DNA of 64,000 nt. Origin: Desarmillaria ectypa (Eukaryota; Basidiomycota; Agaricomycetes; Agaricales; Physalacriaceae). Shown piece after piece: positions 1-64,000 of this stretch. The stretch covers positions 4,092,001 to 4,156,000 of the forward strand of contig JAUDYN010000003.1 of assembly GCA_030407005.1 (NCBI GenBank), written 5' to 3'. The notes under the pieces were generated by a model that was given only the letters and a program-made list of their open reading frames with translations, made no database searches and had not been told where the DNA came from. Positions within the stretch are counted from its first letter, which is position 1; each line of letters begins with the position of its first letter. The position numbers were made by a program, and so were the translations under genes.

Positions 1-1120
1 GGATATCCTTCCCAGCTCCGAATCATTGTCGTCCATATCGCGTGTAAATCGTTCAATTATCTTCGTGTCGCCGTAGCATTCTGTGACAGAGCTAGTCCTT
101 CCTGAAAACGAGTCAAGTTTCTTAAAAAAATGCGCCAGTAGCTCCCAGTATATCGGGATCTTTTGAAGGAGACCAGTTTCGTAGGTGTGATAGACCTAGA
201 GTGCCAAAGACAGCGAAAAGGCCGCCAGCTCCCACGTCATTGACGCGATTTTCCGGGCCGGTGTTTCTTGGCTTCTAACCATCATCATCACCAACGCTCC
301 CAGTAACATTTTTATTTATCCTAAGCTCTATCAAAATAACAGATGAACTCCACGACGGCTCAACTTGGTTGTAAAAATTGGTGCCCAAGTGCTTTACTGT
401 CGAAAGGACGAACTACATGATGGTGCGCCATTCTATTACCGATGGAGGCAGCTTGAACAGTAACTGACTTCTGCGATATTCACAGCAACATCACAATTGA
501 CTCGAACTCGACCTCCATCCTTGAGGCACAAATAGTATCAGTGCGACGATGAAGAACGCTTGGTTCTTCTGCGAATCCTGCATGAATGCGGTATGAATGT
601 GGCTGGTATTCGGGACCAAGGCCAGGCGTGTTGCGCTGTCTATGTGCATTTTGTACGGCAAGTTGCATATCCCGTACATATAGAAAATGCACTAGACTAC
701 GGGATGATGAGGTCGCCAAGAATTAGTTTCACAAGGCAGGTACCGCACGTACTAGCCCCCACCATACTCCAGGATCACCCGTGAACCACGGGCTGTATTT
801 TCCCTTCATAAAGGTCACGTTTAGCCTTATATTCGGCCTCATCCAGCTCGTCCTCTATAGCTGCGAACAAAGTGCAGCAACTGGCGGGTGGTACCGTAGT
901 CGCTGCGCAAATCTTCCACAACAGCCTAGAGGTCAGCAATCGTCCCTTCATTATAAATCTGTTGGTTACTGATATAGAAGCTTAATCTGATCAAATATGC
1001 CATTGCTGGGATGAACGATACGACCACGAGCACGTCGGCGAATTCCAGAGCACTGATCCGGTGTCTACTGTCTGGAATGCAAGCAGCAGTGAAATGACAG
1101 CTTCTTGCCATGAATAGGGT
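1..1120. other. no supported gene
   Basis: I see no recognisable protein, RNA gene or element here. Short open frames on both strands lack splice structure or family motifs. Confidence 0.5.
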
Positions 1121-1125
1121 ACGGC

Positions 1126-2515
1126 TATGTATCCATGGAATGTCGTATGTTCATGTCTTTTTTTTAAAGCTAATCTGACGGGTCTTCTTCCCTCTTCGCA
1201 GTCTTCATGTGCTCATTCTCACTGGCATTGTGGGCCTACCTTCTTATATGCGCCTATGTGCTGTGTTGATGCGCCTTGGGTTGGTTGTGTTATAAGAAGC
1301 CGGCAGAGAACAACTTCCTTCATCTAGTTGTCAGCATGAAAAAAAAAACAGTAAGACGCCTTTCACGTCGTAAGTTCGTCCCAGACCATACAGACCTTGA
1401 ATACAAACCTAACCTAGCGTTTGATTTCTGTTGAATGGAAGCTACCCCTTGTTGACGCTGACGGTCCCCACCTACCGTGGTTTTTCCTGCCAATATCGAT
1501 GATGATATCTAATAGCGTTGATTGTTACATGTTGCTAACATATTTGCAGTAAAGCTGTTCCAATCCATTTTGGACGCAACTACACGCGATGTCATGATAT
1601 GGACTGTCGTGTGTTCATGTCTCCTTTACAAGCTAACGTTTTCCCTCTCTTTTCAGTCTTTATGCTCTCAGACTCACTAGGATTGCTGGCCTAGCTTCTT
1701 ATATACATGCATGTGCTATTTCAACGCTCGTGGGTTTGTTGTGTCATGGAGAGACGGAGGATATTTTCTTTCGGCCAGGTCTCAGCATCCTGCTAATATA
1801 TGGGAGATATCCGTACTCCTCTAAAGGTAATCCATTGTGTTCTTCACTTAGAGTTGCTGACACATGTTCACGGCGCAGCTATCGATCTGTTTGGGGTGCA
1901 ACTAAACGCAATTCCTATGACAACATTTGATTCCGTTTGCCGCACGGACCCTGTCTTTTCCTTCAAACGCCATTCTGTATGTTTCAGCTACTTCTCCTTC
2001 CTCGCAGCCCGGTGTCCTAAAGCGCAGCCATCACCTTCGAGGAGTGACGAGGGCGATGTCCGCAGCATGACGCTTCTTATGTCCAAAATTCGTCCTAGAA
2101 CTTCAAAGTAAATCTAACCCAAGGTTTCTTAGGGTTAAGGTTCTGCTTTCTGTTGAGCAGACATTAGTTGTCGACGTCGATGGTCTCCACCTTTTACGGT
2201 TTCTCCCGCCGATATTTAGAAGCTATCGCCGCCCCTCCAAATTTAACACATCACCTTCGCCATCCAATGTCGTTAATGCATGTTCGAAGTACAGCTATTC
2301 TGCAGCCGATTCCTTTTGGATGCGACCAGTAAACGCGATTTCCATAACATATCATTCCGTCGCGTAGATACAAGTACGTCCTTTCCCATCAAACACACCA
2401 TTCTGTACGTTTCAACCACTTCTCATTTCACACAGCCCAGGATATTTTGGCACAGCCCTCACCTTCGAGGACGGACGAGGGCAATGCCCGCAGTAGGATG
2501 CACACGCGTATGACA
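1126..2515. repeat. diverged local repeat array
   Basis: Three kinds of block each occur twice at recognisable but low identity. The block at about 1126-1330 resembles 1593-1745 (shared 'gttcatgtct' and a downstream run ending near 'gggtttgttgtgt'). The block at 1345-1590 resembles 2065-2360 (shared 'aattcgtcc'-like, 'ttctgttga', 'gtctccacc'-like and 'ttttggatgcgac'-like segments in the same order). The block at 1850-2060 resembles 2265-2510 (shared 'caccttcgagga' followed by 'gacgagggc'). No convincing coding frame runs through them. They are probably remains of an old tandemly duplicated element or gene. Confidence 0.5.
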
Positions 2516-3250
2516 TTCCTTAGCGACCTGATCAGGCTTGAGTTGCCTGCGGCCTGATCTGACGTGAGAGCCTTCAGATTAAACGTCATGATCTTCAAAG
2601 GAGGATCACCATCACAATGACGAAGACGTGTGCTCATCCGTAGGCTCCGCAGTAATGATAGATGTATCACTGCTGGGTATCACTTCGTATGTTCAGGGCA
2701 AGTGGCGTCGCCCCTAAATGAGTCCGAATTCGACACGTTAGGACTGGGGGTACACAATGTGTGTTCGCTGCAGACAAGAATCTAGCAGCGCAGAGTCTGA
2801 CGCGCCTTCTGTGAAAGATCCTGCTTCAAGTCAAAGGTCAATGTAGTGAAAATGAACTTTGCATTCCGACACGACCCTGATCAGCTTGGCAGTGTTAGGC
2901 TGTTCATTCTCAGTTCTGGAAGCCACTTGCGCTGTTCACTGCGGACATTGACAACGACACCGGGCCGGAGAATGCATACCTTGAATATTCCTCAGTGCCT
3001 ACCGGACATAGCTTGGAGCAAGGTCCATCTGTGAAGAGATTATTTAAGAAAAAGCAAAATTTGCGACGGCAATGTGTCCTTTCGGTCCGGCCGAGATTTA
3101 TAATGTGGCTTGACGACAAATCGACGATCAGCGGATTTGCAAGGGAGAAAAAAGTTGTCCGGGCCGGAATGCCGAGCCGCGTCGTAAAGGCTGTGTGGTA
3201 AAGGTTGTTAAAGCTGTTTTATACTGCTCTTCATCATACATTGATACAAC

Positions 3251-4492
3251 ATGGCACCAATACGCCCACACCAAAAGTCAAGAAGCGGCTGCAACACATG
3301 CAAGCAGCGCAAAGTCAAGGTATGTTCTCCACCGGTCATTTTCAGCTGAGGGTGATGCTGAAGTTACTTGCAGTGCGATGAAGCTATTCCCATATGCAAC
3401 AACTGCACCAAGAGATGTGTAGAATGTGTCTGGGGTATTTCTTTCCCCAAACCAGAATCTACGACGCCGGAACAGAGCATGGTAGTCGCACAGTCAAGTT
3501 CGACCGAAGGCTTCCTCTCGCCATGGGCTCTCGGCGAAGGTTCATCCGACCTGTTAACTCTCGAATTGATGCATCACTACTCTACCGTTACTTCTTACTC
3601 CCTCTGCTCAGATCCCGACGTCACGACAGTATGGAGAGACATCATCCCCCGAATGGCCTTTGACCCCCACAATCAGTGTCTCCTCCAAGCCATCCTCGCG
3701 TTTTCCGCCCTTCACATCCACCACAAAGATCCGACGTCCCGTCGATACGCCGAAATCGCGACCGATTATTACAACCAAGCGAAAATCTGCCTGCGCATGG
3801 CAGACAGTGATGGCACAGCAGACATAAACGCCGTCCTCGTCGCGCTATGTCTCGTTTCGCAGTATGAATTTGCTGCATCGGCGGTAGTATTCCCAAATAC
3901 CTGCGATTGGTATATCACCATCCACGAAATCCGCCGTAACATTTCGACGAACCGGACAGAGCTCCAGGACAATGTTATGCATTCGCTCTTGGTTGCTATC
4001 GCACCGCCATATCCCCCCACGTCTTTGAGGGAACAGTTTCCGTCAGCCTTGTCGGCTATCTTGAGCTCAGCTGCAGACATTGAGGAGTTGCACGACGTGT
4101 CGGTGCGCACTGCCTATCAGGAGTCGATACATTTCTTAGAGCTGGCTTGGAGAGCCTCGTCTCACAGATGCGTGGGGTTATGGTGGTATTTGATGTCCAA
4201 CACGTTCTTTCATCTACTGAAAGAGGCGAGGCCCCGTGCGCTCATCATATTGGCGCACTACTGTGCTATGATGAAGGAAGTCACTCAGGATGGACCGTGG
4301 TGGATGAAGAAGGAATGGGGTGATGAAGCTGCGAGGATCGTCTCTATGCTTGACTCGCGATGGGCGCCGTGTTTGAGATGGCTGTCGAGTCAGCTAGATC
4401 AAGGGAATGATTTTGATTTTACGGGCATGGATTTTCTGACCTGGATCAACGATCCATCGTCGATCGAGGGGGGAAATGGTAACCATTCCTAG
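3251..4492 (+). CDS. Zn(II)2Cys6 fungal transcription factor (UPC2-like group)
   Basis: Predicted nuclear transcription regulator, 395 residues from two exons (3251-3319 and 3374-4492) with a 54-bp GT-AG intron. The ATG at 3251 is chosen because it opens directly into the DNA-binding domain. The six zinc cysteines are C14, C17, C24, C31, C34 and C41, giving C-x2-C-x6-C-x6-C-x2-C-x6-C with the basic stretch K18 to K23 between the second and third. The intron falls exactly between K23 and C24. From about residue 82 ('LTLELMHHYSTV') the protein matches the fungal-specific middle domain seen in sterol-uptake-control-like regulators, including the 'LLQAILAFSALHIHH' segment. Length and layout fit the family. 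The target genes cannot be read from the sequence and no partner gene lies beside it. A weak TATA-like 'ttttatactg' lies about 35 bp upstream of the ATG. The sterol-regulator resemblance is by domain type only. Confidence 0.9.
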
Positions 4493-5029
4493 TTTGCACT
4501 GTACTAATGAAAGATAGAGTTTTTGTATTTATACCACCACTGTTGATGAAAATGACCCGTAACGATGCCTGTGTGGTCGATGATATGGCGACGTTGGTCC
4601 CTCCAAGATGGACGACGGGCGGATGATTCGTAATTTGCGAAAGAATGTAGATGATGAGCACCATGAGCGGTATGCGTAGGCGTGAAGAGGCCAAGGTGAA
4701 AGAAAACCACCCGAAGGTTGTGGACGAAAAGGAGCCCTAACGCGAGGCAAAGTAAGGTTAAGGCTATCTTAACGTCTGGAGGATAGACATACCGATACAG
4801 AAAGCAGCCCCATCCTCAGGTGCTCTCCGTCAAACGACCACTGGGGTGGAACGCGCGACTTGTTTTATCCTGGGTCGCCCTATACATTGACTCCAGACGC
4901 GTACGTCTTCATAAAACGCTCCAGCGTCTGTGGTGATACGAGTTTGCACCTACAGTGACCAGGCCACTTCGTGGGCTAATCTCACCACGATATTGTCAAT
5001 CAGACTGACCAAGTCGGACGGTGTGTCTA
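4493..5029. other. no supported gene
   Basis: This is the 3' flank of the Zn2Cys6 gene. Nothing recognisable is present. Confidence 0.5.
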
Positions 5030-5420
5030 CTAGACCATTTGTACCATGATCCTTGACATGTCCCAGTACGCCATCCAGCAGCTGTCCGGAAGGTTCTCGT
5101 GAGTTGTTGAGTCACAAAAGGGAATGAGCTTTGTGACCGGTATTCTCACAGCAAGCCCGGTATGGTGTGCCATGCGGGATACCGATACAATGTAGGATTG
5201 AACGTAAAGGAGGAGATGGATATTACTAGATGACGTTCATCAATGATATGTACAGAAGCAGCATGCTATAACGATGCTTACGGTAAATGCAGACAAATAT
5301 ATTTCGACGATTTAACTATGCATTATTGTCAGAACTGGCGACGGCAACGAGGCACAGGATGCGCACCTATATCCATGAAAAATATTAAATGCATTCGTTG
5401 CGAGGGCCTTAGGCAACTGA
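5030..5420 (+). repeat. dispersed repeat, copy 1 of the BTB 3'-flank repeat
   Basis: This stretch matches, in reverse complement, the sequence immediately 3' of the intact BTB gene (about 35320-35720). Shared landmarks in order are 'tgacatgtcc', 'ggtattctcacag', 'gatacaatgtaggattg', 'tcatcaatgatatgtacag', 'atatatttcgacga' and 'ggcacaggatgcgcacct'. Part of it also matches 9090-9270. No BTB coding sequence accompanies this copy, so the flank is itself mobile, or the gene part has been lost. Confidence 0.75.
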
Positions 5421-8400
5421 TAAGATAATTGAATAATGTAATCATGATGACGCGTCGAGAGCTCCTGCGACTGGTGAATAGAAACTTACACACATCGGAA
5501 AGGCGAACGACGATTTACCACGTCTCTCGGTTCTGTAAATATGATTTTCGAATCGAGAATCGAACTATGGATACTTCATATTCACACCCTTTTGCTGGAG
5601 GCTGTCACCACGCTGTTGGAGAAGATCTCAGGCTGAGATGACATGGACTAGCGCTCGTCGATGACCATCGTGAAGGGATGAATACATGGCGAAGGGGAAC
5701 CTAAGGAAAACAAGGGATAGTTAGCAAAGATCCGATGATAAGAATAGAGAGAGGCTTACTCGATAGATATACGTATTGTGTAACGTGCCATAGAGTGATA
5801 CCGTCCAGCAACCCCAGCTGAATCCAGGTCACTCTTCCCTTCTACGATCATGATGACTTTGACGTTTTTCTGTTTCGATGGTGAAGTGTCGCTTTAGGGT
5901 GAGGCCTCATTCTAATATGATAATTCGTCAGTCACTACTGAAGGCACCTTTGCTCTTTGATTATTGCAACCATAATACGGGTTAAGCTTGAGCTACTCGA
6001 TGAAGCGACTCCGCTCATGTCCACTGCTCAGCTTCGGTCTACTGCCTAGCTCAGATCGTAATTTCGTTGAGATTTGGCAGGGAATAAGGGGGAAAGCTGC
6101 GGTTTGATCTTGATAGTTAGCATGGTAGTCAGGCCACAGGCGCACAACAGCGGATAATCGGATTATAGACAAGGAGGGTGACAAAAGAAAATCCAGGGTT
6201 TCCACGCAATTTCTCGTCGGGCCGGAGACCGTTGTTCACTCTCGACTTAAACTCGTAACGTGATTTTCTGCACGATATTTTACGATCCATAGTATGCATT
6301 TATTCTCATAAACACGCCCGTCCCATAAAACTGACGCTCTATGTTGCATAAACAAGAAAAAGACAGGTTGCCTTCCCTCTTCGCCAAACACTGACCCGAA
6401 CCGCTATCACGATGGTCCTACATTAGAGATCATGGTTTTGAAAAGTGAAGTCAAATAGCATACCAGATTTGGCTCAGTTATTTCCGCTTTTTTCTTCAGT
6501 GTTGATAATAGGCATGGCGCGAAAGAAGTAATGGACCACCTGTCCATATTTGACTGCACTCCAGGCGGGGGCCTATACCACTCGAGATGGTCAAGTTTCA
6601 TAACACACACGATTTTTAAAGCGAAGTACAAAACACGGTGCGGGATAGACGGAAGGATTCCTCCGCTGAGCATCTCTGATGCGTCCTCAACGTGAGAGAC
6701 AACGTAACCAGAGACGGGCTACCAATTAAGCGCCGACCTTGAACAAAAAGCCAATATAATATGTACTACAACAAACCTGTTGTAACTATTGCAGTGGGAG
6801 GCTTGCTGAGTAGAGAATACTAAATTGTTGGCTACTGAAGTACCTAATTATATCCTAGTATCGTGCCAAATTGATGGTGCCGAAGGTTCGGGAATCTTCC
6901 GGCACATGCTTGAAGTTGCAAATCCCAACAAAACCTCTTACTCTGTACTCCCTATCGGTCTCGGACCACTTCCACTAAGCTTGTCAGCTGTATGCATCGC
7001 AGTCAAGGCGCCCCACGGTAGGCATAATTTGTCGTTGAATGTTTCTAGGAAAAGGAGGTTAATCCTAATGTCCTTGGAGGCATATGGGTAGAGCGTTGAC
7101 TCCGTGTACGTGTTGACAGCATCGGGATAGACCTGTCGGACAGTGATTGGCCACTGCAAAAAAATGTTGTTCTGGGAAATGTTGAAGAACTCGAAGCGGG
7201 ATGAGTATCCTTCAGTCTGAATGTCTCAGTGAGGATATCTGCATAAGGGTGGGAGGCGAGTTGTCGTTATCGGTCGATGAACGAGACAGTTTAGACGAAC
7301 CCGAATGAACTGATCCCTAGACCGTATGAATACTCCAACTTGTCATTTTCGGGAAGGCCCATCGTCGTCTCCCCAATATCAAACAAGGCATCGATTTTGT
7401 CATAGAGATGGTTGAACCGTGGTTCTTCGAGCTGGGAGAGCAACCGAGGTTGTGAGTCAATCTGCAGGGTGAAGGAAACAAACACGCATTCCTATCAAGA
7501 GCTAAACTCTTAAGCCGCCACCTATAACCTATCGAATCTCGATCTCGTCTTCGTCATTGTACGTGTAGGAAGATCCTTATAAAGGAGCAGAAGGGACGCT
7601 AGAGGCATCCTCGTGATCACTGATCAGTTTTTCGGTAATTAGTTCGTCCTGTATATAAATATAAGGGTATTGCGTCGACGTGAGCCGATGATCATGCGCG
7701 GAAAACTACATGTCGTTCATAACTGGTTCATATTGCAAGGAACGAAGGCATTGGAAATAAAATAGAGACAAGGTCTGGATTTCGAGCATTATATTGCACT
7801 GAAATGATTGAAAGCCGGTCGCCGTTGCAATTATTGTATGGGCTTTCCTATCCTCTACTTCATTTCAGAGTCCGAGGACACTTTGTAAGATAAAACCTTG
7901 TAAATCTCATTAGCGATTCCCTATCATGGTTGTTACAGATGTAAGCACTTGCGTTCCTTCGTCGCGCTATCAAGCAGTGACAAAATCACATGTTTCATTT
8001 ACATAAATGCAATGTAGGAAATCAGAGCATACATATGGCGCCAATGCACGAACCAGGACTGATATCGTTGATTCAAATCCATGGTTTCTAGATTCCGGAT
8101 GTGTATCTCGGAATATTTTTGCCTTTTTCCATAGAAGAACCAAAAAGAAACTTAATATCCATAATGCATTATCAGCGGGGAATCGAACCCCGGACGCGGC
8201 CATGAGTCTATAGGTAGGTAAGATAGGAAGACTATATGTTAACTAATGCATAAGCAATGATAGCGATCTATATCTCCAAGGATCCGCTAGTTGCAGCGGG
8301 TGCCTCAAACGTATAGCTATCTCTCGGTGGTCTTTAGCTCACCAGAAGTCTGCAGCCTTTGGAGCTGGCGACATATTAAAAGAAATTCTGCCAGTCAAAG

Positions 8401-9049
8401 CTTTATGAAGGTGGGACTCAGCTCATAGGAGGAGCACCTTTCAAGTCGAGCAGTAAATAACGTGTCGATATCTGCTATATCACCCTCATCGCGGAGGACA
8501 TCTTGTATACCATGTCCAATCAGACGGGAGAACCCTAAAGCAAAGAAAAGAAGAGAACTACGAACTAGCTGCTCTTGCACGCGGCAGAAGCGCTCTTCGA
8601 TAGCAAGACGATGCTAGGCTTCTTCTTACTCCTAAAGCTAAGACCTTAACCTTCATACAGAAGGGTAAATACAGTGCAACCTATTCTCTGTCACAGGAAA
8701 GAGAAACCACTGCCGCCTCCAGATACAGAACGTACGTGCCTGCGTAGGTATCCTTCACAGTCAACCCAGCCAGTTACGCCGCGAGAATCTCGAGAACACC
8801 ATTTGAACTTGGTCGTAGCAGGAGTTATGCGGGACAGCGCACTGCCAAGTAAGGACTATGCACGTCGGCATGCATATACATCATCTCGAGATTCCAACCA
8901 AAGCTTGAGAATCTCGACGGGCTCATGGCCGGGTTCGTATGCGGTAGTCTTCAAGTCTTATAACAAGCTCGTTCTTGTACAGCAGGCAGGATACTGAACG
9001 GATATAATACAGGTTACAACATTGCGCATGTGAGGGATTCTACTGGATG
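5421..9049. other. no supported gene; one tRNA-like T-arm
   Basis: No family-level coding signal was found in 3.6 kb. The only structured item is an isolated tRNA T-arm-like hairpin at 8176-8192 on the minus strand. Confidence 0.45.
8160..8205 (-). other. isolated tRNA 3'-half-like sequence
   Basis: On the minus strand, 8192-8176 reads as a perfect 5-bp stem with a 7-base TTCGATT loop and matches the RNA polymerase III B-box consensus GGTTCGANTCC. The expected 5' acceptor strand and an A-box are not visible upstream on that strand, so this is not called as a tRNA gene. It may be a tRNA remnant, a SINE-type fragment, or chance. Confidence 0.25.
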
Positions 9050-9290
9050 GCGTCGATCAGGGGTGTGGTCAGAGGCATCATAAGGAAACGATGCTCACCT
9101 TTTGTAAATGTATGCAATCAAATATCGACAAATAAACTATACATTATTGCCAGATCGATAATGGCAGCGAGAGATGGGATACGCACCGAAATCCATGAGA
9201 AATACCGAATATTTCTTCGATACATTTGTTTCGAGGATGAATACACCGTCAGCAAAAATCAAAAACGATAAAAGGAGCACCCTAACCTAA
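9050..9290 (+). repeat. dispersed repeat, copy 2 of the BTB 3'-flank repeat
   Basis: This is the 3' flank of the BTB pseudogene. It corresponds in reverse complement to about 35280-35480 beside the intact BTB gene and, in the same orientation, to about 5240-5420. It retains the 'acgataaaaggagcacc' and 'taacctaacccatgtcctca' joins seen next to the intact BTB stop codon. Confidence 0.7.
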
Positions 9291-10359
9291 CCCATGTCCT
9301 CACAGCATCTGGCAACTCAGCCAGATATTTCCTCGCCCTCTCCAGCACCTCCAACCGATCATACACCAACCTTCCACATCTCGGACATTTTTCCGACAGG
9401 CAAGCATCCATCTCCGGCCATTTTCTATCTCCAAAGAACACAGACTATCCCCCGACAGCCTCTCATCCATTTCCCAGAACCTCTTTCACACCAGCTCCGT
9501 CCATGCTGATCCGTCGACCGAATTATCACACCCTCTACACCTCGCGTCCCATTCCATTCCCTTTCGAAACTCATCTCGCCGCATCCTGTGAAACTTGAAC
9601 GGTTTCACGAGCGGCGGCGTTGATATCCGCAGCAGTGCTTCCTGGTGCTGCTCCTCATGGAGAGACAAATCCAGTGTATACTTCGACGCGAGCTCAGCTT
9701 CTTCCTCCTACCCGAACCTCGTCGCCATAGCATATAACTTGAGCGGTTCTCATAGGAATATGGGTGTTGGAATTTGAGAGTTGAACCAAGATGATGGCAA
9801 TCCGGCATCATGCCGAACTTGCTGATTAAGAGAGAAGTGTTAGGAAACTTGTAGAAGATTCTAGTAAATTAGCATTTAGTATATAAGTAGGTACAGTAGT
9901 GTACATCTGCATGCGTTTGCAGAGCTCAGCCAAGCGCAATACTATTGGCCTGACACCGCGCATGTACTAACTGGGAACGAACTGATCTATTCATCCCCCG
10001 TTTTTCACAACAATGGGAGCAGTGATAGATGCGCGTATGATATCTAACGCACTTCTTGATCCCCAGATCTCAGCTAGAGTGATAACACCCTGAAGGTCGT
10101 CAAATTTGCACCAGGGTGGGATCGCAAGACCTCTGGGAATCTGTAGGAGCCGTTCGAGGACGACATCGTGTTCGTGGATAGGGGTGGGCTTGCTATCTGG
10201 TCCGAAAGTGAAAGAGCTTGAAGCGAAGAATGTTGCAGTCCTTCGCAAGACGGACGATGAGAGATGGTATGATGTGCCATTGAGCGAGGATAAGACGATG
10301 TCAGCGCCTCGGGTATTAAAGTAAGGATGACATGAAGCTGCGAGGTCCTGCGACACCAT
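9259..10359 (-). pseudogene. BTB/POZ-domain protein pseudogene split by a solo LTR
   Basis: Broken paralogue of the intact BTB gene at 34473-35276. Reading on the minus strand from an ATG at 10359, the frame runs through the BTB domain, with the same 'FFASS.FTFGPDSKP.PIHE' core, up to a 'SITAPI' segment. There it is interrupted by a 248-bp solo LTR (9765-10012) flanked by 'atggg' on both sides. Beyond the LTR the homology resumes ('FLxEPLKLYAMATRFG') and continues to the end. Even without the insertion it is dead: in-frame stops lie at 9752-9750 (TGA), 9710-9708 (TAG where the intact gene has Trp) and 9488-9486 (TGA where the intact gene has Trp). The natural stop is also lost through a small change near 9290. 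The Trp-to-stop changes are G-to-A, as expected for cytosine deamination or RIP-like mutation. Confidence 0.9.
9765..10012 (+). mobile_element. solo LTR, copy A, with 5-bp target duplication
   Basis: A 248-bp element starting TGTTGG and ending CACAACA, with short inverted termini TGTTG/CAACA. It is flanked on both sides by the direct repeat 'atggg' (9760-9764 and 10013-10017). Near-identical 248-bp copies lie at 22937-23184 and, inverted, at 61340-61587. An internal 'tatataag' near 9879 fits an LTR promoter. No internal retrotransposon region is present, so this is a solo LTR, probably left by LTR-LTR recombination. The orientation label is arbitrary. It sits inside the BTB pseudogene. Confidence 0.92.
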
Positions 10360-10530
10360 CGAGGAGGGAAGGAAGGAAAAAGGTAAGGATGGTCTGGTAA
10401 CTTTGCAGGATGAGCATGTGTTGATCGTCTCGCTGCCTCATGCTCGCCCCGGTAATCCGAACCGCATCAACGTAATAGCTGATGCGAGATAAACAAGGGA
10501 TATTTTGTGGAGTGAACTGTGCCAAGCATC
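10360..10530 (-). repeat. 5' flank of the BTB segmental duplication
   Basis: Upstream of the pseudogene start, the minus strand matches the sequence upstream of the intact BTB start (about 34325-34472). Shared segments include 'cttgtttatctcg'-like, 'ttgatgcg', 'atcaccgg'-like and 'gatcaacacatg'-like motifs. The duplication therefore covers the whole locus, not just the coding part. Confidence 0.65.
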
Positions 10531-13078
10531 TCATCGAAGTGAAGAACTCTAAGGATCGAACGCCGTGAATGAACGAAATATTACACGCGAAAGCGTGAAC
10601 ATTTGAACTCCGAGCAGGACTGTAACTTGAGCTTGGGGGCATCAGATCCAATGTTGGGCGAGGTACATATAGATGTCGACCGTTCGTCCTGCTCATGTCC
10701 AGTGCATGAAACATTATAGATTTGAGCTATCTCCGTCAACTGGCATCGACCCGTCCTCGCCTAGTTATACTGCTGAATCTGCAACGTTCGTGCTCACTAT
10801 CAGCGTTCCATCTCGGACAAGTTGACTCTTGGGTGTTGATTCTTCACTGTGCCTCGACAGATAGCACATTTTTGTTGAGCTTAAATGACGCGTGCTGCAT
10901 TATGAGATGCGTCAGGAAAAGGAAACTAATGACGGGATATGCCACACGCCTTTTCGCCATTACATGAAACCTATGACAAGTCGGGATTCCAGAATCGCGT
11001 TCTCAACCATTTGTTGGCTAATATGTCTCGAGCCACGCCGTCGTATTGAGAGTTCTGATAGCCGTGATGAGAAGCAAAGGTGAGGCTTGTCGCAGAGACT
11101 ATTACCTTGAGAAAACCGCGTCAATAACGTGAATAAGATGTATGCTCCAAGCATAGCAGTGGATAAAATCCATCTGCAGTAGAGTTATTGAGGAATTCTA
11201 TCATCCAAAGACAGCAGGCAAAAGCCGTCAACCTTTCCAGCCTCATACTCACCAGTTCGCTCTCGACCCATTTCTTCGCGTCCTTGACCGTTCAAATGTC
11301 ACCCTCTTGCTATGAGATGAACGGGACCCATAAAGTGCATATAAAACGTGTCATCAGTCGCCACTTCACTCTGAAGTCATTTCTTCGCATTGTTCCCCCC
11401 TCCTCAGGTCATCTTCCTAAAACCAATAAGATGAAAGGTCCCTTGCAAGCGCATATATTAGGGTTCCAACTTGGAAAAAAGCCAGAAGAAAGGTCAATTG
11501 AAACGATGGACAAGTCACAAACAAAGATGTCGTGGGAAAATCAAGTCATTTCGACCCGGATCTCGGGCCTACTTCTGATTTCTTCGTGCATTGACGCGTC
11601 ACGACGCGAGCCTATCTTTTATCGTCTCGGTCATTGACTTCTGTATAGTGATATAACTGAGCAGGCAGTTTCCCAACGATAAGTGTTGCATAAGCTGCAT
11701 CTTACAAAGCTGCCTAAGACTGTGCAGGAATCATGGTCCATCGCAAAGAGGCAAGGCACGTTCTGCACAGGTATCCAATCCAGCTTGAGCAGCTAACATG
11801 TCCTTTATGTGTTAGTGGCATATTATATGGGTGCTGATGTCGATCTCAATCTGAAGGTGAGTGTACCATTTCAGAGATATACAACTGGTTATTTTGCCAA
11901 GTTTGTTACCACCGGAGGTCATTCGGCTGTTGGCCAGATGGCTCAGATATATGCTGTTCTGAGGTTATAAAAAGGAATATAACGACTGGCTGCATTTCTG
12001 GATTCGGTAAGTCTGATACGACGAGTATTCTAAAAAATAGAAAATCCAGGATCCTTATGCTGGCTTCTAGGCTACTCTTCTCGCTACGTACCACATAGTT
12101 CAGCTCTACGTTATTCGACGTTAACGGCCGGTATTCCTGCTTTGAAGGACGTTTTATTCCCTTTATGTTTGCCTCGGTGACGATACTAAAGCATGACAAC
12201 AACGTTTTCGCCTGGGGTCTGGAGCCTCGAAGTGATCACTCAGCAGATAACGATACCAACCTATTTTTTTCCTTCTCAGATTTTTTACATAGACTCATGC
12301 AGGGCTTACACGTAGTATGGCCCACATGTTCGGGCTGTTCCTGCCGAGTTGGCGATAAGAACGGCCCATATAGGTACTGCGTGCTTTTTGTGGAAGCAAT
12401 GTCGACACGACTGGTACAGATGCCATCCAAAGCGGCTTGGTATCTAACCTGTCGAACGTATGCTGAGCTTCGGTAATGATTACCCTGACGACCTATCATC
12501 GCGAGATAACAGTGTGCCGGACCGCTCCATTTTGTTGATACGGTGAAAAGATAACCCTTTCAAACGTCATCGGTGCCTAACACGGGGAGTCATCATCTGA
12601 GGCGCCCAGGTATACATTCTGTAACCTTCTCGGTTCCGACGCTCGCGCTCGACCCGATGATGCACATCTTACTTTTCTCGGGCGCCAGTCACTGTTTCCA
12701 ATCTAGCGCAACGTACTACATGCAGCTGACCTGTTATATGTTCCGGTTTCTAACCGATGTCAATAGCATCCCGTAAATAAGTGGCATTAATCAGCCGCTA
12801 GAACTTGTTGATACCTGTCGGTATTTTTGGTGATTCGGATGTCAAAATGTTCCAATCACCAGTTCTTCACTTACCTGGAGTACTGATTACAGCCATCAGA
12901 AAGAGTGACAAGCATCGGTTCGTTGGGTGGAGACCTTATAACGTGAACGAGTCTCATAGCTAACCAATAGTATGACTTGTGATGGATCTTCTAGGACAAA
13001 ACACGTAAACGATGGGTAAAGAATAATATGGTAAGTCTCCTCAATCCTCTGTTAGCATACATACACACATTCAGATCA
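10531..13078. other. no supported gene
   Basis: Longer open frames exist here (for example 11188-11637 on plus), but none shows a family motif, splice pattern or paralogue in the window. Confidence 0.45.
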
Positions 13079-14119
13079 GGATCCGTCTTTCGCATAAATC
13101 CAAACGAAGTGAGCTTCCCGCAAACGTAGTCGCGTTTCTTTGGCTGACTTACTACTCTTAAGCTTCATTTAAGCAATCCGCAGGTATACTTCGCCATCTA
13201 CTCGCCACAAGTCAAATTTTTCAAGGACTCGAATTTTTACTTTTGCTTCGCCCAAGACGAGTCCTCATTCGGATGTACTGACCATTCCATCACTGAGAAG
13301 GGACGTGTTCTCTCCTTTCCTCTTTCGCCGATCGATCCTTCAACTCGAAGGTATTATCCAATTCAAGGCAAGGTATCTTTCGCTTGCTCCAGATCTCAGC
13401 TTATCTTGTACTTCCTGAAGGTTAACACCCTCCCTTTCCACCTTCATAAAGATTACACGAACAAGCCTGCGAACCTTTACACAACTTTCAAATCCCTGAT
13501 CATGGGCATATCACTGCCTTCGGCTACTCCCATTCATTCGACGCCCCCTCTTCCCCAGACTTCTCTCACCCAATCCTTCTCAGCCTCAAACAGGCCATGC
13601 CGATGATGACCACCATCCGCCACTTTCCCATTCTCCAACTACTCTACCGTCTCCCCGAGCTCCTCAAGCGCCGTCTCTCCCACCGCACCACTGGTCACAC
13701 AAGATTCACACCATCAAAACAGACCGCAGCCATCAAAGAATCCTCACGTATCAGCAACGGTGTTCTCGTGTGAGCTTCACCACAATTTCAACTTGACACC
13801 ATTTATTTCATGAATGAGTAGACCACCGTCAGAATCGGCAGCACATTCGTCTTCATGAATGAGGACATCTTCCCCGACCCACGTTGCTTCGACCTGGATC
13901 GATGGCTCCAACCTGGAACATCCATCGACTGTCGACGAGTACCTGATTTCGTTCTCAAAGGGCCCTCGGGCCTGTCTTGGTATCAAGTAAGTCACCCACT
14001 GCAACGAGTATTTGGTCCGTCTGACAAGCTTTAAGTCTGGCATGACGGAAACTGTATATCCTCTTTGCGAGCATACTTCGTAAATTCGATCTGAAGAATT
14101 ATGAGACGAGGTAGGTATC
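13079..14119 (+). pseudogene. cytochrome P450 pseudogene
   Basis: Degenerate fungal cytochrome P450 (membrane-bound haem monooxygenase family). Recognisable pieces occur in order. 'VFRINPNEVSF' at about 13085 is followed by a stop. The segment at about 13184-13290 contains 'KFF', 'FYFCFAQDESSFG' and 'TDH'. 'KPANLYTTFKSL' lies near 13463. 'FVFMNEDIFPDPRCFDLDRW' near 13846 is the segment before the haem loop. The haem-binding loop FSKGPRACLG lies at 13952-13981, matching FxxGxRxCxG with its Cys present. The last segment, 'LRKFDLKNYETR', ends at a GT donor at 14119. The pieces are in different frames, with a one-base shift between the FMNED segment and the haem loop, several stops, and about 200 residues including the I-helix apparently missing. 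It cannot encode a working enzyme. Confidence 0.85.
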
Positions 14120-14935
14120 GAGTTTTGTTCTATTCTATGCCATTCTTAATTGATATTAGTAACATGTTAACTTTCGACATCACTTCTTACCCACGTTTCG
14201 TGACAAACATTTGCATGCCATCGTCACTGAGCGGGAGTGACCTTTAGTCGTGCATTTCCTATTCATGCTACGGTCCCTCTTGGCTAAATAAATACTATAT
14301 AACTCATGGTAACCCGGCGATAATGATACACTTTGGAGTTAATACGTCACTCTTGTATCATGAGCAAGTCCTTGGCATGTTTGGACTTGAATGCATGTCA
14401 GTTTTTTAAATACACCTATGCAAAGGTATCATAAAATGTATAACTACGTGTCAGAGTACTAATAACAGATCACGGTAGAGAATCTTTAGGTCTTCAACAG
14501 GTGTCACTAGATTGACTTTATTTCGGCAGAAGAATATGTTCATGGAGAAAGTTTCCGGTAAGGCGTATGCGGGGCTTTTCCTACCGAACCGTTCTCAACC
14601 ACACCACTGCCTACAATGATGTTGCAGCCAAGTTGCAACGAGGATTAATATTCAATCACCGTCTCCGGCACGTTGTATAAGGATTTACTAACCGATATAT
14701 AGCTAGTTGACTGACCGCAGCGGACTAATCATCAGATCTCTTATCGAGCTTTGCGAGTCTCAAGCCATTCAAATGAGAATTGTTCTTCCAATGATCTCCC
14801 GACCCTCCAACCAGTCATACGACGGTAAGGATTATGATACATTTTCGTGTTGATTAATCATCATTTTGGCTCATATTCTGTGACCAGCTGATGAATCCCA
14901 ATGATAGAACGGGCAAGTAGTGCATGTCTTGGTTT
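14120..14935 (+). repeat. 3' flank of the P450 pseudogene, partly duplicated at 29.1-29.5 kb
   Basis: 14120-14175 recurs almost exactly at 29106-29165 (intron-like sequence with 'atcgagttttgttctattc'). 14840-14925 recurs at 29378-29460 ('acattttcgtgttgattaat'). The material between differs in length (about 660 against 210 bp), suggesting insertion or deletion at one locus. Confidence 0.6.
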
Positions 14936-17900
14936 TGGAGTATATTGACGGCGCTACAATTGCCCATTGGAAACAAGCATATGAAGCACGAAAAACTGTA
15001 CAGTGATGATGAAGATAAAGATGACGACAACAAAGCAGAAAGTAGGAAGCCAGAAAATCCGTGCTTGAGTTCTATGGAGCCTGTGTTTGAGGCTAGGAAG
15101 TTCAAACCTGATGGTGGCTCCGAGTTGTATTATCGTGTTCTTGAGGCGGCATAGGTTGTATTACTCTTGTTGTCTTACTGACACCAGTACCCCGTAGACT
15201 GATATATCAGTTACATCGTCGTACCGCAAGTGCTTCGCATATCGCCTGCAGTGGTCTACCAAAAACATCCAAAAAGGATGCATCTCACATGGACCGATCA
15301 ATCTAGGCTTTCTCGCTGTCCTCGAAGATTTCATACGGTAGTAAACAGTTATTATCTAACTGAAAGAATATATCAACGCCATATCAGTGTCTCTCTACGC
15401 CACGTAGTAGGAAGGCAGTAGCACTACGCGGTATTCATGCACTGACATCGAAAATATGGGCCCAGAGGGGTTTTATAGTTGTAATTGAACGAATTCATTC
15501 ATTAATCTGCTCATAAAACACTTACTGACTCATTAATCCCGCTATACATGAATAAAGGAATAAAGGCACGTGACGAGCCAAGCATCCGATTCAATCAATA
15601 CCGATCGACCGAAGCAATAAGATTCATCGGCTTCTTCCGATCAATCCCAACGAACGTTGTGACCATCGAAATTGCTGACTGCTGCCACCATCTGGCGTTG
15701 ACCTCACCACTTAAAATTGCCTCTCATACCTCCAATTCTTCGAAGGACCACTTGACGACATAATAGCATGACTTTTTTAGGTTCATTTTCCTGACTTGTC
15801 GGACGATACCTCGATAGCAATAGTAGCAGCGACATCATGGATTGTGCTTGGATTCATAGCGAGGAGCAGCTCTTAGCGAGGTCGCAGGAAGAAGGTGCGT
15901 CTAATATGTCCTTTAGGTAGATCCTTGAGATGACAGTTGTTACAGGTTCTATACAATGCTTGCTCTGACCCCAAAATGGACCGTGTTGGATGTCAGTGGT
16001 CACCCATTGCGATGCTCTGCGGCATTGTGTCCATCACTACGGTAAGCTATGCTAATTTAGTCTCAATGTTACTAACGCCTGGTCCAGGAGTGCGTGTCCG
16101 ACATCGTTAGGAATATATTCGTCTGAACCGCTGGTCGGATCGCCCACAAAACATTGGTTGCTCCTTTAGATCGTGTATCCCCCTGCGGTCACTCCTATCC
16201 ATGAAGCTGTATACCACTTGTATCTTTACAATACAATCCATTTGTCTTCGCCTGACTTATTTCCCTCATTTTGACTGAAAAAGATCAAGAACGACAGAGA
16301 AGAAAGAATACAAGGGGGCAGGGCTTCTGATCGCACCATGGCACGAATTCGTAATGGCGCGCAGATGAGGTTATTTTCAGTTTCAGAAGACACCGTGTTG
16401 GCTGGTAGCCAGCGGGTGGCGGGGGCCAACGATGGGCAGGGATACGATGTACACGTGAGTTCGTCTGTAGATGATATATCAAACACTCACGGTAGGTACA
16501 GTGCATTGACATATCACGATTATGTATAAGGTATACGTCTTGATATATCGATTCGTTAGGTACCCTTGAAGTTTCCAATGTTCTCTGGTAACCTCCGTCT
16601 GCCTACAGCCTTGGAGCTCTGGAGGTGGGGGAACTATACCTGGCGCCGTAGCAAGGGAACTCAGTATCAATCATTCCAAGCAACAATCGGCAAGCCTCTA
16701 GGACAGAACAGCTCCTAGCCAGGGTTGCGGTTGTCCATCCTGGCGAAATAAGAAATCCAATACTGTAGGCGTTTGAGAGTGTTGGAGTATCTAATGTCGC
16801 GCATCACAGCGCAGTTGACTGTTGAGAGTACGAGCCATGACTGCAGGTACAGTCGTACGGACTCTAAATTGATCACCGATACAGTCAATTTTCACTTTTT
16901 CACAACCACACATCTTAGCGACCCACCGCCCGCTGAGATATACATTCTATTTTATTACTACAGTGTACTCTCGCCGTGCCCGTCTCATTACGCTCGCTCG
17001 CCATCGTGCCCTTCTCAATCCCCGGTCCACTGCTCAATATTGACATCGGTTGTCAGGCAAGGACTTTCTTTATTGTGTCCTATTGCTTCTATTAGTGTAC
17101 ACGGCGTGTAAATACATATATAGCTGAATGACGACAACCTTCGCCTGTTTGAGAAGGTTCCCTGCTGAAATCCGGGTGAGCGCGGGAGAATTACGGCTCA
17201 TTCTAACAGAGCGCGCATTTTATTTCGAGGACGCTCGCTGGGCTCAGTGAGGAATTTAGGGCACGAGCTAATGACACTATGTCGGGAACAGTTGTCGCAT
17301 CGCCTTTTCTAGGGTGAAGCGAATCTGGCTGATGCACAACCTCAGTTATCGGCACATGGGGTGGAAGAGCAAGAGAGGAAAGAGGGTTAGCAGAAGTACT
17401 GTTGCTATGGTAAGCTGATCTCTCTTCACCGAGCGAGGCTGATTGTCATTGCTCGCGGATAACACAAAGAGCGACCGGAAGAGTTGTATGCGTCAATTTG
17501 GTTTGAGATTGTATGAGCGATGCGACGAAACGCGCTCGTCGATGACACGATTCCCCGAAATATTCCCCCCTCGGCACACCTAGGATCTGTACGCTAAATG
17601 AAAGGGATTGCAAGTTTATCAAAGTGCCCATCAACGGACCTTCATCGCCCCGCCGGGCATTTCCGACAAACGAGTAATTTTCCAACATCTTCTGAAACGA
17701 TTTCGGTTGTTAACCGGACCATGCTCATAAGACTTATCTCATGATACCGCCATGGCCGGTCTCCCCGCAAATCATTGCATTGTTCATTGGCTGTCGGCGA
17801 GACCTCTTGATAAGTCGCAGGATCAATAGTTGACTGTGGAGTGCGATTCAAAATACTTCCTGACCGCTCTTAGTCCCGCGCTGCGTTGGTGACTTTTGAA

Positions 17901-18891
17901 CCACAGATCCAGCTCGCGACTTAAAATAATCCCTTCTCCATCGCTCAGCACTCATCATATAAGTGGCCCTCCAATGCATCCCGTATTCGCCTACGAACAT
18001 CCTAGAGATCTACGCCATGTCCCAAATTTCTCGGCGTCTCGCTGAAGTAGTCTATTTTAGCTCCCATGCCTGTTTATTACGGTGTAACGGCTCACAGTGT
18101 CACCTATCATGTCGTTTCCGAGTGTTACTCCCCACGACAGCTCAGGGTTCGGAATCCGAATCCTTGTGTTTGAATATATGCAAATTGAAAGTCTCCGAAG
18201 TCTTTTGCTCTCTTCCAACGATGCACTGGAGATCCTCAACGTATGTCATTTTGAAATTTTGTACGCCAAAGCCACTTATCTGCACTAGGATCTCATCATT
18301 TGGAATTCCGACTAAACGCCGTCCGTCTTCTCTGCTTTTGTGGATTTCCATTTACCCTGCTTTGAACCCTCAAGTCATCAACGCCTGCTGCGAATCCGTT
18401 CATATGACCGTTAGTAAATAATATTATTACATTATTAGAAGTTCGAATGAAGGCGGTACCTGATATTGATGCTTGTTCTGTGATGCTGGGGCGACGGCAG
18501 CTTGTTAATATTAACTCTAAGGATTCTCACTATGGCCGCCCCTTTATCTTATCAGTCAGTGATGAGGAGTAAAATCTAGTCAACCGCTAGGGGAGGAGGC
18601 AGGACCAAGCCAGTATTCTAGTTAACATGAATGCATATGAGTGAAATCGCAAATTCAGACCGTTATCAAGTTAAAGTCATCATGTGAAACCGGCGGTTGA
18701 TGCGTTGAGGGTCCTCATTGTGTGATACTTTGATTGAATGCTTTTTCCTCGTCTTTGCACTCACGATTAGTATTCATGCAAGGAACGAATCCGGTCTCAG
18801 CAGTAATTTCGAGCTGCAAAGTATGCCGCCTGTCGGTACCTTGGAACCAGGTATTTTCCAGTACTATCGAAGAGCTGTTGGGAGTGTAGAC
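14936..18891. other. no supported gene
   Basis: No recognisable coding sequence or element. Overlapping short frames at 17963-18421 might be a decayed gene, but I cannot name a family. Confidence 0.4.
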
Positions 18892-18985
18892 GAGAGGAGA
18901 CGAAGGTGAATTCAGGCTAGATCGTGTGATGGTTTAGGGCAGGTAGACATAGTTTTTCCGGTTGTCGTAGCTAGCTCGGTTGGAT
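18892..18985 (+). repeat. short dispersed repeat, copy 1 of 3
   Basis: Shares 'ggagacgaagg', 'tagggcaggtaga' and 'ttccggttg' followed by 'cgtag' with 58131-58220, and 'gtttttccggttgtcgtag' with 37874-37892. All three are in the same orientation. Nothing in it looks coding. Confidence 0.55.
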
Positions 18986-21900
18986 GTAGTATTACGCATA
19001 GCAGAGATCCCCGCTTATCGACCCTGGTCTGGATATCTCAATCTCGATTCAAAAGCTTGCGCGTACGCTTTTACGTCTCTCAACCATCGCTAGGAGTATC
19101 ACCATTCCTTTGACATGACTGCTGCGGTGCCTGTTGAAGGGGTTCATGGATTATGTATTGAGCTGCGCATATGTAGAACACAACTAATTGCTACTATTTT
19201 TCGAATCCTGCAAGCTGCTGAGAAGGAAGGCTAGACTGACGATTCTTTGCCCGCCTATCCTTACGCGTTGCAATGTTCTCTCATCCTTTTCAACATACTG
19301 TTTCTGTACCGAAGCCATGAACTCTTTAGAAAATACAATACAGTAGGACCGTCGATTGTTGTTCTCTATGTGGCAATGCCTCTAGAGTGAAATGCCTTTT
19401 TGTGAGCTCATTTTTCGTATTCTAAGGCAAATTAAAGTTACAGACATTTTCATCGGTCAATGTTCAGTACTTTGCGAAATCACCACGACTTCCACCCTAC
19501 ATTCAAGCTGTTTGGGGACTTTAACGCAATATTTTATTCTCTGATGGATTTCTAGTATCCACACACTATCTCAGCAATTTCTTGGGCATGATTCACCCAC
19601 GGCATATTAACTGGATGACTAACTGTTCCGATTCATGACGGACGGTTGGATAATGTTGATTTCCTTAGTAAACCGGCCCCGGGCCCGAAAAGATACTGCT
19701 GCATAAGAGCTGTAGACATAGTGACTGATGTAATCAGCATCATTGACCTTAGGATGTATGGTGCGTTTATGGATGATGCGAAGGAGTCTCAAAGAAGACA
19801 TCGGGAGCTTTGGGTGTGGTCCGGTCCTTCCGTGATTACGTACACGGCATGATTACTGGATCATAAGCTCGAGCTTGTACTAGGCCAAGTTATAAGCTAT
19901 GGGTAGTGGCGTGCTCTATTTGGCAACCTTAGTTGTACACAGTCGCTCGCCGTGTTTCTTGGCGTTGAGTATATCAGCTCCATTCTCGTCCCCATCCCCA
20001 TATCTCAGGCCTCGTATTTCGCCACCCACCCACGCACCCTTGATATTTGATAGTTGTTCGGGTTCATTTGTCTATTGCATCACGCATCTTGCTGTAGTCC
20101 AGTCGAGAACTTCCAGAACGCCTGGGTCCCCCGTTTCGTCAGTCAGTAACACTTGGTCACCCTTCCTGAATTTCCTGTCTTTCGGAAGTCGTCTCTTTCA
20201 CAAGCCTGATATTCACCCCCCAAACCCCCAAGATGCTTCGTATCTTGGTTATCTCTCCCATATCTCATTCCATCAGCTTCCAGATACATCAGCCATGCAT
20301 AGACGCGGTCTTAGCTTGGTGGTACTTTTCCGTTCGTAGCTAGATCTGCAGTTATCACCGGCGACCTTCTATTCTCTCTTATACCCAGAGATACGGTCCC
20401 AACACTTGTTCTCACAATATCAAAGCACAACCTGTGCAAGTCATAGGATTGCGCTCATTGTTCTCGTAGGAGATGGCCTGAAAATCAATGAACACGCTTC
20501 ATCGAATCGACCATCAGAATCTTAGCTTCACGCACAAAGATTGATTGACACAAGGACAGGACCAGGTTATTTAAGTCCGTAAGGAGATATATAGTATAAT
20601 GATACCCGTGCTTTACATCCATGTGCAACAGCCAGAAGCTGAAACCAGGAGAAATTCCCTGTGCAATGAGCTAAACGACCGCTTCGCAGCGCTCCACTGC
20701 AGTTCCATCGCGATTATTACTAGCTCCTGACCATCACCGGAACGATAACCGATATTTCTCTGATGCCTGCGGCATCATCCCCACCCACACCGAGCCCTGA
20801 TTTCCAGAACATTTAATCTTTAGAGGCAATTCCCATCCATTCCTTCAGGAGGTGCCTTATATTGTACCTTACTCCGGTCGGCGGTGTTTATGTTTCGGTA
20901 GCTCTAAACTTGATCTTCCGTGTTCGGTAGGGTACAATAAAGCCTTAAGCGATCAGGCGGTCAATGCGCTCTCTATTGCACATGTCGGGCTGCTTACCTG
21001 TCAAGAGATTTGAGTCTGCCTAGGAGTGACCAGCTGCGCTTGGTAAAAACATGGACGAGAGTGAAGGTATATATTCATCCTCACGAGGATACTACCTCCT
21101 AAATTATATTAATGAGTGCGACAGGGTAAAACGCTGACAATTACATTGCGGGGGAAGATATTTTTTAACATTACGTGTTTATTCAACTGAGTTCTTCGTG
21201 TAATAAGGCAAGTATTCGTGGAAGTGCAATTATAAGATCCTCGGTTTGAAAACTAGAGCAAAACAAATCGGAATACCGTGATGGGATCTTCTAGGTAGGT
21301 CAGGGTTTCTCTGTATATTCGATCCTATCAATTACTATACCGGAAGTTACGGACCGTACTGGAGTCCTATTGGAAGTAATCCTCCAGACATGTCGGGCAT
21401 GTAATGGGAATCAGAAATAAGTATTCAAGCGAAGAATAACTTACCCGACGCATGATGAGAGATGCCCACCACCTAATAGATGTAAATATAGAGCCCGAAC
21501 TTGTCGACGCTGATACAATTATTATACCGACACGAAGATAAATAACATTATTCCGTCACACTTGGTTGCGTATTTACGGGCGACATAACACCTCTCGAGA
21601 CCCATGTGGTTCGATTCCCAGATCTGGAAACTTGACGGAGACTCAACGGACAGATGAAAATACCCAATCGATACTCAATCATTTTAGTTTACTCATGACG
21701 GATGCGATGACGCTATGTGCTCTAGAAAGACGGACGAGAAAATCTCACTGCGCGACGCGTAGGAGAACCTCTGCCAAAAAAACCATGAGATCCAGGCGAA
21801 GGTGAAACGTCAAAGTTGGAAAAAGAAGTAGTACAATACTGGGGAATTCAATCATTCTCAATGAGGACCAGGGGTCATTTGATAATGTGAGTCGTACGGC

Positions 21901-22895
21901 AGATTTCATTCAGTGCGTGACTCGGAATGTTGGACCGAGTACGTTTGGGTCGGGGCGGCAACAGGTTTAAATGATCTTCAGGGACGGGATGCTTCCCTGA
22001 CCGTGACCATCTGCCGGAACGGTGCTGCACCAAGAAATGATTCAAGTGCGAATGTCGGTCACTTAACTTCGCTTGGGTAGTATACCATGATCACCCCTTG
22101 GCAAGGGAGAGGCGAGGCAAAATCCGACACATAGGGTAGGGGGTCTGAGCCTTGAACACGAAACTGACTTGCATTATTTAGCGCTATAGGATTTGTTTAC
22201 GAGTCTGTTTGGTATTTATTTCTACGGCTTTACGTGAATATAGTTCGAATACTGTTCTTAAAGGTGTTCCTGGTTAAAGAGCCAACCGGCAACTATCGGC
22301 AATGAACCGACACCTCCCGGTAACTAAGATAAATAATATATTATTACTAATCATTCCTAATATGTATATATAGAACGAGAATCCCAGCTCATCCTTAAAC
22401 GCAAATATGTACGCCATGCGTCTTTTTTGAATCTCGCGGCCCCTTTGTCCCGTGGGGCTCCACAGTCCTGAGCACCAGTTCGTGTCGAGAAGGATATGGG
22501 CGTGTATGCAAGAATCCAACTTTTTTTCTGTTTGTAAAAATGAAAACAACACTATGCATCCCATGTCGTTAGTGGAGGAGCTCAAGACGTAAAAAATGAC
22601 AGCTGTATTTCAATCACTCACCTTATACCATACCTATAGGCAGTTTTCAATTGAATGTTGTTGATCTCGGCCTTGGGCTCGTCTCTGATGCCATCAGTTG
22701 GCCGTCAGCTACTGAATTGAAGCGCATGCTGCTGCCCTGAGATGATTATCAGAAGTATATGACTTATACTAACCCCCGGAGGACCAATAACGTTAGCTAT
22801 TCATGTTGCCAACTTCGGTGTCCAAGAGACGGACACTTTAGAGGGACCGGTGTCGTTACCGAATCGTGACGACTTATGAGCAACCACCTGCCAGT
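18986..22895. other. no supported gene
   Basis: Nearly 4 kb with no family-level coding signal. The long frame at 19899-20339 is Ser/Pro-rich and without splice sites or homology I can see. Confidence 0.4.
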
Positions 22896-22931
22896 GCGAC
22901 TACTAGTACTACTACTACTATTACTACTAAG
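22896..22931. repeat. trinucleotide microsatellite (TAC/TAG)n
   Basis: A run of about eleven imperfect 'act'/'tac' units directly precedes the target duplication of solo LTR copy B. Confidence 0.7.
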
Positions 22932-22936
22932 GATAT

Positions 22937-23184
22937 TGTTGGAATTTGAGAGTTGAGCCGAGATGATGGCAATCCGGCATCATGCCGAACTTGCTGATTA
23001 AGAGAGAAATATTAGGAAACTTGTAGAAGATTCTAGTACATTAGCATTTAGTATATAAGTAGGTACAGTAGTGTACATCTGCATGCGTTTGCAGAGCTCA
23101 GCCAAGCGCAATACTATTGGCCTGACACCACGCATGTACTAACTGGGAACGAACTGATCTATTCATCCCCCATTTTTCACAACA
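22937..23184 (+). mobile_element. solo LTR, copy B, with 5-bp target duplication
   Basis: 248-bp element from TGTTGG to CACAACA, flanked by 'gatat' on both sides (22932-22936 and 23185-23189). It is about 98 percent identical by eye to the copies at 9765-10012 and 61340-61587. No internal retrotransposon sequence adjoins it. Confidence 0.93.
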
Positions 23185-23189
23185 GATAT

Positions 23190-23937
23190 CGTTGTTAGAT
23201 CAGTGATCTTAATAAATACTAGTGCTTTTCGGTTCAGTTAATTATCCTCATAGATCCTGTAAATAAAGCAGGAGGAGTTGTTTTCATTCAAGATTGGCCC
23301 GTCTCAAAATTAACGAGAACGACGTGGCAGTGCTCTTCGCCCACGATACAGAGGAAGAAACCCGCGCGCAACGAAATTTAAATTTGTAATACAACATTTC
23401 GCTGTTTTTTCTTTTTCTCCTTTCTGTTCTTTTACGCAACTTTCCGGTTTTTTTCCCCGAAAGTTGACTGGCTGCTCACGATACCAACGCCGCACCCAAT
23501 GGCAAGGCCTTTATAGTATCCTAGTACGCGACATACGATAATCTGTGACGTATATGGCAACCTACCGCCTGAGGGTATCCTTGGCTTTTCCCCTCTAGTT
23601 CTGAGTCTTTCTTTTCATTCACCGAGAATACTGCAAGATCTCTTGGTATTCGTGGCACTAGGCATCTGGGATTATTCTCGTTGCCACCCAGATCGAAGAC
23701 GTATGCTTTTCTTCCCATAGGTCGATTATGTCAGGCCTGTGCTCCGTCGGCGCACGGAATTGATGTATTCGCACGTCTTTCTCTGGAACTGTTTAAACTC
23801 CCCGCAAGATTTAGCCGCGTATTACCCTGCTTATCAAGTCCTCGTTTCATCAGACGATTAGAGATCTTGGTTTACCAAGTCTAGTCCCTTTTGTCCGGTG
23901 TGTTATAATATGGGCGCCCCCTTAGGCCTTGGGACCC
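23190..23937. other. no supported gene
   Basis: No recognisable gene. The last part carries the upstream region of the small gene at 24038. Confidence 0.45.
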
Positions 23938-23948
23938 GATAAAAGGCA
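23938..23948 (+). promoter_or_regulatory. TATA-like element of small zinc-knuckle-like gene 1
   Basis: 'gataaaaggca' lies about 90 bp upstream of the ATG at 24038. Related A/T-rich elements followed by 'gcaggc' lie at similar distances before the other two family members, which supports it as a core promoter. Confidence 0.5.
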
Positions 23949-24037
23949 AGATTCTTTCGCTCAACCATTCATCAGTCAAGCCCTACTTGGTATCTAAACT
24001 AATACTGCACTTTCGTCCTCGCATTTTACAGTTCACC

Positions 24038-24232
24038 ATGTGCACTTCATCGTCGTTCACGTCGACATCTTCCAACAAGGTTTACCAGTCATGCGGTCGC
24101 AAAGTGTCCAACCTAGACTCAAAGTCGCTGTCGTCGAACGCACCAATGTTCATCCGTAGTAGACCCAACGAACCTCAATGCTGCCATTGCGGATGGAGGG
24201 GCGCCCATGCACCAGGGTGCCCTTTCAAGTAA
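24038..24232 (+). CDS. small CCHC zinc-knuckle-like protein, family copy 1
   Basis: A 64-residue protein of a family I do not recognise, with paralogues at 41032-41193 and 54056-54238. It starts MCTSSS, has a Ser/Asn/Lys-rich variable middle without signal peptide or membrane segment, and ends in a conserved tail, 'EPQCCHCGWRGAHAPGCPF', before a final Lys. C48, C51, H57 and C61 form C-x2-C-x5-H-x3-C, close to the CCHC zinc knuckle (C-x2-C-x4-H-x4-C), so metal binding is plausible. The ATG is chosen because MC-x-SSS is shared by all three copies. A TATA-like element lies about 90 bp upstream, and 'gtatctaaac' followed by 'aatactgc' in the leader recurs before copy 3. A probable 56-bp intron (24255-24310) begins 22 bp after the stop. 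Function is unknown. Confidence 0.8.
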   Translation: MCTSSSFTSTSSNKVYQSCGRKVSNLDSKSLSSNAPMFIRSRPNEPQCCHCGWRGAHAPGCPFK

Positions 24233-24254
24233 ACGACTGGGATATAACTTGTCC

Positions 24255-24310
24255 GTATAATGTTCTCCCTTCCCTTGTCTCCTGTTGCTTATCAGCATCG
24301 TCGTCCTCAG
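24255..24310 (+). other. probable 3'-UTR intron of small gene copy 1
   Basis: The GT donor (gtataa) is 22 bp after the stop codon. 'ttgctta' serves as a candidate branch site and the acceptor is 'cctcag'. Introns at the same relative place can be drawn for the other two copies. Confidence 0.4.
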
Positions 24311-25293
24311 GTCCCATTCCGAACACCAGTCATGCCTCGCGCGCCCTTTTGCTTTTCATTATCTCCCAATTTGTTACCATTGTTGTCTATCTCTGTCGCC
24401 ATATTTGTACCAGTCCTTCTGCTTTTTCTCATCGTTTAATTTCCCATGATTGCTTTTTATTGCTGTCAATGCTGTGCGTAATGCTGGAATACATATCTTA
24501 ATACGCTTTTCGTCGGTTTTCTCCTATATTTATTCTGTATGTCCAACATTGGTTGTACTTGAACATTCTTCTGTAACTTGATAATGGTTAACTCTCGAGC
24601 TCGAGATGAGATGGTTTGTCGCATTCATATATTCAAATTATTCCTTGATGCACGTTTCAAGAAATAGAAACACGTTCAAGGTTGCACTCCCTGAGAAAAG
24701 TCAGCATACCTGAATGGGGTAAGTAGCATGACACGTACTATCGCTGTACAGTATCATGCCTCTAGACCGACCATCCCTCGTAACGTAGCTTGGCACAAAG
24801 ATTCGCCATGGTGCTGAATTGGAGCATTAACATAATAAACTTGTTAGTGACAAAGCGATGAAATTTCAGGTTAGTAATTTAAAGAGAACATTCTGATAAT
24901 AAAAGTAGCTCTATTATCGAAGTCCTATCTTTGAACGGCAAACATCAGCTGAACACATGAAAATATTCTAGCAATTCCGCCAGAATCTCTTCTTTCATAG
25001 TCGTTTTATTTACAATGACAAGAGCCTTGGATTCAGTAAAGGTCCTCTTTGGAATTTGAAGATATCGATATTTACACCAGCCCCAGTACTGGAAAGGACT
25101 CGCGAATAAGTGTATTAGTCTATAGATCAGTACGGTAATGCTTACCATGTGCCGACGGTTGATCGAAGATGAACAAGACAGTGGTCTCCGGATTTACCGG
25201 ATCATGTACTTAGATGGCCACCTTAATTGTGACATCGATCATGTCGTGAAGCATTCTGAGATAGTGTACTAATTACCTTGCTTTCGTCTCTGC
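24311..25293. other. no supported gene
   Basis: The first part is probably the 3' UTR of the small gene. Beyond it nothing is recognisable. Confidence 0.45.
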
Positions 25294-25722
25294 TTAGCCC
25301 TTTCTGACACTTTCTACAGGCGGGTTGGCATCCAATCTTCTGCTGCTGCATCCCTCTTGTCTTTCTCTATTTGGACCGCGAGACTGATCATTAAACGCCC
25401 CTGTCGCAATCTCATCCCACCCCTCATCAATGTCCTCCTCCATATCGTAATTGGGATCTACTTCAAGATAAACAACACTATCTAGAGTTGCTGCCGCATG
25501 ATTTCCAAGTTCATCCTCGCAATTCGAATGAGAGGCCTTCGGATTTGGCCGCGGAGTGTCTGGGTCTTCAGCTGTTACTGGCACTGTCTTGGTACCTTGA
25601 TTTCGGAGACCGGTTATATTGTGTTTCGCGCGCTTTGAAGGTCTGCGCCTGCTTTTCGGTTGTGCATGAACGGCTCTATGGAATTTAATGATTCTGACAC
25701 TATCAGACGGGAGACAATTGCG
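25294..25722 (-). CDS. orphan open reading frame, possible 3' exon
   Basis: An uninterrupted frame of 142 codons on the minus strand with no ATG in its first two thirds. The encoded sequence has a non-random layout. A basic stretch (KSRRRPSKRAKH) resembling a nuclear localisation signal comes first, followed by a strongly acidic part (DPNYDMEEDIDEGWDE) and a polar tail ending at a stop. It could be the last exon of an unrecognised gene, or part of a decayed element. Upstream on the minus strand I cannot find a matching exon. I assign no function. Confidence 0.25.
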   Translation of the reverse strand, partial: RNCLPSDSVRIIKFHRAVHAQPKSRRRPSKRAKHNITGLRNQGTKTVPVTAEDPDTPRPNPKASHSNCEDELGNHAAATLDSVVYLEVDPNYDMEEDIDEGWDEIATGAFNDQSRGPNRERQEGCSSRRLDANPPVESVRKG

Positions 25723-26142
25723 CTATCTCCGAAGTCCTTCCCACGACTTTTAGGGGGTACGCCAAATTTTTAGGGTAAATTTCGGTCAAACTGACGTTAT
25801 ACGAAACCGGATACTGCATATTATTAGGTCACTTTCGTGCAAAAAAAACCCCACCGTTTATTTGATGAGGGTCCTTCTAAAAATAGGTCGGATTTTTGGT
25901 GGACTTTGCTTGTCCATGACTGTACATACAAGTGTTTCACACCACCTTCGCACCTTAGAGGCGGTAATTCCGTGGTTTTTCCTTCACTTGGCTTGGCCCC
26001 GCGGTGAGCGTCATTGAACCTTGTCAACTTTTGATGTGCATCCAAAGTTGAACAGGTGTCCGTTCTTGACATGAACCGTGCGAAAAGAGGCGTCGTCTTC
26101 ACACCACTGGGCTCTGTGAGGCTGTATCGGAACCGGTTATGA

Positions 26143-28392
26143 CGAAGAACAGAGGAGGAGAATTACGTGGAACCCCCAATAATGTGACGCTTTCGATGAA
26201 CGTTTGAACAAACATGCCAAGTCTATAGCTCAAGAATTCCAGCTACTAGGAGGAAGCGGAGAATGCACCTTTTCCAAACAGTAGAATTCATATTGTCAAG
26301 TAGGGGAATAAATAACGCGGATTATGTGGTATCGGATTACACTTTCTTTCGGTCAGAGCGTCTGAATTCTGGGACATTGACTCATGGTCATGTAAGCCGC
26401 AATCGGAAGACTCAGAACATCAAGGTTTTTGATTGAGATATACACGAATAAAAATCAAAAATGTTGTATGGCGAGTCAGAGCCACCATCATTAAGCTGAA
26501 GGGTGCCAACCTCTCGTGCAGTAAGTACACAAATGACACAAAAAAAACCGGATATCTGCGTCGGTCAACCCTTTAGGAAGAACGGGCCGCGGACCGATGT
26601 CCATGGACCTCCAAGCGTGAAGCTATCAAAACTGGATGCTTGCGGATCGTTACACGTTAATAACTGGTCAGGTAGGCTGGCCAGGCCCATTTTGTTCATC
26701 GAATCGGAAAAATAAAACCTCTTAAACGTCAAAGCACAGCAGGGGGAGATACCCGAGAAGCAGAAATGCTCACCATACCCGGAGAAACATCTTTATATGT
26801 TTCCGACACAAATATGACTATCTTTTGTGAGCCTCTGCTGGGTTGAGTCGGTGCATGAGCAATCCTGAACTTTTTGACAAAGCGGTCGCACGTCGATCAG
26901 CTGCCGCACATAAAATAAAGATTAGTCACATCAAGAGAACGTCCCGGTAAATTCCATGAAATCCTCTCCTACCGGAATCCCTATCGTTACCAAAAAAAGG
27001 CGATTCTTTTTAGTCACCGCTTTTATCATCTACTGTTCGGTACCGTAGCACGAACATGTGCAGCACGGACTCTGATTGGTTTCTTTCTCAGGGACATGAT
27101 AATCAGATTAAATATCCCTCACCTAACATGAAGCTCGTCATCGGAACTCGGGTCCCCAGTTCACTACACACAGATTAGGAAAGCAGAAGCAAACATAGGA
27201 AGATGGGCACACCCTGTTCCCTCTTGAATAGATACCCCCACACCTGGAAGAAAAACCACTGCTGATGCGAAATCGTCAAGCAAGCCAAGTTTCGACGTTA
27301 TCTCGTCCTGGGAGATGTGACCATGTGTTGCCGATAGGTTACACATTCATATCCTGGCGAGAAACCATTGAAATGATGGAAATGATGGTCTGCATGAAAT
27401 TGAGGGAAAAGGTACTCAAAGGGGGGACCAGTGCAGCAGCAACGAGTTTCAAGGGATCCGTGCCATGCCTTACAGCAGAGAAATTCCGTGTTTGATCCCT
27501 TCACTGTTCGTTATCGTTCTTCTGGGGTGGTGAACGTGACGCGTCGAGGTGTTTTACGGTATCCAAGGTCACAAGTAGAACTCGACGCGTGGGGTTCCAC
27601 TGTCACCATGAACGTGCGACACTGCATGTACGTGGGTAGAATGAGATTCACTTCGTACGAATGAATCCAGACTGTACGGAAAAAGGGTTCAAATCGGAAA
27701 GAAGGACAAAGGAATTACGTGGAGCCCTCAAAGAGGCGAATAGTAACGCCAAGTCAGTTATGCAGATGGAAACAGAGGAAGCAGAAAGCAGTCCTATCTA
27801 GCACCGGAGTTTATGCAGCCGAGTAACGGAATAAAGAGCAGAGTCCACGCAGCGTGGAATTATAAGTCCTTCCGCGCTGGACATGTCAATTCGCGGTTCT
27901 CTGGTCATGATCATGGACAGTACACAAAGAACATTTGGAAACATGATAGGTTTTAATTCCAAGATACAGTATTATAATCTAAACAGCTGCATGATGGGTC
28001 AAAAAAGTGTCATTACGCGAAAGGATAACAACATACAGCTAAGTACACAAGTGCCGCCCTTGATGAATCCTTCATGATACCCGACTCTGCACCTGAAAGT
28101 GGGATGTAGCATCATATGGAAGGAAGCAGAATCTGACGGGAAGAACTAGTGATTTGTCTTGGAAACCCTCTGCGAAGAACAGACCGTCACGCGTCAAGGT
28201 CAGCGCGAGCGACGTCCTTGGACATCCACGTAACGAATGTATGCGGAAGAACGTCGCCTAGAACTGGTGGCGTAGGCCTGGTCCATTTTCCCATCAAATC
28301 CGAGCAATAAAACCTCTGCAGCGGCCAAGCATGAGGAGAGCGTCGAGACCGACAATGGCTCACCATCCTCAACACTTCCCGGAGAATTAATT
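26143..28392. repeat. two diverged direct copies of a ~650-700 bp sequence
   Basis: 26143-26790 and 27698-28392 share an ordered series of short matches: 'gaattacgtgga' near the start, 'ggaataaa', 'agtacacaa', 'gaagaac', 'cattttg/c', 'aataaaacctct', 'ggctcaccat'-like and 'cccggagaa' at the end. Identity is low, so the duplication is old. No frame stays open through either copy. Confidence 0.5.
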
Positions 28393-29020
28393 CCGTACTT
28401 ACACCAAGGGGTTATACATCGCCGACGAGAACGATGTCCTTAATCGTATGGTATAGTACTCGGCGGCAGCGTGCTCGTTCGAGGAATTACTAGATTGTAA
28501 GAGTTAAAATAGTCAATGATGGGAGAAGCTCAAATTTCTCGGACTAATATGTAGTGAATTCATCGGTAATCGATGATCCTAGCCGACATCGGTTGGTCCC
28601 TCTGATTAACATTGCAAGGTGAAACTCAGATTTGATTTGTTCTGCGTCGCGTCCGAGTCCGCGGTAGACGTCCGATAGAAAATATCAATGGGGGAAAGGG
28701 ATGAGCAAGCGGCCGCCCATGAAGTGGGAGTATAATGACGGTAGCGAGGAGGTTTCCGACCCTCAATCAGTGATCACAGCAGCTATACCCCGGACACCTG
28801 GTGCGCACGGGCCGGCGACGCCATTCCTTCGGAACTACAAAGACAAAGCGTCAAAATAATTGCATCTTCCTTCACTCCGGTGGGTGCGTAATTAGGATGA
28901 AAAGACCTGCACAAAAGATATACCTATTTTTAGACAAGTTTTTGAGACTAAAATACCACCAATGTTATGTGAGGTATTTTACGTGTTGTACCTAACGTTT
29001 TTCTCCACGTCCTTTGTGCA
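28393..29020. other. no supported gene
   Basis: Nothing recognisable. A 64-codon frame at 28801-28995 lacks any motif. Confidence 0.45.
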
Positions 29021-29465
29021 CAAAGACGTATGGAGATACCTCCTGTTGTATATCCTCCTTGTGAACATACTTCGCAAATTCGATCTGAAGAATTATGAGA
29101 CGAGGTAGGCATCGAGTTTTGTTCTATTCTATGCCATTCTTAATTGATATTGAAGACATGTTAACTTTCGTCACTAGTCCGTTTCTGAAGTCTGCGTGGG
29201 CGGGGATGCCAGGGTAAAGGTCGTTCTCATGATTCTACAGCCTAAAGCTGCGGAACCCTTGGATTAGTGCATCTCTCCCAGGCATCTCGCCCGCATGGAG
29301 GATATAGTCTATGAGAAACTGGAGTCAAGGCAACTTGAAAACACTGCAATTCCATACTATTTTGGGCTGCACAAGGTACATTTTCGTGTTGATTAATCGT
29401 CGTTTTGGTTCATATTCTGTGGCCAGCTGATGATCCCGAACGGTAGAATGGAGAAGTAGCGCACG
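29021..29465 (+). pseudogene. cytochrome P450 3' fragment
   Basis: 'YILLVNILRKFDLKNYETR' followed by a GT at 29106 is the post-haem segment of a fungal P450. It is closely related to the end of the pseudogene at 13079-14119. The haem loop and everything upstream are absent. Downstream intron-like sequence and a second block (29378-29460) also match that locus. This is a truncated duplicate of the same gene family. Confidence 0.75.
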
Positions 29466-29681
29466 TTTTTCCATCGCGTGGTCTATAACACAGGGCTGAC
29501 TTGACTTAATTGTCCATCCAACTAATTGGGGACCGCCAAACCAAATTATTCCCCGGTCTGCCTTTGTTAGAATGGGTGAATATTCTACGAAAGTTGAGTT
29601 TACAAATCATTGAGAGATCGCGAGTAGCAAAGAAAAATCAGCAGTCTCGAGATATGCCTGAAGCTATACAAAAGATTCAGG

Positions 29682-30945
29682 TCATGAAAATCTAAAGGCT
29701 GGACTTTCCCTTTCCAAGAATGCCCATGTTAGTTTGTCTTTCCACCCCTTCGCTTTCCAGTCGTTCAGACTCTCTGGGAATTCATCAATCACCCCAGGAA
29801 CAGTAGCATCATGCGCAATTATAACCAGAATATCAGGGCTCGCATCAAGCTTACCCAGTTTCGTGATCGTGCTGCGAGCGGTTGGTAGATCAGCGTAGGC
29901 AGACGATTCTGATGGGAGAGAAAGGAGAGGGGTGGTACGCTCTGCGATGGAATGGCCTTCGAAGGATTGGAGGACATGTCCAGGACAGGGGAAGTGCGTA
30001 TGAAGGTCAGCTGTGGGCCGCAGCTGGCCGACATGATGGCAGGAGTCGCCACCGAGTAAGATGAACGACGTCGGAGTAACTCGTGCAAGGGCGGTAATAT
30101 GCCCTACTTGGTGCTACGTCGCAACTCGAGTGAGCTGGATTTCCTATGGACCCGTAATCGGGAAGACTTACGCCAGGGGAATTCAGGATGTATAGACTGC
30201 CATCAGAGAAGTAGTCGAGCGCTTCGCAGTCGCCGATAGTGAGGTCGAAATTATTAAGGTCAAGCTCCGTTACTTTGCGACCTCTGGGTGTATGTCGGCG
30301 TCAGCTACACGAAGCAACAATCATGCGAATGATCTTACGCAAAATCAGACTCGAACAAATGAGACTCTGGTGCGGTCGGATATGTACGAATATCCAAACC
30401 AGGTCCAACGACAAGCTCAGTGCTGGCTGGAAACTTTGACATCTCACCTAGTGGTACTGTAAGCTCTCAAATCTCATCTTGTGAGCTGGTGCAGACATAC
30501 CAGTATGATCTAAATGACCGTGACTACATGATGAACATACATTTAGATCAGTTCATAATTGTCTTGATAACACAACTTACCTCCAAATAACTGTATCAAT
30601 AGTCGCCGGGTCAACCCCACCTTCCTGGAGCCTATCAAAAATGTCTTTATCAGAATAATCCAGCGCGAATCCTTTGGTCTTCCAGAGCGCTGCCATCTGT
30701 TTGGCTACGGGAGCAGAGGTCTTCGGATCCTTCCGTAATCCCAAGTCGAACATTAAGCGTTTCCCCGTTGCGCCGTGCTCAATATAGAACGTGTAGATGG
30801 GTGCTTTAAGTCCTTCATACCCCGGAAGCACCGGCTCAAGGACGAATGCAGCAGGTAATATTGATGATGGCGCGCCAACGTCGATAGCTTTGACAAGGAC
30901 AGTGGAACCCGAAGATGGAATACCAAGATCGAAGAACGAAGACAT
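29682..30945 (-). CDS. metallo-beta-lactamase-fold hydrolase (lactonase-like)
   Basis: Intact gene of five exons on the minus strand: 30945-30581, 30523-30501, 30447-30339, 30283-30172 and 30113-29682, with four GT-AG introns of 53 to 58 bp. It encodes 346 residues. The metal-binding signature is H123-x-H125-x-D127-H128 in 'SHGHLDH', with H204 in 'SPGH', D226 in 'GGDSCHH' and H304 in 'IIAHD' as further ligands. This is the full set expected of a binuclear zinc hydrolase. The family includes lactonases and related hydrolases of many fungi. The substrate cannot be told. A very small 23-bp exon carries most of the HxHxDH motif. I start at the ATG opening 'MSSFFDLGIPSS', which fits homologues as I recall them. 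An in-frame ATG 23 codons upstream would add a hydrophobic leader. No signal for secretion is present with the chosen start. Confidence 0.9.
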
Positions 30946-31022
30946 GCTGAAGATGCAAAAGTGCGTGGAGATCAGTGCTAGGACCGAGAGTCGTATATTG
31001 TAATGTATGGACAATGGTAGGG

Positions 31023-31030
31023 TTTATATA
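31023..31030 (-). promoter_or_regulatory. TATA box of the metallo-beta-lactamase gene
   Basis: 'tatataaa' on the minus strand lies about 78 bp upstream of the chosen ATG at 30945. If it is the core promoter, transcription would start about 30 bp downstream of it, so the upstream ATG at 31014 would fall close to or before the cap site. That favours the shorter protein. Confidence 0.5.
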
Positions 31031-34000
31031 GCCTGAGAGAATGACGTATTGACGGGACAACTGAGTCAGGCTGATGATTCCGCCCGGTGCGATGCTCGCA
31101 TACCACGAGTAATCATATAAGGCATGTACCGTCACCACGTTGAGCCTTACCACAAGCGGGTAGTCGACATGTGCAAAATTTTGATGAATGATTTTCTGTA
31201 GGTCTCACCTGTGGTCCATATCCTTAAATACTTTATGAGTATATTTCAAAATATTCTCCAGTGTTATGATAAATATTTAGGGAGGGTATGTTGAGTAGAA
31301 CAGTTGTAGGGCGGTGGCCGAGGTGGAAGCGTAAAAAATCCCTATATGGAAAATCCCGTCACAGGGAATGTGACAGTCAAATTGGCTACCATTCCCGGCT
31401 ACGGCTCGCTGATGACCAACTAGCAATGAGCAATGGTAGAGGAATCAACACCCAGCTCTGACGTGATGGAGGAGACGGCAAATTCTCCAGGTCGCCGCTA
31501 CTAAAAAATGTGCTCTTTCTTCCTCCTTCGTAGGTCTGCAAAAATAACTATGAGACAATAAGCAGAAGAACATCATTTCTCAGTTACTTTGAAGGTCCAC
31601 TTGGGATGATAGGTGTCGATCACCAAGTCGCGTCCAATAGTCTTCCGTTGGTGGGTAGAGTGTTTCGAAGGTTGACCAAGGTGCAGCATACGGGAATTGT
31701 CAAAGAGGATCATAAGAAGCATAGAAGAGAACAGCTCTTTTCCAAATGTGTGCATAGTCGGTTAAGAAGGACGAGGATATTGGTAAGAAATCTACCTTAA
31801 GGGGTGTCTTCAACCCAAAAACAGTGCACGATCGGCGTATATTAGCCAGAGTACGAAGAGTCAAAGACACCACATAGAGGTAAAAGTCACAGGTTAAAGA
31901 AGCAAAAAGGCCGAAAACGGTGCATACGTAGCTATCCGAAACTGTAGATAAATATAAGATAAGAAATACCATATCTACCCGGTCCGTAAGAAATCCATAT
32001 CCTTTACAATATTCCCTCTGAGTAGAATACAAGATCTTGAAGTGATTTATATAGAGATAGTCATTCTCACACACACCAAAGCGGACAGGGCAGGCGTGGA
32101 ATTGCTGAGTGCGTCGCGGAACATAGAACTTTACATCGAGTACTAATGAAGTGGAAGTCTAGTAATCAGAAGAAATGGAGCGATAGAAAACCTGCATGAG
32201 TTAGCATGAATACCAACGGCTGTCATTTCCGTGCGTCCTGGAACATTGATGCTGTCGACACAATCCATCGAATTCATGACGATCAAATATCCGAAGACGT
32301 ATCGACAAGACCTATTAAGGAAACTGCTTACCCACTTATATGAAAGCGAAGCGGAATGCAGCATGGCGAGCTATTAGACTGAGGGAGAGGCGTGAAGTCC
32401 AGGGATAGGCGACGAGATGTAAGGCGATGAGATACTTCAAGAAAAACAAAATATATGCGGTGGAACAACAGGTACAAGAATCCAGGTCTTCGTTTACATT
32501 TGTACATTGGAATTCTCGCCGATTGGCGTATACGTGTTTGACGGACAAACAGGAAGTAGACCTCGAGAAATGCCATAAAATAGTATTCTTGATTCTGATT
32601 TCTCACTCTAGGAACGCGAGAAGAGCCAGAGCTACTGGTCTCAATGAGCTATAAGTATACATGTCGGCAGGGAGTGAAAGCCGTACTTTGTTTACATCGA
32701 GTTCCATAAGTTCCCCGCTGCTGCTAACATCCGCTTCTGACAGCTGTATCCTCTCTATAATTATCCGTCCTCAAATAAAGACAGCTCGTGGGAAAGATAT
32801 TTTGTAGAGATATTTTGATACTATGGTAAATTTCTCCGTCTCTCAGATTTCAACTTCAGGTGTTAGGAGACCTGTACCAACGGTTATTTAGTCACTGGCA
32901 GAAGGATATGGAAAGTTGACAGAAGAATTTGTATATACGAATCACATACTGTGGCTTTTTTAATGAAAGTTTATAGAGCTTGTCAAATCATTTGCGCTTT
33001 GTTCAGGAGAAGGCGACAGACCGTCACAGTACCAGCCATAGTATCCCAGATTATAAGAACGGAAACAAAGCAAATATCCTACGCTTACTAGATTCATTGC
33101 AGTAGCATGTCGTTGTGCCATCGTTCCATTATGGCTATCGCAGCATCATTATGTTTTGACAGAGCTTTGGAAGATGATGCTCATTATGGAAAACGTATTG
33201 TTAGGGAACGGCCTACCTACCTTATTGTTTGTACAATTAGACAGATTTCAATATTAGCGGAGAATATTAAATGCAGGTTCGTTTCGTTTCCGACAGGTCG
33301 TGTATGTGCAATGTACTGGCAGCGACAGAGTGTCGGAAATCGGCCCGAGATCTTGATCAAGGCGACACGGCATATATTTTTCCACGACTTTGTTTGTTAC
33401 CATGACTATCGTCTCATTCTTCTATGGATCCTTCCTCCCCATGCTGGAACCCCGTATATGGGCTTTTATGGGAGCATTTTCTGTTATTCACGGCAGGAGG
33501 ATGTCCTTTGTAAGGGAAATGAAGAAACGACTCAAGAGCGACGCGGTATACTACTTTGTCCTGATGCCTTTGACAGATAATGTCATCAAGAATTATACTG
33601 CAGGTGAATTTGCTGTTATACTTGGAAAATACGTCTTGTTGGCGTTGCAGATGCGGTTTTCTCGAGGTGAGGCCTCGCTTTCGTGGCTCACCACAGCTAT
33701 CAGTACTGCCAATGCGTTGGCGCATCACGAGAAATAAGTTCTCATCACACTTAAACCCAAGAAACGGTTGCACCGAATTTCGCAGCCGCGATTGCCTGAA
33801 GTTGGCCGTAAGATCTGATGGCGAAGAGGTGCGTAATGTTGCCCATCATAATCGTCTTTTTCTTGATGCATTCATAGTGTAGAGGCCTATGATTGTCGAT
33901 CTCAACAAAAGCTTGCTATCTGTCGAGCGACAGTGAAGACTCGTCACCTCGAGCGGGATACCAGAATCGGCTTATCCACGATGGAGCTTTGACAACGAGC

Positions 34001-34324
34001 ACGACCGTTGCAGGTGCAGCAGTGTACCTGGCCAATAACGTGCCAATGCTAGTTAAACATTTCTCTGGTCTACGATAGTTCATTGAATCTGGATATAACA
34101 TGCAACATGGATACAAACAAGGGCTAACACCGACATCTATATGTGCCTCGTCCGACATCGGATCTGAAGCTCAGCTTTCGGCCCTGCTGTAAATTTTAGA
34201 CGTCCAAATTTTCATGCTCTGGTGGGAAATCTTCCGCTCATTCATGCTGTTTGATTCTTATAATGATTTATTTCTAGGAGACATTTTTAGCAGCGTCCGG
34301 CCCCGACCCATGGCATCTGTTCCA
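31031..34324. other. no supported gene
   Basis: Two overlapping frames at 33107-33580 and 33390-33737 are the longest here. The second has hydrophobic stretches, but neither shows a family motif, intron pattern or paralogue. I leave both uncalled. Confidence 0.4.
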
Positions 34325-34472
34325 CGAATATCCTTCGTTTATCTCGTTCCGGCTACCGCGTGTATTCATATTGATGCGACACGGATCACCGGAGCGAACA
34401 TGCAGCAACGAGAACATCAACACATGTTCACCATGCAGAGTCATCCCAGGTCTTCATTCCTTCATTGCCCCC

Positions 34473-35276
34473 ATGATGGATCTCGCAGCTACGTATCATC
34501 CTAGCTTCAATAGCCCAGATGCCGACGCCATCTTATCCTCCCGGGATGGCACATTATACCGTATTCCGTCGGTCATCTTGCGAAGGACCACAACATTCTT
34601 CGCTTCAAGCTATTTCACTTTCGGACCAGATAGCAAGCCCATCCCCATCCACGAACACGATGTCGTTCTCGAACGGCTGCTACGGATCCTCAGCGGTCTT
34701 GCGATCCCACCTTGGCACATATTTGGCGAACTCGAAGGCGTGCTCAGTCTAGCTCAGACATGGGGAGCAAAAGGCGCGCTGGATATCATACGCGCATCTA
34801 TCACTGCTCCCGTGTTCCTGCTAGAACCACTCCGGGTGTATGCAATAGCGACGAGGTTCGGGTGGGAGGAGGAAGCCAGGCTCGCGTCGAAGCATACATT
34901 GTGCTTATCTCTCCACGAGGAGCAGCACCAGGAGGCACTACAGCAGATCTCGACGCGGCCGCTCATGAAACTGTTCAAATTTCACAGAAAGCGGCGAGAT
35001 GAGTTTCGAAAGGGAATGGAATGGGACGCGAGGTGTAGAAGGTGTGATAACCCTGCCGACGGGTCAGTGTGGACGGCACTGGTATGGAAGATGTTCTGGG
35101 AAATGGATGTGAGGCCGTCAGGGGATATGCTGTGTTCTTTAGAGATAGAGGAATGGCCGGAGATGGATGCTTGCCTGTCGGAAAAATGTCCGGGATGTGG
35201 AAGGTTGGTGTATGATCGGTTGGAGGTGCTGGAGAGGGTGATGAAATGTCTGGCTGAGTTGCCCGATACGATCTGA
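34473..35276 (+). CDS. BTB/POZ-domain protein, intact copy
   Basis: 267-residue single-exon protein. Residues about 9 to 110 form a fungal BTB/POZ domain. It opens with 'FNSPDADAILSSRDGTLYRI', the usual start of this fold in fungal proteins, and continues with 'FGPDSKPIPIHEHDVVLERLL' (beta/alpha part of the domain). BTB domains mediate dimerisation and, in many proteins, recruitment to CUL3 ubiquitin ligases. That role is not shown here. The C-terminal half has two Cys pairs, C188-x2-C191 and C239-x2-C242, which could bind zinc. The start is the ATG at 34473 because the pseudogene paralogue at 10359 also begins here (M then 'DLAA'). Open frame extends upstream without a better ATG. It is the functional member of an inverted duplicate pair and has no stops or frameshifts. 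Confidence 0.82.
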   Translation: MMDLAATYHPSFNSPDADAILSSRDGTLYRIPSVILRRTTTFFASSYFTFGPDSKPIPIHEHDVVLERLLRILSGLAIPPWHIFGELEGVLSLAQTWGAKGALDIIRASITAPVFLLEPLRVYAIATRFGWEEEARLASKHTLCLSLHEEQHQEALQQISTRPLMKLFKFHRKRRDEFRKGMEWDARCRRCDNPADGSVWTALVWKMFWEMDVRPSGDMLCSLEIEEWPEMDACLSEKCPGCGRLVYDRLEVLERVMKCLAELPDTI

Positions 35277-35289
35277 GGACATGGGTTAG

Positions 35290-35720
35290 GTTAGGGTGCT
35301 CCTATCATTTTAGATTTTTTGCTGACGGTATATTTGCCTAACGTCCTCGCAATGAATGTATCGAAGAAGCATCCGATATTTTTCATGGATGTAGGTGCGC
35401 ATCCTGTGCCTCGTTGCCGACGTCAGTTATGACAATAATGTATAGTTTAATCGTCGAAATATATTTGTCTGCATTTACCGTAAGCCTCGTGATATCATGA
35501 TACTTCTGTACATATCATTGATGAACACTATCTAGTCGTATGCATGACCTACTAATCGTCCAATCCTACATTGTATCATTGTATCACTATCTTGCTTGCC
35601 ACGTAAGACCGTGCTTACTGTGAGAATACCAGCTACAAAGCTGGATCGTGAACAATTTTCACAAAATATAGGGAGAGCTGCAGGATAGGCTACCTGGACA
35701 TGTCACGGATCATAGTCTAA
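35290..35720 (-). repeat. dispersed repeat, copy 3 of the BTB 3'-flank repeat
   Basis: Reverse complement of the sequence at 5030-5420, and in part of 9050-9290. It begins directly after the BTB stop codon. All three copies are non-coding as far as I can see. Confidence 0.75.
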
Positions 35721-37800
35721 AATGACCTTGTTCCACGTAGCTACCCTCTGTCCACTACTACTATTGGTCCCGGTAGATGCTGCGGATTGAAGCTGAAGGC
35801 TGAATGAGATTTATTCTGCCTAATGCAATTATCCGGCGGCCTGATGGCTGGACCATAGTTGGCTTAACTCGCATTCACCACAGAAACCCGTACGAAGCTA
35901 TTCACGGAAACGTACGCATCCAAAGTGAATGCACAGGGAGTTCTATGACGGCGCAAGTCACACGTTCCACAGGACAAGTGCAAAGACATATTTTTCCTTT
36001 ACTTAGACATGATATTTCAGGTGGGGCGATCTCATAGTGTCAAGTATACTTTTTTCGCATATCGGACAAGACGCGGCTGCTTCGGGTAGTTATTTCCTCC
36101 CTTTCGCCCTGATGATGTTCCAATGTGGGGTATACGACCGCACGGGAACGCTTCCAAGCCATTATCTACCTGTGAACTCGGTGGTTGTTCAGTCGTGGTA
36201 ACTTCTTCGTAATATGATGGTAGGCAAATAAGTACCTGTTGGGCGGGCGAGCACTATGTCTTCTATCATCAGATATGATAATGTATCTCTGTTATGGCAC
36301 CTTCGTAGTGTAATGACTAAAATGCGGTCTTCCCATCTGAAATGAGATGGCGAAGTTGTGGCTGCGCTCCGGGTTCCATTCGATGCTTATGCAGTATGTA
36401 ACAAATAATCCATATACTTGGTGTGACCTTTTTGAATTTTCCCAAGGTACCAGTAGTACTTGCGGAAGTCTCAGTGCGCCCGCAGCAAGTCAATCCGCCG
36501 GGGGTACGTCAAATCCTTACACGAAGACTCGGAGCAGACTTCATGTACTTGAACATATTGGCCATACTAACTTCTACTTGCTTAGTTTACTCATAGTCGC
36601 TCTTATACGATAAAGAACCACAGTATCGATAAGGCATCTTTGAAAAAGTTAACGCATTACCATGGGGCGTTATTTCATTTTTGTTTATCTAAATCATCTT
36701 GTTCATCAATGTTTTATGGAAGATGCGTAAAAAATCCTGGAATGAGGTATAGGGTTTCTCATCCCGCTTCTAGTTTTTCGACATAACCCAGGATAATCTT
36801 TTGCGGTAGTGATTGTCCAATGCGCTGACTCCGACGCTATCATTGGCCATATGATACTTGGAAAGGATTTTGCATTGAAAATCAAGTCAAGAAAAATAAC
36901 ATCTATGAATGGGATGAGACGCGAGTCCTTTCACTATAGTTTTCGGGCACATGTGTATCGGGACTTTTATCCTAGCCTAAAATAGAGACTATAGATTGTC
37001 TGCTATCTATCATGATAATCGTAGCTACTTCGAGCTTCACTAGTCACTGGCCACTGGCCAGGGTCCAGAAATATATTGAGATGTATTGAATATATGACTC
37101 CTGATAGTCTATGCACGAGTCATACATTGCTACGGTATGGAATGTTGTGCAATACAGTCTGGAGTAGCGTACAAAGTTCAAGGCACTCAAAGTTGCGAAT
37201 GTTCCCTTCTTACGGCCAATCGAGGACTCCGGCTTCTAACTACATATAGTAGGACCACGCGCAAACACAAGGTGGTAGAGATTTACGGTCCATGTGTGAG
37301 CTGGCCATCGTGAAGCATGAACAATCACTCAAAACTCCTCGGACATCCAGTAACAATTAGATACAGAAAGATCTCGAAGAGAAACTCCAAACCTCCTCTC
37401 GTATCGCATAAATCCCTCACACTTTCGCGGGAGAAGCTTCTCTTTCTTTAGAGAGCATGTGCGCGTTAGTCAGCAAAGAAGCAGAATACAACATAACCTG
37501 TTTGGGACATGAACGCCCGCGATGTAAATCCGTAGATATCAATAGTGCGGCCAGTGGCCATATTTTCCGGGCTGGATCTCAGACTAAGTGGTTGTCCCAA
37601 TAGCAGGACCATATGCCAGTATTTTCAAATAGAGCTAGAGAGGATAATAACGTAAAAGTTGAAACGCAGGAGGAATGCGTGGCGTCATGACCCAAGAATT
37701 TGAACATCATAGATCTATCCAATTCATAACCATTAGGAAAACTTACGAGTGGTAGTAGCTGTGCTGCTTTTTAATTGGCATATTGAAAGGACGGACAAAA
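35721..37800. other. no supported gene
   Basis: Nothing recognisable on either strand. Confidence 0.45.
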
Positions 37801-37804
37801 GTAA

Positions 37805-37925
37805 ATGAAGGCGGAATGAGGACGATCACGTGATGGAATAAGGCACATTGCATAGAGGTTTTTCCGGTTGTCGTAGGTAGCTTTCCCCCAGGAGGTCAAT
37901 CCATCTATCTAAATCTAAGAGGGTT
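37805..37925 (+). repeat. short dispersed repeat, copy 2 of 3
   Basis: Shares 'gatcacgtgatgg'-like sequence, 'gtttttccggttgtcgtag' and 'tatctatctaa'-like sequence with the copies at 18892-18985 and 58131-58220. The middle differs. Confidence 0.5.
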
Positions 37926-40920
37926 TCCAATGCATGACCCTCGATGCCGGAATGTAGGTGGCAGTAGGTGTATATTTCTCCCAGTAGTGAGCACCTTGAT
38001 TAGTATCTCTGATGCTCTGACTTCCGTTTTAAATCCTAATTTCTTAAGCTCTTCATTCGCTATCCCTACACCTCCTCTAGATCTTCCGGGAATTTCTCCC
38101 TAGATTAGCACATCCCGATGCAAAAGGCGCTAGTCCTTTTCGGATCTTTATATTCACTAATAAATGACCTCTATTACTCGTTCTGCATGATAGAGATCAT
38201 GCTGTTATTTAATATACCTTCCCGAAATCTATGCGGAACCTTGGTAATTTATTTAAGGGGACTAAAGTCAATGTGCTTTCTTCTGGGTACTTGATTGAAT
38301 GATGGTCTATTCTGGGAACGTCAAGTGAACCATATCATCTCATTTTCTCGGTGGGGTGATGCTCTTCTTGTCCCATAGCTTCCAGAAAGATATATAAGGA
38401 TTTTTTTCAATTAAAGCTTTCGCAGACGTTGATTCCGGTTGGCGAGCGAACATATTTGGTCTACATTTTTAGCTTCGGCTCCCGTTAAGAAATTAGTAAT
38501 GACTGGGATCCACTACTGTGTTCGTTGTACAGCTCTTGTCCAAGCTTGCGTTAACGCTTTTCCCACTGTTACGGGCGATCCACTTTTCGGACTCTGTTAT
38601 CAACGTGTTCATCTGTGAGTTGGTCATTGGACCTCGGGTCGGGCACGAAGTCGTAATCACAAGGTAACGCAAAGAAGTTCTTTGTCGCATGTGCCTACAG
38701 AAATCAGAGAGTCAAGGGTTCGGTTTTGATGTCACGACGTTGTTTTGAAGAACTTATCTGGACACGGCCCACTGTCGAGTGAAGATACAGGAACACTATT
38801 TAGTATATGTGAAGTAAATCCCGGTTTATGAACAGTGTAGTGTTCGTAGGGACTATACGGCCATTTTGTTATTAAATACAATTGTTCATCCGAGAAGAGG
38901 TAAGCACATTATCCTTGCTCTACAAGATAGAATTAGGGTCGACGTCCCGATAAGAAAGAGTATGTTATGACGTCCGATTTGGCAGGGGCGGAGAAGGTGT
39001 GGCGGAACGAAACTTGGGCCAAGGCCAGTTTTCCGTTCGGGAATAATAGACATGAAGAAGCTTTTTAGGACGACTGATATGAAGTCTGTTGTTCGTGGAT
39101 GATCGATTTGTGGAGCTCTGGGAGATACATTCATCGGTGGAGTTAGCAGTTTCTTGAGCAGTTTCTAGAACTCGGTGGTGATGGAAAATGTAATATTGTT
39201 CCGCTTATCTTGCGACCTTGGTTCGCATCCCGGGAATATGCGACTTGTATGATGGAGGTGGCGTCGTCATGTTTGATGTCGCAAGGTCATTGTAGGCACA
39301 GTGAAAACAGTCAACCGAACGTTTGCATACAAGTCCTTCTGTGTCAGCATGGAGCGGTAGTCAGCAGTCAGGCGACTTACACGTTGACGAATAGCAATAC
39401 AGTTTACATCGGCCAGCCACGCCAGGGCGGACCGTGGATATAGGAGAAAAACCAGGTCAGTGGCTCGGACCAATTATTCAACTGATAACGGGCATAAACG
39501 AGCGAGTGCTGTATAATTACGATCAGTTCGAATGTCTTGTAACGTGCAATCATCCTGGACCGTATCATTCGTAGAAAATCTGAATGATTACCTCATTCGA
39601 ATCGAATTTTTAAACAATGTGCAACCTAAAATTGGTAGACAAACGACGTTCGTGATTAATAAGTGCTGATAACTGGTTTTTTTAATCGTATCTTTCCTTC
39701 TCCATTGCACACAAACACGCTTCAGGGTCTTAGTGTAGCTCTGAAGCTTTATGGGCCCGAATTGGAGCTCAACTTCATTTGATACTTTCCGTATATCCGG
39801 ACAGTATCACGTCCAAATTTTCATTAATTAGTTCTCATAATGTACGAGCACGAGAACAATCAGACCAACACTGTGATGGATAAGTGCATGCTTGCGGCTG
39901 AAAGCTCCACCAATCGGAGCAACTCTTTCCTGAACAATTCACCAGAGTACATCTCAAGACCGTATCCGAGAAGTTGTAAGAGAAGTTCTTCTACAGGCCA
40001 GACAGGTCGATAAACCCTTGATAGAATTCCCAGCCTCTCGGAGACGAAATTCCGGGTTACGTAAGGGTTCCCTTCGAAGAGTGCAAAGATTTGGCGACAA
40101 ATATGAGAGGGTCTCCCGCCCAACAGCAGTATTTAATCCGCTCGGGCATTACGCACGCTGCGGGAGCGGGTGTCGCTAAGTTAGCGTCTAAAATTGAATG
40201 GTGTGGCAGTACGCTCTAGAAGAACACGTGAGATGAAGTCACGGCAGCACGAAACCAATTCAACGTTGAATACAAACCTTCACCACATTCTGCTGGCACC
40301 ACTCTCATGACAATAATTCTCTTTGTGACGATCCTCAGCTGACTACCGAAGGCCAAGGCCGCCAGCCAAGATGAAGCCTTTCAGATTACCATACTAGGTG
40401 CCGAGCAAAACGGGTCGACTGGGTAGCGACATGAAATCGTTGTCCGCAACTCACCAGAGCCCTGGGACTCGGACATCATTTTACAGACGATTTAAATCCT
40501 TACAATAACCATTATTTCGTCTTCTAATCATGATATCGAACCCGAGCTCTGCAATACTGCGCACTCGAAATCATTTCGTGATAGTACATGATTGACAGAT
40601 ATTCTAGTTCTGACTACACAAACACCCAACTATTGGTCTATTCACGTCAGTATTCAATCAAGCGCTGCTACCCAAATCTCGTGCCTTTTCAAATTCGATT
40701 TTTATAGCAGTCCGAAGATGGCTCGACGCGAAGCTGCGAGTCGAGTCAAACTGTACAAACTGTACACCGGCTTGATGTGATGGGAAAGGGTAGTTGCCTA
40801 GAAAGGTCTAGTAACCAATCTGGATTTCCCCCTCAATTTATCTTAACCCATTTTAGGTATCAGCGTGAAGAGATCTCGAGACGGCCCTTCCCGATATATA
40901 GTCCGTCAGCTGGGTATCCC
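37926..40920. other. no supported gene
   Basis: No gene I can support. A minus-strand frame at about 39833-40135 has a coding-like amphipathic sequence but no ATG, motif or partner exon. Confidence 0.4.
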
Positions 40921-40921
40921 C

Positions 40922-40937
40922 TAAATAAATAGCAGGC
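40922..40937 (+). promoter_or_regulatory. TATA-like element of small zinc-knuckle-like gene 2
   Basis: 'taaataaatagcaggc' lies about 95 to 110 bp upstream of the ATG at 41032. The A/T-rich core followed by 'agcaggc' matches 'gataaaaagcaggc' before copy 3. Confidence 0.5.
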
Positions 40938-41031
40938 GTAACTGGAACTGATAAAAATGCAGACGATCTTTCTACATTCAAGTTCCCCAACTCGCACCTA
41001 CGCAGGTATTACTCTCCCTCTGCTAATAACC

Positions 41032-41193
41032 ATGTGCACTTCATCATCATTTTCTGTCCCAATCTTGGGACACGAAACGTTACATGCGAGACCGGTCTTA
41101 ACTACACCTGTGCCGACCCGTAGAACCAGCGAGCCTCAATGCTGTCATTGTGGGTGGAGGGGCGCACATGCTCCTGGATGCCCCTTCAAGTAA
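41032..41193 (+). CDS. small CCHC zinc-knuckle-like protein, family copy 2
   Basis: 53-residue member of the unrecognised family, the shortest of the three. It starts MCTSSSF, like copy 1. Its middle part (residues 8-33) is unrelated in sequence to copy 1 and rich in Pro, Thr and Arg. The tail 'EPQCCHCGWRGAHAPGCPF' plus Lys is identical in protein to copy 1. Cysteines 37 and 40, H46 and C50 form the C-x2-C-x5-H-x3-C motif. Across the 19 shared tail residues, the three genes differ only at third codon positions, which argues for selection on the protein. A probable 57-bp intron (41213-41269) starts 19 bp after the stop. An in-frame ATG 25 codons upstream is ignored because it is not conserved. 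Confidence 0.8.
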   Translation: MCTSSSFSVPILGHETLHARPVLTTPVPTRRTSEPQCCHCGWRGAHAPGCPFK

Positions 41194-41212
41194 CGAATGA
41201 AATCAGGATTCC

Positions 41213-41269
41213 GTGCGCATTTATTTCTTCTTCTTCCTTGCCGTCACTTACCATAACCCTCGTCATCAG
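41213..41269 (+). other. probable 3'-UTR intron of small gene copy 2
   Basis: The donor 'gtgcgc' follows 'gattcc', a branch-like 'cacttac' is present, and the acceptor is 'catcag'. Flanking and internal sequence align with the copy 3 intron: 'attccgtg' at the start, 'cttcttcctt', 'gccgtc.cttac' and 'catcag' at the end. Confidence 0.45.
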
Positions 41270-41422
41270 ATACCTTACCCACACCACTGTTTTGCAAACA
41301 TCGCTATATTTTCTTTCTGTTATCACGACCGCATTTTTTTCTGCTGCACACATATCTTAACATACTTTTTTTGTCCCCGCCCCTCATCTTGTATCACCCT
41401 TTCTACGTCCTAGAATTGTAGC

Positions 41423-41602
41423 ATGTCAGTCCCGTTCTGTCGCTACCCAGCCAATCATACAACTGCACCCGGCGAGCCCAAGATCGTGCCTGTTCTATCG
41501 TGGGATCTTCTATTCCGCAATCTCTCCCTGGGAGACACCAAGAAAAATCTGTGGGAAAGGTTCCTCACATGCCGCCATTCAGTACGTTTGAATCATTCCT
41601 GA
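41423..41602 (+). CDS. hypothetical short open reading frame
   Basis: 59-codon frame with an ATG, beginning 'MSVPFCRYPANHTTAPGEPK' and containing 'SWDLLFRNLSL'. It lies about 230 bp after the stop of small gene copy 2. A possible GT donor (gtacgt) lies six codons before its stop, and other frames stay open downstream to about 41855. It may be the first exon of an unrecognised gene or chance. No family is recognised. Confidence 0.2.
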   Translation: MSVPFCRYPANHTTAPGEPKIVPVLSWDLLFRNLSLGDTKKNLWERFLTCRHSVRLNHS

Positions 41603-42752
41603 AGAAGCACTTGAAGAAAAGAGGTCGATCGGCCGACTGTTGTTCAACCGAACCTTGGCTCCGAACAATAAGCGTGGTATCCCCTGCCGGACCGATGACT
41701 TAACTCTCAGCTCCGAAATCACTATGGCGACAATGGGGTCAGACTTTAACTACCAACCTGCCCTCCGACGCGCTCTGGGAGTCACTATGGTACCAATCAC
41801 TCACACTACCAGCAGCTCCACATTACAGATTATTGACCTTACTTTTATAACATAGAATCCTTTCGCATTCGAATCCTACTCCAATGCACGTTCCCTGCTT
41901 TATCAGAGAATTCGCGATCGGACTTGTGACGCGATTTCGGGTTTCCACAGACGTCGGTATCATTGCAATTTGGGAATGCCCGCACATAGAATATCATTTC
42001 CTTACACTGCTCCGTGCGTTCTTTCCAAGCAGAGATACTCTAATCTTGTCCTGGTAAAAATACACATCGCCGTGGAGCGGTCATTTCCGATACGAGCATG
42101 AGCTGGAATGTCTATAATTAATGAACATATTCAACCCGACTGATCGACAAGATGGGGTTGTATTTTCGGGAGACGATCAGTTTCAATTCGCGTCAAAATA
42201 TCTGCTCAGATGACCCCACTCTGCCGGAAGGAACAGAATTCAAATAACGTGGGAGTATCACATCGTACGGGAGCATGGGAAATAAAAATAGTAAATGCAG
42301 AAATGGTCCTTCAGAACAGCAACCTTGCGATAAATTTCTCACGTTCTCCTTAACGGCCCAAGTGGAAATAAATCTTAGTCGAAAATGAAATAGTGTACGT
42401 ATTAGAATACCGTATCTCATTTTACACCACCAGTTGCATGGAGGAGACCGACTTGGGTACATGACCATTACTGTTGATACGATGATAATGATTAGTAAGA
42501 ATAAAATGCAGGAGCGTAAGCAGTCGAAATCAAATTCGTGCAACAATCTCATACTATCTTCAGCAATAGATGTACCGCCATTTTGCGGCGTATCCAAAGC
42601 TTGAGACTCCACAGTCAAATCCGACTCAGTATCAGAAGCATGGGGACTTGCGGAAAGGAATAGCGTCGATTTGGTTTCCGTAAGAGAATCATCTTCAAGT
42701 TGAGATGGTCTAATAATAATCAAAAACCAGGGTACCCATATTGCGAACATGC
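41603..42752. other. no supported gene
   Basis: Nothing firm between the short frame and the 3' end of the crotonase gene. An open frame overlapping the gene end on minus is a by-product of its last exons. Confidence 0.45.
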
Positions 42753-43925
42753 CTACAACTTTGCAATCGCGCTCGGGTTCTTCCAGACCGGGGACCGTTT
42801 CTTTACGACATATCAGCATCATTAGGTCAAGAAAGATACTAAACCCACTTCGACAAAAGCCCTCAAGCCTTCCTAAATTAACGTACCAGTCATCAGTGAG
42901 ATATTAATAAGAACAAAAGCCCACTTACCTTCAAGTTTTCACCTCCCAAGAAAAGCCCGCTGCTCTCTGCACTCCATGCTGCATCCAATACGGAACGATT
43001 GCTGTCTTCAGCGAGGATGAGCGCTCTCTTCGTAGTTTGTACTGAATCAGGAGAGCATTTCTCGACCAATTCCTTTGCGTATCCGAGAGCCGTCGGCAAG
43101 ACAGACAACGGAGGTGTCAGCGCATTGATACTAATCACGGACAATATCAGAAAAAAAGAAAGGTAAGCAATCAGCCCAAATGACTCACAAACCGAACCTC
43201 TCATAGGCATCCTTTGCCATTATCGTCTTACCGAGGAGCAACATCTCGCTAGCTCGCTAAGAAAATAAAATTTGAGGGCGTTAGGCCCGAAACTCTAAAA
43301 ACTTGAAGCGAACAAGTAACATACCTGATGTCCAGCAATACGCGCTAACCGAGGTATACCTGATAATAGAATTGTTACTATGAATCAATCCCAAGCTGAT
43401 GCAGCGCACCTCCTTGAAGAGCTACCACGCCCCTCCTCACTTCTGGCAAAGCAAACTTTGCCTTCTCATCCGCAATAACTAGGTCGCAATTCAACAGAAT
43501 TTCCATCCCCCCACCGTATGCACCCCCATTAACAGCAGCAATGATAGGTTTGGTGGTGAGCCTCCTGGAAATGCTCGCAAATCCATACTTATTCGCACTA
43601 ATGTCTATCTGATCGCTTGACGCAGCACGAACAAGACGACTATCCCACCCCTTCAGATCTGCTCCAGCACAGAACATGCGTCCAGTCCCTGTCAAAACCA
43701 GAACCCTAACGCAAATTCTATCAACGTCAGGACGGAAACAAAACGACACAAGACTGACCACAACTCCCTCTCACGCTCGAACCAATCGAGCACAGCGCGC
43801 AGCTCATCCGCGAGCTCGATGGTGACAGAGTTGAGGGCATCGGGGCGGTTCAGGGTAAGCAGGAGAACGTGGGGGGAAGGGAAGGCGAGGATAAGTTCTG
43901 ACGAATGCGGGGGTGGCGAGGACAT
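42753..43925 (-). CDS. enoyl-CoA hydratase/isomerase (crotonase superfamily)
   Basis: Intact seven-exon gene on minus: 43925-43759, 43705-43410, 43359-43325, 43256-43189, 43130-42929, 42872-42849 and 42800-42753. All six introns are GT-AG, 48 to 68 bp. The product is 279 residues, normal for the family. Crotonase features are present: the oxyanion-hole segment 'FCAGADLKGW' at 67-76, 'NGGAYGGGME' at 115-124, and 'ALPEVRRG' at 141-148. Glu124 and Glu144 occupy the two catalytic glutamate positions of hydratases, so hydration of an enoyl-CoA (or a 3-methylglutaconyl-CoA-type substrate) is plausible. Substrate is not determined. The tail 'NPSAIAKL' ends in AKL, fitting the peroxisomal PTS1 consensus [SAC][KRH][LM]. 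This tail depends on the short last exon; reading through intron 6 would instead end the protein early without AKL. No TATA box is evident upstream. Confidence 0.92.
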
Positions 43926-46900
43926 AACGGGGAAAACGAGGGAAAAATGGATAATAAATGATGATCTGGTTCGATAGGATATCGGACCGGTATACCGAGC
44001 TGACGATTGCTCTTTTTTGTTGTCCCTCTGCGTCGCAACCGCGCAGATAGACTACAAATCTACAAGACGATCCAAACTATTATTTCACTCTAGTTACACG
44101 GCTACAACTCATGAATTTCCTCCCCTTCGTGCTTTCCCCTTCTCGGATAATTCTGGGATGCAAATTTCAATTTGCCTTCCTTTCCAAAAAGGCTATGTAA
44201 ACTTCTTATGCCAAATAATAGTATGAACTCCTAGCGTGTGTACCCGTATTTTCTGAAGAAAGTAACGAATAACTTTCCTTTTAACAGCTGACCCAAGAAC
44301 TGATCCGATGCTGAGTAGGCACACTGTACAGCCTGTATATGATAAAGAACAATCAGAATGAAATCCTTCTCATATATGCAGCATCAAGGTAGGAATAGTG
44401 CACCGAGTCCGAGAAGCTCGATGTTGACTTGAACGAGAGTGATGATCAGGAAGCGATAAAGACCGTCAGGCATGAGTGTGGTGGCAACCATCAATCCGTA
44501 TTCCAAAAACACTGCTAGATAAGACAATCATCTCTGTGTTGAAGAAATCGTGTCCTCGAACAGCGTATGCGTTGGAGATAGAGTAGCAGAAGATATGATG
44601 AAGATACAAACGTAGACCCGCATACCATACAGATACATTGGCTCAGAGGATACAGGCCTCGTCGTTGTCCCGTGGATAATCGAAGAAGACCCACGTTGTT
44701 CTACATCAGCCAGAAGATCGCTTCTGCCCCAAAGTTCCGGTTCCATGAGAGAAAGGTATGTATCGGTGGAAGAGATAATCGTGCGAATAGGTGAACAGGG
44801 GTACAATCATTAGACGCTCCAAAGATTGCCATGATATAGGAGGATCTCGGTTCTATGCCAGACAATGCTACCCTTGAGCCGAGCTCAGGGTAGAGTAGCG
44901 CTGACTTTTCCCTGGAACAGAAGTTCTTCGCTAACAGTGATGGGAAGGCCGGTTAAATTCGTACAAGGCTCGGAGAAAGCGGGAGAAAAGTCACTTTGTA
45001 TTGTCAGTAGGAGATGTTCCTTACATTATCATGCGTTTTGTACCTTGCACCTGGGTTATCTGATAACAGGAGTATAAGATAGGTATTTCGAAGAATGGAA
45101 CGTCGTCAGCCTTTCGAGGTTCGAGTAAGGAAGCGAAAATTGCCTTGCAAGCAGGTCCAAAGTCACATTTTGACTTGTTCTCACTGTCAAGTAGGAGATT
45201 CAGAACGGAGTCGGGGACTGCTGGGAATATCTATACTTATGTATGAGACTATAGAGTCGTGATTTTTAGCTATTAAGATAGGGATACTATAGAAATTGTA
45301 TCCGGGAAGATTCAGTCATGAATAGTCTTTTGCGATTGGTTAAACATGACTCAGAGCGACAAGAAAGGGAGGGGTGACGTTGTGAATGAGATTTGGTATC
45401 ACCAGTTGGTACCAGTGGATACGGTGGTGGACGCGAATAAGTCTTAGTCCAGGCGGGGTTTGTAGGCGATTCTCCATGAAAGCATACGTCCTCGTCCTCA
45501 TCACTTGATGGTGAGCTTGAGCACCAACACTAAGATATTTTGAACTGCGAATTTCGTAAAACCGGTCCAACGCACTCAAAGGAGCTAACCGTCTACCTGC
45601 GAAAAAAGTGAGATCGGTTAAATCGCAAAGACACAAATGGAAGGCAACACTCACAAGGGCAGTGAAAATAATGTTGTATTATGGAAAATGAGAAATGAGA
45701 AACCTTCGTAGGTCTCGGTCCGCCCGTGAGGCTGTGAAGCACGCGTTACTCAAAGAAGGTCCTAATTGCAAGAAATAATGACCACGTAATCGGCCTGGGG
45801 ATCCACGAACACATCTCCACGAGAAATAAAGGGCCTTACGGAAAGAATAGAAAAACTGACCGCGCGGAACTTAATGCACCCGGTATCCTCCATCATTTGA
45901 CTACCGACCCCTGCCTAGCTTTCTTATGCAAAGGCCTATGCTGATGATGAGGGCAGAGGTTTGGTAGACATTCGATAACATCTGCACGAGGCATCCAAGT
46001 GTTGGTCATGTATCCATGAATCACTGAGCAATTGCCAATCGGAACTTTTGTGTATGGATTAGCTTCCAATCCTCCCCCACAATGATAAGCATATGCTTAC
46101 AATGTCTTGAACCGACCGTGTGAAGGGGTCGCTGAAAGCTCTATCTACCTCAAGAAACCAGGAACTCGTCCAAATTCCGTTCGAGATATGTTCAGAACAA
46201 GAAACGTCTCGGCAAGATCTCAGGATCTAACTTCCAAGGTTTGGAAATGGCAGAAGCTTCCACCTGCCGGTATGGTACTTTTCGGAAACGGAGTCCAGGG
46301 TTAACGAAGTCATCAGCCTATTCCATACCGTACGGAAGATGGATGTCACGTTGGTAGCGCGGAAAGAGTGATTGTCAAAGGAGTAGCTGCATAAAGATAT
46401 CGACCGGGACCGGAAACTGCCACACAACAATGAAAATTTATTGTCTTGGTCCTGAGAAGTAGTAGTTGCAGGTACCACACCGATCAAGGATCAAGGATCA
46501 AGCACAGAGCGATCAGGGATGTCGCGGTGAATCGGTTTAGCCAGGGAAACTGAAGATTCAGGACCATACATACAATTATATCATTTAACAGGCACAAGAA
46601 AGACCTGTACCATAGAAAGGTCTCGCATGCAGATGGCCGACAGCTAGGTGGTGTTCTTGGACCCAGAACAAGGTCTGGATTCTGCATAGTTGACATTAGG
46701 AGTGAAAAAGTCTGCGAGTTGTTCCATGGCACCCGCGAACTCGGTTGCGACCAAGAACGCTCACAGAAATGAGATAATTGCCGTAGGCTTTCACCGCAAT
46801 TGGTCCTTTTGAGGCGAAGTCCGAGTCGGAATCGTCTCTTCTCGTACGATCAGTGACATTCTGAGGAAAGAATCACAAGGCTTATATACCTGGTTTCGGA

Positions 46901-48458
46901 AGTGAATGGATGAGGGACGTACGCTTGAGGCTCAAGACCATAGTCAAGGTCGGGAGCAGAGCCTTTTTATTCAGCAACACAGACATCAAAGAACGTACCA
47001 TTATACCCATACCGAGAAGGAAATCATCATGACTCGATCTACACGAGGTTCGCGGAACACTGGCTGAAGGAAGGCAGACCATGCGGTTTACCATCGTGCC
47101 CGTTTTATGTTGGACGTTCTAAGCCCCCCATCCTCATCGCCAACGAAGCAGATCATCAGTTCACCATATCAGCGAACAACCACAGTGCTGTCGAAGAGAG
47201 TCGCCGTTGGCAAATCCCTAGTGAATATAAACGGCCATTATACCTGTTGTAGACGAGGAGGAATATCGACTTTGGCTCCAGCATCTTACCCGAGCGTAGC
47301 GATCATTCACCAACACGACCAGTGACAACGAGATCAAAGAGGGGTTCTCAAGCCTCTCCGATGGCAACCACTTCAACCTCTGTGATTCAGAAGAGTGGCT
47401 CGGGCTTTTTACGTAGCAAAGCATCAAAATGACGATGATGATCATCCATGCGCAGCAGCACGTAACTAATAAAACGGTCTTTGAGTGCTGAAGGGGAGGC
47501 ATTGAATAAGATTAGATAACATCAGGGAGCGTACAACACGGTGATCTTTTGGGAGAGATCTATAAGAGGGAGATGAAGCCTATTACAGGAAAGCTCATCT
47601 TGTACGGAATAGTACGGACGTATCGGCATATGCCCCAGCGAAGTTTAGGGTTTGTAGGGTTTGAATAGGAAGTTTCAATTGAATGAGTTCCGTCCGGTGA
47701 CTTTCCAACAAACATACCTAGGGTCGACAAAACACAAAAACTAACCAAAGCACCGCAGCTGATGAATACAGTCATTCGCGATATTTCGCCACAGCAAATC
47801 ATCAGTACCAGGATCAGGACGCCTCGTAAAGGCCACATGTCCTGAAGCCACGGGACGTCTCACAGTAAGTCTAGATCAGAATCTTTCTCGGTTCAATTTT
47901 AGGTTCACGGGGCGGTCCTACAACTTAGAAAGGAACCGTCACTCAGATGTCCAACGTCAGGGACAAAGAAAAGAGACCGCATCCCATCAAACTCTACAAA
48001 GCCGGAAAGAACGACACAGCCGTTGAAACGAACTGCTTCCTTGCAGTCATATTATAAATCAAGTTAGATCAGCATCATTTATTGTTCGATTAAACAGCGG
48101 TTGAGCTGGTTGACATCGGACGAGGAACACGCAAGGGATCGTCACTGAGAAGTCTCGAAGTGAGAAAGAGAAATCTTGAAAGGAAGGAGAACACAATTCA
48201 TTGGGCGGAATTAGGCGCTAACTGGACAAAAAAAAGATGTAAGAAATATTAATCATGTTCGAGTATCATACAAGCCGAAAGCTATTCAGATTTCGTCATC
48301 CCAATTGCAATAGACCAAAGCGCCGCTCTAACAAGTCAATAAGATCATCACCATCATCACCATCATTACACGGCTAAGATCGTAGGTAATTGTCCGAGCA
48401 CAATTAAAGCTTAAATAAAAACCATTACCGCTAACTTCAACTTTTCTTCATCATTATG
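43926..48458. other. no supported gene; possible decayed gene at 46.2-47.9 kb (minus)
   Basis: 4.5 kb between two intact genes. On the minus strand between about 47840 and 46480 several hydrophobic or coding-like short frames follow each other, with candidate splice sites (for example 'caacaggtataatgg' near 47240). I could not assemble a gene or recognise a family. 48340-48365 is a 'cat/cac' trinucleotide run just 3' of the glycoprotein gene. Confidence 0.4.
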
Positions 48459-50098
48459 CTAGAGCACAGCCTGGCTGCCCATGATCGCACCAATCGCACC
48501 AAAGACAGCAAGCCAGGACAGCTCGAACGCAACCGCACCTCCATTTGAGGCACTACCCGAACTAGCCGCTGAGCTGGCAGCTGCTAATCCTGTAGACGAA
48601 GTACCAGCACTAGAAGCACTACGCGTAGTCATCCCAGAGTGCGAAGAGGAGCCTCTACTAGTACCCATTCCAGCACTCGTCGTACCTTTTCTAGAACTCG
48701 TCGCACTTGAACTGGTCGACGTTCCGGTAGAAGTCCCGGACTACACAAATCAGCATAGTATAACGAGAGGAATACAACGAGACATACACTCGTCGCGGTC
48801 GTGGTCTCCGACACACCAGTCAGAACCGCACTCCCACCTCCGATTACAGAAACAGTCGTACATTGCGAGGATGAGGGTATAGGATGAGCATTTGGCGTAG
48901 AAGCATCACCTTGGTGGAATGTGGAGGTACCGTAGACACCCATAGGCTAGTTACGGCGTGAAGAAAGGGGGCGAGTGCATAGCCATGAAAGGAATACCTG
49001 TCCGCTGTCACCCTGACACGACTCGAATACGCCGACGTCGTAGTTGGCGGGCATGTTCCATGCGCATCCCATCACGTCGTAGATGTGTTGACCTAAATTC
49101 AGAATCTGGTCAACGACTATGAGACGAATGGATAGTCTTTGCTTTACTTACACCATGTAGGTGCCATGCTCCCAGCAGGATTGCAAGCCCTGAAGCAAAA
49201 TTGGTCAGCAGCCATAAAATTCTGTCAGGGATTGAGACACAAGCGCTGAGAAAAAAACTCTTGTCGCCCACCGTCCATTCGAACACCTGTTCAAGCTTCC
49301 CAAAAGCAGTAGAGAACACCAAACCTCCAATGGGGTTCCCTAAAATTCAACAACCTCAGATTCGCACTTCCGTTGAACAATAACTCGAGAGCCATTACCA
49401 TTCCCATCGGCACCATGAGGATCGAGCTCTCCACCACCATCGCCAGTAGGGATATTGAGCTTCGTTAAATCGCCCGTTCCTGAGAAAGGAACGATCTCAG
49501 AAAATATTCCCATCAAATTGGGGAGATTTGTACCAGTAACTTGAATGAAGTCTGGCGTCTGAACGAAATGTGCCCCTGTGATGGCACCGCTAGGAATCAG
49601 ACGGGTACCATAGCCGTCCTACGGGTCATCGAACAAAAGAGATTACAGCGACACGAAGGGAATAAGACCTTGAGACACCAAGATACTTCGATACGCTGCG
49701 AAAACCATTAGCATCTCCAAAGAAAGTGGCGAGCTAGACGAACCTCTGTGTTCCCAATACTAGAATCTGCGCCTGGTGTAGGTGGTGCCCATAGGCAGCT
49801 GTGGTGTTGGCACATCAAATATCTATCCTGCCGCGACCAAGGTACGAAACATACAAATCATCGACACCATTGACTAGATGAACATTAAGAACGAAATTGG
49901 CAAAGACGAACGGGAGATCAACTCGCTATAGATATTCTGGCACATCGAATCCTGGCTGGACGTCGTTCCACATTTATTGGTCCCAGTCTGTCCCTGTTCA
50001 GATGTGTCGGGCGCAGTATCAGGCAGGTAGGTCGCGCTATATTGCGCGCCTACTGTAGAGAGAGTGGCGATAAAAAGAGCGACTGCGAGGGTATACAT
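48459..50098 (-). CDS. secreted GPI-type glycoprotein ('macrofage activating glycoprotein' group)
   Basis: Eleven exons on minus: 50098-49927, 49873-49855, 49798-49744, 49695-49669, 49618-49534, 49479-49399, 49339-49272, 49221-49152, 49092-48998, 48946-48788 and 48740-48459. The product is 370 residues. The N-terminus (residues 1-18, ending STVGA) is a clear signal peptide. The Cys-rich core contains 'DDFCLWAPPTPGADSSIGNT', 'ELDPHGADGNGNPIGG', 'FCFRACNPAG' and 'CQHIYDVMGCAWNMPANYD', segments I recall from basidiomycete proteins annotated as macrofage activating glycoprotein. A Ser/Thr-rich stalk (about 250-340) is followed by a hydrophobic tail ending at the C-terminus, as in GPI-anchored wall proteins. 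Biochemical role is unknown; a cell-surface role is inferred. Intron 1 (49874-49926) needs a GC donor (gcgagt); introns 2-10 are GT-AG, 47 to 59 bp. All exon phases agree. Confidence 0.85.
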
Positions 50099-50151
50099 CT
50101 TGAGTGATGGGAGAAAGTAAGGAGGGATAGGGACGGGAATTTTGGGGGCCT

Positions 50152-50160
50152 AAATATAGA
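50152..50160 (-). promoter_or_regulatory. possible TATA element of the glycoprotein gene
   Basis: 'tctatattta' on minus lies about 55 bp upstream of the ATG at 50098, between a C-rich stretch and the start. Its position fits a core promoter with a short leader. Confidence 0.35.
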
Positions 50161-53100
50161 ACACCTGTCAGGAGCGCGGTATTGTTACCGGAAAATACGA
50201 AGTTGGGTAGCCGTACCTTTTGGCTGTGTACGGCGGGCAAATAAACGTTGATGAATGTAGAATGCAGGAGCTCACATGTTGTTATGCGGAGCGTAGCAGA
50301 GAAACTCAAGGAAAATTCAATATCTGGAGAGCGTAGTTAATAGCAATAACACTGACAGATAGGGAAAACACTGACAGACGCCCAAGAAATGAAATTATCG
50401 ATACATTGATAGGAATGATGAACCGCTGAGCTTCACCTGGTGAGGAAGTCGTCATCGCCTCAACGTATTGAAAGTTGAAACGTTGACAAAAGCTACAATT
50501 TAAAAGGACATCATTATTGGAAAATGATTTGCTCAAGAATGGAACATTTTTACAAAGACGCAGTGGATGGAACTGAGACGTCGGCAATCCAGTTTGTGAA
50601 CGTGGTGCAAGCACATGTAAATGGGCGTGTTTCTGTGTAGTTTTTTAAAAAATTCCGTTTGCCGCCAGTTCTATGCAGCAGAATTTGAGGATATGAGCAA
50701 GCTAATGGACCACAAGAACTACGAAACTGCTGCCAACATCAGATACCCCTTCAATACGCGCATAAGGAGCTCACCAGAAGTAGCCTTGGCTGGCAAGTCC
50801 ATGTAAGCACGACATGGTTGACGATTTGCGAGGGTGGTGAAATAGCCCAGGAGGTGTTGATTGCTCTGCTTTTACAACACATAGATACCAAGTATCATAA
50901 ACGAACAAGTAGTAGAATTTTCTGATGAGGAGAGATCAGCTAATTGACTACAGTAGTAAGACACTCATCAGACTAGACCAGGGCCAACATATTACGAAAC
51001 TGAACATATTCGTAAGCCGAAATGACCTGGATTAGACTATTCCATTATCGGCCATTCAAGTAACGTTAGGTGATGGAAATGGTGCTTGTAGGCTCCCTAC
51101 TTAGTGTGAAGAACCGTTGAGGATAGTAAGGGGAAGGATGAAGGGATTTAGACGCGCCAAAGAAGGTCTACATCATGCAAGCTGCGTGAAGTGACGAAAT
51201 CAAGGCTAAACGCCATCAATCAAGCGCTGGATATTAGATTCAACGCTACGATATCCTATATTTACAGAACATGATATTACAAGAACTTCGAGAAAAGGAT
51301 GGCCACTCTCCGCAGCATGCCATATAGATGGATATCTCCATCCGATTACAATGGATCCATACCCGACGTAAATGAAAGCAGAGGTCGCAAATTGGCTGTT
51401 CCTTCAACTGAACTACTGCATACCTTTGTACAAAGACGAACTGATAAGCAACCATACCAATAGCTGGGAGCTGCATTACTTTATTCAAGTTCAAATGCAT
51501 CTACCTTCCTACGTGTTGCTACACCACATCAATATAATTGAATCCTAATGGTTCGGCTGCGTCCCAGTACGCGTCGAAAGACTTGAAACTTGATCACGGT
51601 GGCGTATGGTGGATGTGGCAGATACATGAATCAACTGGCAGATATTCAATATTTTCCATTACTAAACCATGATTTAAGTCAAGAAACGGGTAGCATAAAT
51701 CGGTTGTCGTGGTCTAGTAGAAAGGTTGAAGTGGCGCCTGTTTGGCCTCCGGGCCGGCGCGTCTCTACGGCCCGTATAACCGGAACAAAACCTGACAGTC
51801 CGGACCGCCTTCTTTGTGACTGGTTCTTGCGCAATAATCATTTCTTATCCTGTCGCTGGACTTTATTTGGAAATAGCTACTCAATCATCTCTCTCAGCTG
51901 CTATATTTTTTCTGTCACTTCCATGAACATTACCTGTCTTTAGCATCGTGTTCAAATGCATCGGCAACACTCAAGTAGACTCCTATGGTCCAGCCTACTT
52001 GATGTGACCCTTCTGTCTCTTCTCCGTGTCATCATATTTTGGTACTATCTAGCTGCGAATAAGATGGACTACCCTTGCTCCCGGTAATTCTAGGATCTAC
52101 ACTATATACATTCCCCGTAGGAAGCATGTCTGTTTGATACTTTGTTTCAGCTTAGGACTGATATGGCCTCTACATGAGAAACTGATCGGCTTTTTAGATC
52201 TCAATTACTCTCACTCTTACTCGACTCTTACTCGGTATTGTACTGTATCCCAAGAACCCCTTACTAGTTCACTCTAAAATGTCCGCATCTTCTCCAGAAA
52301 TTTTTCCTATCAGGCTTGCTGCGCCCGAACTAATTCAATATACTGTCGTTCACCCGGTCCCTATTGAATTATGGCAGCCTTTGTCGGAGGGGATACTCCT
52401 TGCGTCTGCTATCAATATCTCTCCAGCTCCAATAGGAGCGTAATTGGTACTCCTCAGGCACATAGATCGTTAAAAACTCTACGAATCATTCTTCTGGCAC
52501 AGGAAAAGTCACAGACCTGCTCAGCCCTATTACTAATTACACTCGACTACATTCCCACTGGGACCATCAAAAAGCTGCGCAATGCGCTATCTTGATTCTC
52601 TAGTAATACCAACCATCAGGCCGTCAGTAAAATTGAAAATTTTGGGGGTAATGAACGCTCCCTGACATTTTGATAAGGGCTCGATACGAAATGGCCGTAG
52701 CAGTCACTATGAATCTTTAACTCGCACTACGGATTCTCTTTTCCTGATCAACACTGCCGTCTTTCTGTAATATATCAATGCATTTATTCGGCCACCTTTC
52801 GATGCAGACCAAGGCTATTGTTCTGTTAAATCCGCATTGCTCCTACGGGCTGGGACAATTGTTTCCGCTGGCTTGCGCTCACCAGACCTTGCCGCTGGGA
52901 CTGTCAAAGGGCGCGTAACTTATGTATTCGTTCACACACCGGGACATAGAATCACTCTTGTCCTAAGCGCCTCCGCAAGAACGTTGGTTTTCCCCTTGTC
53001 TGTGTTGGCATTCCCCTGCCTGAGACGGCTTATTTTTTTCGTACTCTGAATCGCCGCTGACCATATTGCAGGCCAGTCCTTTTTCATTTCCTTCAAATCC

Positions 53101-53974
53101 AAGTTCCAATTGTATCGAAAGGTGCTAATATAGTCCGATAAAGGTCAAATACAGAAAGTTGGCTTTAAGTTCGTTATTCTTTGATCCTGCATCATAAATG
53201 TATGGCCGATCGTCCGGATAGGCAAGCCCTTCTGAATTGAACTGCAGTGCCCTCCACTGACGGCAGCTACACCGAGATTGAATTGAGCAAAGGGGTCGAA
53301 GCAATGTATATGATTTTCTGACATGTCGGTAGTTTAAAGGGTCCGACGTCATACGGTACTAGTTGTGCGAGCTTTTGTCATGCCGGCGACTCAACGTTTT
53401 GTAGGATAAACAAGACATAGTGCCAAATGGTGATATTTTAAGCATTGCGTATCGTAATCTGACCATTCGCGTCGTCCTTCATTTCACTCACTATTCAGGA
53501 TCCATGGAGAGTTCATCCGGGCGGGCGAAAATCAATGTTCGTTGGAGCCAGGTACCAAATTCTTCTTCCCAGCCCGAAGTCCGTGTTGATTCGGAAGGCA
53601 GAGCAGAACATCAACGTCTTTTTTTTTACTCGGTCGACTCATTCGGTCATTGATTAAGTCAATGAAATGTTACGACATCGGAGGGTATCACTTCGCGAAC
53701 CTCATGTCATTTGCAGAATATACTGACCCCGGAACAGGCACAGATCAGCTTGACGAACAAACACAAGTGTACAATTAACTAGTTACAACTATATATAGCA
53801 CATCGAATAGCGTAAGATATGCGAAATAAATATATGTACAAGGTGAACGACAAGTGTCCTAAAATATGTATGCAGCATAACATGGAAAGCAGTTGCATAG
53901 TGACAGACAGCAATTATAACAATGATGGAATATAACCAAAATGGAACGATGTAGGAGTGTTCAGAGGACGTGAT
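50161..53974. other. no supported gene except one short frame
   Basis: Nothing recognisable in 3.8 kb apart from the short frame at 52279-52443. Confidence 0.4.
52279..52443 (+). CDS. hypothetical short open reading frame
   Basis: 54-codon frame with an ATG after a pyrimidine-rich leader ('actcttactcgactcttact'). It begins 'MSASSPEIFPIRLAAPEL'. The composition looks coding, but no family, paralogue or splice continuation is evident. It could be a first exon, a truncated gene or chance. Confidence 0.2.
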   Translation: MSASSPEIFPIRLAAPELIQYTVVHPVPIELWQPLSEGILLASAINISPAPIGA

Positions 53975-54036
53975 CTGATGCCGAAGGAGCTCGTAAGCGA
54001 CGGCAGAAGAGAAGGAAGAAGTGAAAGATAACTCAC
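53975..54036 (-). other. probable 3'-UTR intron of small gene copy 3
   Basis: The donor 'gtgagt' is 19 bp after the stop, the branch-like site is 'gcttacg', and the acceptor is 'catcag' (minus strand). Sequence and layout align with the copy 2 intron at 41213-41269. Confidence 0.45.
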
Positions 54037-54055
54037 GGAATTGTGATCGCATTCC

Positions 54056-54238
54056 TTATCCGAAAGGGCATCCTGGCGCGTGAGCGCCCCTCCAACCGCA
54101 ATGGCAGCATTGAGGCTCGCTGACTCCGCGACTGGTATTGGAGAGCGGTGAGCCCAAGGGTAGTTCTGAGACTGGGAGTGAGGGTTCGTGCCCGGAGTGG
54201 CAGCAAATGGGCAGAGAGGACGAGGATGAGATGCACAT
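54056..54238 (-). CDS. small CCHC zinc-knuckle-like protein, family copy 3
   Basis: 60-residue member of the family on the minus strand, starting MCISSSSS. The tail 'EPQCCHCGWRGAHAPGCPF' is identical to the other copies, but the last residue is Gly instead of Lys. C44, C47, H53 and C57 form C-x2-C-x5-H-x3-C. Its middle part has an additional 'CCHSGH' at residues 12-17, which could be a second, partial metal site. No signal peptide or membrane segment is present. 'gataaaaagcaggc' lies about 85 to 95 bp upstream, and the leader shares 'gtatctaaac' followed by 'aatactgc' with copy 1. A 62-bp intron (53975-54036) is predicted 19 bp after the stop. Function is unknown. Confidence 0.8.
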   Translation of the reverse strand: MCISSSSSLPICCHSGHEPSLPVSELPLGSPLSNTSRGVSEPQCCHCGWRGAHAPGCPFG

Positions 54239-54320
54239 ATTACTATGCTGGGTGGCAGGGACGCAGTATTGGTTTAGATACGAGGTGGAATTCGACTGGT
54301 GACTGGCGATATTCTCAACT

Positions 54321-54335
54321 GCCTGCTTTTTATCC
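54321..54335 (-). promoter_or_regulatory. TATA-like element of small zinc-knuckle-like gene 3
   Basis: 'ggataaaaagcaggc' on minus, upstream of the ATG at 54238. It resembles the elements before copies 1 and 2 in sequence and distance. Confidence 0.5.
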
Positions 54336-55735
54336 AGTCCCGAGGTGGCGCTCGTTCTGAAAAGATGATATTCATGTGACAGAATATATATCGGGAAACT
54401 GGTACTAGGATCTTGCTTGATGCTAAGGGATTCCAGCCGGATAAGAAGCTAAACCATTCCGGGCAAAGGCCGGCGACCAGCTCGAGTCGAGTCGTGAGGT
54501 ACAAGATTCGATTAGGTTTCCCTGACCTAATACCGACGTATAGGTCCATATTCGCGGCTCTTCCGAAAACAAAATTTCCAAGCATACCCCGCCAAGTGCT
54601 CAGGGAGTAGATAACAAGCAATCCTCCCTTATGAAGCAGACCTGTGCGCTGGGCCGTTAATAAGGAAACTTCAAAGACTGCCGAAGGGCGTGGTGGCGCT
54701 GGGTCTTGGCGTTCAGGTGGATATCGTGGGATATAGTAGAAAAGAATATTTACAAGATAGCCCAGCTGGTGGCGACGGGAGTTCCTTGAAAAATTTTGGG
54801 TGTGACATCACGTGTGATGGGATAACTGTGACTTTCTTCTTTAAGCCTGCACTGCCACATTGCAACTCAAATTTCGAACCCCTTTCACATTCTCGACATC
54901 TCTTGCGTTATGTCCGGGAGGAAACATTTCTGCATTTAAATAGCGCTTATCCTGGAGACCTACGCTTCCAATCATCTATCCCCAAAGCTCGGCGGTCATT
55001 ACATGGTTTGTAATCTCATTTACGAGCGACTGGGCATTTGACCACCCCGTGCTTTGTAACTGGACGGTCGGCGAGGACAGCGTTTTTATTATTTAAATTT
55101 TAATGGACTTAAAATACTTCTTGATTATTCTCGCAGCCTCTCGGAATGCGTTCCGCCATAAAATCGGTCTCAATTAACTCGTGATGGTTATTCTGCTATC
55201 TTCGTAATTCTGTTCTGATACGGGTTTCAAGGACATGTCATGAATCAGGGTAGCAACCCTGAGCATCAAAACAAACGAAATTAAAGCACCTTTATTGTAC
55301 GCCTTTCGGTAAGTAGCTCACAGCGCTTGTGAAAATTGAGCACGAAACTGAGCTCAAAGAAACTAATGATACTGCACATGGGAACTGAAACGTTTCGCTA
55401 CAGAATTCCTTGCGCACCCTTGGTGTGTTAAAAATTCCCATTTCCAGTAACATCTTAGTCACACGAAACGCATCTGAGAAATTAAGATCCCTATAAGTAA
55501 GTCGGAGTATTCATGAATACTAGGTGAATCCCCGCGGCGACGCAGGACAATTATTGTCACTGGAATATTTATACGAGGTTCTTGACGTTGAAGTGTCGCA
55601 ACCTTGAATTGCTTCCGGTAAGCAGTTCACAGCATTCGGATGAATACAAGACTAAGTACAACCAATCAGTACAACCACTGGCGCAGCTTCTATTTAAGTA
55701 AACAGCACATTGCGCTTCTGTAGCCGCGCGGCTCG
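54336..55735. other. no supported gene
   Basis: Nothing recognisable. A 107-codon frame at 54690-55013 has no motif. Confidence 0.45.
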
Positions 55736-55739
55736 GGGT

Positions 55740-56485
55740 AACAGTGCGGAAGTTAACCAGTACATTGGTGAGTGCCTGCTTGTTCTAGCGGCTCATTCAT
55801 TTGATGCCCAAATTAATGGATGTCCGGTCCGACTTTTCTTCGTAGTATCTATCCCGGATTCGAATGATTCATGTGGGGTATTCGAAGCAAATCAGAATTT
55901 TCAAGTCAGCGGCTTCACTGGCAGCCCTACATTCCCTACTGACAGGAGTAGAATGACGCTCTACCTGTCATAACCTGTACAAGATTGTACTTGGACATTC
56001 ATTCAGGGGATTTTTTCGTAGTTCAGTGTATTGAGCATCTGCAAGGAAAGATGGTGATGTCTGTATCCCGACCGACTTTGAATCTGGACGAGGCTCGTGC
56101 AGGTTTTCGTATCTTCCCAAAAATCAGTGTTATCTTCTACAACACTGGGCATTTTGTAATATTCAGGTAAGTCGCGCATTTCGAAGGAGCTCGACGCAAC
56201 CGGTTCTCAAGCTTCTCCAGCCACACCGCTGGAGGTACATAATGCGGGGCTCATGAATGCATTCAGAAGCAACCGGTAACTTGGTGGGCATTTCCTTGTC
56301 CTGGCCGCTCACTCGCCCTTCCGGGCTTGGATGCATGATGCAGGTTCGACTTCTGAACGTAATATGTATGCGCAGTTTGATGAATCCCTGGGAGGTACTT
56401 ATCATTCGTATAAATGGTAATTATCAAGTAAGTGGCCCAAACCTGACCGACCCTGTTCCATGCTGACGTGTACCAGGATGACGCT
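55740..56485 (+). repeat. diverged duplicate pair
   Basis: About 55760-55960 and 56285-56480 share, in the same order, 'cttgt.ct.gc.gctca', a 'gttcgactt'-like segment, 'aatt.tcaagt.ag.gg' and '.ctgac..g.....a.gatgacgct'. Both can be read as short frames with an N-x-QVSG motif, but neither gives a recognisable protein. It is an old tandem duplication about 520 bp apart. Confidence 0.4.
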
Positions 56486-58130
56486 ATGATTATTAAGTAT
56501 ATCATTCGTGCTATTAGCCATCCGTTCAAGGCATCGTAAGGAGCGCAGCATCCTGAGAATCGGTCCGATTGCAGTTTTCACAGTCATTGGAGTGACGCCG
56601 CGACCTTCGTCATCATTTTCCTCGAGTACCTATCTTTCTCGGACGGGAGGAATGCCTATTTTCTGCGAGTTGTAACACCTTTTCTCCTTCATACTGAGGC
56701 GAACTGCAACAGGCTGCTCTGGGCTCAAGGAACGAAATCTTCAGAAAGGGCTAATATTCCCTTCCATCATACCAATAGCGGCGTTGTCTGGCTCAGGAGC
56801 TGAAACCTCACCCAGAGTTAAACTTCGTCGTATCGTCCGAACCACAAGCGCCTATCGCGGATGTCTTCTAGACCAATCGATGGTCCGCGAGCGACGGACA
56901 ATGCCAAGCCCTCTCAGTCACTGCAGCAACACCGGGCTTTTCTTCATGCTCATGATTCCCAAACAGGGTACGAAATCCCAGTCTTTATCACTGTCAACCT
57001 GGCTTGTAACCATCTCTCGGGTTTAGCCATATCACAAAGACTTTTTCTAGTCCAAAGTCAACTCCGACATCGCACACGCTTCTAACCTTCTCTCTATTGC
57101 CAAAGTCTCGACCCACTAAATTTGTATTTCTCTTGTGGGTCTGTCTCGGTGCCGTCGCCATACCGGATGATTGACTTTCACGATGTGTGGCGCAAAGCAC
57201 ACTTCCTTCTTCAATATAATCACCGTGTGGCGCAACGCGTACCTTGCATTCATTATGCCCGTCCCTCTTCACGACAAATCATCGCCACCGACGCAGATCA
57301 CCGGCTTTTTTTGTGACAAACTCTTCGGCTTCCTTTTGTCTGGACTCTCGAGATAGGCTCTTTGACGCTTCGGATGTACGATGGTGTCGGATAATATTTC
57401 TGTGCCGAACCGAACCGCCTGCTGTTCCTTATTCATCAATGATTTTCACTGAATAGCGCTCTGAATGGTCTGGAATCGAAAGTCGTGTATTGATTGATAG
57501 TCTTGCATGTAAGTATATTTACCTTCAGGCTATCTAAATACGATCCGACGTTCGTTCACTACCAGAACAGAGTTATTGCCACGTATCTCGAATTCATCAA
57601 GTTCCTACGTGACTCTCACTGTGTATGAATGTCCAAAACAGCGTACTCTCCGAAGGGGCAATTAGAAAAAATATTTTGTGGATAGAAAGGACAGCCAACA
57701 CCAGAGGCAATCAGCGGTGGTAGGGACAGGGTCGAGCATCATATGCTCCCTAATACGATCAAGTGGGTAAATCTCAGACTAAAATTTCCTATCGTGAAGG
57801 TTTAAAGTCGAAAAGAGATCTCGAAATGCTAGTCAATCTTTTTATGATAAGGGCAATTGTCTTTTACGGTAATCGCATGATAAAGTTTCCTGGAGAGAGG
57901 GTGCACTCTCTCCCCCCTAAGAAATCCTATTGCCATGGTAAGATTCCGCGTGTATTCTGCGTACAAAGTTTTGGACGGGAGGCATTAATCCCTGTCATGT
58001 GGAGGGAGTAACAGAGGCCGGGAGCCATAAAACAAACGCTGTAGGGCCAGATAGCGAGCACTAGCATGTTCGCATCAGAAGACCAGCTCCTTCACCGATC
58101 CCGCAGAGATACTGAATGCATAGAAGAGGG
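56486..58130. other. no supported gene
   Basis: No recognisable gene or element. Confidence 0.45.
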
Positions 58131-58220
58131 GAGACGAAGGCCGGTCACGTGAAGGTCTAGGGCAGGTAGAAGTAGATTTCCGGTTGGCGTAGCCAGCTTT
58201 TCCCGTATCTATCTAGGTTC
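58131..58220 (+). repeat. short dispersed repeat, copy 3 of 3
   Basis: Matches 18892-18985 over most of its length: 'ggagacgaagg', 'tctagggcaggtaga', 'ttccggttg.cgtag', 'agc'. It matches 37805-37925 over the cacgtga and ccggtt parts. Confidence 0.55.
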
Positions 58221-61200
58221 CAATACTGATCAAGCGGTGTGGGGTAAAGAGAGGGCTCGGATAAGAACACTTTTTAGTGGCATTGTTGGAGAAATTATGC
58301 CCCGTCGTGGGAGAAGTATATACCTACAGTTGCCTATATTTCGACAGAGGAATCTAGACATTATGTTTTTATTTTTTTCGGCCTCCTACAATCACGACAA
58401 AATTGAAAGATAACGTAAATCTTGACGCGCTTGACATCGGGGAGGACTGATTCGATGTGGGGCTAGTCAATATGCCAATAAATCACGCTAAAGCCCGAGA
58501 AACTCTAGGACGTCCGCAGAGGTCGGTGGGAAAGGGACAGGTTCTTGATATGTCGTGTCAACAGTTGCACGGATATGGTATTCTCATAGATTATTTCTGC
58601 TTAGAAGCAGAACCTGGATCACCGAGGCCCCGCAGGGTCGAGAAGAAGACAGAGAACGAATGCCTATGCATATCAAAAAAACGAATGGGGTCCTGTATGT
58701 TCGTCATTTATGACGTACCTGTTGGAAGGAAACCCTTATTCTGGGAGATATAATACCTTAAGGAACAAGTAGAGCCGAAATAAAATTGTTCTGACCTACT
58801 GATGGGTGATACATTGGAACCGGAGTCTGGACGTACTTACTAAGACTAACGCTGAAGTCGCCAACTACGTTCCGGCTCCGTCAATCAGTGGCTGTCAGCA
58901 TAGCCTGAGGTCCCCAGAAGTGCAGGCCTAGAGTGATAGAGAGAGTTGGCTAGAACAAGGATAGTAGTAGAAGCAAAATAAAGAATCAGAGTCAAGGGAA
59001 CAGGATAGGGTGAAGCTTGGTCATAAATATGGTGATGGGGGAAACGATTATGCTGATCTCATAGAATCTTGTATCCTAGTATTCATCTAGTACCGCCCCT
59101 ACTTCCCCCGCTGTGATAAACCTGCAGCACCGAATGGTACATAAGTTATTATCTAGCTCCATTTGTAAGTCTCGTAGTAGCAGTGCATGCCACTCATTCT
59201 CCGTTTTCCATAGCGACGAGATCCTTAGACTTCCTTATTCTGGACGGAAAACATATGACCTCGGTGTGCGTATCCGGGATTCCAAGCATAGTGTTTCACA
59301 GGAGAGGCTAGTACACTTTAGCTCGTAAAAAACGAAACCTTAAAAAGCTTTGTTTTAACAAAGCCTTTCTCGGTCCCGAAAAGGCCGTCAGTAAAACGGT
59401 ATGAAAAACTTTTCCCCCTATGGAACAATAGAATTAAGGTAACTTTTCGTTTTACAGCGCTCAAAACAAGGTAGTAACAACTGAAGCTTAAATCGAAACC
59501 TTTTAAGATTCCAATTTAGGTTATCAAAAGCGTATCAGCCTCTGCAGTGTAGCTCTATAACGGCGTAATAAGTTTGCATGCGGAGACTCTAACGGAACCA
59601 GCTCAAGTGCAATGCGAGCGCCGGCATCACATGTCCTGAAAAGAAACTATTATATTTTTATTGTAGTTACGGCTATCAGTGAATCACTACGATGACTCAC
59701 GTAGATAGTGGGCGAATTTACACGGCAAATGCTCATATACGTAATCAATTTATAATCTATGTCTTATCTTTGAGCCAACACCTTCAATAATATTACAGGC
59801 ACGGATGAATCATTGTCGACCACGTTTGTCGTGTCACAGGTCTTGAGGCATTTCTGCGAGGCGAGTCGGGTGTGTTATTTATCCCCGAGAACTGGTTGTA
59901 TGCCTGCATATGACCAGCTGAAAAGCCAATATTAAAGTATACTTGCGATTGTTGTAAGGGTAGGATACTTGTACCCCTTGATCTTTAGAAGCCGTCACCC
60001 ACCGACTGTAGAAGGGGATGCCGGATGGAAGTGTAAGCGTTGGAGTTGATGTAATTAGTAGCAAAGAACAGGGAAGAGCTATAGTTTAGACCTGTGACGT
60101 GTACCTAATATATGACCAAGCGTCCGAGTATTGCCAAATAGTACATCGTCAGAGCCACTATGGCCCATGAGACTGAAATATCCGTAGAGGTGAAAAGGAA
60201 TCAGTAGTGTTGGAAAATGGTCGTCGGCGGAGATTGGTCCGAATGTTATGGAATATCACTGGAACTTTGATCAGAAAGAGAAAGAGGCATGGAGGCATCA
60301 TTTTGTAGATCGTTAAGGCCCAAGTGTCATAGCAGGTGTTGGTCCGACATCCGTATGCAAAGATAAGTGAAGTAACCGCCGGGTTTTCTTTTTTTTTTTA
60401 GAACGTAAGGGGGGTAGCTGGTACCGTTTGAAGGACGGACGTTAAAGGGCTTTGTATTTCTGTTAATCGGAAATGAGTGCAAAAACGAAACTGCCAATTG
60501 GTGCTCGCCGGGGGACAAAGCATGTTCCCGCGAAACTTTGCCTAGCATTGGTCTGTTAGAACTCTACAGCCGGGTATCGATACCTGCATACACAGGCATT
60601 AAGCAACGCTGGCTGAAATTCAAATAGAGAATATAATCTGAATCTCAGAGGAACTGAATTGTGATGTATCAATATTGGTATTTTAAGTAATATTAGATAG
60701 ACACACCGAGGTGGACTGATAGCAGCAAGACAGCAGCATTTATATACTCTCGAATTGCTACGCTGACGAATGTGACAGACTATCGACGTATCAACGCGGG
60801 CCCAGTGAAGTTGCAATACCCAGGTTAAGCGTTCAATCTTCTATCAACAGAAGGGAATAAATTATAGGATACGACTTCGCATTGTTTCGCTTAAAAATGA
60901 GGTGAAACACATCGTAAAAACCAAGACAGAGAACGGCACGACACTCAAACCAGACGTCATACTTCGGGTATGGCGCAAGGCAGTATGAATGTAACTGATT
61001 GGCCATTGCACAAAGATCTTGGAGGTGGTTTGCGTATTCAAGCAAGGTAAGATACCGCTACCTTCCTGCATTTTGAGACCCCCCACCCATCGATGCTATC
61101 TAACGCCGCCAGACTGTGGGCATAGTGACCCATTACTGTGGGCAAAGGTGTACCTCAGTCGATATTTAAGTGGAAATATGATTAGCGAATAAGCGTTGTC

Positions 61201-61339
61201 GTGGTTAGTGGCAAGTTTGAAGTTACACTTATTGGCAGGCAGCTAGCGCGTAACTTTCGGCCGACGGTCCCAAATTGCCGCAATTTTCCGTGTGCCCTCA
61301 AAATTTTCATCATGACTTGCGTTCTAGTCGGTTAGAATG
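58221..61339. other. no supported gene; one palindromic patch
   Basis: No recognisable gene. 59325-59460 is A/T-rich with short inverted matches: 'gctttgttttaacaaagc' is a near-perfect hairpin, and 'gtaaaa.acgaaa' recurs inverted as 'tttcgttttac'. It may be a small inverted-repeat element. Confidence 0.4.
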
Positions 61340-61587
61340 TGTTGTGAAAAACGGGGGATGAATAGATCAGTTCGTTCCCAGTTAGTACATGCGCGGTGTC
61401 AGGCCAATAGTATTGCGCTTGGCTGAGCTCTGCAAACGCATGCAGATGTACACTACTGTACCTACTTATATACTAAATGCTAATTTACTAGAATGTTCTA
61501 CAAGTTTCCTAATATTTCTTTCTTAATCAGCAAGTTCGGCATGATGCCGGATTGCCATTATCTCGGCTCAACTCTCAAATCCCAACA
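61340..61587 (-). mobile_element. solo LTR, copy C, inverted, with 5-bp target duplication
   Basis: 248-bp copy in reverse orientation (TGTTGTG... to ...CCCAACA on plus), flanked by 'gaatg' on both sides (61335-61339 and 61588-61592). It is about 98 percent identical by eye to copies A and B. No internal retrotransposon region is present. Confidence 0.93.
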
Positions 61588-61592
61588 GAATG

Positions 61593-64000
61593 CATTCCGC
61601 TACACTGTAAGCCGGGAGATAATCATAACAGAGGTCTTTATTATCTTTGCTTCTAGTCCACGGTGAGCTCCGGCTGCGGTGAACTTTGCGACATTGCAGC
61701 GCTTAAGATTTTCTTCCGCCAAGCGTGTACCTCTTTAACACACCTACAGGAACCGATGTAGCACACTTTTTACACGGATGGAAATCTGTGAAGCCTTCGT
61801 GTCCTTCACCATTCAGTTCTTCGCTATATTATTGTGGGTCACAGACATCCCCTCATTGGCTAACCTACTTCTGCTTACGGCGAGACACATAAGTAATACT
61901 GTGCAAGCAATCTTGTTTGCTTGGACTTCTATCCTTTGTATTGATCTATACTCTGGTTAGAGCAGCTGCATGTGTGCTTGAAAGCACCCGTAATACTCTG
62001 TGTTTCTGAAAATTTGATAAAGACTTTAACCGATGTACTATGACTCATAATGAATCTTATGATCTCAATTTTCCGTCTTACCGATTATCTTTTCCCATCC
62101 GAACATGTGATCGCATGCTCTTCGTTGCATTGCTGTCATGTACCCGCGTAATTGTTCATCTTTCGATACAGGATGAACGTTCTTTATCTCTCTGTTAAAT
62201 CCTCAAGGCTCTCAGCTGATTGCAGGGGACATGAATCACTTCGGACAGCTATATGCTTCAAGGCCGTTCAAGGCCATTCATAATTGATAATCATGGTCGT
62301 ATTCGCTAACCGTGGAGTCAAAAACAGTTTCGGGGTCGATACGTGACGGTCCGTTCCCCAGAACATTTCCAGTACCCCACTGGTGATGCGATATCGCATC
62401 TTTATTTCTCCAATTCTAAACCGATTGCCTTTCCATAGATAACAGTAGTTGATGCCGTACTACTAATAGCCGCGATAAGCCTCTGAAAATGTACGCCTGC
62501 CTTCTTCATGTTACCTTTCATTTCGGGTGTTTTCTCACAAGGTCTAAATCTACCGATATGAAGGCGCCTAGGAAACGATGACACATTTTTACCAACACAC
62601 TCAATTTCGTACACAACCATTCGTGGCAAGATAGTTCCCAAGAGAATCCTACTTCAGCAATGCTTATGGGACGTGTCGGTCATATCGGCTACTGGAAACT
62701 GAGCTTTCAGATTGCGACAACATCATGTAGCATCAAGCCCATTGAGTATTCGCCTTCCTTCCCCAAATCTGGGCTAACGTCACTATTTGAAGGTACTACG
62801 ACTGAACTAATCAGCTTTTTCCCAAGTTCATCTGGCTATCCATTCTGATATCTTTTCTTATAATGTGACTCTTCCGCTAAGTCTATTAAAATGTGGCGCA
62901 TCGAAGTCGAGCCAAACCGAACTAGATTTGTTTCGGGACAATCAGCTTTGTTGTGCCTGTACCCTGTACATAATACGTATATATGATCAAAGATTGTCTT
63001 AATGACGCTCAACGCTGTTAACGGGTGTCATTTTCCGTTAGCGACTGGAGCGGTACGAATTCTGAGGAAGTGTACAAACTAGCGACTTGACAAGGTAAGA
63101 AGTCCGGAATACAACTATTGGGGAGCCCCGCTCCGGGGACTGCCCGAGGGGCTCTGCAGGAGCCCCAGCGATTGAACGTTTTCACACTCGGCTGGTGGGC
63201 CGATTACGGCTGTGTACGTGATACTGTTGCAATATATTTGGGTTTCGTCACCAGGTCCTTCCTCAAGTCCTCTTCGGTCGTTGACGTTAACACTGTTGTA
63301 CGTGTCACACGCTGTCAGCTGTGAGGCGGGGAAAATCATTCACACAAATAGATGATGTGAAGTCTATTACTATTCATCTAATATTACCATCATAATCAAT
63401 CGTAATTTATGGACCTTGTAGCCGTAGAGTACCAATTGCGAGCATTAATCATTAACCAGTCTTGTACTACGATAATATCACGCTTAATGGTGTTATTTTA
63501 CTTTGCCCCATCAGGCCCCATCTTCCTTATGTCCATCTCAGCCTACCTTACCTCGTTGTGCAAAGAATTAACTGGTCCCACCAAAACAAGTATTTTCCAT
63601 AGAATTTCATCAGTAGCTTGACATATTCTCTTTCCTTTATATATATATAAATATCAATGAACATTAAATGCAATTTTCAGCATTATTTTCAACCCAACCC
63701 ATGCGAGCCACTCGACGCGTACATGGGCCCCCTGAGGGGCCCCGCCGGTGTTGGCGCCGATGGAGTGGAGTTCCTCATTAAGTAACATCAAGAGCCTCCG
63801 GCAGCAGGGCTCTCAAATAGTTAGAACCAGAGGTTGGTACCAATCTTTCAAAATAAATGTCCTGTGATGATAAATACTCGTTTAACTCAGACCACGACGG
63901 CTCGGATCATAGGAACCGAACGCCGCTTAAGAAAGATCCGCTGCTTCGTATGTAAACCATGATATAGATTTACAGAGGCCGAAGAATGAGAGTAACGCAA
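61593..64000. other. no supported gene; GC-rich hairpins near the end
   Basis: No recognisable gene. 63118-63170 and 63724-63750 contain GC-rich palindromes ('gagccccgctccggggac', 'ggggctctgcaggagcccc', 'gggccccctgaggggcccc') that stand out from the A/T-richer surroundings. Confidence 0.45.

Follow-up and report, generated by a model that had tools for sequence, protein, structure and literature searches.

Investigating a 64,000-nucleotide stretch of the Desarmillaria ectypa genome (hereafter the window; positions 4092001-4156000 of contig C23 in a 40.6 Mb assembly of 32 contigs), we observed three short open reading frames with a common C-terminal ending: copy 1 (24038..24232, + strand, 64 amino acids), copy 2 (41032..41193, + strand, 53 amino acids) and copy 3 (54056..54238, - strand, 60 amino acids), all coordinates including the stop codon. 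Their translation bears out an earlier note made from this DNA, which had placed three tiny proteins here with the same beginnings and ends: all three start with MC[TI]SSS and end in EPQCCHCGWRGAHAPGCPF followed by K, K or G, respectively, and the stop. This tail (copy 1, 24170..24226, +; copy 2, 41131..41187, +; copy 3, 54062..54118, -), delimited by a genome tail search and codon comparison, is identical over 19 residues in all three copies, as had been stated. The MC-x-SSS start named along with it holds for copies 1-3, but within the whole family it is mostly a trait of the D. ectypa lineage. A TATA-like box was recognised by eye before each copy: GATAAAAGG (23938..23946, +) with the ATG of copy 1 100 bases downstream, GATAAAAA (40950..40957, +) with that of copy 2 82 bases downstream, and GATAAAAAG (54326..54334, -) with that of copy 3 96 bases downstream. 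Such boxes are likewise visible at seven of the eight remaining copies in the genome, the one on contig C5 being the exception. A second in-frame ATG of copy 2 lies upstream at 40957, where it falls on the TATA-like box, and gives a 78-amino-acid reading (P0005); in public models, the C28 copy and its Armillaria mellea relative (P0006, P0008) begin at a later Met. The start codons of family members are therefore not certain.

Some further features of the window should be mentioned. Pfam matches were obtained for two of the six window ORFs scanned: a coding stretch at 43378-43770 (-) matches enoyl-CoA hydratase/isomerase (PF00378, E 7.9e-21) and another at 3362-4489 (+) a fungal transcription factor domain (PF11951, E 6.6e-8). 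Most matched protein segments of two paralogous ORF stretches, 9262-10726 (-) and 34278-35273 (+), show a likeness of about 60-83%; the latter is a 332-amino-acid open frame with no Pfam match at E 0.001 and may resemble BTB-domain proteins. An interspersed repeat of 248 bases occurs three times on the - strand (9765-10012, 22937-23184 and 61340-61587; about 97% identical among the three), once more on contig C23 outside the window (L018, 94%) and at the start of contig C4 (L027, 94%), where partial inverted copies accompany it. The occurrence at 9765-10012 splits two stretches which match neighbouring parts of 34371-35067, so that the repeat seems to have been inserted in one of the two paralogous genes.

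The genome was searched with two different tail queries, which led to the same 11 places, and all 11 first-look candidates scored E 2.2e-4 or better, which excludes a chance resemblance of the tail. Contig C23 carries four copies (the three of the window and one at 4178538), C1 two, and C4, C5, C6, C28 and C29 one each. The family, which had been supposed to be large and dispersed, is indeed spread over several contigs, but it is of moderate size, 11 copies being a lower bound. When the surroundings of ten copies (all except that on C5) were compared by blastn, most matching pairs without a long duplication shared just 59-171 bases around the tail, one pair having an additional separate match of 66 bases downstream. 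The surroundings of copy 1 (20039..27251, +) and of the C4 copy match over several kb in blocks of 79-84% identity (one 32-base block, 94%), and at the translated level this duplication extends from about 19.2 to about 28.4 kb of the window. The C6 copy matches both of these in blocks of up to about 1.2 kb (65-72%), the C29 copy matches copy 1, C4 and C6 over 322-416 bases, and the C23 copy at 4178538 matches copy 2 over 750 bases (66%). Judging from these alignments, some of the copies were probably born by segmental duplication. The stretch 48632-50149 of the window also resembles a stretch of C5 about 5 kb before the copy there; from 48632-50149 it is about 4 kb further on to copy 3, which has the orientation opposite to the C5 arrangement, and the likeness may stem from an ancient rearranged duplication.

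Of the eight contig ends inspected, three are rich in telomere repeats: 34, 33 and 30 TTAGGG words stand in the terminal 1.0-1.15 kb of C29, C5 and C6, respectively. The ends of C23 and C1 as well as the starts of C4, C28 and C1 contain 0-2 TTAGGG and no CCCTAA. The copies on C29, C5 and C6 are consequently close to telomeres, at about 16, 6 and 1.5 kb from the repeat-bearing end, a proximity given here without a probability since clustered and duplicated copies are not independent; on C23, the distance from the four copies to a contig end that lacks telomere repeats is 79-141 kb. Not every copy need be functional: the C5 copy has an altered motif, with a one-codon shift in an ungapped comparison, and the C6 copy and one of the two on C1 (C1b) begin with MY and ML, respectively.

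Comparison of the codons speaks for selection on the tail. Pairwise comparison of the three window tails gives 9, 6 and 8 synonymous against 0, 0 and 0 non-synonymous changes; 10 of the 19 codons vary, every change being synonymous, in agreement with the roughly ten synonymous-only codon differences first reported. A dN/dS-type calculation, proposed together with that observation, was run as pN/pS on the genomic copies: all 11 tails (55 pairs) gave pS 0.66, pN 0.075 and pN/pS 0.11, and the tails without the C5 copy (45 pairs) gave pS 0.67, pN 0.038 and pN/pS 0.06. The claim of strong purifying selection on a coding tail is upheld by this range of 0.06-0.11. The claim that the middles are unrelated and diverge freely fared less well. 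Copy 1 and the C4 copy are alignable over their full length, and some copy pairs are 50-58% identical over 60-68 amino acids, tail counted in, hence the middles are not all unrelated. Between copy 1 and the C4 copy, 9.8 synonymous changes at 33.0 sites and 9.2 non-synonymous changes at 99.0 sites fall in the 44 codons that precede the tail, against 1 at 11.7 and 0 at 45.3, respectively, in the 19-codon tail; constraint on this N-terminal arm is thus weaker than that on the tail, as had been thought, but the arm is not free.

A protein database search with a profile built from the 11 genomic copies, which the earlier note had recommended along with the copy count, returned 145 proteins at E 0.01 or better. 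D. ectypa itself belongs to the Physalacriaceae (Agaricales) according to a taxonomy look-up, and those of the 120 listed matches that name an organism are, as we presume, all Agaricomycetes. Among the matches listed are Armillaria, Guyanagaster, Schizophyllum, Agaricus, Mycena, Pleurotus, Laccaria, Boletus, Suillus, Serpula, Trametes, Fomitopsis, Phanerochaete, Heterobasidion, Stereum, Lactarius, Punctularia, Neolentinus, Jaapia, Piloderma and others, as well as a few metagenome proteins without an organism. Some species carry several members (Abortiporus biennis at least four among the matches listed). A second search with 14 divergent members as query gave 179 proteins at E 10, the best 120 of which bring in, among others, Auricularia; no confirmed match to the tail was obtained in a scanned prokaryote collection. 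The copy on C28, with close relatives in Armillaria gallica and A. mellea (P0004, P0008), looks like the ancestral form. The database relatives are named hypothetical or uncharacterized proteins, and the only functional name among the 120 listed matches is the automatic UniRef label 'CCHC-type domain-containing protein' on at least four of them, so an automatic profile elsewhere would appear to catch some members. The family is widespread in mushrooms and apparently unstudied; a text search of the open-licence literature found neither a paper on the tail nor an entry for its spacing.

We define members as short proteins with a variable arm and a C-terminal C-x2-C-x5/6-H-x3-C-P-F tail, a description which fits copies 1-3. 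The conserved region comprises the last 20 or so residues, PQCCHCGWRGxHxPxCPF[K/R]. Of 149 proteins, 138 have the spacing C-x2-C-x5-H-x3-C and the other 11 have x2-x6-x3; the loop before the His can thus be one residue longer, while H-x3-C is intact in 149/149, as is expected of ligand spacing. The commonest tail length is found in 115 of 122 proteins parsed (among them five D. ectypa entries, with copy 2 present in two readings, and some strains that are nearly identical). Within these 115, C1, H3, C4, G5, R7, G8, H10, C14, P15 and F16 are each present in 115/115, an invariance which is overstated because the database candidates were gathered through shared exact 5-residue words; position 6 is occupied by W in 107 and by Y in 8, and position 12 by P in 107. 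The second Cys of CCHC is substituted in four of the 115 tails and is therefore an unlikely ligand. The C5 copy deviates from the pattern, as does one Auricularia tail, which reads CCHCTVRGGGHAPGCPF, with the G-W pair changed. An Auricularia subglabra protein of 122 amino acids (P0125) contains two tails, both C-x2-C-x6-H-x3-C and each followed by DMSPPKPRR; it has the look of a tandem duplication, or of two neighbouring genes joined in the annotation. After CPF or CPL, the 149 proteins continue with a single K (63), R (44), G (4) or A (2), with more than one residue (34) or with none (2). A Cys-aliphatic-aliphatic-X terminus was considered and rejected, a1 being Pro and the last residue K or R in 107 of 149.

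The arm is rich in Ser (20%), Ala (12%), Thr (11%) and Pro (9%), with 5.6% His. Of the 107 M-starting proteins among the 122 parsed, 43 have H and 17 have C as residue 2. An AlphaFold2 model, weak overall (mean pLDDT 65.1, pTM 0.29) and without a match in a fold comparison, has block means of confidence of 54-59 in the arm and 75-83 in the tail. The tail was found in only two candidates of about 144-459 amino acids, both apparently ordinary members whose start was set too far upstream; a disordered arm and the scarcity of the tail among longer proteins are in keeping with a microprotein that stands by itself. A 12-residue hydropathy mean of at least 1.6 within the first 35 residues occurs in only 6 of 132 M-starting proteins, which would suit a non-secreted protein. 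On this crude hydropathy measure P0001-P0003 score 0.02, 1.18 and 1.22, and P0005, the longer reading of copy 2, has with 1.93 the highest value of the members scored.

Searches for known families gave no convincing match in Pfam (11 members, E up to 10), in Pfam plus NCBIfam (68 members, E up to 1) or among PDB sequences (E up to 10). The lowest Pfam E, 0.0039, belongs to an EGF domain in one of the 11 members, and the commonest weak match is zf-C2H2_11 (6 of 68 members, best E 0.018). The statement that no named family has this tail is thereby sustained as far as these searches go, but has to be qualified by the UniRef label mentioned above. The resemblance to a zinc knuckle which had been pointed out can be seen, but the classical spacing C-x2-C-x4-H-x4-C occurs in none of the 149 proteins, PF00098 is absent from the Pfam families reported for the 11 (E <= 10) and 68 (E <= 1) members, and a genome search with PF00098, in which 150 of the 556 candidates were scored, hit none of the 11 loci. 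Aligned by hhalign with eight knuckle peptides (of ten found in 12 loci of the D. ectypa genome), the family superposes over 22 columns with the Cys in register at E 0.006, the probability being 6%.

The reading we prefer, at a probability of about 0.45, is that the window ORFs encode Agaricomycete-wide intracellular microproteins in which a disordered, faster-evolving arm precedes a mini zinc finger, placed at the C-terminus and meant for a conserved partner. One Zn2+ would be held by Cys48, Cys51, His57 and Cys61 (copy 1 numbering) and would shape the tail so that the P-Q, G-W-R-G and C-P-F residues make one binding face; this face would dock on a conserved partner, protein or nucleic acid, and the arm may adjust abundance, modification or location of the putatively non-secreted protein. 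The copies would then differ chiefly in the arm and perhaps in the timing of expression. The spaced Cys and His, the loop insertion and the fixed Gly, Arg, Pro and Phe are in keeping with a docking peptide organised by zinc, some 20 residues long and closing with CPF and, in most members, a single basic residue; the conserved non-ligand residues argue for a partner. It should also be noted that the x5 gap between the second Cys and the His would make an unusually tight finger and that the invariant H3 would be left unaccounted for, both of which count against the mini finger. A bolder version, on the doubtful side in our opinion, is that of a signature microprotein of the Agaricomycetes with a zinc-finger type of its own, docking on one ancient partner present in mushroom-forming fungi, the multi-copy arms of the Armillaria group being alternative versions of the docking signal, some of them placed at telomeres.

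The same tail could be a true zinc knuckle binding RNA or single-stranded DNA, a derivative of the classical CCHC with the His moved by one place. The distance between the outer two Cys, which the x5/x3 form shares with the classical knuckle, the similar CG..G and CP landmarks, the hhalign superposition and the UniRef label agree with this, but the lack of canonical spacing and, in the scans described above, of PF00098 reports as well as the 6% hhalign probability do not, and a lone knuckle without a basic arm is expected to bind RNA weakly; we regard it as unlikely. Storing or reporting Zn or Cu in the manner of a minimal metallothionein would suit the Cys/His tail, the sometimes His-rich arms (5.6% His) and the H or C at residue 2 in 60 of 107 M-starting proteins, but is quite improbable: such a buffer or sensor would tolerate sequence change, and here G, R, P and F are as fixed as Cys (even if exact-word sampling overstates this) and the tail offers just five or six ligands.

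Small Ser/Thr-rich proteins, 113 of 149 of which stop exactly one residue past CPF or CPL, also recall precursors of lipidated basidiomycete pheromones, C-P-F-X being the CaaX box. This we judge very improbable, for 34 of the 149 extend by more than one residue and two have none, 107 end in a lone K or R, Pro-Phe as a1-a2 is unlike CaaX boxes, and conservation spans the whole tail of about 20 residues, beyond the last four. That the copies are mostly decaying or transposon-borne by-products without a function could be read from the changed C5 motif and from the position of some copies in segmental duplicates or near telomeres; it is hardly credible in view of the synonymous-only divergence in the window, a pN/pS well below 1 and relatives in many Agaricomycetes.

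If the mini-finger reading is true, C-x2-C-x5/6-H-x3-C with its 20 or so residues would be among the smallest zinc fingers and would add a type to their catalogue. The near-unchanging ending suggests an important job, and since the tail sits in proteins too short for most annotation, it offers a cheap entry to unexplored mushroom biology; it is small enough for synthesis, which makes zinc binding and partner pull-down directly testable.

Compared with known systems, the tail shares with zf-CCHC (PF00098) the C-x2-C, often a G after the second Cys, a G in the loop, the final C-P and, in the x5/x3 form, the span from first to last Cys; it differs in H-x3-C (149/149) instead of H-x4-C and in occurring singly, close to the C-terminal end of a microprotein. 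Fingers of the TRAF type and their C2HC relatives have a similar CxxCG..G...H-x3/4-CP wording with about 11-12 residues from Cys to His, against 5 or 6 in the mushroom tail, and none of these families was reported in the Pfam scans of the 11 and 68 members. According to two papers, conserved unannotated genes are numerous in mushroom-forming fungi (PMC10949477, PMC8893723), with 158 such families in Coprinopsis cinerea and 172 conserved unannotated orthogroups (the latter number from PMC8893723). Both snb1 (PMC10949477) and the orthogroups (PMC8893723) are like the tail family in that they carry no known domain and are conserved in mushroom-forming fungi.
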